Positions 1-64,000 of a DNA stretch of 64,000 nt are shown piece by piece (position 1 is the first letter of the stretch; each line of letters begins with the position of its first letter). Under the pieces are notes generated by a model. That model ran no database searches. It saw nothing but the letters and a program-made list of their open reading frames with translations, and was not told the DNA's origin. Position numbers and translations under genes: made by a program. The stretch comes from Amphirosellinia nigrospora (taxonomy: Eukaryota > Ascomycota > Sordariomycetes > Xylariales > Xylariaceae), in contig SCHM01000004.1 in assembly GCA_004123355.1 (NCBI GenBank), positions 2,946,316 to 3,010,315 on the forward strand, given 5' to 3'.

Positions 1-1645
<1,645 letters not shown>

Positions 1646-3471
1646 AAGGGAAATGCCTAGGCATGTTTGGGTAGAAAGGATCATCTAGCTGTAGGCTAAA
1701 GTAGCAGGAACCGGAAAATTCTTAGACGCTGACTAATTGAAGTTGAATAACCTTCTCCTGACCCCTTTTTACATTACCAGGTTAGCTTAAATATTCTCTG
1801 TACAGTCTTTCTTGAGTTATTCCGATGGGCAAGGTGTGTCTTTCACAGATATTATAGCAAGAAGAATTACAATATACAGTATACAATACCTTCATACTTA
1901 TAAGCAAGGCTATTACAATAAGCAAGTTTAGTACATGACTTCCCCTGATCATATATATTCCCAAAGCCCTCATAGCCCTCATGCCTATTCATCCACCATT
2001 TCAATCCACCTGAACGACCCTGCTACGGAACTGAACTGCAGCACTATATTGTAAAACTACAAAAGCAGACTGTGAACTCGAGCACTTGACCATATGTAGT
2101 TGACTGTACACGTACTGAACTTGTGATAAAACCTACTGTCCACGGTAGTTCCACTCATGTCGGATTCATTGAAATATTGCTTTGCGTAGAGGATTCTGGT
2201 AGAGTTAATCTTTTGTTGTCATCAGGATCATAGGTAGGGAGAAGGCTAACTAATGGGCACCTAGAACTAGACGAGAATTCAATCAAAGCCTTTGCCCTCC
2301 ATGTTGTATAGATCGGAAAGGGCGCTGGCTAGACAACCACTTTCTTAGCCCCCGATTTGATGACCCTCTGTATATTCAGGCGTTTTTAGTCAGTTTAGTT
2401 CATCCTAGGTAGTCGAAGTTATTAAAAATCATAGTTTTCGTTACCGGCTAACATTTTTATTGCCCACTTTTGCCCATCGCCGGGTGAAACGTTTCGTGAG
2501 AAAGTAGCTTGCCCTTGACAGGTAAATAAACTCCTAAACCTGTGCTGTCTCTCGTTGCTAGTGTGTTCACTATGTGATGCTCGCCGTTGCTCTGAAATAC
2601 TCTTGGTTAGACTGATGTTACTTCTCTGTCGCTGATAAGGAACGTCCAGGATTTGATACTGTTAGGTGTTTTGTGCCCCAGAGTGAATGGAGAGACCCAA
2701 CTTGTAGCCAGGGATGCAGTTGGGGCTTAATAGAGTGATTAATTAATTCCCCGAACCTCCTCATCTACTGAAAGGGGTTGCAGTCACAGAGGTCGCCTAC
2801 ATCTACCCTATGGATCTCTGCGACCTAGCACCCTGAGAACACATTGGTTTCAGCTGGGTAGCCATGGTCATTATACCTACTATTATAGGCATTCAGAGGG
2901 TGAATGGGGTATTAAAAACAATAATCTTCATCTTCATAATCCTCAACGTATTGTACTGCCCCTCTACGTGACAATGTCCGAAGATTATTATCTGATACGT
3001 TAGCATGTTCGCTGTCCAAACTTTCTAAGGTATCACTAGTGATCTTGTTAAAGTCGTAGCATCATCGATGGTTTCCATAGAAACAACTCATCTAGTAACT
3101 TCTCCAACAGACATCATATGTTCACCAGTAGAATAAAAGCCAGTCCGTGTCAGCTAATCCTGTACAAGGTCCAGTGACTTCAGAAAAGTTTATCCCGTTA
3201 GCAAGTAGCATCAGTTTATCGACTTGCCAGGGGCTGGGTTTCGAAAGAACCGCATTACCAGCTCTGGAATCAACATCTGCTTTCGTTTTGTTGAGTCCCA
3301 GTTCTCACGTACTTGTGGATATGATCTATCATAGGACGTGAACAAGTGCACTCTCTAAAGGGGCTCATGTGAAGTGTATTCAAACGATCTAGAAGTTATA
3401 CACAAATAAAGTGAGGATGCCGTGATCCTATATATAGCCAGAGATCTTCCGGACTATAGTTTATCTATGCC
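1646..3471. other. Intergenic DNA, no gene seen
   Basis: About 1.8 kb between the 3' ends of the UGM gene and the HET gene, which converge. I see no ORF with family resemblance and no tRNA. The only structure noted is one copy of a dispersed repeat at 2029-2130. Confidence 0.5.
2029..2130 (+). repeat. Dispersed repeat R1, copy 1
   Basis: A stretch of about 100 bp resembles 11884-11984 in the same orientation. Shared blocks include gaactgca, actacaaaag, tcgagcacttgac, agttgact, and acttgtga. Many differences are C/T or G/A transitions, which is compatible with mild RIP. No coding capacity; probably a remnant of a small transposon. Confidence 0.6.
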
Positions 3472-5670
3472 TTAGTGTTTGGGCAACACAACCCCCATTC
3501 TCCGAAAATCTAGTCGTAGCAGAGTTTGAGTGTCGTTTGCGGCGGAATGAATGAGGGGTGATGCCTTGTGTTCAGTATCTTTGGGGCGTATCGTTATAAC
3601 ATTGGCAGCTACAAGAGCTCGACGTATATTGATGTATTGCTCCTGCGAAGACGTAGCTTGCTTTGATCTATCCGTTGTTGCGATAACGTCGACCCATTTA
3701 ATGTATAAGTCATAGAACAGCTGCGAATCAAAATGTGTATGTCCGCCGTCTATATTAGACATTGTGGTAATCTGCCTTAAGGCAGATGATCCTCTCGCGA
3801 AAAGTTGCTCTCGCCTTTGTCCGATTTCCACTTGCGCCTCGGTAAGATGACGTATCTGTTCAGTATGGTTACTCTCGGTCTTAATGCACGTTTCCAACTT
3901 CTTTTCAAGCTTTCGAAGTTCAGCCTCAAGACAGTTACGCTCTTTCATAACATCGCTTAGTTTAGCATTCTTTTCCATTATTCTGTGGCTGAGATCTTTC
4001 AGTTTCGCAGAGTCTATCGTCTCTTCTTCTAGTGCCCGTGCAAGATCCATCATTAGATCTAGCCTTCTAAACTCTCCAGTAGCGTCTATGGTGATATCTG
4101 GGGGATGGGGTAGCCTTTCTAGTTTGATCATCGATATCGGCTGCCGAGTGTCCGGTTCCAGTGTTACGTGCAAGCTGAGTAGATCATTGCTAGCGCTTTT
4201 CTTCCCCAACACGTCTTCTTGCACATATCCCAGCTTTGCTTCTAGCTCTCCCATCGCGGTATTTCTAGAGCATACCATGATGGAGCATTGTGAATCGGCG
4301 GAAATTTCTTCTGCCGTTGCCAGCACCAGTAGAAAATCGGAGCTCTGACTGTTGTTATGGCGGAGTCGAATTAGAATTGAACGTGAAGAATTATTATTTG
4401 GTTGTGTTGTGGATATAATCATGGCGCGATCTCTTTGCCAGCAAGTTGGAGGTAATACATCAACCACTTCCAGATCAAAATTAGTCAACTCATCATCATC
4501 GTATAGCCAATAGAACCTATTTGCATTGGCAGAGTTCGTTGCTGGGCTGTCGTTCTTGATATGAATAAGCCTAGTAGGAATGTCTGGGAGATAGACTTGT
4601 CGTAAAACGGGTTGGCAACCCTTTGGTCTTATATACTCGTCGGCACGACCCGACGCTACCTCTGTCAGAGGAATCCCAACAACTTGCTGCGTGTCGTACG
4701 GGGCCACAGTTAAGTAACCCGAATGTCTCGCCAGCAGGCGACAATGTCAGAAGTGGTAAGTGAATTCGAAGACTGCCCCGGGAAATGTCAAACAAGTTTA
4801 GCGTTGTGGGTTGGTGGCTGGAAACAATGTGTCTAGAGCGAGCAAAGTCTGATGGGGCAGCTGCTAAAACTCTTCCCGGTATAACTTTGCCAGATTGGCG
4901 TCTAGGATTCTGATATGGTGTGCCAAAGCCCCATGCTAAGATGGAATCGTCTCTCGTTGTCTTCATAATTTGTTCCTGCAGCCTGAAGAAAGCCTGATCG
5001 CCACCCTCTCCATATATCATTGGCATTGTCACATCGAAGATGCCCAGGAGACAATAGGAAAGGTCTTCTCTGCGCTTCGTTTCCCTCTGCGCAGCCCACG
5101 CCATACGCTGCGCAACACTAGCAGTATGCAACTTGGCAATGCCCAGCAGGAACTGACGGGGTACGCCAGTAATCTCTCCTAGAACAGCCCATAATCTGCT
5201 TTTCGTGCCTATGTTGTACCAATCCGAATTGTAGAAGCGCAAATTTTCAGGGGCAAGAAGCTCTTGCAAAGTCCACCCTCTCTGAAACCACCGGCTTGAT
5301 CGGAACTTCGATGCATGGTCCCTGGGTATGTCGTTACTGGGAACGTCGGACAAATACGCATAGCAAACGGAAGCACCTTGATACCATCGATACATCGAGT
5401 TGATAGCTTCGCCTAGTTCTACTGCGTTGGCTTTATCAATGCAGCATGTATCAACCCAAACGTATCCAAGGTTATCTTTCTGGGCTTGTCTACAGCTTCC
5501 CCTGAGCTTGACTGACCCCACGCCCGGTTTATCTATTCTGCCATCTTGCACATCGGCCCACGTGAGCTCTTCGTAGTCGTCCCCCAAGAGTGTGACAATA
5601 TAGCATAGGGAGGGGTCTGATCGTCGAAGAACTCCTCCAACTTGAATGTTTGGACGTTGATTAAACGCAT
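3472..5670 (-). pseudogene. HET-domain (heterokaryon incompatibility) protein gene with two frame breaks
   Basis: HET-domain proteins trigger regulated cell death in vegetative incompatibility. The reading starts at an ATG at 5670 (MRLINVQTFKLEEFF, then YAILSH) and continues with family signatures: VWVDTCCIDK, SVCYAYLSDV, SRWFQRGWTLQELLAP, DLSYCLLGIFDV and MPMIYGEGG. A beta-rich middle (ETFGLLNCGP, EYIRPKGCQPV) follows. The C-terminal third holds a charged coiled coil (LKDLSHRIMEKNAKL..LEKKLE). No NACHT or WD40 module is present. The reading frame shifts by one base in a G run near 5585 and again in a C run near 4707; otherwise about 730 residues are open and no intron is needed. Both shifts look like single losses in G/C runs, so a pseudogene and sequence error are both possible. 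No true partner is identifiable. Confidence 0.85.
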
Positions 5671-6682
5671 TGCCAAGTCTTGCAGAAGCTTATTCGGTGG
5701 GGTAGAAGCGGGTCGGAGCGGTAAGGGGTTGACGGCCGCGATCTTCTAGTCTAGATAGGTTAGCATAAAGATGCTGCCCGATCTGGGATAGACTCACTAG
5801 ATATGTTCCAGCCGTAGGCGAAGTGGATAGTAGGTTGATGGATCACCTAAGACAGTGAACATGGCCAAACTAAAACAACAGCAGGGCACGGGTCTTACCG
5901 GCCACGAGCGGGGGCGAGGCCCTGGTCAGCGGCTTGCCTGATATGTAATGCCGGAAATACTGTCCTGTTTGTGTTGTGAGCCCGCTCGACCAGGGGTCTG
6001 GCCCCTATCACATAGCATGAAAACGCAATGCCCAGCTCTCCATCGTGCATATCGCCTGCAGGAAGCAGTTGTCACAGGACGTGTACAGCATTTCAGCATC
6101 GTATATCTAACATATCCCAATAAGATGCCTAGAAATGAGAGGGAGGGAGATTCGCGGCACGATTACCCCGCGTAGTGTATAGTGCAGCACTGGAAGGAAT
6201 TGCGAAGCCTGAAATGCTTCTAGCTCGGTCCTGGGCAAACCGAAAGAGAAATCATCAGGTGCTTACATAATGTTGATTGACGATTTTCATTAGTTGGCGC
6301 TGTGGCTTGAAATTGACTCATCACTGTGGCTCATACCTAGGTGACTATTGTTGCACAAGAACACAAACACAAAATAAAAGTAGAAGACTCCGATTGGTCA
6401 GATTTACTCGAAGTCGTTTGTAGTGTTTTGTTCTAGGGGTCTACAAGAAAATCCAGCCCGTAAAACCCCCTTGCATAAGACGTATTGAGAAGTTTACGTC
6501 TTCCTGACGTTTGTTGCTCCCGGCTTTCCAATGCCTCGCGAATATCAATTTCCTCTCAGAACTCCTATTGGTACCCACACTGAAGGTGTATGGATTGACG
6601 TCTTGTTGCCTCAATCCATGGCTCTCCCTCTCCCGTGAAAAACAGCGCCCTTCATGATTTGCCTGATTTGCCTGATGGACAA
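5671..6682. other. Intergenic DNA, no gene seen
   Basis: About 1.0 kb upstream of the HET gene and downstream of the microprotein gene. Short ORFs on both strands at 5926-6175 overlap each other, lack recognisable motifs, and look like chance readings of a moderately GC-rich stretch. It must hold the HET promoter, but I cannot place a TATA box with confidence. Confidence 0.4.
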
Positions 6683-6914
6683 CTAAGGCGACGAATTGGC
6701 GGCGCGACTTGAAGGTGCCCTGAGGTATGTATTAGTATTCTTCCATAGTATCTCTGAAATATAACACTTACTTGGGTTCATGCTTGATCGGTGGTAACAT
6801 GCCGCACTTCGGGTGATCGCAAATGCTCCAAGGATGATATCCGCAGGTGAGGCAATCCGTGTCCCAGCTGTCAAGCAGATCTGCTTGGCAATGCTTGCAC
6901 TGGCTTACTTTCAT
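6683..6914 (-). CDS. Spliced 59-residue Cys-rich (zinc-ribbon-like) microprotein
   Basis: No family recognised. Exon 1 (6914-6772) reads MKVSQCKHCQADLLDS.. ..DCLTCGYHPWSICDHPKCG. An intron at 6771-6720 has GTAAGT, a TACTAAT-like branch site and CTCAG, 52 bp in all, and exon 2 (6719-6683) ends in SRAANSSP-stop. The 180-nt spliced frame is exact, and without splicing the ORF stops at once in the donor. Cysteines at 6, 9, 21, 24, 32 and 37 form two CxxC pairs plus C-x4-C with His27 and His34 nearby, as in small zinc-binding folds. An upstream TATAAG at about 7032-7037 lies some 120 nt before the first ATG. The perfect intron and paired cysteines argue for a real gene. Function is unknown; it could be a zinc-binding regulator or a small structural protein. 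Confidence 0.62.
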
Positions 6915-7030
6915 AACTGCTATGATGTGTATTGATGGAATATTGCTCGTTCTTGCTGACCTGACGGAGGGACAAAAGGTATGGCGTGCGATCCCAGAAA
7001 TCGATCACTCAGAACGGGGAAACGCCCGGT

Positions 7031-7038
7031 TCTTATAT
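7031..7038 (-). promoter_or_regulatory. Candidate TATA box of the microprotein gene
   Basis: The minus strand reads GATATAAGA about 120 nt upstream of the ATG at 6914. No ATG lies between the two. This is motif evidence only. Confidence 0.35.
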
Positions 7039-7650
7039 CTATGACTGGTCTTCTTCGAGTTCACCAAGACGATCAAGCATCTCGTATATTTACTTGAGTG
7101 GTGCAAGGGGTGATTTAGCGCCTCATAATCAGCTTGTGTGTTGATGGTGTTTGAAAAGAATGAGCACCTGTCTACCCCCCTCGTTCGTCCTAAGTTACAC
7201 TACCCTGGGTTAATTGGCTAGGTACCTCCACATGATTACCCAAACATCGGAAGAGACGATCGAGGATGTCCCTTGTGCAATATTTTTTAACTGCAGTACT
7301 CGTGCAAATAAAGCTCGCAGTTCTAGGATAGCCTGTATATCAGATCTAACAGCGAGCCTCAATTGGACCCTAAACATGCAGCGTAGAGCGCGTCAATATG
7401 TGGGCATTCACCGATACACCGGTATTTCTACCCACCACAGCCAAGTACGATCCACAGCATGGAGCCTACGCAACATATGATACGCCTGATTATAGTATCT
7501 GCCGCCAGCTTAGATTAGTCGTAAGACCCCCTTGGGCCTTTAACAAGATTACAAGTTACGGACGTTTTAGTCGACGAGTCCGAGATACTTTCCCTGTTTC
7601 CCTATATTTATCAATCTGGGAATTCAAACTGGTGCACTCATAGTTCAGCA

Positions 7651-7676
7651 GGTCTGGGTAACAGGTCTGGGTAACG
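7651..7676. repeat. Exact 13-bp tandem duplication
   Basis: The unit aggtctgggtaac occurs twice in direct succession with no mismatch. Small local duplication without an evident role. Confidence 0.8.
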
Positions 7677-9250
7677 TAGGACTTTTCAGCTCAAAACTTC
7701 TTACCCAATACTTTCTCCTGCAGACATTTTGTCACACAAACATTACCAAGGGGAAAGTATTCACGTGGATGCTCGGGAAGGCGACGTCTGAAGGTGGTCA
7801 CTGAGAACAGGACCAATAATATTCGGCCAAGACATTTGACAAGCTTGGGACTCACAATCACATGCGCGACCAGAGTGTCTGACATTAGGCCCCTAAACGT
7901 CATTTTGTGAAGTGTCGGCCAACAGCAACTGCAATTGGCTCGGTAGCCTGCATGAGCGATTCGGACAAGGAAAACATTTCGGGAGCAAAGTTACACCAAT
8001 GCCTCCGGTTCCGGCATGACTCTACTTCTCTGATGGACTCGTGATAGCAACAATACGTCGACACATTGCGAGACAATATGCAACTTCCCCGATGTCGGTT
8101 AGATTTTTTTTATCCAATGGAAAATTCCCTCAATAATTCCACGACAATATCTCCGCTAGTGTCATCGCCTTGAGCACAATGAGAAAATTAAAACAGTCGA
8201 TGTTTACGTGCACATATGAGCTGGTGATCGTTACGTCACACCCTCTGAAACATATTCGGTACATGTGCGCTCTGGGCTGGCGGTTAATTTAAAAAAAAAA
8301 AAAATTACACTGGTCCAATTAAAAGTCCTCAAAGAGGCGACATCGGCATAACTATCTCTCCCTAGACAAAGTTGAATACACAGTTATAGATTTCTTCTTT
8401 TGCTGCTGCCGTTCATTCACGGTTTCTGATTGGCCAATGGATTTTCGTTTGAAGACAAGGGAAACTATGACTTCCGATTACGGTTAGTAGTAATAAACGA
8501 AATTAAACCAAATTCAGCCCTCATTGCGAAGTGTCGTTTGATAGGAACCGTTTCTATTCAGCTTGCATAGCAGAGCCATAGTTGATTGACCAGTAAGTGT
8601 TTGATTAACTTTGTACGTAGGAGAGATTATTGTCAATATCGAAACACTAAGTGGAGACATGAGTGGCGCTGCTATTTGGGGATGTAGCCGATCGGCGGCA
8701 AGTCATAAGACTGAGGGTCGAAGGTTTAGAGTACTACATGCATGCGCAGACATGTAATACCTGCCTGGCCCAAATTCTATTTCGCGACAGTAGCTGGCTA
8801 TTCCCCCTTATTTTCACAGGTGTCATGATTTATTCAAGAGGTTAGTTTCACCATTTCACGAAGGAGAGATTATACGCACGAAAGATGCTCGAATACAAGT
8901 GTTCCCCTTTTGTTTCAGGCGGCTACCCTACCCAGTAATGCGTTACACCATCTCGCTATTGGAAACATTGCCACCTCCTATAGGTCACCGAGAAGAGTGG
9001 TTAAATGCAAAGGTAGAATTCTCTCATTATCTGCGACATGAGTGCTACAGCGCAGCAAAATTACACCCCTCTAAGCTCTAAGATGCCTTGTAGAAGCTTA
9101 GACTTCGTTGAATGTTAGTTTTGCCTTAGTTTCCGCTCTACATACTTGAAGTGGAAAGTTTTTGAGGCATTACTTCTGGATCTATTCTAGAGTTGGGCTA
9201 ATTACTATTGTCGTAGATTCTCAAGTCTCCATCTGGGTAATGGTAAGTTA

Positions 9251-9598
9251 TCAATAGACACTGTCGCCTTGTTTCTCCCCACTCCTGGGAACCTCTCCGG
9301 CCCGCTCCCATCGATCGCTCCGGACATACGCTCTTGAGAGATTTGCTTTAGTCATAAACATCGCAACATGGTCGTCGCCCAGGGTTCTCGTAACAACTGG
9401 GACGATTTTCTCTAGGGCCGCCGCTGCTTCGTCATTCCGATCTAGCTCCATATAGACTTTGGAAAGATCATTGACGGACCATAAGGTATAAGCATGCTCT
9501 GCTCCGAGGACCCTCTTGCGCGCCTGCAAAACATCATACACCAGTGACTCAGCTTCGGACAATGAAATTTTCTGGTATACGACCGCTAGGCGATGATT
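9251..9598 (-). pseudogene. Tetratricopeptide (kinesin-light-chain type TPR) fragment
   Basis: The minus strand encodes a run of TPR units of the kind found in kinesin light chains and in the C-terminal arrays of fungal NB-ARC/NACHT proteins: NHRLAVVYQKI, SEAESLVYDVLQARKRVLG, EHAYTLWSVNDLSKVY, DEAAAALEKIVPVV and LGDDHVAMFMTKANLSRAY. It opens just after a stop at 9599-9601 and ends at a stop near 9251, where the last repeat loses register (GEVPRSGEK). No start, nucleotide-binding domain or effector domain is joined to it. It begins 10 bp past the stop codon of the P450 gene on the same strand. I read it as the remnant of a larger TPR/NLR gene. A part of the 3' UTR of the P450 transcript is the alternative. 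Confidence 0.65.
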
Positions 9599-9607
9599 TT
9601 ATACCCA

Positions 9608-11508
9608 TCAGCCCAGTTCTACCTTGCAACCCTCCGTAATTTGCAACACTAGTGTTGTGGTTTGTTTCTCAACGCCTACTAATTCCACATTTTCTCCCTC
9701 CAGTAGCACAATTTTGGGGTATCTTTGGAGAATTCGCGTGATAATATATGCAGCCTCAGTGAGAGCGAAATCCACTAGCGAATCATTAGCGTGCGGTTTA
9801 ATACAAGTTTTCAAAAGGTACCTACTGCCTAAGCAGATGCGAGGTCCGCCACTGAACGGTAAGTAACCGTAGTTCCGTGTCGTCCGGTCTCGGAATAGGG
9901 GCAGTTCCTCGTCCCAACGTTCTGGGCGGAAGCATTCGGCGTCCATGCCGTAAAGATCTGGTCGTCGGTGAAGAGTGTAGACACTGTACGCCACTGCAGT
10001 TCCTTTCGGAATTAGCACTGGTGAATTGCGGTCAGGACCTCCACCAGTAGGAAGTATTGTTGTCTTAGTTGCTGTACGCGTATTGACAGGGACCGAAGGG
10101 TATAATCGAAGCGCTGAAAGCATCAGGGTCCAACCAAACCGCTTATAACACTCTTTGACGGTACTCACTCTCTTTCAATATGTTCTGCAGGTAGTTTAAG
10201 TTGCGCAAGTCCGCCCTTGTCATCTCCTCCTCTTTGACAGGTAACGCACTAATTTCAGACCGTAACTTCTCCATGACCTTGGGATGTCTGACGAGAAGGA
10301 AGCTACCCAGTGATGTTAGTGAAGATTTATGAAGTGGAATGAATAACACACAATGTCCATGACAACAAGCAGGCAGTTGTGTCCCGCCCAGCAGCGAGGA
10401 TGTTGATAATCTGACCCCTAAGAGCGGCCCTATCAGGAGACGCTCTGGCGACCGACTTCAAAAACACATATCTTCCGTCGCTTTGTCCTTCTGCGGTCTC
10501 GCTGTTCGAAAGGTTCTGATCTATTATCTGATCTGCGAACATCTGTACCTTGTGGCATGAATCTACCCATTTCCTCCCGCCGATGAGCCAGTAAAGGTCC
10601 AATAAGCGGAAGCGACTTGCAACATAGCTCTGGGCAGTATCAAAAGCTTGAGCAAATGTTTGTTCCTGGGAGTTTTCAGGGGTCAAGAGACTATGAATAG
10701 ATTTTCCAAACAAGAATGCAGTTGTCACATCGAGAGTCAGGCGGAAGAATAGGGGCTGAAGGTCTACCACGCCACCATCTTTAGGCAATACCTGGAGTAG
10801 GTCCTCAATGGGTTCTCGAAGCAGTTCGAGATTTTCGTATTGTCTATGAACCAGCTGAGGGCGAAGCATTTCGCGCGAATGTTTCCACTATAGCATTGAA
10901 ATCAGTATTCCCGCCTGAAAGTCCAAATCATCACCCCTGACACTAGTAGAAATGAAGATGCAACTCACTGCATCACCCTCTTGGGTAAAAATTCCATCCC
11001 CAAACATGGGAAAGGTGATGTCTCTCCTTGGGCCGAAAGACCAGTCTGCAACGCAGGGCCGAATTAGCACGATGCTACTAATGTCTTTCCCCAGCACTAT
11101 ATAACAATAAGGGTCGGGTATACCTGAAAAATTGGTGGAGAGTATGGCCTCCAGATTCGCCGGGTCCACAGTTCCATAGGCTGGAGTCATTAGAAAGACC
11201 TGCTTCAGAGTGTATCCGGTCTGTCGGAAATGGAATAGGAACAGCTCCATCAACCGAGTCTCCGCCTCAGCTCTGAAAATTTGCTCGAGCCGGTCAACGC
11301 CTAGAGGCCGTTGGTTCCGAAGCAAAGGAGGAGGAAGACAGCCATGCTCGCGGGCGATTGCGTCAAGCAGCTACCTGCACATTAGTTTCTTTATATAAGG
11401 CAACTTGGGAGAAATAGTATCGCTAACAATTTGTTCGCGCCTTGCCTTTAGATAACGATGGATTAACAAGAACCCGAGTAGAAGCCCTAATAAGGAAAGG
11501 TACTGCAT
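9608..11508 (-). CDS. Cytochrome P450, CYP52-like (fatty-acid/alkane hydroxylase type)
   Basis: Seven exons give a frame of 1530 nt, 509 residues: 11508-11428, 11370-11124, 11045-10969, 10887-10352, 10302-10169, 10113-9826, 9774-9608. All six introns (49-81 bp) have GT/AG ends; CTAAC/CTAAT branch sites are clear in several. Residues 2-18 form a membrane anchor (LSLLGLLLGFLLI). Diagnostic motifs are all present: REHGC..PLGVDRLEQ near the N-terminus, I-helix AAGRDTT (about 300-306), ExxR in KETLR (358-361), FRPERW, and the heme loop FSGGPRICLG with Cys452. Length and motif order match the CYP52 clade, which hydroxylates alkyl chains of fatty acids or alkanes in the ER membrane. The true substrate is unknown; a role in secondary metabolism is also possible. 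The first ATG before the anchor was chosen; an in-frame codon 90 bp upstream would only add residues before the anchor. The gene looks intact. Confidence 0.9.
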
Positions 11509-12617
11509 CTTGGCTGAAGGGCGCTTAGAATGATTGAAAAATACTGCTTTAGTAAAACTGAGCGATGGAAATACAGAAGCTTCGCACCTTTGATACATAC
11601 AACGAAAAGCAAAAGGCTAGGAACTGGCCAACTAACGCCAGCGACTAAGCTATAATTTCTATAGTAGAACTCATCGCGTGCTGTTGTCGATCATGTTTGT
11701 TCATTCCAAGACCAGGGGTAAGTGAATTATGTCTACACGGGGTATACATGGGGGTCGGCTGTACTAGACCGTATGCTGATTTCTTTTCTTGAGACAGTGT
11801 ACAAACTGGACCTTTTCTGTTGGATGTCTCTGCAGCTAACCGTACGAGCATGTGCAGTACACAATGCATTGTGTCATGATACAGAACTGCACACTATACC
11901 ACAACACTACAAAAGTAGAACGTTGTCAAGTCGAGCACTTGACTGCCTGCAGTTGACTATACGTGTACTGGACTTGTGACACATTGTAATAGGGTTGTGA
12001 GGATGATCACACTGCTAACCCAGCATTTTAGGGCCCGCAAACTTCCCGCTTCAGGGCCTTCCGAACAAACGTCCACACGCATACTGTGCCATAGGACCGG
12101 GTTGGGTTTTTTGGTGCATTATTACTCTGTCTATTTACATCCTACGCAAAAGCACCAGGAAATTTTGTTATTTCTCAAAAATGAAAGTGAAATAAATTGC
12201 AGATTATAATCTATAATTTATAGCTATATTTTTATTTTATTTATTTTTTGGGATTATACTGTTGGCCTTTGAAGTAGTAGAGTTTTGGTGGTATATGGGG
12301 TCAACCCGGTGTTTTGCTGCACAGGCTCTGGGCCGTGCCGATGATTGGTCTAATGTCTCACAGTCTGTCTTACTTCGTATAAGTGTGCTTTGGTTGGCAC
12401 TGTTGGTTTCATCGTGCAGTGATATGCCTGTTCGCACCCCAGTCACACTGGCACCCTCTACCCTCCATCTCTCCATGAAGCGGAAATACTTCGATACCGA
12501 CCGTTGGCTGATCTTTGGGGCGTCGAAGACGATATTTGAAAATCTCTATAATCATGCGCCGGTCATCAAGTTTGTTCAAAAGCTTACAGAGAACGCGTCT
12601 TCGATCAAATAGCGAGG
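11509..12617. other. Divergent promoter region between P450 and hydrolase genes
   Basis: About 1.1 kb shared by two genes pointing away from each other. It holds the second copy of repeat R1 (11884-11984) and an AT-rich stretch at about 12186-12260. Overlapping ORFs at 12237-12660 on both strands carry no recognisable motif and are not called. Confidence 0.45.
11884..11984 (+). repeat. Dispersed repeat R1, copy 2
   Basis: Similar to 2029-2130. This copy keeps a short inverted pair, gtcaagt-cgagc-acttgac, that is partly lost in the first copy. Its position in the P450/hydrolase intergenic region may matter for regulation, but nothing shows that directly. Confidence 0.6.
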
Positions 12618-13843
12618 ATGTCACTAATACGAAAAGCTGACAGTGACGAGGGCGCCGCACTCACCGAGGTCTATCGGGGCGACAACCCAGAAATTGAGTG
12701 AGTAGTTGTTATTGTTAGGCATCGGTAATCGTAAAGAGAAACTTGCATTCATACCCGACGCAATAGCATTGTAGCCGTTCACGGAATCAATGGAGATGCC
12801 TTCAATACCTTCTCTTCAAAAAGTAACGGTCGGCTCTGGCTTGGTGATCCGGACATGATGCCTCGAGGCGTCAACAACTCTCGCATTATGACATACAGAT
12901 ACCCAGCGTCTGTGGTAACAGTGCTTGGAAGCACCTCGTCAGATCGCATCCTGCAGCATGCGCAAACTTTGGTCGCCGAGCTTGTTGCAGATCGAGAGGT
13001 TAAGAGATTACTCATGGCGATAATTGTTACTTTTAGACTGACTTTTCCGCTTCAGTTAGAAGGCGCTACCGAACGGCCGATAGTATTTGTCTGCCATTCC
13101 CTAGGAGGCATCATAGTGAAGCGAGTAAGTGCCGTCAGAGTGTCATTGTTGCCGTCACTTGAGAAATGCTAAAGGTAATGTAGGCCCTCAATCAGGCATT
13201 TATATCCAATCTACATCTCAACATATGGGATACTCTTCTTCGGAACCCCACATCAAGGTAGTGGTACGGCAAACATCGCCACATTTGCGCAACGAATAAT
13301 AGATGCTCTCTTCCCGTCAAAACTAGTCGATACACAATCACAGCTCCTAGATGCACTCAGAGAAACCTCGGAGGTACTGCAAGAAATCACTGACAACTTC
13401 GCTCCTTTGATGAAAGATCTCAGGACCTACTTCTCTGGGAACAGGAAAAGACAAATCTAGGCTACAAATTCGACTATGTAAGCACACAACACAATCTCCA
13501 ACATCAACCCTCTTAGAGTTTGCCGACTAAAAGAGACCATCTTTAGGTTGTCACCGAGGCTTCTGCAGCACCTATTCTGGACAATACCGATAGAGCTGGA
13601 CTACGTGCGAATCACAAAGACATCTGTAGGTTTTCGTCTAGGAATGCGCCAGGTTACAAGTTAGTTGCTTCGTGCCTCCTTCGCTACTCACGCGACGCTC
13701 CCCAGGCAATATCTCGGAAATGGCGCCTCGAAAAGGAGATGCTCCGTTCACTCCGACAGCAAGAGTTAAAGAACCTTCGCGAAGACGACGAAGTACATAA
13801 CAATAATGACATGATGAGGACTTGGGTCTCGGACTCTAAATAG
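12618..13843 (+). pseudogene. PGAP1/DUF676-like alpha/beta-hydrolase, standalone, frame-broken
   Basis: This serine-hydrolase type occurs alone or as the N-terminal domain of fungal NLR proteins. Exon 1 (12618-12697, MSLIRKADSDEG.. ..NPEI) joins exon 2 (12767-12998: DIVAVHGINGDAFNTF, MMPRGVNNSRIMTYRYPA, LVAELVADRE). Exon 3 (13056-13124) carries VFVCHSLGGIIVKR with nucleophile Ser119. Exon 4 (13184-13477) carries STYGILFFGTPHQGSGTAN, and the last exon (13547-13843) ANHKDICRFSSRNAPGYKLV and a charged tail. Introns 12698-12766, 12999-13055, 13125-13183 and 13478-13546 have proper borders. The frame is off by one across the 5' end of exon 4 and again near 13434, so the unit is probably a pseudogene; a mis-assigned splice could explain the first shift but not the second. 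No NB-ARC or NACHT domain follows. It converges on the regulator gene, 156 bp away. Confidence 0.78.
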
Positions 13844-13999
13844 ATGTATCCGAGTGTGAATTCCGACCTCCGAGACAAGAAGAATGAGGAGGCAAGACGT
13901 TTTAAAATAAGATAGCTTAATCCGAGGCTACCAGGGTGTATGGGCTGGAGATCTCCTACTTTGAAGGCTGTAAGGGACTAGGCGTTCATGGCCCTTACA

Positions 14000-15879
14000 T
14001 CAAGGCTGAACTCTATCATTCATACCCTCGAGGTCCCAAAGCTCTTGAAGCTTCGGACTGACTTTTATCCCTGGCCATCCTATGTGCATCTCGGCTTTGG
14101 AGACAATGTCAAGAAGCTGAGCTGTCTCAGATGCATCTTTGAAGAACTCGCCGGCCATCCCAATTACTAGACCCGCCAGTATTCTCGCCGCTGTATACTC
14201 TGGATTGGATAAAGAAGCTCCACACACAACTCGCACTGCTTGCCGAATTTTCTCTTCCTGCGCCTTTATGGACTTTGTGCGGCCAAGGCCAAGAGAGGGC
14301 ACCCGAGGATCATGCGCGAGAAGCAGGATCTTGCAGAGTTGAAGATATTGATTTCCGGCAAGTGGACAGTCGCTTAAGTAGTAAATTTCGGGGAAAACCC
14401 AAGCACCATCGACCGACCGGTTGCAACTGTCCTCGGGATTGAAGTGGTTCAAAGGATCAAATGAAGATGGCCGTGCTCGATTCCATTCCTCAAGATACGT
14501 CCAAAGTTGATCCCAAAGGGTCTGCGAGCGAGAGTCAATACCGTACGCATAGTTTGTAACTCGAGCTGCGTGAGACATTATTCGAAAAGTCCATATGAAG
14601 TCAGGTGCAGGTGTAAGGGCATCATCGATGCCACAATTGCGTCCGTCTAGTTCAATAGGGCGATTTACCCTGTTTGCGATGTAAATTTCCTGTCTCAAGG
14701 CCACAGCTAGGGCTGCGTTGCTGAAGTCGGAAGGGTTATTGTTGTGTAAACTGATTCGTAGTAGAAGGGATACAGACACCGTATGTGTTATTGCAGAGTG
14801 GTGTTCATCCGTACCTTCAAATCAAAGTCAGCACATGATAACTACCAACAGTTGAATGAATGATCAAACGCACGTGTCATCTCTTCTAGGCATCTTAAAA
14901 GCAGGGCCGACACAAGAAGGCTGTCGTCTGATTCTTGCCTGGGATACTTGTCGTTGAGCATAGGTATCATTATTCCAAGGCACTCGCGTTCATATTCGTT
15001 CGAGTTGTAGTATTCTTTCCCTACAGCTTCAAGATGCCTGGCAGAGACGGCCAAAATGGCAAAAAGGGTACATGCCTCACTCCTCATAGTCGCTTGAATA
15101 TACGAACGAAAGTGCGCTCGAGGATCACAATAGTCAAACTAGGTTGAGTTAGCGCTGACCCATATTGCAGTCATGGTGAGTTTCTATCCTACCCAAGGTA
15201 GTAACACTGCCCAGAAATGTTTCATGAGCTGGGCTTCCTTATTCGCAAGAGGAAAGGGTGACCTAAGCTGATACTTATTACCAGCATACCCAGAAACGAG
15301 CAATGACACATGTTCGCCAGAACACGAGTCTTCGGAGAGGATATCATTGCTGTGTTGAGACGCATCATCTGACTGGACGTGGTGTTGATGGGGCGAAGCA
15401 AAAGCTGCGTCTACATATTGAGATTCAGACTGTAGGCCTGGGGTTATGTCTTCGGGTAGATGAGCCTGCTCTAATAACTCGGGGTTTTGTGCTACAGTCT
15501 CAGATGCTGATATTTCAGGGCTAGAAATGTCTATGACGTGGCTAATAATAGGCTGCGTCTCGCTGGGTGATTGTTGCTCTGGGTTGGATGTTGTTGACGA
15601 TGAGGGTTGTTGACTCAACCCACTAAAACGGAATCGTAGTTCTTGATTGCCGCCGCCTCTGCATAAGACGTTGGCTCGCTTGCAATTTGAACATGTTGAG
15701 CCTTTAGTGCCAACATCGCCTAAGATTGATCAGTTTCCGCTTGAAGTATGATGCGGTAGAGTATGACATTTCTTGTGGAGAGATTGACACCTGTAACAAG
15801 CACGAGAAGGCAGACGAAGCTTAGAACCTCCCCCACCGCCGTGGCCAGATGCTGGCTTGAATTGTTTGATGATGACCAT
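14000..15879 (-). CDS. Zn2Cys6 binuclear-cluster transcription factor (Fungal_trans_2 type)
   Basis: Four exons, 15879-15768, 15719-15193, 15138-14874 and 14814-14000, give 1719 nt, 572 residues. The N-terminus has a Gly-rich linker, then a complete zinc cluster at residues 28-57: C28-x2-C31-x6-C38-x8-C47-x2-C50-x6-C57, seen as ACYRCQSLHKKC and STCSNCKRANVLC. The first intron (15767-15720) splits Cys38 and removes an apparent in-frame TGA. A Ser/Gln/Glu-rich linker follows (about 75-200), then the regulatory domain: LMKHFWAVLLPWFDYCDP, FAILAVSARHLEAVG, LLVSALLLRCLEEMT, SVSLLLRISLH, ALRQEIYIA and YLSDCPLAGNQYLQLCKILLLAH. Introns 15192-15139 and 14873-14815 have CTAAC or CTGAC branch sites. The gene looks intact. 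It probably binds CGG-type promoter elements in the nucleus; its targets are unknown, though the nearby P450 is a possible one. Confidence 0.9.
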
Positions 15880-16279
15880 TTGTCTTTGCAACGCAAAACT
15901 GCCATGGACTGTAGGAAGAGTTTGGGATGTTTACCGTTGGGCGGAGCGGGCGAAATTTCCTCATATGGTAATTTTGTTGCGAACAAACCCGCCGTAGCCT
16001 AACCACATCGAGAAATAGCGTCCGCTTGGTTCTGCATGGTACGCCTGCAATTTATCTAATGTCTCCACAACAAGTCACGGATGGTCAAGATTGCTTCATC
16101 CTTAGATCGGCTCATAACTTCTCCTTATCTACAGATATAAGACCTTTGCTATTTGTGCCTGCTGGTTCCTACCTAGTGGTGATCCGTGGCTTAGTTAATT
16201 ACTGATATAAGCTGTAGATTTAGTACTAGGTATGGTGTTGTATTGTGGATAAAGGGTTTCGGTGCCCTGTGTTATAGCT

Positions 16280-19200
16280 ATATTTATATATTTAATTATA
16301 GTGGGCAAGTTATAGTATAAGATTTGCTTGCTAGGCAACTATTTATTGTAACGTTTATTATTTAGGTGCTATACTAGGTACTATAATTTTTTTTTTTTTA
16401 AATAATTATTTTAGTTATTATTAATTTAGTTTTAGTGTTTTAATAAAATATTATTTTTTATGCTTTTATTTAATTAATGCTTTAAGTTGTTTTTAGTTAT
16501 TTTTTAGTATAATTTTACTAGCGTATTATAAACTTTTTATAAAATATTTATTATTATTATAAGCTAAAAATAAATTAGTTTTATTATATTTATTAAGTAA
16601 CTATATTTTTTTAGATTTATAATTTATAATATTATTATATAATAGCTAGCGATAGTTATATTATTTTAAATATAGTTTAAATTTATTAACGTATTAGCGG
16701 ACTTTAGGATTTAGTTTTTAGTGCTATAAATATATATTAGTTTTTTTTTTTTTATAAATAAGCTTTAATTTAGTTTTTTAAAGCTTTTAAGCTATTAAAA
16801 TAGTTTTTATTATAAATGCTTATAATTTTATATTAAAGTTTATTAGTAATTAATTTTTTTTTTTTATTAGGTTTTAATATATTTAAAAATTTTTACGGCC
16901 GATTATTATTTTAGTAGTTAAGTTTTAAAAAGAAAAAATAGCTATTATATTTATTTAGTTTAAATTACGGTTATAAATACGTATAGCGGCTTATAATATA
17001 TTAAAAAATTAATATATTTTTAAGTTTTGTTTTTTATAATATAATTTTTTTTAGGTTTTTATTAGCTTTTTAACTTTTTATTACTTTTAGGTTATTTTAA
17101 TATAATAAAGATAATTTATAAACTTTTAGATTTATATTATAAAATTGTTTATTATTTATAAATATTATATTATTTTATTTATTTTTATAAATATCCGAAA
17201 GTTTTTTTAATTTTTATAAGTAAAGGTTTTATATTTTTAAACGTTATATTAAAATTTACTTAGATTTTATTTACGTTATAATATATTCTATGTAAACTAA
17301 AAGTTTAATACTATTAATTAAAATATAGTTTATTATTTAGCGCGTTAATAGCGGCAAAAGTTTAATAAATTATAGTTTAATAATTTATTAAAAAGTAGTT
17401 TATTAGTTAATATTAAGTATATTTAATAATTATTTATTATATTATTAAGGTAATTTTTAAGTGCTAAAATTATTAATTTTATATAATAAGGTGCTAATTA
17501 TAATATGTTTTAGATTTAAGTATACGTTTTAATGTTTTATAATAAGTTTTAAATTTTTAGGACTTTTAAAAAATATACTTTAATATACTATTTTACTATA
17601 TAAAAGTTTTTAAAAGTTTTAATATATTATATTATTTTATATAGCTTTTTTTAATTAAAACGAAATATTTTATAATTTATTTTTTTTTAAGTTTAATAAT
17701 AATTTTTTTAAATTTTAAAAATTCAAAAATAGCTTATAAGTTTATATAGTTTAATTATTATAGTTATATTATTAGTTAATATAATAGTTTAAATAATTTT
17801 AAGCTTAATTATACTTAAAAATAAAAAATATAGCTTTTAATAGTTACGATAATTAATTTATTAATATATTTAATTTATAGTTTAATATATAATATTATAT
17901 AATGTTTAATAATATTTAAAAATTAAACTATTTAAATTAGTTGTTTTTTAGTTTTAATTATTAGTAAAATTATAATTTATTTATATTATTATTTTTTTTT
18001 TTAATTTAATGTTTTTAATATATAAAGCTAATATAATAGTTAGCAATTTTTTTTTTGTGCTAAATATTAAAACTATATATTATTTAATTTTTCGAAAATA
18101 TATAACTAAATATAACGAATTTTTATCTTTTTATAAATAAGGTTATTAAAATACTTTATATATATTTAGCTAAAGTTAATATTTTATTAAAAAGTAATTT
18201 TTAGTTAAACGTTTTATTATTAGTATAATAGTTATAGCGTTTTAGATTTTTTATTAAGTTTTATTATTTTTATAAATAGTTTAATTAGTTTATTTTAAGT
18301 TTTTTATTAATATTATTAAAATTATAATTAAAAAAATTTTATTTATTAGATGTTTAAAATAGTTTGCAGCGTTTATAATATTTATATTTTTATTATAGTT
18401 TAAATATAGGTTTTTTTATATAGTAGTAATTTTGCTAAATTTTTTTAATATTATTTTAAAATATTTAGAATTTTAAAAAAATTATTTTTTATAAATATAA
18501 GCGTTTTTAAAGCGTTAATTATTATATTATATTTTATAAAACGTTTAAATAATATATTATAACGTTTATAAAGTTTTTTTTTTATATTTGCTTAAATAAA
18601 TATTATTTAATAAACCGGCTAATTATTTTTAAAAAGTATTACGATTTTTTAATAAATGCTTAAAAGGTTATTAATGCGTTATATAGCTTAAAAAGTAATT
18701 ATTATTTATATATATTAAATAAAGTTATAAACGCTTTTTTTTTAATAAAGGCTATAAACTTTAATATATTAGAATTTATTTTTAAAGTTTATAAAAATAT
18801 ATATTTATAGCTTAAGTTTTTTATATTTAATTAGTAGCGTTAAATAACGGATAAGTTTATTTTTAGTTATTTTGTTTAATTTTTGTAATTATAGTAAAAT
18901 TGCTAAATTATTTGTTTTAGTCCGTTATTTTATATAATAGATTTGCCGGGCGTTTTTTTCGGAGTTAATAATATTGGCGCTTTTTATAAGCTTATGTTTT
19001 TTTTAATATATAGTTTAAGTAAGCTTTAATAAAGTTTTTTATAGCTTTTTTTTAGGCCAGGCTATATTGCTAGGTAGTAGTTTAATTAGCGGGTAATTTT
19101 TTATATTAATATAATTTTTAAATAATATCGGTTTTTTGTTTAATAAGGTTAAAAAGTTCTAAGAATTGTTTTATATATTTGTTTTAATATTTAATTATTT

Positions 19201-19661
19201 AAAGGTTTTAGTATATTTTTATACTATAATTTTTATTTTAAAAGTGCTATAAATAATTTTTATAGCTATATTAATAGTTTGTTTAATCGGTTTTAAAGTA
19301 AGCTTTTTGTTAAATTTTAGCAATTTTATAATTTTTTTATTTTTTATTACGTTAAAAATTATTTATAAGTAAAAAAACTTTTTTCTAAAGCTTATTTCGC
19401 TTAAAAATATGCGGTTTAGTATATATTATTTATTATAGTTTATAGTTTTAATAGTTTTTAGTTATTATAAATTTAGCTAATATTATATAGTTTTCGGTTA
19501 TTTATAGGCTAATGTTTTTGATTTTTATATTATGTTTTATTTTAAGGATTATTATATTTCGAAGCTAAAAATATATAATAATTAATATAGCTATAATTTT
19601 AAAAGATTATAAATGTTTTTTTATTAATTAGTTATGCTATAAATAAATTATAGCTATTTTA
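16280..19661. other. RIP-degraded DNA of unknown origin
   Basis: About 3.4 kb left of the first recognised LTR. It is heavily AT-rich, and I found no second copy of it in the window. It is presumably decayed transposon sequence because only repeats should be RIPed, but its family cannot be told from what remains. Slightly richer islands occur near 18.94 kb and 19.06 kb. Confidence 0.4.
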
Positions 19662-21271
19662 ATATTTTTTTATTATAATTATAGTATTATTTACGTATAA
19701 GTTATATATTAGTATTAACTATATAATAGCTAATTATAATTATAGTATTAATTATTTATATAATAAAGTTAAGCTAGTATGTTTGCCCGATTTAGTTATA
19801 CGGTATTATAATAAAATTTTTTCGTATAAAAAATTTTTTTATACGAAAGTTTAGTTTTTGTATAAATAAATATAGAAAATAAATCGATTATATAAATATT
19901 TATTTTATTTATTATTACGTATAATATTATATTTTTAGCTATTTAATATTAATTAAGATTTTTAGCTAAAAATATAAAATTAATAAAATAAAAACGGAAT
20001 TTAATTTAGTTATATAAACTACGTTTTTATATTATATTTTAGTTTTTTTAATATTATATTAATAAAAAAAAAATTAATTATTAATATATTTTAATATTAT
20101 TTTTATATAAAAGTTTAATTAATGCGCGTAATTATATTATTTTTAATTATTATTATATAAACTATATAAAAATTTATAATATAATTTAATAATTTTTATC
20201 TATAATATTTTCGAATATAAATAATAATATTAATTATATAATAGCTAATAAATAAATATATAAAAATATTATATTTTTTAAAAATAATTAAATAGCTAGA
20301 ATAGCTTTTTATTTTTTAGCTAATATTTTATATAAAATTATATCCGAAAAAATTATTTAAAAAATTAATATTTTTTAAGCTTTATAAAAAATTATTAATT
20401 TTTATATGTATAAAAATATTTTATAAAGCTTTTAAATAATTATTATAAAAAAGTTAATATATAATAATATATTTATATATAAAATATAATTAATTATTAT
20501 ATAATTTAAAAACTTTAAAAATATTAATAAAACTTTAAATTAATAAAACTTAAAATATTTAATAAAATTAATATTTAAATTATTAGAAAAATTTATAACG
20601 TTTTTATATAATAAACTTTTAAATTAAAAACTTATAAAATAGTTAAAAAAAAACTATATTATATAATTTATAAAAAATAAATATATTTTAATATATAAAT
20701 TTTAAATTTTTATATAATTATTTTAAATAATATTTATATTTTTATATTAATTAAACTTTAAAATTAGTAAAATTTTTATATAATAAAATAATTTTATAAT
20801 TTTTTTTTTAAATAATAAAAAACAAAAAAAAAAACAAAAAACAAATAAAAAAATAGCTATAAAATAACCTAATATATAACTAAAAGCTAGCTTTTTAACT
20901 TTAAATAATAAAATATTATATAAAATAAAATATTAAAAATAAAGTTCTAAAAACTTTTTATAATTATTAAACGTTATTTATTATTTATTTTTAATTAAAT
21001 TATTTTTTATATAATAAAAAGTATATTATATTTTTAACGTATAATAAAATATTTAATTTTTTAAAATTTTTTTAAACTTTAAAATAATTTATTTATTATA
21101 TATATTAAATATAAAAGTATTTTTATTTAAAATTTAGATTTTTTTTACGTATAATATTTAAAATAAAACTATTTTATTGCGAAATATTAGATTTTTTTAA
21201 AAACTTAGCAAAAAAAAAAAACTACTCTAAAAAACTATATAATTTATTTATAATAAAATATAATAGTTCGT
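19662..21271 (+). mobile_element. LTR retrotransposon D, 5' leader fragment (LTR plus start of internal region)
   Basis: An LTR of about 285 bp (19662-19947, ending ctatttaata) is followed by about 1.3 kb of internal sequence. The same LTR-plus-internal order occurs again directly downstream from 21272, so this piece looks like a truncated copy or a duplicated leader. Fossil, pervasively decayed; superfamily not determinable. Confidence 0.55.
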
Positions 21272-21853
21272 TAATTATTATATATTTATTATTTATATAC
21301 GGAGTTAATATATTGTATTAATTATATATAATAAATTAATTATAGTATTAGCTGTTTAATAATAAAAATTAAGCTAGTATGTCCGCCCGATTTAGTTATA
21401 TAGTATTGCGGCAAAATTTTTTTATATAAAAAAATTTTTTATATAAAAGCCTAGCTTTTATACAAATAATTAAAAAAAAAATCAATATATATAAATATAT
21501 TTTATTATTATATATAATATATATTTTTATATTATTAATATAAATTAATAATATTTTTAGCTAAAAAATATAAATTAGTAAAATAAAAATAAAATTTAAC
21601 TTAATTATATAAGCTGCGTTTTTATATTATATTTTAGTTTTTTTAATATTATATTAATAAAAAAAAATTAATTATTTTAACGTACTTTAATATTTATTTA
21701 TATAAAAGTTTAATTAATAGTATATAATTATATTATTTTTAATTATTATTATATAAACTATATAAAGTTCGTAATATAATTTAATAACTTTTTTGTTTAT
21801 AATATTTTTAAATATAATAAAAAATAATAATTAATTATATAATAATTAATATA

Positions 21854-22656
21854 ACGTACTACACAACATCCTGGCCACACAAGCATGCTGGCCACTTAGG
21901 CTTGGCATTTTACTAAAATTATAATAACTTTACGGAACTAAGCTTAATCGGGAAATAATTTATAGGTTTAATATATAACTATATTTAGTATATAAATATA
22001 ATTTTTTTAATTTTTTACGCTAGCTTAATAAGGTTATAAACCCCGGTTTTTAAAGTAAGCTAAAAATAAAGCTAAAATAAAATCCTAGTTAATACTAGCG
22101 TATAATTTTACTAAAATTTTGAAAAAATTAAAATTAGATTTATTATGTTTTTTATATTATATGTATTTTTTTCGAATTTTTTAAACTAGGTTTAATATTT
22201 CTTTTTATTTTTAAAGTGTAAAATTTTATTATTTTTTTATTTTTTTTATTTTTTTCAATTTTTTTTATTTAATTTTTTATATTTTTTTATACTTTAAAAA
22301 ATAAAAAAAAATACTAAACCTACGTTAAAAAATCCAGAAAAAATATATATAATATAAAAAAACATAATAAATCTAATTTCAATTTTTCCAAAATTTTAGT
22401 AAAATTATACGCTAATATTAACTAGGATTTTATTTTAGCTTTATTTTTAGCTTACTTTAAAAACCAGGGTTTATAACTTTATTAAGCTAGCGTAAAAAAT
22501 TAAAAAAATTATATTTAATACTAAATATAGTTATATATTAAACCTATAAATTATTTCCCGATTAAGCTTAGTTCCGTAAAGTTATTATAATTTTAGTAAA
22601 ATGCTAAGCTTAAGTGGCTAGTATGCTTGTGTGGCCAGGATGGTTATGTGGTACGT
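21854..22656. mobile_element. 803-bp palindromic foldback element (mariner-type MITE)
   Basis: Starts acgtac and ends gtacgt, flanked on both sides by TA (21852-21853, 22657-22658), the target duplication of Tc1/mariner elements. The right half is nearly the reverse complement of the left over almost its whole length, centred near 22255, so it could fold into a hairpin with arms of about 400 bp. Its outer 60 bp keep normal base composition (catcctggccacac, agcatgctggccac). The same terminal sequence occurs at the 1.8-kb element at 42059, so this is a non-autonomous relative. It is absent from the equivalent place in copy D2. No coding capacity. Confidence 0.8.
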
Positions 22657-24596
22657 TAAACAAATATATAAAAACGCTATATTTTCGAAAAAATAGCTAA
22701 AATAACTTTTTATTTTTTTAGCTAATATTTTATATAATAATATAGCTAAAAAATTATTTAAAAAACTAGTATATTTTTAAGTTTTATATAAAAACTATTA
22801 ACTTTTATATATATAAAAATATTTTATAAAACTTTAAAATAATTATTATAAAATAAATTAATATATAAATAATATATTTATATATAAAATATAATTATAT
22901 TTTATATAATTTAAAAAACTTTTAAAAAATATTAATAAAAATTTTAAAATAAAAACTTAAAATATTTAATAAAATTAATATTTAAATTATTAAAAAAATT
23001 TATAACGTTTTTTATATAAAAAACGTTTTAAATTAAAAATTTATAAAACGGTTAAAAAAAACTATATTATAATTTATAAAAAATAAATATATTTTAATAT
23101 ATAAATTTTAAATTTTATATAACTATTTTAAATAATATTTATATTTTTTATATTAAATTAATAATTTTAAAATTAATAAAGTTTTTTTATAATAAAATAA
23201 TTTTACGATTTTTTTTTTTAAATAAAAAAACAAATAAAAAAAAATAAAAAAATAAATAAAAAAATAGCTATAAAATAACTTATATATATAACTAAAAGCT
23301 AGCTTTTAATTTTAAATAATAAAATATTATATAAAATAAAATATTAAAAATAAAGTTTTAAAAACTTTTATAACTATTAAATATTATTTTATTATTTATT
23401 TTAATTAATAATTTATTTTTATATAAATAAAAAATATATATATTTTAACGTATAATAAAATATTTAGTTTTTTAAAAAAATTTTTAAACTTTAAAATAAT
23501 TTATTTATTATATAATATTAAATATAAAAATATTTTATTTAAATTTAAATTTTTTTATATAAATTTAAAACGGAGTTATTTTATTTATAAAATATTAAAT
23601 TTTTTTAAAAATTTAATAAAAAAAAAAAATTATTTTAAAAAATATATAACTTATTTATAATAAAATATAATAATTCGTTAATTATTATTATAGTTTAAAA
23701 TTATAAAAAATTAATTTTATATATATTTTTATAATATTAACTAATTATATAAAAATTATTATATTATAATTAGTTAATTATATATAAAAAAAATATATAA
23801 TATTATAAATTTATATTTTAATAATTATAAACTATAATTAATATTAAACTAATTAAACTAATATTATTTTGCTTGAGTTTTATAAAGGAGGTATAACTAA
23901 AAAAGAAGGTTTTTTTCGATAAAAAATTTTTTGTTTTTTATATTTTAAATAAAAAATTCTTTTATTTAAATTAAGAACTTTTTATTTTTATTTATTATTA
24001 TATATATTTAGTTTTTAGTATTTATTTTATTATATAAATAATTATAAATTTAATAAAATAATTTAAAATTAATTATTTATATTAAAAATAATAGTATAAA
24101 TAATAAATTATAAAGTTTTATTTTGATTTTTTTTTATTAAAGTTATATTAATTAATTTTATATTAAATTTAATTATTAATAGTTATACGTTTTATTAAAC
24201 CCGATTATTTAATAGTTATATATTATATTAAACGCGATTATTTAATATTATTTGTTTAATTATATATAGTTATTTTATTTTTTTATTTTTTAATTTAATA
24301 TTAATTTAATATTATTATTTTTAGGTTATAAACTAATATTATTATTATAATTTTGCTTAAATATAATTTTTATTAAGCTATTTTTTAAAAAAACTATAAT
24401 TATTATAAAATTAGCTATTATATTAACGTAATAAATATAGCAGTATTTTTTATAAAGTATTTGTTTATAATTTTTTTATTTGTTTTTTTATTTTTTTTAT
24501 TATAATGTTTTAAATGTAGTTTTTAAGTTTCGAAGATTTTAAAGCTTTAAATCGATTATAATAAATATATTTTTAAATTTTTAAGTTTTTTTTTTA

Positions 24597-24815
24597 AAAC
24601 GTTTTAGCTAGCTTATAAAGTTTTTTTTAAACTTATTAGTAAGCTTAAGTTTTTTTTAAAAAGTTTTTTTTTTTAAACGTTTTAGTTAATTTATAAAGTT
24701 TTTTTAAATTATTAAAAGCTTAAGCTTTTTTCGAAAGGTTTTTTTTTTTTAAACGTTTTAGCTAATTTATAAAGTTTTTTTTAAATTTTTAAGCTTAAAT
24801 TTTTTTTAAAAAAAA
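24597..24815. repeat. Tandem repeat, about 77-bp unit, nearly three copies
   Basis: The marker aaacgttttag recurs at about 24597, 24675 and 24751, each followed by ctaatttataaag and a T/A-rich tail with aagcttaa. The copies have diverged. Lies inside the 1.57-kb insertion. Confidence 0.7.
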
Positions 24816-24868
24816 TAAAAATTTAATATATTATAAAAATATATTTTATAATAGCGCTATTATTTAAA

Positions 24869-24960
24869 ATATAAAGTTTATAGTTATATTTAAAATTAAA
24901 AATAATTTATAATTATATTTAAAATTAAAAATAGCTTATAATTATATTAAAATTTAAAAT
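24869..24960. repeat. Short tandem repeat, about 32-bp unit, three copies
   Basis: Units read roughly ttatagttatatttaaaa then ttaaaaata, with small differences. In the same insertion as the 77-bp array. Confidence 0.6.
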
Positions 24961-27900
24961 AATAATTTATACTTATTAAAAAACTTTTTAATTTTATTTA
25001 AATTAAAAATTATTTAAAAATTTTAATATTATAATAAGTTTTTTTACTTAAAATAAAAATTAATTATTTATTAATATTTAACTTTTTAATTTATTTATAG
25101 CTTAAAATTATAGTTTAATTATAAATAAAATATAATTTTAGCGTATATTATTACTATTAATAAAATAAATATATAAAAAATACTATATATTAACGTTTAT
25201 ATTTATAGGTAAATTTATTGCTATTATTAAATAGCCGAATATTTTATAACGTAATTATATAGTTATATAAAAAAACAAAATATTACGGTTAAAAAATTAA
25301 AATAAAATAATAAGTTTATTATACATAACTTATTAAAAAAGAGCGAACTAGCATAACTGGCAACTATAACTTATTTATTAACTTAAATACGTGGTTCTTA
25401 AAAATTTAAGCATTTTTGCCCTTGAATTAAAGGGCTTTTAGTATAAATATATAAATAAAAAAAAATTTATTTTTATATAAAATATTAAAATTATAATTAA
25501 TAAACTATTAAAGTTTAAAAATACTAAAAATAAAATATTTAAAAAAAATTTATTTAAATATAATATTATATATATATATAAAAATATTTTAAATTTAAAA
25601 TAATATTTATTTTTTAAAATTTATATATAAAAGATTTTTTTTAAACTTTATTTATATTTTTAAGTTAAAAAAAACTTAATAATTTAGCATTTTATATAAA
25701 AAATAAAAATTTTATTATATAAATTAATAATATAATTAAATTAATTATTATTTATATATAAAAAAAATTAATATATTTTAAAAGTTTTTAAAAAAATATA
25801 TTAATTAAAATTATATAAATAGTTATTTTTTAAAAAGTTTATATATAAATAAAAAATATTATTATTAAAAAAAAATATACTAATTAACTAATTATATTTT
25901 TTAAAAAAATTTTATATAAAAATTAATATTTTAATATATATAAAATATTTAAAATAAACTAATTTTTAAAAAATTTTAATTTATTTAATTAAAATATAAA
26001 AACTATTTAAATATATATAATAAAAAAAAAAAAAATTTAAATATATAAAATAAAAATATATAAATATTATTATAAATAATATATTTATATATTATATAAT
26101 AAAAAAAATATTTAGTTAATAATTATAAATTAGCTATTTAATTTGTTTATATTTAATAATTAATATTATATAAATATTAAAATATTATTTAAAATATAAA
26201 AGCTTTAAAATTTTTTATTATAAAAAAACTATAAATAAAAGCTTATATATAAAAATTTAAAAGCTAAAATTATTTAAATTTTTAAAATAACTAAAATAAG
26301 CTTTAATAAAAACTATATAATAACTTTAATTAATATAAAAATTAATAATTAAATTAATTATATAATTTTATATTTTAAATATTTTATTTTTTATTTTATT
26401 TTTTTTAAAATATAAATTATTTAAAAATATATTTTAATAATATAAAATTTATTATATAAAAAAATAAAAACAATATTTTTATTATATATAAATAAAACTA
26501 TTTATTTTTTAATATTAGCCCGTATAAAATAGCTAATTATTTTATAAAAACTAAACTATATATTTATATAAATAGTTTAGATATTTTTATATAAAAAAAT
26601 TATATAAATATTATTTTATATAAAATAAAATCGAATAATTTATTTTAAAAAAAATTTAAAAATTTTATTATTATTATTAAATATATAATAAAGCTTTATA
26701 ACAATTTAAATTTATAATTAAAATAATTATAAATTTAATTATAAAATAATTATAATATTATACGAATAAATAATTAAAATATATTATATATTATTAACGT
26801 TATTATATTATTTTAAATAATAATTTTTTTAAAATTAATATTTATATAAAACGCGTAAAAAATATTATATAAATATTAAATTAATATTTATTAAAAACTT
26901 TTTAATATTATATATAACTTTAAAATAAATTTTTTTTATTTAAAAATTAATATATAAAATAATTAATATATAATACTATAAAATATTTATCGAAATATAT
27001 TAAAAATAATAAAATAAAATAAATATATAAGCTATTTAAACGTACGTATAATATTTTTTAAAAAAAAATTAACGTATATATAAATAATAAATTAATTTTA
27101 TAAAATAATAAAAATATTAAATATTATTAAATTTAATAGTTTTATATTAATTTTTTTATTTTTAAAGCTTATTTTTATATTAATAAAAGTTTTTTTATTT
27201 TTTTTTATTATATAAAAAACAATAACTATTTAAAAATAATAAAAATATTATATAAAAACTATATAAAAATTAAAATTAATTATATAATTAATAAATAAAA
27301 TAAACTATTTTTATATAATATATTATATTTTTTTTTAAAATAAAGTTTTAATATAAAAAAAAAAAAAAAAAAAAAAACTATATAAAATCGAAATAATCGA
27401 AAAATTAAATATAATTGTAGCTTTAATTAATAAACTATATTTTTAATATATATAAATTAAACTATATTATTATATAAAAATATTTAAATAAATAATTTAA
27501 ATTAAAATAATATATAATTTATATAATTAATAATTATTAAAAAAAATATAATTAGCTAAAAAAAAAAATTTAATTTTATTATATAATATTTAAATATATT
27601 ATTATATAATATTTAAATATTATAAATTTTTTTAATAAAAAAAAAAAATAAGCTTTTAATTAATAACTAAACTATATAAATAAAATTATTATAACTTTTA
27701 ATAAACTATTTAAAAAATTAAATATAATAAAATTAATAAATTTATTATATAAAATATTTTTAAATTTATTATATATAATTTAAATATTTACGAAAAAAAA
27801 TATATTTTTAAGTTTTATTTTATATAAAAAATTAAAAAAAAAACTATAAAGCTATATAAAAATTTAAACTTATTATATAAAAATATAATAATATTGAAAA

Positions 27901-30900
27901 AAATATTATTTAATTTAATCGTTAACGATTTAACGGATAAATTAATAGTTAATTTTAATATTTAGTTTTATTTTTATATAAAATTTTAAAGCTTTATATA
28001 AACTTAAAAATATTATTTAAACTTATATTTAATTAAAAAATAAACTATTATATAATATTTATACTTTTTATTTTTAAAGCTAAAAAAAAATTTTTTTAAA
28101 AACTATTTTATATATTATACGATTTTTATATAGTTTAGCTAAATTTAAGCTATATTAGTTTAAAATATATATTAATATTATTAAAAAAAATTTAAAATAA
28201 TATTTACGTATAACCTATATTTATTAATTATTTATAATATTAAATATTTTTAAAATAATTAAAATATAAACGGATAATACGTTAAATGTTAAATAGCTAA
28301 AAAGATATATTATATTATAATAATAAATAAAATAAATACTAATATATATCGATTTATTTTTTTTACTATTTATATAAAGCTAAACTTTTATACAAAGAAT
28401 TTTTTTATACGAAAAAAATTTTATTACAATATATTATATAACTAAATTAAACGGATATATTAGCTTAACTTTATTATAAAATAGCTAATATTATAATTAA
28501 TAATTAATTATTATATAATTAATATTAATATATTAATTTTATATATAAATAATATTATAATTATAATATTAGCTTTTTTTTTTTAGCTATAACGTATTTT
28601 TATATAATTATTTTTTAATATAAAAAATCTAAACATAAAAAAAATATTAAATATATCGTATAGCAAATATATAAATTAAAAAAACGCCCGATAATATATT
28701 AAATTATTATTTTTTAAAAATTTAATATTTATATAACTATATATAAAAAAAAAGTTAGTAAATACGGATAAAAAAGCTAACCTATATATAATTATTATAT
28801 ATAATTTTTTATTTAATTTGTTTAAATATTTTAAAAGATTAAATAATATATTGCTTTTATGTTTATATTATTATATGTAAATTAGGTTATTTTTATATTT
28901 TTTTTTGTTTTTTTTTTTTTTTTTTTTTTTTTTACGTGCGTATATTTATATTTATATATATATATATATATATATATACGTATATATATACTTTATATAT
29001 ATGCTTTAATTAATTTTGCAAATTTATATAGTATTAAGTTTAATAATCGTTGTATAATAAACGTAATATTAGCAGCAATATTAATAATAACACTAGTAGC
29101 ATTAATAGTACCGGTAGTATTAATAGTAATATTATTGCTATTATTACTATTATTTATTATACGTAAAGCTTTTTAAGTTTTTTTAAATATTATATTAATA
29201 AATAATTAAAGCAAAATTACTATTAATATTAATAATAGCTATTATAAAATTTATTAATTTTATTAAAGTTTTTTATTTATATTTTATATTTTTATTTTTA
29301 ATAATATTATATAGTTTTAAAACTTTATACGTTTAAAAAATAGCAGCGCTATTAAAGTTTATAACTTTTTTACTAAAAGTTAAGCTTATAAAGCTTTTAT
29401 ATTAACGTTATATATAAACGTATATATATTTTATTTATTTATTTTATATAAATAATTTTTAATATATATTTTAGCTAATTTATTTTATTATATAATAAAA
29501 CGAAAAAAATATAATCGTTTTTATTTTTTCGTACAATATTATTTTCTAAGTATTTATAACTATTATTTTTATTAATATATAAACGAAATTTATTTATTAA
29601 AAAAAATATTTCTATATAATTTTTATTTAAAATTATAACTAAATTATCGTTTTATATTTAAATAATCTACGTAATAATTACGCTAATTATTAAAATGTTT
29701 TATTTAACTAATATTATATAATATTAAGTTTTTAAAGCGGCGTTTATAGCAAGTTACGCTTTATACACTCGAAAAGATAAAGCTCTAGTATATATAATAT
29801 ATTATATATAAAATCTACAAATAAAGTAGGAAAAAAAAAGGTTTAAATCTATAATATAAGCAACTACTTAAATATTTGCGTAAAGTAGCTATATTTATTG
29901 CTAGTGCTTGCTTTTATTTTATAACTATATTTACTACAAATAATAGTTATATATTTATTATAAATAGTAGTTATTATAAGTAGAAATTATAGGTATTATA
30001 GCTAGTAAGGCATAGCTACTAAAGCTTATAAATTTATAACTATTGTTTTTAAAAAAAAAAAATAATTTAACTAAGGTTAAATTATAACTATTTTTAGCGA
30101 AAAAAAAAATCGCTTTAAGTTTTTATTAATATAACTTTTTATAAAGCTTTTACTATTAAATTATTATACTAGTTTTTTTATATATTGCTTAAAGTTTTTT
30201 TTATTTATAATATTAAATATATATAAACGTATTTTTTTTATTTATATATTTTTTTTTTACGTTATTTTTTTTTATGCTATAGCTTTATTATTATTTAAAT
30301 ATAGCTTATTAAAAGTATTATTTTATCTAATATTTAATTATATTTATAATTATACTAAAAGTTTAGCTAAATTAAAGTTTGCGTTATAAAATTTTTTTAG
30401 TACTTTTATACTATTTTTAAAGTTTTTTATAAATATTATATATTATTAAAATTTTATTTTTTTAGTTTATTTAATATTATAGTTTCCGATAATAAAATTA
30501 AAACGTTTATACTTTTTTTATAATAAATTTTTTTTTATTTTTAAGTTTTATTATTTTTTTTTTTAAGTTTTTATTTTTTAACTTAATAATAAATTATTTA
30601 AATATTTTTTATAATTAATATATATATTAATTAAATATTTTCTAAATTATAAAAATATTTAATATAAATATATTTCTGTTTTTTTTATATATTTTAAACT
30701 TTATTATATTATAAAAAAATTTAATTTATTTAATAAGCGGTTTATTTTTAAAATTATTTTTTTTTAAAATTAATATATAATTTTTTATATTAAATTAAAT
30801 TCGCGTTAATTTTATTAGCTTAATTAATTATACGTTTTTAAATATAATATAAGTTTTTTTTAGCTAATTTAATAAATTATATTTATTTTTTTATTTTTTT

Positions 30901-33900
30901 ATATATTTATTTAAATCGTTTTTTTTTTAGTAAATAGTTTTTATAGCTTTTTTTTTATAGTCTGGTTTTTTTAATTAAAATTAAATAATATTAAAAAGTT
31001 TATTTTTATTTTATAAAATAATAATTTTATTAAAACGTAAAAAATTAAAGTTTATATATAATTTATAATAATATACGTTTAAACTAATTATTTTAATAAT
31101 AATTATATATAGTTTTAATTTTTAATTAATATATTTATTTATAATTTTATTTATTTTATAGTTTATAATATTTTAAATAATTAATATATATTTTATATTT
31201 ATTAGTTATATAGTTTGTTTATAAAAGCAAAAATAAACTAAAATTTATAGTTTAAAATTATAGTTATAAATATTTTAAAAACTTAAAAAAATCTTTTATA
31301 ATATATTTTAATAATATTTTTTATATTATTTCTATAATATAAAATATAATTTATATTTTTTTTTAAATAGTTTATTATAATTAATATATTATTTATTTAT
31401 TTATTTTAAATATTTATTTAAAATTAATAATAAAATAGCGCTATATATACTTAAATATTAAAAAAATATAAGTTTATTAAAAATTTTATTTTTAAATATT
31501 TTAATAAATTTATATTTTATATAGTTATTATATAATGATTATAATTTTATTTAGCTTAAATTATTAATAATATTCGGTAATTAATTTATACGTTTTATTT
31601 TTATTAAAATATATAATAAATATTTTATAATATATTTTTTTAATAAAAATATTTTTAAATATAAAAAATTAAAAATAATTAAATATTTATAAAATATAAT
31701 TAATTTATTTTTTAATTTTATAAATTTTTTAGCTTATTATTTTTTATTATTAATAATAAATTTTTTATATTTATATTTATAGTTTTTTTAAAAATCCGCT
31801 TAATTAATTATAATTTTATAAAATATTTAGTTTATTATATATTTTAATAAAACTTATTTAATATAATTTTATTATATAAAAATTAATTATATTATATTAT
31901 TTATTAGCTAAAATATTATAAAATAATATTATATTTTTTTTAGCTTTTTATATTATTAAGTTTTTTATTTTTAAATAAACGTTAATTAATATATTATTTT
32001 TTTTAGAATAATATAATATTAAAAAATTATATTTTAAAAAAAAATTAATTTATTTAGTTTATTTTAAGTTAAAATATTATTTTTCGCTAAAAAATTTTAA
32101 TATTTAATTATTAATAAATATTAAAAAAACTTATATAATTATTAATTAGTTTAAGTTTTTATTTTTTAAAATAATATAACATATTAATATTTTTATTATA
32201 AATATTATAATTTAATTTAATATTATAAATATTTTCGAAAATATATTATAAAATATTAAGTTTTATTATATAGTTATAATAATATATTAAAACTAACGCT
32301 ATTAAAAAATTAGTTTTAATTTTTATTAATAAATTATAATTAAAATATTTTAGTAAAAAAAATATATTAAAACTTTTTTAAATTAATAAAATAACTTTTT
32401 ATATTTTTTAATTTATATAAAAAGTACGCTTTTTTATATTAATCGGTTTAAAAATATAATAATATAATTTTAAATATTAATAAAATTATAATAAAAATTA
32501 TAAAATTTTAAAAAAAATTATACGTTTTTAATTAATATAAAAGTTTTTTATTTTAATAACGTTAATTTTAATAAAGTTTATTTAAATTTTTTTAATATTA
32601 ATAATATAGTTAAAATTAGTTTTAATAATATAAAATTTAAATTTTTTTAAATTAATTTATAATTTAGCTTAAATTAATTATTTTAATATATAATATATAT
32701 AAATATAATTTTTTATTATTTTAAATAAATAATAATATTATTAACGTATATATTATAAAAATTATTTAAAAAATTAAATAATATATTATTAATATTATTA
32801 TTAAAATATCGAAAATCTATTAATAAAACTAAATAATATAATATTAATATATATTATATTTTATATAAAATATTATATAATTTTTATTTTTAAATAATAT
32901 ATAAATATAATTAAATATTATTATATATTAAATTAAATAAAAATTTTCGCTTCAATAATATAAACTAAAATTTTTTTAATTAAAAAAAAATAAATATAGT
33001 TTTTTTTCGTAATTTTATTTAGTTTATAATAATTTATATAAAAAAAGCTTATTATTTATTTTTTTTATAAATAAAATAAATAATTATATAAAATATTATT
33101 AAGCTTAATAAAGCTTTTATATAAGTTTTAATTAAAAATTTTATATAGCTTTTAGTTTGTTTAATAATATTTTATATAAAAATTATAGCTTAAATTAGTT
33201 TTAAATTTATTTTTAATAAACTTTATTTTATAGTTTATTTATAAATAATATAATAATAATATATTAAAATTTATTTAGCTAAAAACGTATATTAAATTTT
33301 AATATTTTTAAATATTTTTTTTACGCTTTTTATTTTAATTTTTATTTTTTTTTTTTAAAAATCGTTTTTATTTTTTTTAATCTTTTAATTATTTTATCGA
33401 TTTTATTAATATTAATAATAAAACGTTTTTATTTAGTTTTTTTTTATTATTATATTAAAAATAATTATATTAAACTAAATATTTTAATTATTAATTTTTT
33501 TATATTAATTAATATTGTTTTATTTTATATAATAAAAACTTTTTTTATTAAACTTTTAAATAAAAATTAAAGTTATATTTTTTATAAAAAATATAGCTTA
33601 TATTTTTTAAAAATAAATTCTAATAAAAGCTAATTAAATATTATTTATTTTATTTTATCGAAATTTTTTATATTAAATTATACGCTTTAAATAAATATTT
33701 TCGTTTTTTATTTTTTAATATTATTTTGTTTTTTTTTATTATTATTAATATTATATTTTTTTAATTTTAAAATTATAGTTTATTAATTAGTATTAAATTA
33801 ATAAACTAAATATTATAGCTTATAAAAATAATATTAATATTAAAAGTAATATTAAGTTAGTTAGCTTAATTAGTATATTTATGCTATTATATATTTTAGT

Positions 33901-35652
33901 TTTTTAGTTATAAACTAAATAAGCTATTTTTTTTATTAAATATTAAAGAATCTGCTTAAATAGCTATAATAGCTTGATATTTTTTTATTTTATAAAAAAG
34001 GCTTTTTTATATATATTATATAATATTTAGCATATATATAAAACTAATACTATTGTGCTATATAGCTACTTAAATATTAATAATTATATAATTTATTATT
34101 AGGTTAATTAAGTATTAAACGTATATATTAATACTTTTTTTAGCTATAAATACTATAACTATAATATATAAGCTTTAAAAAAAAAAATAATAAAACTTTA
34201 AGTTAACTTAATATTATAATTAAACTTTTTTTTTATAATTAAAAATATAGTTTAACTAATTAAACTAAATATAGTGTTTATATACGTACGGGGCTATATA
34301 TTTTATTTAAAACGGACTTATTTTTTTATTTAATTTAAAATTGTTATTTATAAACGCTTTTATTGCTATTATAATTTAATATAATTTTTATTTATTTTAA
34401 AGTTTAAAAAAAAAACTTTTAAATATTTTATTTTTTATGGGGTATATAAAAAAATAGTATTGTTTTTTATATTTATTTAAGTATTTATTAGATAAATAAT
34501 TAAATAGCGCTATTTTTTTAAAACCTTGGACTTTTTTTAGATTTAAACTTTTAGGACTTTTTAGATTTAAAAAATAAATAAATAACGCTAGTTATTTTTA
34601 GCTAAATATTATTTTTATTATTTAATAAGCTTATTAATTATATAATAAATAGATTAAATTAGTTATATATAAAATTTATAGGTTTTAAAGTATTATAAAT
34701 ACTAAGGTATTAAATTAATTATTTTTAAAAAGTTAATATATTAGTAATTTTTTTTTTTAGTAATAATAATAAACTTAAGCTATTAATTACTTATTATATA
34801 AAGTTTTAAAAAAGCTTAGCTTCGTTTTTTTTTTTTGCTAATTTTTCTAATTTATAAATTAAATAAAAATAAAAACTTTTAATGTTTAGTTTTTTTTAAT
34901 AGTTTAGTTAACTTATTAGCTAAATTATTTTTTAATTTATATATATTAGTTAATATAATTAGCTTATATTTTTAATTAATATAATATATATTATTTTTAT
35001 ATACTTTTTTGTTTTAATATAACTATATATTTAAATTAATTTATAACTTTTATATTATTATATAAAAAATAATAAAACTATTAATAATATTTTAAGTTTA
35101 TTTAAAAAGTTTTTTATTTATGCTAAATTATTTATTATTTATTTATTATAATATATTTATTTTTAGTAAAGTTTTCGCTATAATTAATTATAGTTTAAAA
35201 TATAAATATTAGCGCGCTATTTAAAAATATAATATATTTTATTAATAATTTATTATTTATAAGTTTAATATTAAAATAGTATTAATAGTAACAAATAAAT
35301 TATATTATTATAAATTTTATATATAGTTTTTTTTAGCTTATTATATTTAATTTATATATTTAAAATATTTTATATATTTAGCTAATTATTTTATATTTTA
35401 ATATATTTATTAAAAAGATTTATTATAAATTTTATTTAAATAAAAATAATAAAACTTATATTAAGCTTTATAATTTAAATAAAAAAATTTAATTTATTAA
35501 ATAAAAAAGTATAATTAAATATTTTATTTTTAAAAATAGGTTTTTTTTTACGTTTATAATATAAGTTATTTTTTAATATTTATAAATATAAAATATTTAT
35601 ATATTAAATTTAAACTAATAAATTAAATGCTTTAATTATATATTATTTTTAA

Positions 35653-36220
35653 TAGTTATAGAGTATGTAGCTTAGCTTTAACCTATGGCTAGCAAGTATC
35701 CGTAATTTATATAGTTTATAATAAGTTGCCAAGCTTTTACCTTAGCTAATTTTACGTTTTTTTTGCTTTATTTAAAGTGCTTGGTATAATAGGTTATGGC
35801 TACTATTAGCTAGGTTATAATTTTAGCTAAAATAACTAGCGTTATAAGTTCGAGCCTTATAGCCGGCAAAAAGTAAACCGTTATTTTTTTTGGACGTCCT
35901 ATAAATACGTGTGTAATAAATGCTAGCGCGCTTATACGAACTACTTTAAAGTCTTTAAATCAATATCTCGATGCCTATAACTACCCTGTAGTAAAGCCGG
36001 GGGGGTAAATCCAAAGCTAAACTTTTAGTTTAAAGTAAGGGGGAATAATTACGGAGTACGCAGCCTAGCCCTAACCTATAGCTAATAGGTATCCATAATC
36101 CATATAGTCTATAATAGGTTGCCAAGCTTCTACCTTAGCTAACCTTACGTTCTTTTTGCCCTGTTTAAAGTGCTTGGCGTAGTAGGTTATGGCTACTATT
36201 AGCTAGGTTATAACTTAATT
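35653..36220 (+). mobile_element. Repeat E, copy 1, with a second partial copy at its 3' end
   Basis: A unit starting near 35653 includes a tRNA-like B box (gttcgagcc) and a Gly run (gccggggggg). It ends in a purine tract, aagggggaataa. A second copy of its first ~170 bp (ttacggagtacgcagcc...ggttataac) follows at 36048-36220. The result resembles a tiny LTR-internal-LTR unit (TRIM-like). The A-box match tggcgtagtagg in the repeat argues for a pol III-driven SINE. Much less RIPed than the surrounding element B, so a later arrival. Confidence 0.55.
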
Positions 36221-39200
36221 AAAGTTTATATTATTATTAATTTTATTTTTTATAATTTATATTTAAAAACTAGTTAGTTTAGCTTAAATTATTTGCTAAA
36301 ATTATTATTAATTTTTATAGCAATATTTTTAAATAATTTAAATTAAGTTTTATAATTAAAAATTATTTATATAAAATATTATAACTTTTTTTATTTTATA
36401 GTTAATATATATAATATTATTAAAATTATAAGTTTAAATTTAATTTTATTTATAATTTTTTAGCTTTAATTTATTATTTATTTTAATTATTTAAAGCTAT
36501 ATAAAAGTTTATTAGTTTAATAATTTTTTTAACTAATTAGTATATTTTTTTTTTTAATTTAAAAGTTTTAAAATATTTTTTAATATTTTAAACTATTTAT
36601 AAATATTTTTTATAAAAAGCTTTATTAAATATATTATTATAAAATCGAATTTAAATAACGTATTATTTTTAAGCGGCTATTAAAACTATTAAAATTTTTT
36701 ATAATATATTTAAGCTATAAAAATAAAAATTTTATTATAGTTAATATTTTTACGTAAATAAACTTATAAATATAAATTTTAGCTTTATATTTATTTAATT
36801 TATTAGTTAATAAATATTTTTTTAAATATTTATATAAAATTAATAAAATAATATAAATAGTTTTTAATATTTTATAAATTTTAAAATATTATAGTTTAAA
36901 TAAACTATATATTTTTTTAAATATAGCTTTAAGCTATTTTTTTTATTTTTTTTTACAAATATTTTTTTAAAATAGGTTTATTAAAAGTAAATATTTTTAT
37001 ATAAATTTTTTTAATAATTTTTATAAATAATTTATATAAAAATAACTTTTTAAAAATATAAAAATAGTTTAGTTTATTTAATTTAGCTTTTTATAAGCTA
37101 TAAATAATATTAATTTTTAAGTTTTAAATTTATTTATTTTAGTTTTATATTTTAAATCGTTTTAAATTATTTATATATATATTTTTTTTTTAGTTAATAT
37201 TATATTTAAAATAAATTATATTAAAATAATTTTTGTTTATTTTATGTAGTAAATATAAACTTTTAATTAGGTTTTTTTAAAGTTTTTTTTATTATGTTTA
37301 ATAATAAAGTTAGTTTTATTATATTTTACGGTTAGCTATATTTTTTTGTTTGTTTTTATATTTATAATATTATTTTTAACGATATTATAATCGTAGTTTT
37401 ATATTTAAATAGATTTTTAATTTTTTAATAACCGTTTAAGTTATATATTTTAAAAATAATAAACGTATAATATTTAAAATTATAAACGTTATTTATATTT
37501 TAATATTTTATAAAAATTATATATAATATATATAATATTTTATTATTTTTAATAAGCTAAACTATATAATTAAATATATTTTATAATTTAAAAATATAAT
37601 ATTAGTTTTTTAGCTTTTAGCTTTTTAGTTAATATATATATAAATTTATTAATAAATATTATATAGTATATTTATTATTTATAAATTATTAAAGTTAAGT
37701 TTATTATTTTTTTTTAATTTAAATAATTAAAATATTTTTTAGCTAAAATTATTTTTTTATTATAAATTAATTAATTTTATTAAAAATATATATAATTATT
37801 AAAATTTTATATATTTAAAATATAATTAATAATTTAGTTTATAAAAATAAAGCTTTAGTTTATTTTAAATAAAATATCGATTTTTTAATTATATTATTTT
37901 AGTATTAATTTAATAAATAATAATAATAATTATTTTTATTTTATTATAAAATATTTTTAAATCTTTTATACCGAACTTTTTATTATTATTTATATATAAA
38001 ATATAATATTTTTTTTAGTAGTTTTATTAGGTTAAAATATTTAAAATATTAATTTTTTATTTATTTATTATAAATATATTTAATAATATTTTTTATTTTA
38101 TTTTTTATTTTATATGCTTTAAAAATAATATTTATATATTATTTATTATAAATAAAAAATTTTATTTTTAATTAAAACTAGTTTAATTTAGCTAAAGTTT
38201 ATTTAAGTTATTTTTTTAAATAATTAGCTTTTTCGATAGTTTTTTTCGAAAATATATTTTTTAGCTTTAGCCCGATCGTAAGTAAAATAAAAAAATATTT
38301 AATTTTTTAGTTTAATATTAATATTTATAAATATTTAATTGTTTATATTAATTTTTAGTGCTAAAATAATATAGCTAATAGTACTAAAAAATTAGCTTAT
38401 TTTAAATTTTAAAATTATTTTTATTTTTTTTTTAATAATAATTTAAATAATAATTTTTTTAACGTTTAATTTTATTTGTTATATTTAGCGCGAATTTTTA
38501 TAGTTTTTTTTAAAGTTAATATATTATATAAAGTTTTTTTTTTTTATATTTATAAAAAAAACTATACCGTTAAATATTAAAATTATAATAGTTATTTTAC
38601 GGTTATTTTTTATAATATATTTATTTAAATAATTTTTGCTTTATATAATTATTTTTTAAAAATATATTTAATAAAAATAATAAATAAAAAATATATTTTA
38701 CGTTTATATTATGTTTATTTTTATTAAAAGTTTTAAAGTTCTTTATAATAATTAATTTTTTAATTTATATAAGTTTATTTTTTATATAAACTATATATTT
38801 TTTTATTTTTTTAGTTAGATTTATTATTAATTTTTTTTCGAAGTTAGCTTTATTATTATATATTTTTATATTTAACTTATATTAAATAAAATATAACGCT
38901 TATATATAAAATATAATAATTCTTTAAAATATAAATATATTTAAAAATATTATTATTTTTTATATAATAATTTTAATATTTAATCCGCTATTATTAATAA
39001 TTTAATATTTAATACGTTTTTTTAACCTAAATTATTTAAAATTGCCGTTAAAACAAAAGTATAAAAGTAAATATAATTAAAAGTATTACTACTATAGTTT
39101 TTTGCTTAATAATTAGCTTAATAATTAGCTTTAAATTATCTTTAGATTTATTATTATTAAAGCTAGTTTTCGCTTAATAAAAAAGTTTTTATTTTTAATT

Positions 39201-39330
39201 AATAAATAAGCTTATTATAATAAATAGATTTTAATTATTTTTTTTTATAAAAAAGTTTATAATAATCTTTTTTATAAATAAATCTGCTATTGTTTTTTTT
39301 AGCTTAGTATAATTATTAAAACTAAAACTA

Positions 39331-39409
39331 TTTTTTAAGTTAAAATTTTTTAAATTAAAGTTTTTTAAATTAAAGTTTTTTAAGTTAAGGTTTTTAAGCT
39401 ATAATAACT
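39331..39409. repeat. Tandem repeat, 15-bp unit, about five copies
   Basis: Unit close to ttttttaaattaaag, with aagttaa variants. Inside element B; probably RIP-reduced internal sequence of that element. Confidence 0.7.
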
Positions 39410-42058
39410 TTTTAGCTTAAGGTTATTTTATATAACGCAGTTTTATTTAATTAATAATATTATAATTATTTAAAATAAAAAAGGATAAACTAAATATAAT
39501 AAAAGAAAAAGTAATATTTTATAGTTATAAGATTTATTAGATTTTATAAAATGTTTATATTTATATAAGCAAAATAACTAAAGTTATTTTCGAAGCTTAT
39601 AAATAGCTTTTAACTTTTAATAAGTTTGTTATAAATATTATAAGTTTTTAATCGTTTAAAGTTTTAATTTTAGTTGCTACTATTTTGTTAGGGTAATTTT
39701 TAATAATATAACCTTATTAGCTATATTTAAAGCATTTAAGCTTTTTTTTTATTATAATTTTTTTTTTAAAGTTAAATTTAAAGTTTAATTTATAATTTTG
39801 CTTTTATTATTACTTTTGCTACGATTTTATTTTTGTTAATAATATTATTACTAGATTTTTTTTTTTAGTTTTTCGATTCGGGCTTTTTTTTATACGGTTT
39901 TTAAAATTATTATTAAATTTATCGATTAAATTTAAATATAGCATTTTTTATATTTTATAATTTTAGTAATAATATTATACTAAACTATTATTTTATTTTT
40001 ATAATAGTTATAAATATTATAACTTATTAGTTTATATTTATTTTTCTTTTTAGTTTTTTATATTATTTTATATTTTTAAAGAATTTAAATATAAAAATAT
40101 TAGATTTTTTTATTATTTTATAATTAATAATATTATTTTATATGTTTTTTAGTATATTTGGCTTATTATACTATAAGTTTTACTAAAGATTTTTAATATG
40201 CGTGATTTTTTTTAATATTTTTAATTAGGTTTAAAAAGGCTAGTTTTAATATACTAGTAATTGCTTATACTAGTATTAATTTTTTATACGAACTAATAAA
40301 GTTTTAAGATTATATTTAATAGTTTTTATAGCAAATATAAATTATATTAATATATTAACTAGTTTTAAGCTTTTTTTAAATAGTTTTTTTTATCGAGCTT
40401 TAGTTTAAATTTGCGCTATTTTAGTTTAGTTTTATCTATAAAAAAGGTTTTTTTAAGTTTTTTGTAATAAATAATGCTTGTGTTTAATATAGATATTATT
40501 AGATTTTTTTGAATTTAACGATAATAATATAATAATAATAAATCTAAGTTTAAATTTAAAATAAAGGTAATTTTTCTCTTTTTTTGCTTTTAAACTCTTT
40601 TTTAGTAAATTACGCTTTAGTTTTTTTTTTATAAATTAATCGATTTAAATTTTTAGAAAATTTTTATTTTTATTACTTTATTCGAAAAGCTTAATGCTTT
40701 TTAATTATTATAATATTTTTTTATTATAAATATTTCAAATATAGCTTTATTAGCTAGATTAACTTAATCGACTAGATCGACTAGGTTAACTAGAACTGAT
40801 TTTATTTAATTTGCTTGATTTTTTTAGGTTATTTATAATTTTGTTAAACTTATTTTTATAAGCTTTATTTTATGTTTATATTAATAAATTGTTTTTCGAT
40901 TTTTTTTTTAAAGTTTTTAGTAATTTTATTATATTTTTTTTTTCTAGTATAGCTTGCTTTTATATATTTTAAAGTTATATATTATTATTTTTAATTATTA
41001 TTAAACGTTAATTTATTATTAGTTATTTTATTAAATAAGTATTAATATTTTTACTTTAATTTTTAAATTTGCGATAATTTTTTTAATTTTTTTGTTAGTA
41101 TTTATTAATTTAAATTAATAACTAAAAATAGCTAAAATATACTAATTAAGCGTTTTAAAGGTCGATTAATCGTAAAAATATATTAATTATTATATAAAAT
41201 AATATTAATACTAAAAAGCAATATTAAGTTAGTTAGCTTAATTAATATATTTATACTATTATATACTTTTAGTTTTTTAGTTATAAATTAAGTAGGCTAT
41301 TTTTTTACTAAATATTAGAAAATTTGCTTAAGTAGCTATAGCAGCTTAATATTTTTTTTATCCTGCGTAAAAAGGGCTCTTTTACGCGTGTTACGTAGTA
41401 TTTAGCGCATATATAAGCTACGTGCTATTATGCCATATAGCCACCCAAGTACTAGTGATTATATAATCTATTATTAGGCTAATTAAGTATTAGATATATA
41501 GCTAATATAGCTATATATTTATTTTATTTATTATTAATAATATTTTATATTATAATTAAAAATAGCTAAAAATAAATAAAATAATTTTATTAATAATTTA
41601 GCAAAATATTATAATATTTAAATTATAGCTTGTTTAAAATAATATTAAAATTAAATTAATAATAGTTATAAATTTATTTTTAAAAGTTTTTTTATATATT
41701 TTTAATAATAAAAAAATTAATTAATTTTTTTTATTTTATTATTATATTTTATAACTTTTTTAATAAAAAATCTATAATAATAATAAAATTAAATAGTTTA
41801 ATAATTTTTTCTATAAATTATTAGTTTATATTTATATAATATTTATTTTTATATTTTTAAAAAATTATTTATAATTAAAAAAAATTTATTATTATATAAA
41901 ATATAAATATATAATAAAAATTTTCCGTTTAAATATTTTTTTAAAATTTATTTTATAATTAATAATATTTTTTAAAAATATTTTTTTAAAAAAAAAAATT
42001 TTTTTATATTTATTATAAGTTTATTTTTTATATATTAGCTAATAATATATTATATATA

Positions 42059-43853
42059 ACGTACTATATAACATCTTATATATATAAGCATTTTATATTT
42101 TTTTATACTTTTTATTTTTATTTTTAAATATTTTAACAACTAATAATAGTACTATTATAAAAAAAAATAATCTATAGTTTATATTAAGCTATAGAACGCG
42201 ATAAAAAATTATCGTTATAACGCGCTATAAAAATTTATAACGTTTTTTAGTCGATTTTTTATATACGCTGCGATAAAATTCTATTAAAACAAACTAAATA
42301 GCTAGCAATATATAAATTATTAAAATTCGAAAAAAAATTAATCGTATAATATTATTTAATTTAAATTCGCGAAAATTTCTATTTAAATTAAATAATATTA
42401 AAAATATAGCTAATTAATTATATATATATAATATATTATTTTAAAATTAACTAAGCTTTAAACTTTATATAATAATTATTTAATTTTAAATACGTTTTAA
42501 TTATTAAATTAATTATTAATAAATTTTATATAAAAATTTTAATAAATATTAAAAATAATTTAAATTTATATAAAATATAATTAAGCTAAAATATTTATAA
42601 AATAAATATTTATAATTTTAATAAAATAAAGTTTATAATAAGCTAAATATTGTTTAAAATAGTTATAACGTTATATAAACGTTATAAATAACTAAAAACT
42701 ATTTAATAAAATAATTAAAATAAATAATTATTATTTACGCTATTTATTATAATAATTTTATTTTGCTATATTATTTTTAGCCAAGTTAATTTATTTATTA
42801 TTTTAATATAAAAATAACTATTTATTAACCGATTAAAAAATTAAAATAATAAAAATAATTAAACTATAAATAAAAAAAAAATATTTTAATTATTAAATAT
42901 ATTTATATTAATAAAATATTTATTGCTTTTTAATTTTAAATAGCTATAAAGTTATTATTTTATAAATTTAAATCGTACGTTAAAAAATATAAAATTATTA
43001 TTTTTATATTTTGTTTTTTATTATATAAACTTTAGCTTTTAAATATTAATTATTTTAGTTTTTTAAAACGGTTATATAATAAATAAATAATAAATTAGCT
43101 TAAATTTATATTATTTATATTAAAAAAAAAATTTTTTATATTATTTTATATTATATATAATATTATAATAATATTAAAAAATATTAAAAAAAACTTTCGA
43201 AAAGCTAGCTTATTTATTACGATTTAAAATATATTATTTTATAACTTTTATTTAAAAATTTAACTAAAATATTTTTAAAATTATCTAATAAACTTTAAAT
43301 TTAAAAGTTATAAATATTTTATAACGTAAAAAATATTAAATTATAAACTTAATATATTAATATAAAATTATATAATATTAAAATAGCTTTTTTATAATTA
43401 TTTTAAATATAATTAATTTAATTATAAAAAAATAAATATATTAAAATATTAAATTATATTATTTTAATTTAAATAGCTAAACTTTAAAAAATAAATTATA
43501 AACTAAGCTAATATTATTATAAAAAACAAACGGATTTAAATTAAAAAATATTTATTATATAAAAAAATAAAATTAAAAAACTAAAAAGCTATTAAAAACT
43601 AAATAAATAATAAAATATAATTAAATAATTATTATATAAAAAAAATATTATAAATAAACGGTGCTATAAAATTTATAGTAAGCTTAAATATAATACGCGT
43701 ATATATTAAAATAAAGTAAAAATATCTAGCAAAAGTAATTCCGATTAGTTTTAATTAATTTTTTATATTATTATTAAATTATATTAATTATTCGTACGAA
43801 AATACGAAAAAATATATAAAATGCTTTATATATAGGATGCTTATATAGTACGT
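42059..43853. mobile_element. Tc1/mariner-type DNA transposon, 1795 bp, RIP-degraded
   Basis: Terminal inverted repeats of about 40 bp start acgtactatataa and share catcttatatatataagc or close variants; TA duplications lie at 42057-42058 and 43854-43855. Length fits Fot1/pogo-like fungal elements (1.8-1.9 kb). Copy A2 has the empty site, atatatagctaaaat, at the matching place near 49.73 kb, which proves the insertion borders. No transposase frame survives RIP. Terminal sequence is shared with the foldback element at 21854, so that element may have been mobilised by this family. Confidence 0.85.
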
Positions 43854-45785
43854 TAGCTAAAATAATAATAATTTAAGCTTTTTTATTTATTAGAGTTTAA
43901 TTTTTAATAAGTATTTTTTTAAAATATATTTTTATTAATAATAATTAAAATATTTATTATTAAAAATTAATTATTATATTTTATTAGCGTTAAATTTAAA
44001 TAATCGGGCAAAATTATTATTATTATTGTTTATTTTTAAAATAAAATAAAAAGCTATTAAATAAAAAAAAAAAAAAAAAAAAAAGTTATAGCAGTAAATT
44101 TTTATATTTTTTTTATAAATTTTATTTTATTTATAATCGGTTATTATTAAATAATAAATTATTTAAAAATAATATTTATATAACGTTAAAATTAATATTT
44201 TTTTTTAAATATTTTAATATAGCTTTAATTATTAGTTAAAAAAATAATTTATTTTTAAACTTTTTTTTTTATTTAGTTTTATTAAATTTAGTTTTATTAA
44301 TTAAATAAATAAAAATAGTTTAAAACTTAGAAAATTTAGCTAACGTATATTAATTAAAATTAAATAATTAAAAATTAGTTTAGCTTTTTTATTACGGTTA
44401 ATATTAATATAAATTTTTTTAAAATATTTAAAATTTTTAAATTAATTAATACGTTAAAATAGTCGGATAAAAAATAAAAAAAAAAATCGTTAATTATATA
44501 GCTTTTAATATAAATTTTAATATTAGCTATTTTAGCTATATTATTATAAAACTAATTAGTATTAAATTTAAAACAATTTTATATAGTTTAAATTTATATT
44601 TTAAACTTAAATTTATTTTAATTATATTATTATAAAATAAATATTAATATTTTAGCTATATATTAGTTATTTTTTTATAATTTAATAAAATAAAAATTAT
44701 TTTATAATAATTTAATAAATTAATTATTTATTAATTTAAAATATTTAGGTTATTTTAAGCGTAATTATATTATTTAATTATTTTTTATAGTTTATTTAAT
44801 AATCGATTAATAGTTATTAGTTAGTTTATTATTAATTAAAGTTGTTTTAATTATAAGTTAAAAAATATTAATAATATATATTTATAATATATATTTTATT
44901 ATAAAAAATAGCAATTTTATTTTATTTTTTTATTTAATTAAATAAAACTTTATTTTATTTATTTAATTTTTTAAATATATAAAAATTAATAATAAAATAA
45001 TAATAAACTATTATTAAAAAAACGCGTATTTTTATTTTTAAAAAATAATAATAAATTTTTATATATTATTTATATTAGTTTAATTTATATTTTTATTAAA
45101 ATTAAGCTAAATTATTTTATTATAATATATTATAGTTTAAAATAAAAACTAAGCTTAATATTTTTTATTTATAGTTTTATATAATCGTTAATTAAATATT
45201 AAACCGTTTAATTAAAATTAATAATATTATATTAAATTTTTATTTTTAAATATATAATTATTAATAATATTATAAAACTATTATATTAAATTAGTTAAAA
45301 ATAGTTAGTTTTATAGTTTATTATTATAATTTTTATATAGTTAAAAAGCTAAAATATATATATTTTTTATTATTTATTAAAGTTTTATTATAAAAAACTT
45401 ATCGTTTTAAATATTTAAAGCAAATAAATTTAAAAATATTAATAAAAGCTTCGGTATATATAGCCGTACGCGCTTATTATTTAGTTTATTTTTAAAAAAT
45501 ATTTTAATATTTTAAGTTAAATTAATTATTTAGTTTAATTTAATTAAAAAATATTATAAAAGTAGTTTTAATATTTTATAATATTTTAAATTTTTATAAA
45601 TAATTACGCTTTATATATTTAAAAAAATAAACTTAATATATATAATATATTATATATAAAATCTATAAATAAAGTAAAAAAAAAAAAATCTAAATCTATA
45701 ATATAAGCAGCTACTTAAATACTCGCGTGGGGCAGCTACATTTACTGCCAGTGCCTGCCTTTATTCACTGCAACTGTATTCACTG

Positions 45786-45838
45786 CGAATGGCAGTCACG
45801 CATTTACTGCAAGTGGCAGTTACTACAAGTGGAGATTA
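45786..45838 (+). repeat. Hairpin subrepeats within the element A LTR
   Basis: Two 15-bp palindromes, ACTGC-gaatg-GCAGT (45782-45796) and ACTGC-aagtg-GCAGT (45806-45820), lie 24 bp apart, flanked by degenerate units (tattcactgcaactg, tactacaagtgg). All four LTRs of A1 and A2 keep traces of the array. Could be protein-binding or RNA-structure elements of the LTR. Confidence 0.6.
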
Positions 45839-47816
45839 CGGGTGCTATGGCTAGTAAGGCACAGCACCAAAGCCTGCAGATCCGTAACTTAGCGTATATA
45901 GCGATTATATAATATTTGTTGTTTTATTATATATAGTTTAAATTTAAAAAAAAATAAAATAAAAAAAATTAGTTATACGCGTTATTTTTCGGGTATAAAT
46001 TTTAATCGTTATTTTTGCTATAATTTTTTAACTTTTTATTATTTATATATAATATCCGCTTTTTTAAATATTTATACGTAATATATTGTTTTATATATGC
46101 CCGGCTATTATTTATTATACGAGCGTACTTTTTATAGTTTTTTAATAAATATTTTAATTTATAAAATAGTTTATTTATAAAAACTAAAGTTTTTAATATT
46201 TAGTTAATATATATTTAATAAATATATTAGCTAAGTTATTTTTATTATTAATTATTATATTTTAAAATTTTTTTTTTTTATATAATTTTTAAAAAATATA
46301 TATTTATTATTAATTTTTTTTTAAGTTATTTTTAGTTTAATTAAATAATTATATAACGATTTAAATCTAAGTATAAAATAATAAAAATTAAAAATAAATT
46401 AAATATTTTATAATTTTTTAAAATATTATATAAAAAATAATAATATTATTAAAACTATTAATTATATTATATAATTTATTAGCTAAAATTTTACGTAATT
46501 TTTTTATATTTATTTAAATTTTAATATATAATATTATTTTTAATTTTAAAATTTAAGTTTATTATATTTTTATATAAGCTTTAATTATAAATATAATAAT
46601 AAATTTAAACTATAAATTATATTTATTTATTTATAAATAATTTATTTATAAAATAAAAAACTTCGTATAATAAAAATCGAAAAAAATAAATATAAGCTTT
46701 TTTAATAAGTTATTTTTTATTATTTTATTTATTTATTTAATATTTTAATATTATATAATTATAGCTTAATAATTTAAGCTATAATAATAAATTATACGTA
46801 GTTTAAATTAATATATATTATTAATATATATTTTTTAGTTTATTAAAAATATAAATTTAAATAAATTTTTTTATATAAAAGTTAATTTTAGTTAAATTTT
46901 TAGCTTAGCTTTTTAAATTATTATAATATTTTATTTATATAAAAAATTTTTTGCTATTAAACTTAAATAAATATTTAAAAATAAAATTTTTTTAAATTCG
47001 CGTAAAGTTTTATTTATTTAAGTTTTTTTTTTTCGTATAATAAAAATCTAATATAATAAAACTTAACGTATTATTTATTTATATTTTAATTATTTTAAAA
47101 ATATTTAAATTATTATAATTAAAATAAATTATATATAAATATTTATATTTTAAATTTTTTAATATTAATAATATATTTTAAACTAATATAGCTTAAATTT
47201 AGCTAAACTATATAAAATTATAAATATATAAAATAATTTTTAAAAAATATTTTTTTTTAGTTTTAAAATAAATAAATATAAATATTATATAATAGTTATT
47301 TTTTAATTAAATATAAGCTTAAATAATATTTTTAAGTTTATATAAAATTTTAAATTTTATATAAAAATAAAACTAAATATTAAATTAACTATTAATTTAT
47401 TTATTAAATTATTAATAATTAAATTAAAATAATATTTTTTTATATATTATATTTTTATATATAAATTTAAACTTTTTATATAGCTTATAGTTTTTTTTTT
47501 AACTTTTATATAAAATAAAACTTAAAAATTATTTTTTTTTATAAATTTAAATTATATAATAAATTTAAAAACGTTTTATATAATAAGTTTATTAATTTTT
47601 TTATATCCGATTTTTTAAATAGTTTACTAAAAGTTATAATAATTTTATTTATATATAGCTTAATTTAATTTAAAAGCTTGTTTTTTTTTTATTAAAAAGT
47701 TTATAATATTTAAATATTATATAATAAATATATTTAAACGTTATATAATAATAAAGCTAAGTTTTTTTTTTTTAGCTAGTTATGTTTTTTTTAATAATTA
47801 TTAGCTATATAAATTA

Positions 47817-50800
47817 AGTTATAGATCTATAGGCTTAGTGGCTATGCCCCACCACTAGCCACAGCACCTGTAATTTCTACTTGTAATAACTGCCACTTGT
47901 AGTGAATGCATAACTGCTATTGCAGTGAATATAGTTGCAGTGAATAAAGGCAAGCACTGGTAGTAAATATAGCTGCCTTACGCAAATATTTAAGCAGCTA
48001 CTATATTATAATTTAAACTTTTTTTTTTTATTTTATTTAAATAATTATTTATATATATATTAAATGCATTTTTTCGAATATATAAGCGTAATTATTTATA
48101 AATTATTTAAATATAAAATATTAAAATTATTTTTATAATATTTTAATTAAATTAAAAAATAATTAAAATATTAAAATATTTTTTAAAAAAAACAATAAAT
48201 AAGCATATATAGCCGTACGTACTAAAGCTTTATTAATATTAAACTATTGTTTTAAATATTTAAAATAATAGTTTATAATAAAACTATAATATAAAAATAT
48301 ATTTATTTTAGCTTTTTAAACTATATAAAAACTATAATAAGCTAAAAACTAATTATTTTAATTAATTATATTATTATTTATAATTTATTAAAAAATTAAT
48401 ATTAATTTAAATAATAAAATATAGTTATTAACTATATAGTTTAATATTTAATTAATAATTACGTAAATTATATAAAAAACTAAATTTAGTTTTTAAATAT
48501 AAATTAATATAATAAATAATTTAGCTATAATAAAAATAAACTAAATTAATATAAATAATATATATAAAACTTTATTATTTTTAAAAAATAATATTTATTT
48601 ATAATAGTTATTAATTTAATATATATTTATTTAAAAAATTAAATAAATAAATAAAGTTTTATTTAATTAAGTAAAAAATAAAATAAAATTATTATTTTTA
48701 TAATAAAATATATATTATATTAATATATATTATTAATATTTTTAATTTATAATTAAAAATAACTTTAGCTAATAATAACTAATTAATAAATTATTAATTA
48801 ATTATTAAATAAATTATAAAATAATTAATAATATAATATTATTTAAAATAATTTAAATATTTCGAACTAATAAATAGTTAATTTATTAAATTATTATAAA
48901 ATAATTTTTATTTTATTAAATAATAAAAAAAATAGCTAAATATAGTTAAAATATTAGTATTTATTTTTTATAATATAATTAAAAATAAACTTAAATTTAA
49001 AATATAAATTTAAATTATATAAATTGCTTTAAATTTAACGCTAATTAGTTTTATAATATATGCTAAAATAATTAATATTAAAATTATATTAAAAGTTATA
49101 ATTAATAATTTTTTTTTTTATTTTTTATTTAATTATTTTAATATATTTATTAATTTAAAACTATTTTAAAATATTTCGAAAAAATTTATATTAACGTTAA
49201 CTATAATAAAAAACTAAAATTAATTTTTAATTATTTAGTTTTAATTATAATATTAGTTAAATTTTTTAAGTTTTAAACTATTTTTATTTATTTAACTAAT
49301 AAAATAAATTTAATAAAACTAAATAAAAAAAAAGTTTAAAAATAAACTTTTTTTCGATTAATAATTAAAGCTATATTAAAATATTTAAAAAAAAATATTA
49401 ATTTTAATGTTTATACGAAATATTATTTTAAATAGTTTATTATTTAATAATAACGATTATAAATAAAATAAAACTATAAAAAAAAACGTAAAAATTTGCT
49501 GCTATAATTTTTTATTTTTTTTTTTGCTTTTATTCGAATAATTTTTATTTTTTTTAAAACTAAAAATAATAATAATAATTTTACTTAATTATTTAAGTTT
49601 AATATTAAAATATAATAATTAATTTTTAATAATAAATATTTAATTATTATTAATAAAAATATATTTTAAAAAAATATTTATTAAAAAATTAAACTTTAAT
49701 AAATAAAAAGCTTAAATTATTATTATTTTAGCTATATATAATATAATCGGATATTAACTAGCTAATATATAAAAAATAAACTTATAATAAATAAAAAAAA
49801 ATAACTTTAAAAAAATAACTTTTTTTTAAAAAAATATTTTTAAAAAATATTATTAATTATAAAATAAATTTAATAAAAAAATATTTAAGCAAAAATTTTT
49901 ATTATATATTTATATTTTATATAATAATAGATTTTTTTAACTATAAATAATTTTTTTAAAAATATAAAATAAATATATATATAAATATAAATAATAATTT
50001 ATAAAAAAATTATTAAATTATTTAATTTTATTATTATTATGATTTTTTTTAAAAAAGTTATAAAATATAATAATAAAACGAAAAAAATATTAATCGGGTT
50101 TTTTTATTATTATTAAAAATATATAAAAAATTTTTAAAAATAAATTTATAATTATTATTAATTTAATTTATAATATTATTTTAAATAAACTATAATTTAA
50201 ATATTATAATATTTATTAAATTATTAATAAAATTTTTAAATTTTTATTTTAATTATTTTTAATTATAATATAAAATATTATTTAATAATAAATAAAATAA
50301 ATATATAGTTATAATATTTAATTTATTAATTTAATATTAATTAATAAAACTATAATTTTAAAATCGAAAAAATATAATATTAATAATAATAAAAAAAATA
50401 AAATAATATTTAAAAAATATAAACCGAAAATATTTATTTTAAAATATATAATTTAATATAAAAAAATTTTAATAAAATAAAATAAATAATATTTAATTAT
50501 TTTTGCTAAATTTATTTTTAAAAAATATAAATTATTTTTTTATAAAAAATATAATTTCGATTTTTATTTAAAAGTTTAATAAAAAAAATCTTTATTATAT
50601 AAAATAAATAATATTAATTAATATAAAAAAAACTAATAATTAAAATATTTATTTAAATATAATTATTTTTAATATAATAATAAAAAAAACTAAATAAAAA
50701 ATATTTATATTATTAGTATTAATAAAATTAATAAAATAATTAAAAAATTAAAAAAAAATAAAAACGATTTTTTAGAAAAAAAAATAAAAAATTAAAACAA

Positions 50801-53800
50801 AAAACGTAAAAAAAATATTTAAAAATATTAAAATTTAATACGCGTTTTTAGCTAAATAAACTTTAATATATTTATTATATTATTTATAAATAAACTATAA
50901 AATAAAATTTATTAAAATAAATTTAAAATTAATTTAAACTATAATTTTTTATATAAAATATTATTAAACTAAAAACTATATAAAATTTTAATTAAAAACT
51001 TATATAAAAGTTTATTAAGCTTAATAATATTTTATAATATATTTATTTTATTTATAAAAAATAAATAATAAGTTTTATTTTTATATAAATTATTATAAAC
51101 TAACAAAATTACGAAAAAAACTAATATTTATTTTTTTTATTAAAAAAACTTTAGCTTATATTATTAAAGCAAAAATTTTTACCCGATTTAATATATAATA
51201 AATATTTAATTATATTTATATATTATTTAAAATAAAAATTATATAACGTTTTATATAAAATATATATATATTAATTATTAGTATTATTGTTTAATTTTAT
51301 TAACGGATTTTTAATGTTTAATAATATATTAATAATATATTATTTAATTTTTTAAACGATTTTTATACGTATATATTAATAACGTTATATTTATTTAAAA
51401 ATAATAAAAAATATATTATTTATATATATTATATTAAAATAATTAATTTAAGCTAAATTATAAATTAATTTAAAAAAGTTTAAATTTTTATATTATTAAA
51501 ACTAAGTTTTTAACTATATTATTAATATTAAAAAAATTCGAATAAATTTTACTAAAATTAATATTATATTAAAATAAAAACTTTTATATCGGTTAAAAAC
51601 GTATAATTTTTTTTAAAATTTTATAATTTTTATTATAATTTTATTAATATTTAAATTATATTATTACGTTTTTAAACTAATTAATACAAAAAATATATTT
51701 TTATATAAACTAAAAAATATAAAAAATTATTTTATTATTTAAAAAACTTTAATACGTTTTTTTTGCTAAAATATTTCGATTATAATTTATTAATAAAAAT
51801 TAAAACCGATTTTTTAATAACGTTAGTTTTAATATATTATTATAACTATATAATAAAACTTAATATTTTATATATTTTTCGAAAATATTTTATAATATTA
51901 AATTAAACTATAATATTTATAATAAAAAATTACTAATAATTATATTATACTTTAAAATAAAAACCTAAGCTAATTAATAACTATAATAAGCTTTTTTAAT
52001 ATTTATTAATAATTAAATATTAAAATTTTTTAGTAAAAATAATACTTTAATTTAAATAAGCTAAATAAATTAACTTTTTTTTAAAATATTTTTTTAATAT
52101 TATTTTAAAAAAAATAATATTAATTAACGTTTTATTATAAAATAAAAAAATTAATAATATAAAAAGCTAAAAAAAAACATAACGCTATTTTATAATATTT
52201 TAGTTAATAAATAATATAATATAACTAATTTTTATATAAATAAAATTATATTAAATAAATTTTATTAAAATAATATAAACTAAATATTTTTATAAAATTA
52301 TAATTAATCGAATAAATTTTTAAAAAAAACCGTAAAAATATAAATATAAAATTTATTATTAATAAATAAAAATAATAAACTAAAAAATTTATAAAAGCTA
52401 AAAAACAAATTAATTATATTTTATAAACGTTTAATTATTTTTAACTTTTTATATTTAAAAATATATTTTATTAAAAAACATATTATAAAATATTTATTAT
52501 ATATTTAAAAAATAAAATATATAAATTAATTATTAAACGTTATTAATAGTTTAAACTAAATAAAAATTATAATCGTTATATAATAAACTATATAAAATAT
52601 AAACTTATTAAAATATTTAAAATAAAATTTTTAATAAACTTATATTTTTTTTAATATTTAAACGTATATAGCGCTATTTATTATTAATTTTAAATAAATA
52701 TTTAAAAATAAATAAATATAATAATATATTAATTATAATAAATTATTTAAATAAATAAATAAATTATATTTTATATTATAAAAATAATTATAAAAACGTT
52801 ATTAAAATATATTATAAAAAACTTTTTTAAGTTTTTAGAATATTTATAACTATAATATTAAATTATAGATTTAGTTTATTTTTACTTTTATAAATAAATT
52901 ATATAACTAATAAATATAAATATACTAGTTATTATAAAATATTATAAAACTATAAAATAAGCAAAATTATAAATAAATATATTAATTAAAAATTATAACT
53001 ATATATAAATTATTATTAAAATAATTAATTTAAATATATATTTATAATAAATTATATTTAAATATTAATTTTATATTTTAATAAAATTATTATTTTATAA
53101 AATTAAAATAAGTTTTTAATACTATTTAATTTCGACTAAAAAATTAAACTAAAAAAAAAGCTATAAAAACTTTTTAAAAAAAAAAAATAATTCGAACAAT
53201 ATATAAAAAAAATAAAAAAAATAGTATATTTATTAAATTAGCTAAAAAAACTTATAATATATTTAAAATATATAATTAATTAAGCTAATAAAAGTTAATA
53301 TAAACTTAATTTTAATATAAAAATTATATATTAATTTTAAAAAAAAAATAGTTTTAAAAATAAACTATTTATTAAATAAGCTAGATTTTTTATAATATAA
53401 TAAAAGTTTAAAATATATAAAAAATAAAAATACTTTTATATTAAATATTTTTATAATTTAAAAAATATTAAACTTTATTATATAAATCGACTATAAAAAT
53501 ACTTAAATAATTTATTATTAAATTAAAAAGTAAAAAACTTAAAAAAAAAATAATAAAACTTAAAAATAAAAAAAGTTTATTATTAAAAAAATATAAATAT
53601 TTTAATTTTATTATTAAAGTTATAATATTAAATAAATTAAAAAAGTTAAACTTTAATAATATATAATTTTAATAAAAACTTTAAAAATAATATAAAAATA
53701 TTAAAAAATTTTTATAATATAAACTTTAATTTAACTAAACTTTTAATAAAATTATAAATATAGCTAAAATAGCATAAAAAACGAAATTTAATAAACTATA

Positions 53801-54362
53801 TTTAAATAATAATAAAGCTATATATAAAAAAAAAATAGCGTAAAAAAAAAACGCGTAAAATAAAAAATATATAAATATATATAAGCTTAAATATTATATT
53901 AAATAAAAAAACTTTAAATAACGTATAAAAAAGCTAATATAATAATTTAATAGTATAAAAGCTTTATAAAAAGTTATATTAGTAAAAACCCGAAACGATT
54001 TTTTTTTTTGCTAAAAAGTAGTCGCGATTTTAACCCCGGTTAAATTATTCTTTTTTTTTAAAAAGGGTAATTATAGATCTACAAGCTTTAATAGCTATGC
54101 TTTACTATTAGCTATAGCACCCGTAATCTTTATTTATAATAACTACTATTTATAATAATGCATAACTGCTATTTATAGTAAATATAGTTATAGTAAATAA
54201 AAGTAAGCACTAGTAATAAATATAGCTATTTTATGCGAATATTTAAGCAGCTGCTTATATTATAGATTTAAACCTTCTTTTTTTTTACTTTATTTGTAGA
54301 TTTTATATATAATATACTATATATGCTAAAGCTTTATTTTTTCGAGTGTGTAAAGCGTAACT
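47817..54362 (-). mobile_element. LTR retrotransposon fossil A2, uninterrupted
   Basis: 6546 bp, reverse orientation. LTRs 47817-48093 and 54069-54362 with the same ends as A1. An exact 5-bp duplication aatta lies on each side (47812-47816 and 54363-54367). It splits D2. It serves as the reference copy that reveals the B and mariner insertions in A1. Fossil with pervasive breaks. Confidence 0.82.
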
Positions 54363-57300
54363 AATTATATATTATTTTAGTTTAAATTATCCGCTTAAAA
54401 ATTTTTTATATAAATATAGCTTAATTTATATATATTAAAAATATATTAATTTATTAATTAAAGCTATAATTATATTTAATTTTTTAATTGTTTTAATTTT
54501 ATATAGTTTTTTTTATTTTATTTTTTTTTTATATTAAAATTTTATTTTAAAAAAAAATATAAATATATTATATAAAAATAGTTTATTTTATTTATTAATT
54601 ATATAATTAATTTTAATTTTTATATAATTTTTACGTAGTATTTTTATTATTTTTTAAATAGTTATTATTTTTATATAATAAAAAAAAATAAAAAAACTTT
54701 TTATTAATATAAAAATAAGCTTTAAAAATAAAAAAAATTAATATAAAACTATTAAGTTTAATAATATTATTTAATATTTTTATTATTATTTATAAATTAA
54801 TTTATTATTTATTATATTATTTTTTTTTAAAAAATATATATATATTTAAATAATTTATATACTTGTTTTATTTTATTTATTATTTAATATATTTTAATAA
54901 ATATTTTATAATATTATACGTTAGTTATTTTTATATATTTTTTAAATTTATCCGATAAAAAATTTATTTTAAAATTATATATAATATTATTAAAAAGTTT
55001 TTAATAATATAATTTAATATTTATATAATATTTTTTATATATTTTATATAAATATTAATTTTAAAAAAATCGCGTTTAAAATAATATAATAATATTAAAT
55101 ATATAATATATTTTAATTATTTATTTATATAATATTTATAATTATTTTATAGTTAAATTTATAATTATTTTTAATTATAAATTTAAATTATTATAAAGCT
55201 TTATTATACGTTTAATAATAATAATAAAATTTTTAAATTTTTTTTAAAATAAATTATTTAATTTTATATTTTATATAAAATAATATTTTATATAATTTTT
55301 TTATATAAAAATATTTAAATTATTTATATAAATAATATAGTTTAATTTTTATAAAATAGTTAGCTATTTATATAAATTAATATTAAAAAATAAATAGTTT
55401 TATTTATATATAATAAAAATATTGTTTTTATTTTTTTATATAATAATATTTTTTATATTATTAAAATATATTTTTAAATAGTTTATATTTTTTAAAAAAA
55501 ATAAAAATAAAATAAAAATATTTAAAATATAAAAATTATATAGCTAATTTAATTATTAATTTTTATTATATTAATTAAAATTATTATACGGTTTTTATTA
55601 AAATTTATTTTAATTATTTTAAAAGTTTATATAATTTTAGCTTTTAAGTTTTTTATATATAAACTTTTTTTTATTTTTTATAGTAAAAATTTTAAAGCTT
55701 TTATATTTTAAATAATATTTTAATATTTTATATAATATTAATTATTAAATATAAATAAATTAAATAACTAATTTATAATTATTAATTAAATATTTTTTTT
55801 ATTATATAATATATAAATATATTATTTATAATATATTATATAATGTTTTTATTTTATATATCCGAATTTTTTTTTTTTTTTTATTATATATATTTAAATA
55901 GTTTTTATATTTAATTAAATAAGTTAAAAATTTTTTAAAAATTAGTTTATTTTTAAATATTATTTCGTATATATTAAAATATTAATTTTTTATATAAAAT
56001 TTTTTTTAAAAATATAATTAATTAATTAATATTTTTTTTATAATAAATAAAGTATTTTTTATTTATATATAAATTTTTAAAAAATAATTATTTATATAAT
56101 TTTAACTAATATATTATTTTAAAAATTCTTAAAATATTATAATTTTTATATCGCGTAAAATAATAATTAATTTAGTTATATTATCGATTTATATAATAAA
56201 AATTTTTTATTTTTTATATAAAATATTAAATTATTAGGTTTTTTTTAACCCGAAAATATAAATAAAAGTTTAAAAAAATCTTTTATATATAAGTTTTTAA
56301 AAAATAAATATTATTTTAAATTTTAAAATATTTTTATACGTATATATAATAGTTATATTTAAATAAATTTTTTTTAAATATTTTATTTTAAATATTTTTT
56401 AAGCTTTAAATAATTTATTAATTATAACTTTTAATATTTTATATAAAAATAGGTTTTTTTTTATTTATATATTTATATAAAAATAATATTAGTTTAATTA
56501 GTTTAATATTAATTATAGTTCGTAATTATATTAAAATATATATTTATAATATTATATATTTTTTATATATAATTAAAACTAATATAATATATATAATAAT
56601 TTTTTATATAATTAGTTAATATTATAAAAATATAATATAAAACTAATTTTTATAATTTTAAGCTTATAATAATAATTAATAAACTATATTTTATTATAAA
56701 ATAAATTATATAGTTTTTTAAATAAAAATTTTTTTTTATTAAGTTTTTAAAAAAATTTAATATTTCGTAAATAAAATAATTTTATTTTAAATTATATATA
56801 AAAAAATCTAAATTTTAAATAAAAATATTTTTATATTTAATATTATAATAAATAAATTGCTTTAAAGTTTAAAAAATTTTTAAAAAATTAAATATTTATT
56901 ATATATTAAAAATATAATATATTTTTATTTATATAAAAAATAAATTATTAACTAAAATAAATAATAAATAATATTTAATAATTATAAAAGTTTTTAAAAT
57001 TTTATTTTTAATATTTTATTTTTATATAATATTTTATTATTTAAAATTAAAAAATTAGCTTTTAATTATATATATAAATTATTTTATAGCTATTTTTTGT
57101 TTATTTTTTATTTTTTTTTTATTTGTTTTTTTATTTAAAAAAAAAATTATAAAATTATTTTATCGTATAAAAAATTTTACTAATTTTAAAATTATTAATT
57201 TTATAAAAATTATAAATATTATTTAAAATAATTATATAAAAATTTAAAATTTATATATTAAAATATATTTATTTTTTATAAATTATATAATATAGTTTTT

Positions 57301-60300
57301 TTTTAACCGTTTTATAAATTTTTAATTTAAAACGTTTATTATATAAAAAACGCTATAAATTTTTTTAATAATTTAAATATTATTTTATTAAATATTTTAA
57401 ATTTTATTAATTTAAAGTTTTTTATTAATATTTTTTAAAAAATTTTTAAATCGTATAAAACTAATTATATTTTATATATAAATATATTATTTATATATTA
57501 ATTTTTTTATAATAGCTATTTATAAATTTTTTAAAATATTTTTAATATATAAAAGTTAATAGTTTTTTATATAAAATTTAATAATATATTAGTTTTTTAA
57601 ATAATTTCTTTAGTTATATTTTCGTATAAAATATTAGCTAAAAATATAAAAAGTTATTTTAGCTGCTTTTTTAAAAATATAACGTTTTTATATATTTATT
57701 TATATTAATTATTATATAATTAATTATTATTATTTATTATATTTAAAAATATTATAAACAAAAAAATTATTAAATTATATTGCGAACTTTTATATAGTTC
57801 GTATAATAATAATTAAAAAATAATATAAATACATTATTAATTAAACTTTTATATAAAAATATAATATTAAATATATTAAAATAATTAATTTTTTTTTTAT
57901 TAATATAATATTAAAAAAACTAAAATATAATATAAAAATATAGTTTATATAACTAAATTAAAATTTTATTTTTATTTTATTAATTTATATTTTTTAATTA
58001 AAAATATTAATTAATATTAAATAGCTAAAAAATATAATATTATATATAATAAAATAATAAATATTAATATATATCGATTTATTTTTTTAATTATTTGTAT
58101 AAAAGCTAAGCTTTTATATAAAGAATTTTTTTATATAAAAAAATTCTACTATAGCATACTATATAACTAAATTAAGCGGATATATTAGCTTAATTTTATT
58201 ATATAAACAATTAATATTATAATTAATAATTAGCTATTATACGTAATTAATACTAATATATTAATTTTATACGTAAATAATATTGCAATTATAATATTAA
58301 GCTTTATTATATTAAACTTTTTATTATATAAAAAAAAAAATTTAAATAAATAAAACTTCGTATAAAGTTTAAAAAAACTTTATTTTTTAAATATTTATTT
58401 AAGTTTAATAATAAAAAGATTTTTTATATAAATAAAACATTATAATAACTTAAAAAACTAAGCTAAAAATTTAGCTAAAATTAACTTTTATATAAAAAAA
58501 TTCGTTTAAGCTTTATTTTTTAATAAGCTAAAAAAGTATATATTAATAATATATATTAATTTAAAACTATATATAATTTTATTATTATAGTTTAAATTAT
58601 TAAATTTAATTATATAATATTAAAGTATTAAATAAACGGATTAAATAATAAAAAAATAACTTATTAAAAAGTTTACGTTTATTTTTTTCGATTTTTATTA
58701 TATAAAGCTTTTTATTTTTATAAATAAATTATAAATAATATAAATATAATTTTATAGTTTAGATTTATTATTATATTTATAATTAAAGCTTATATAAAAA
58801 ATATAGCAAACTTAAATTTTAAAATCGAAAATAATATTATATACTAAAATTTAAATAAATATAAAAAGTTATATAAAATATTTTAGCTAATAAATATAAT
58901 ATAATTAATAGTTTTAATAATATTATTATTTTTTATATAATATTTTAAAAAGTTATAAAAATATTTAACTTATTTTTAATATTAGCTATTTTATATTTAA
59001 ATTTTAAATTATTATATAACTATTTAGTTAAGCTAAAAATAATTTAAAAAAAAAATTAATAATAAATATTATTTTTTTTAAAAATTATATAAAAAAAAAA
59101 ATTTTTAAAATATAATAAATTAATAATAAAAATAACCTAGCTAATATATTTATTAAACGTACGTTAAACTAAGTATTAAAAACTCTAGTTTTTATAAATA
59201 AGCTATTTATATAAATTAAAACATTTATTAAAAAACTATAAAAAGTACGTTTATATAATAAATAACAGCTAAATATATATAAAAACGATTATACTTTTTT
59301 ATTTTATTATATATAAAATAAATTAGCTAAAACATATTTAAAAATTATTTATATAAAATAATAAATAAAAATATACGTACGTTTATATAACGTTAATATA
59401 AAAGCTTTATAAGCTTAATTTTTAGTAAAAAAGCTATAAACTTTAGTAGCGCCGCTATTTTTTAAACGTACGAAGTTTTAAAACTATATAATACTACTAA
59501 AGGCAAAAAGCGTAAAGCATAAACAAAAAACCTTAATAAAATTAGCAAGTTTTATAATAACTATTATTAATATTAATAGTAATTTTATTTTAATTAATTA
59601 TTAATATAATATTTAAAAAAATTTAAAAAGCTTTACGTATAATAATAATATAGCAATAATAACGGTAATATTACTATTAATATTATTAATATTATAAATA
59701 TTATTATTAATATTATTATTAATATTATATTTATTATATAACGATTATTAGATTTAATATTATATAAGTTTATAAAATTAGTTAAAATATACGTATAAAT
59801 ATATATATATATATATATAAATATAAATATACGCGCGTAAAAAAAAAAAAAAAAAAAAAAAAAACAAAAAAGCAGTATAAAAATAACTTAATTTATATAT
59901 AATAATAATAAATATAAAAACAACGTATTATTTAATTTTTTAAAATATTTAAACAAATTAAACAAAAAAATTATATATAATAGTTATATATAAATTAGCT
60001 TTTTTATTTATACTTATTAACTTTTTTTTTTATATATAGTTATATAAATACCGGGCATTTTAAAAAAATAGCAATTTAATATATTATCGGGCGCTTTTTA
60101 TTTATATATTTGCTATACGATATATTTAATATTTTTTTTATATTTAAATTTTTTATATTAAAAAAAACAATCGTATAAAATACGCTATAACTAAAAAAAA
60201 AAAAGTTAATATTATAATTATAATATTATTATATATAAAGTTAATATATTAATATTAATTATATATAATAATTATTAAATTATAGCATTAATTGTTTATA

Positions 60301-60492
60301 TAATAAAGTTAAACTAATATATTCGCTTAATTTAGTTATATAATATATTATAGTAAAATTTTTTTCGTATAAAAAAATTCTCCGTATAAAAGCCTAGCTT
60401 TTATATAAATAAATATAAAAATAAATTAATATATATAAATATTTATTTTATTTATTATTACGTATAATATTATACCTTTTAGCTATTTAACA

Positions 60493-60677
60493 ATTTTATA
60501 GTTTATTTTTTTTTAATATATATTTATTATTTTTATTTATTTTAATTAAATAAACAAAGCTATTTTAGTTTTTAAAGTTTATAAAAATATTTTTAGTTTA
60601 TAATTAATTTAGTTATTTTAATTTAGTTTATTATATTTTATTTAATTTTATTAATATTATTTTTATTTTTTATATAA
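60493..60677. other. Short AT-rich spacer
   Basis: RIP-like DNA between the 3' LTR of D1 and repeat E copy 2. The first bases (attttatagttta) weakly recall D internal sequence, but the match does not extend. Nothing else recognised. Confidence 0.35.
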
Positions 60678-61066
60678 TAGTTACGGAATACCCAGCCCTA
60701 GCCCTGACCTATGGCTAGGCAGGGGTATCCGTAATCCATATAGTCCACTATAAAAGCCCAAGCCTCCACCTTGGTTAACTTCACGTTCCTTTTGCAGGAT
60801 GCCTAGCGTAGTGGGGTAGTGGCCAATATTAGCTAGGTTATAACTTTAACCAAAGTAACCAGCGCTACAGGTTCGAGCCCTGCAGCCGGCAAAAAAAGAC
60901 CGTCGCTTTTTCCGAACGTCCTATATGGTGCGCGTATGCTGTTGGCGCGCTTGCACAAACCTACTCCAAGGTCTTTGATCACGCTTGATGCCCGAACCAC
61001 CCGCGGTAAAGCCGGGGGGGTAGATCTAAGGCCGAACCCTTGGCTGAAAGTTGTCAGATTTAGTGA
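60678..61066 (+). mobile_element. Repeat E, copy 2, hardly RIPed, with pol III-type A and B boxes
   Basis: Starts tagttacggaatacccagcc, with a TATA-like box actataaaagccc near 60753. An A-box match (tagcgtagtgg, 60804-60814) and a perfect B box (ggttcgagccc, 60870-60880) are 56 bp apart, the B box sitting in a 5-bp T-stem, followed by an acceptor-like gccggca. The 7 nt at 60794 (gcaggat) pair with that acceptor at 5 of 7 positions. It reads as a tRNA-derived SINE or a TRIM with captured tRNA sequence. One of the few stretches of normal GC in the block. Confidence 0.6.
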
Positions 61067-62104
61067 TATGTGTGTATTAATCTATCTATGTATCGCTGCC
61101 AAGCTTAATTAAGGTATTTCTAATATAAAGTATTTAAAAAAAGCATTAGCTATTAGTTAAGCTTTAGCGTACTATTATATATAAGTAAATAACTAGGTAA
61201 TTTATTTAGTAATATATAAATAATTATTAGTTAGTGTATAATTTAATATATTTTTTTAAAAAAGGTAAATTTAGTTATTTTTTTTAAGTTTTAGTTAATA
61301 AGCGTATAATTTATATAAAATATTATAAACAGCTCGTTTATTAACGTATTATAATAATAAATATCTTATAATTTATATTTAATATAAATATTATAAAACT
61401 AGTTATTATTATATAACTAAGTAAGTATAAATAATTATATAAGTAGTAATAATTAATTTATTTATATAAATATTAGCTATTTTTTTTTTTTTTTTTTTTT
61501 TATTTTTTAACTACTATAGTTTTAAAACTTATAAATAAATAGTTATATATATTTATATACGCGTACTTTTTAAATAGTAGCTAAAATTAATATTAATTTA
61601 TATATAGTTTAATTAAATAATTATAAACTTTTGGTATATATTTAAATTATTTTTAATAATATATATAACGTTAATAATTATTAAGCTTAATATTAATATA
61701 TATTTAATTATTAATATATAAATAAAAACTTATACTATATTGTTGTTTTTTTATAAATATTATTTATATATTTATATAATTTATTACTAATAGTTTAATA
61801 GCTTATTTTTATTTTTATTTTTATTTTTATTTTCGGGTAAAAAAATATTCTTATTTGCTACTTTTTACTACTTTTAGTTTGCCCCGGCCGGCCGATCTAA
61901 GTTATATTAAATATATAATATTTATAAAGTTTTATTGCTATTATTTTTTATACGTTAGTTTATTAAGCTTTAATTATTACTATTATAACTATTATTTTTA
62001 AAATTATTAATTTAATATTAAACTTTTTTAATATTTTTATTAATTTAGCTAAATAAATAATTTAAATAATACTAGTTTTTATTTTAGTTTTATTAAAACG
62101 TTCG

Positions 62105-62137
<33 letters not shown>

Positions 62138-62570
62138 GTTGTTTTTTTTATTATTATTAGCTTAGTTTATTATTATTATATAAAATAATATAAATTATTA
62201 CGCTATTTTTCGCTTTAAATTAAAACGTTTATTAGTTCGTTATAAAACTTTATATTTTTAATACGTTAAAAATATTTTTATAAATTTTTAATAATAATTA
62301 TATAAAAATAAATAATAAAACGTATTATTAGCGTTATATTTTTAAATATATTATAAAAAACTATAAATAATTTTTTATTTTAATAATTAATAGTTTGTTT
62401 AATAATAATTAGCTTTAAAAATATTAAGCGGGCTTTTTATGCTTTGCGTAATATTTTAATTAAATATACTATTATTACTGCTATTATTTTTACCGTACGC
62501 CCCCCGCCGAGCTTATATGCCGGCTTGTTATTTTATATACTATAATGCGTACTTTATTAAAGCTTTCTAA

Positions 62571-62612
<42 letters not shown>

Positions 62613-62684
62613 AAAAAAGAGTAAGCCGGTTAAAATTAAGCTCTAACTATTTAGGTAGCAAAATCGCGGGCCTTTAAGCAGTTG

Positions 62685-62715
<31 letters not shown>

Positions 62716-64000
62716 TATACGATAGCTTTTAAAGCTTTAAACAAAAATTAATTAATTTTTTTACCTATATTATAAACGCTTATAATTTAAATCCTAATAT
62801 TTAATAAATAAAAAGTAAAATATAATTAATTAATAATTTATTTAGCTAATTTTTTATTTATTAGTTAGTTTTCGATTTTTTTTAATATAAATAATTAGTT
62901 TGCTAATATTACTAGCTTAATAAATAGTTTAGCTAGCTTTAATTATTAAAGAAATATTATTTATTATTAAATAAATAAAGCTTTAATAAAACTATTAGCG
63001 ATTATTTCGCTAATAAGCGTATATATTACTATTAAAGTTTTATTTTTTATTTTTTAGCGTAACTAATAGTTATAAATATTAATATATTATAGCTTAATAT
63101 ATAAAAAAGCTAATTTTTTAATAACTAGCTTTATAGTTTATTAATTATTATATTAAATTTAAATATATTATAAATATAAAGTTATACTGAGCTTAATAAT
63201 AAGTTATTAATATATATAGCTTTTTTAATAGCTTAAACTAGCGTTAATAATTCGGCTTTTATAGTAAATATTATAATTATATTTATTTATTAGTTTTTTT
63301 TTAATTTATATATAAAAAGCTTTATAATATAAGCTTAAAAGCTTTTTTTATTAATAATATTATTAGTAAATAATATATTATTAGCTATTATAAAATCGTT
63401 TTTATTATTAAATTATAATATATAATGCTATATAAATAATAAATATAAAAATATTTTATTTATAGCTTTATAATATTTAAAAAAAAGTTATAATTAAATT
63501 ATAATAGCTTAAAAATAACGAACGTTATATTTAAACGTATAATAATAATTATATATAAAATCGAACTTATTTTTTATTAATATTATTATATGCTTAAAAA
63601 TAAAACTATTTTTTTATATAAAAATAGTTTATTTATTTTTATTAAAATAATAATATATATTATAATGTTTATATTTTAAAGCTTAGCGATTTTTTTAATA
63701 TAAAAAGCTTAAAATAATTATAATAGTTATTTTTGCTTATTTTAAATTATTTTTATTTTAAAAACTATTATAAATTTTTATTTTTAATTAATTTATATTA
63801 AAATTTTAATATAATAATCGCTATATTAATTATTTAAAGCTTTTAAAATATATATAACTATTATATTATTAATATAAATAAAAATAAATATTTTATTTTT
63901 TAAAAAATAGCAAAGTTTATAAAATATTAATTTAAAACTAATTTCGTTTAATAATTTTAAAAGTTTTTTTACTATAATAAAAAAATTCTTATAAACTATA
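61067..64000. other. RIP-degraded DNA with homopolymers and GC-rich islands
   Basis: No element boundary found and no second copy in the window. Contains a small normal-GC stretch up to about 61.11 kb, an attttt-type microsatellite at about 61806-61833, gccccggccggcc near 61.88 kb, a (TTA)n run at 62105-62136, and cgccccccgccgagc near 62.49 kb. Coding potential is not visible. Confidence 0.4.
62574..62709. repeat. Paired homopolymers: A(37) and T(25)
   Basis: A run of 37 A at 62574-62610 and a run of 25 T at 62685-62709 flank about 70 bp of moderately normal GC DNA that contains gtaagccgg and aatcgcgggcc. The two runs could pair as an inverted repeat. Assembly length of such runs is unreliable. 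Confidence 0.7.

Follow-up and report, generated by a model that had tools for sequence, protein, structure and literature searches.

The whole 19.6–60.5 kb span of the window (the complete 64,000-nucleotide stretch of Amphirosellinia nigrospora DNA analysed here) consists of ten mobile-element insertions nested within one another. D-, A- and B-family LTR elements, two TA-inserting elements, one TRIM-like element and one unclassified repeat were inserted successively, and the summed own sequence of the ten elements equals the entire nest of 40,822 bp, which is fully assigned to elements. RIP turned nearly all C:G pairs to T:A in copies with homologues elsewhere, and it was weaker towards the outer element ends, over something like 100–200 bp, as shown for families A and D. 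Very probably, a ten-insertion nest followed by RIP that weakened towards the element ends is the best joint explanation. Nests of RIPed retrotransposons are already known, and this one is a well-resolved example; the sparing of the ends is the interesting part and is less expected than the nest itself.

Bases were recoded as purine or pyrimidine (RY) before self-comparison, which makes RIP transitions vanish. Among the matches listed, the pairs that define the nest scored from 158 (the weakest used) to 3142 (the best), and the best control scores were 95 for the reversed sequence and 61 for the complement. An ordinary blastn self-comparison was dropped because many unrelated stretches of this composition align at ~65% identity, so that signal cannot be told from noise. 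MAFFT alignment of the D-family LTRs inflated transversions near indels, and a transition-tolerant pairwise aligner was used instead.

These comparisons confirmed that the nest is real and made of paired-LTR elements inserted into each other (Table 1). The insertion order proposed in the initial annotation was borne out, with D2 inside D-family sequence, A1 and A2 in D2, B and a TA-flanked element in A1, and E in B. The target duplications read for the A, B and mariner-like elements are present at their borders, the paired LTRs of D2, A1, A2 and B were recovered by self-alignment, and homology ended within a few bases of the borders first read. RY junction alignments showed D1/D2 homology broken at the ends of D2, and A1/A2 homology broken at B and at M. 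Given ten insertions, the claim that almost all of the 41 kb was explained also holds; the count of about seven events was too low, and P and X were absent from it.

Table 1 Features of the nest and its surroundings, in window coordinates
Feature	Position	Strand	Evidence
O, outermost D-family LTR retrotransposon (probable)	19671..60492	+	LTR pair 19671-19948 / 60210-60492; contains all else
O, own sequence	19671-21275, probably plus 3' LTR 60210-60492	+	LTR matching
O 5' LTR (TATTA...TAATA)	19671..19948	+	RY self-match to 60210-60492
D1 5' LTR, inserted in O	21276..21552	+	RY matches to other D LTRs
D1 body, around P, X and D2	21276-28286 + 58297-60209		
D-family 3' LTR closing the nest, either that of O or an O/D1 recombinant	60210..60492	+	RY LTR matches, common transversion
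P, palindromic TA-flanked element in D1, 803 bp	21854..22656		TA/TA duplication; D1/D2 alignment gap
X, unclassified repeat in D1, 1.57 kb	23871..25441		D1/D2 alignment gap; borders accurate only to within a few bases
D2, D-family, in D1	28287..58296	-	LTRs 58014-58296 (5') and 28287-28570 (3'); target duplication TTAAA/TTAAG (+ strand)
A1, A-family LTR element in D2, holds B and M	29752..45889	- (by eye)	Target duplication TAGCA/TAGCG
B, LTR element in A1, holds E	33821..41507	- (by eye)	Target duplication TAGCT/TAGCT
E, TRIM-like, in B, 562 bp	35654..36215	+ (by eye)	Direct repeats; target duplication TTAAT/TTAAT
M, putative Tc1/mariner-like, in A1, 1.8 kb	42059..43853		TA/TA duplication; inverted ends ACGTAC...GTACGT
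A2, A-family LTR element in D2	47817..54362	+ (by eye)	Target duplication AATTA/AATTA; A1/A2 homology
E-family copy, one terminal repeat + interior, truncated	60677..61102	+	RY match; not RIPed; 184 bp outside the nest

D2, A1, A2 and B each have a pair of long direct terminal repeats that could be aligned, and only a 5' LTR could be assigned to D1. Short target duplications are present for A1, A2, B and D2, with a 4/5 match for O and none found for D1. The LTR termini of families D and B are compatible with TG...CA (RIPed to TA...CA/TA). Family A has other termini (AGTTA...GTAACT, as at the ends of A2) and was placed by its target duplications. As a polypurine tract, an A run precedes 14/14 of the family D LTRs classed as 3'; families A and B were judged by eye. 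The uninterrupted insertion site of B reads TAACT in the A2 copy, and the B LTR has 41 genome matches, including the window's own. Stops occur every 7–10 codons in frames of A2, B, M, X and part of D1, and a Pfam search of B, the only element so searched, found no family at E up to 1 in four minus-strand pieces (36229-41185 in three frames and 34140-36480 in one). An extra layer between D2 and A1, made of 29525-29751 and 45890-46088, was considered and rejected: these two pieces, which flank A1, adjoin in 20/39 strong left-piece matches outside the window, several of them at known D copies (coordinates compared by eye), and are therefore D sequence that D1 lacks. The same adjacency supports A1 as an insertion.

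Segmental duplication or misassembly, instead of independent insertion, is a very improbable source of the repeats. D1 and D2 lie close together in opposite orientations, as do A1 and A2, in line with such an origin, but the elements have specific ends, their 5 bp or TA target duplications differ between copies, and family copies lie on several contigs; all of the families (D, A, B, E, M, P and X) recur elsewhere in the genome. A closer question is which LTRs belong to the outermost element. Judged from LTR variants, the pair is probably 19671/60210, since these two LTRs alone have in common one transversion that is absent from the other 31 D LTRs compared, the 21276 LTR included. The stretch initially called a D leader is indeed D sequence, but would thus probably form the 5' end of O, the outermost element. 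Between 19671-19948 and 60210-60492 there is 1 transversion in 274, against 5 in 262 between the 21276 and 60210 LTRs, and the flanks match at 4/5 for 19671/60492 (TTTTT/ATTTT) and at 2/5 for 21276/60492; with a target duplication of only 4/5, the O pairing is not proven. D1 has no 3' LTR of its own and no target duplication assignable within the nest, and recombination with D1 would probably have removed the middle of O. The earlier pairing is somewhat unlikely. In it, the outer complete element is D1, with the LTRs at 21276 and 60210, and 19671-21275 is left over from an older D copy that was hit by D1 and whose remainder was deleted. One gap column is common to those two LTRs alone, and transversion counts then fall with depth; however, it leaves the common transversion and the lower count of 19671/60210 against it, and a deletion stopping exactly at the LTR border needs a special event.

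The proposal that LTR divergence in the nest gives a relative clock was not supported, because LTR transversions lack resolution and any trend with depth rests on the pairing chosen. Under the earlier pairing, transversions by depth were 5/262, 4/284, 3/293, 3/277, 1/309 and 0/173 (p = 0.011, multinomial simulation); with the pairing favoured by the common variant, the outermost value became 1/274 and the trend was not significant (p = 0.34). The D2 pair, with 4 transversions in 284, had 3 in 280 when slightly different ends were used. The measure lacks resolution since the 33 D LTRs (28 outside the window) differed pairwise by a median of 2 transversions, compared with 0–5 for the pairs in the window.

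The RIP conversion of the nest follows from its base composition and from transitions far exceeding transversions between copies: LTR pairs differed by 26–65 transitions and 0–5 transversions. RIP as the mutator was supported by a C:G to T:A bias, CpA depletion and high TpA/ApT. GC content was 7–11% in eight of the ten elements, and the (CpA+TpG)/(ApC+GpT) ratio was 0.15–0.26 in the eight strongly RIPed elements and 1.17 in the GC-balanced flank. By overall composition, the view that every layer is RIPed was correct for O, D1, D2, A1, A2, B, M and X, but only partly so for E (GC 0.35) and P (GC 0.20, with 0.50/0.43 in its outer 60 bp).

The sparing of element ends was seen as mirror-image RIP loads on the two LTRs of one element. 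Scored sites were the transition differences within the LTR pairs of A1, A2, B, D2 and O. In the first 60% of the LTR, G/C was kept by the 5' LTR at 147 sites and by the 3' LTR at 19; in the last 40%, the counts were 14 and 41, the 60/40 split having been picked after fifths had been inspected. Among 31 D LTRs genome-wide (17 5' and 14 3', as judged only by their flanks), G/C in the first 35 bp was kept at 37/99 in 5' LTRs vs 12/83 in 3' LTRs, and in the last 36 bp at 40/214 vs 85/178; the position-weighted contrast was matched by 0/2000 label shuffles. The 5' LTR thus keeps G/C early and the 3' LTR late, which means that the element ends are spared. By family, the effect was present in A and D, one-sided in B (on the 5' side only: 35:6, then 5:3) and not seen in E, where the 3' repeat kept more without a swap (5:15, then 0:8). 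In P, X, A1 and A2 the outer 60 bp were rich in GC; M and B showed this at one end only, and D2 and O did not show it clearly. Also against end-sparing, the 31 D LTRs had no 5' excess at 71–142 bp (0.26 vs 0.33; 0.40 vs 0.41). Gene conversion of RIPed with unRIPed LTRs might also make patches of low and high GC, and an effect that is uneven among elements would suit either conversion or intrinsic LTR composition. We regard both as rather improbable sources of the mirror-image loads. Both LTRs of an element are identical at the outset, so intrinsic composition cannot differ within a pair, and the swap ran in the expected direction in A1, A2, D2, O and across the 31 D LTRs. Weaker RIP at the ends may reflect a homology-dependent recognition that becomes less efficient at the limit of homology to other copies.

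Host sequence beside the insertions gave a mixed picture and is not used as proof. Kept counts were 20:8 within 200 bp vs 17:28 at 200–600 bp for A2 in D2 (p = 0.008), and 19:4 vs 13:20 for B in A1 (p = 0.002); in the same tally, sparing was not significant for D1 in O, D2 in D1, M, P and X. A1 in D2 was left out of this tally because D1 lacks that segment, and the left side of M and the right side of B share one 550 bp stretch. When compared with other D copies, the right side of D2 in D1 showed no sparing (0.23 over the initial 50 bp, from nine copies), the left side of A1 in D2 no clear trend (eight copies, after one, L010, with a transversion rate of 0.126 was dropped), and the right side of A1 a modest sparing trend (nine copies). 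The initial view that RIP stayed active throughout is therefore only partly shown: the host beside A2 and B looks spared, as if RIP had continued after those insertions, but that beside D2, P and X does not.

A joint reading of these patterns, to which we give somewhat less than even credence, is that RIP loses efficiency within ~100–200 bp of where homology stops; that each LTR pair in a RIP-capable genome is a built-in ruler, one sequence being present twice, nearer to and farther from the limit of homology; that short elements such as E often escape by the same cause; and that flanking host sequence is spared only if the insertion preceded RIP of the host copy. If true, this would allow insertions to be ordered relative to RIP. 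Should RIP be weaker near homology ends, LTR pairs would show, in natural genomes and with no need for a cross, how far homology recognition extends, and LTR dates based on transitions would be biased by position along the LTR in fungi capable of RIP.

The nest resembles ascomycete AT-rich blocks in having nested LTR elements, a RIP signature and an AT-rich block beside GC-balanced genes. Leptosphaeria maculans reportedly has nested LTR retrotransposons in RIPed AT-rich blocks. The same arrangement is described, in the portion available, for Pyrenophora teres (PMC5915480). Long RIP-affected regions average 20.8–22.8% GC in three assemblies of one table (PMC7882544), whereas eight of our ten elements have 7–11%. 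For the Podospora element crapaud, the accessible text states that RIP hits LTRs belonging to full copies whereas solo LTRs are mostly spared, for which the authors cite small size; the terminal-repeat classification took from each full copy the 5' LTR only, and, unlike in our analysis, no 5'/3' contrast along the LTR was found in that text (PMC10787394). In Zymoseptoria tritici crosses, as in the nest, RIP depends on position along LTR elements; however, in the part of that report available, most new RIP mutations fell in the outermost windows, while the standing RIP load of the nest is lowest towards the ends (PMC10294615). This looks opposite to end-sparing, unless more unmutated target is left at the ends, and end-sparing, if true, suggests just such a substrate explanation for the pile-up. 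The nearest published parallel found, in the excerpt available, is one interspersed-homology construct in Neurospora, in which the first ~130 bp escaped RIP (PMC4858203). In the literature searched on RIP at repeat ends, LTR asymmetry, nested RIP clocks and very low GC, with subscription papers mostly outside its coverage, no end-sparing was reported from LTR pairs.

In the window and in genomic copies, E showed the short direct repeats, short interior and 5 bp duplication of TRIM elements, with terminal repeats of ~170 bp around an interior of ~220 bp and single repeats in the genome. Unlike TRIM elements, its tRNA-like stretch spans the border between repeat and interior, and its ends are AGTTAC...GTAACT, as in family A. 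The right copy of its target duplication overlaps its expected last T by one base. A genome search gave 17 matches, and perfect 5 bp duplications were seen by eye at 5/15 E loci (L072, L073, L077 with a T run, L081 and L084). ARAGORN called a tRNA-Tyr inside E (35779-35868) and, among nine further loci (eight with E), in one, L073; Rfam gave nothing in the window at the gathering threshold or in four E-containing loci at E up to 0.5.

X has further copies genome-wide (39 candidates scored). It was considered as a Helitron from a 3' hairpin and TTAG end, a reading dropped because, by eye, the 5' end and site did not fit. The mariner-like TA insertion noted initially was supported by the TA duplication and terminal inverted repeats of M, which has further copies genome-wide (40 candidates scored). 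M is probably Tc1/mariner-like, as judged from its ends, its size and the TA only, the transposase not being readable. P also has further copies (40 candidates scored); its arms are 97.9% alike in purine/pyrimidine code, and it resembles short Tc1/mariner derivatives in its TA duplication and in an end motif similar to that of M.

In ordinary alignment of the RIPed window DNA (RIP being fungal repeat-directed C:G to T:A mutation), unrelated stretches reach ~65% identity. We therefore compared the window with itself after recoding bases as purine or pyrimidine, an alphabet in which RIP transitions are invisible. The pairs that define the nest of transposable elements scored from 158 to 3142, against top control scores of 95 for reversed and 61 for complemented sequence; two lesser matches above the controls were a tandem array within X (114) and a pair inside the E family (121). 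Together with the borders and target duplications, these matches confirmed the nest described in the initial annotation, to which we added two elements absent from its list, P and X. Together, the ten pieces account for all 40,822 bp of the nest.

Elements of the nest (window coordinates; LTR, long terminal repeat families D, A and B)
Element	Coordinates	Type	Orientation	Location	Flanks or target duplication
O	19671-60492	D family		outermost
D1	starts with LTR at 21276	D family
D2	28287-58296	D family	minus	inside D1	TTAAA/TTAAG
A1	29752-45889	A family	opposite to A2	inside D2	TAGCA/TAGCG
A2	47817-54362	A family	opposite to A1	inside D2	AATTA/AATTA
B	33821-41507	LTR element		inside A1	TAGCT/TAGCT
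M	42059-43853	Tc1/mariner-like		inside A1	TA
E	35654-36215	TRIM-like		inside B	TTAAT, right copy overlaps last base of E
P	21854-22656	palindromic		inside D1	TA
X	23871-25441	unclassified repeat		inside D1

The nest structure is of a known kind, and the ends and target duplications point to insertion by an integrase or a TA-transposase. Coding frames were interrupted by stops, and B had no Pfam match. The D, A and B LTRs, E, P, X and M were all found again elsewhere in the genome (48.1 Mb in 11 contigs, the window being 2946316-3010315 of contig C6), with copy numbers that are lower bounds, as each search scored the best 40 candidates at most. D1 lacks ~0.4 kb present in D2 and other genomic copies. 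The sequences flanking A1 are contiguous in 20 of 39 other strong genomic matches.

Window bases 1-15800 are balanced in composition (GC 0.47), and three of the five ORFs searched there gave P450 and HET matches, which points to a probable ascomycete. GC drops abruptly from ~0.47 to ~0.13 across some 600 bp (~15800-16400), and 2 kb windows fall to 5-20% GC from ~16.4 kb onward. The (CpA+TpG)/(ApC+GpT) ratio gave a clear RIP signature, being 0.15-0.26 in O, D1, D2, A1, A2, B, M and X versus 1.17 in the balanced flank. Within the nest segments (19671-60492), CpA is depleted, C after T is scarce, and leftover C stands at GpC and CpG sites roughly 3 to 12 times as often as expected. More RIPed DNA, with GC of 0.12-0.13, lies on both sides (16401-19670 and 61103-64000). 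Elsewhere, five reverse-transcriptase matches without stops, all equal in score, lie on contigs C1 and C4, and contig C9 holds 15 of the 32 listed RVT_1 matches, 10 of these 15 without stops. Certain families or contigs seem to escape RIP.

Paired LTRs did not retain G/C evenly along their length. Pooled over A1, A2, B, D2 and O, sites differing by a transition kept G/C in the 5' copy at 147 and in the 3' copy at 19 across the first 60% of LTR length; in the last 40% the counts were 14 and 41. The Fisher p for this swap (2e-18) is optimistic, since the 60/40 split was picked post hoc from fifths and sites are non-independent. Stated free of orientation, the rule is that the outer end of every element is spared from RIP. 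Sparing in B was confined to the 5' side (35:6, then 5:3). Two pairs stood outside the pooled sum: E, without a swap (5:15, then 0:8), and the alternative pair 21276/60210, with one (18:7, then 2:7).

The same contrast appeared across 31 D LTRs (17 5' and 14 3', assigned from flank alone), comprising the window's three 5' LTRs and 28 of 30 fetched matches, two of which were the window's own 3' LTRs; the two others had unclassifiable flanks. In their first 35 bp, G/C was kept at 37/99 sites in 5' versus 12/83 in 3' LTRs, and in their last 36 bp at 40/214 versus 85/178; at 71-142 bp the 5' excess was absent. None of 2000 label shuffles reached the position-weighted contrast, and selection of the matches for likeness to a 3' LTR is expected to bias against the swap. 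For family A, 25 of 30 fetched matches to a little-RIPed 5' LTR were themselves 5' LTRs by flank (two being the window's own), one had both flank kinds and four had neither, a tally made weak by a query whose last few bases were internal. The outer 60 bp were GC-richer than the interior in P and X, on one side only in M and B, and not clearly in D2 and O.

PMC4858203 places RIP action where homology is shared. RIP may be weaker where homology stops, which would give end-sparing as seen in the LTR pairs. In Zymoseptoria tritici, however, 35% of transposons' new meiotic mutations fell in the outermost 5% of transposon length, mostly in LTR elements, according to PMC10294615. This is the opposite of a lower end rate, unless unmutated target is concentrated at the ends, as the standing pattern in the nest would itself predict. 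End-sparing deserves a dedicated test.

The initial annotation had paired the D LTRs at 21276 and 60210, which share one private gap column. This pair differs by 5 transversions in 262 sites versus 1 in 274 for 19671/60210, and 19671 and 60210 also have in common one transversion carried by 0 of 31 other D LTRs. The outer flanks at 19671/60492 (TTTTT/ATTTT) match at 4 of 5 bases, so target duplications do not settle the pairing. We favour a single element, O, at 19671-60492 with D1 inserted in it; the 3' LTR of D1 and the remainder of O would have been lost, most simply via recombination.

The nest had also been proposed to provide a relative clock, with LTR divergence dropping with nesting depth. 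Transversions in the other pairs were 4/284 (D2), 3/293 (A1), 3/277 (A2), 1/309 (B) and 0/173 (E). The counts fall with depth when 21276 is paired with 60210 (simulated p = 0.011) and show no fall with the O pairing (p = 0.34). A more telling result came from 33 D LTRs, five in the window and 28 fetched from other parts of the genome: their median pairwise difference is 2 transversions (5th-95th percentile, 0 to 5), so that the two LTRs of a pair resemble each other no more than unpaired ones do. The clock thus fails, and transversion counts cannot date the layers.

RIP that went on after an insertion would be expected to leave the host element spared next to the insertion site. Pooled host sequence kept G/C at 94/145 differing sites within 200 bp versus 135/260 at 200-600 bp (p = 0.012), in a tally that excludes the A1 insertion in D2 and enters one stretch twice. 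This sparing was due to A2 in D2 and B in A1, and was not significant at D1 in O, D2 in D1, M, P or X. Against other D copies, it was absent to the right of D2 in D1 and modest to the right of A1 in D2. A possible, not established, order has D1 RIPed before D2 arrived, A2 and B arriving while RIP was still acting on D2 and A1, and P and X coming last.

Ten of the 15 E loci examined have GC of at least 0.45, mostly within AT-rich flanks, and five, including the nest's E, have 0.16-0.34. Such frequent escape from RIP is expected if elements of ~560 bp are nearly all 'end'. An unRIPed E-family copy at 60677-61102 (GC 0.495, CpA not depleted), with one terminal repeat and interior before truncation, sits 184 bp beyond the border of the strongly RIPed nest. 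A tRNA-like stretch, possibly an internal RNA polymerase III promoter, spans the repeat/interior border of E; ARAGORN called a tRNA-Tyr in it in the window and one more in another E locus (L073), and Rfam gave no match for it in the window and E loci scanned. At two loci (L074 and L075), E copies begin right where an A-family LTR seems to end (gtgtgaagcgtaacT followed by AGTTA). The terminal motif AGTTAC...GTAACT is common to E and A.
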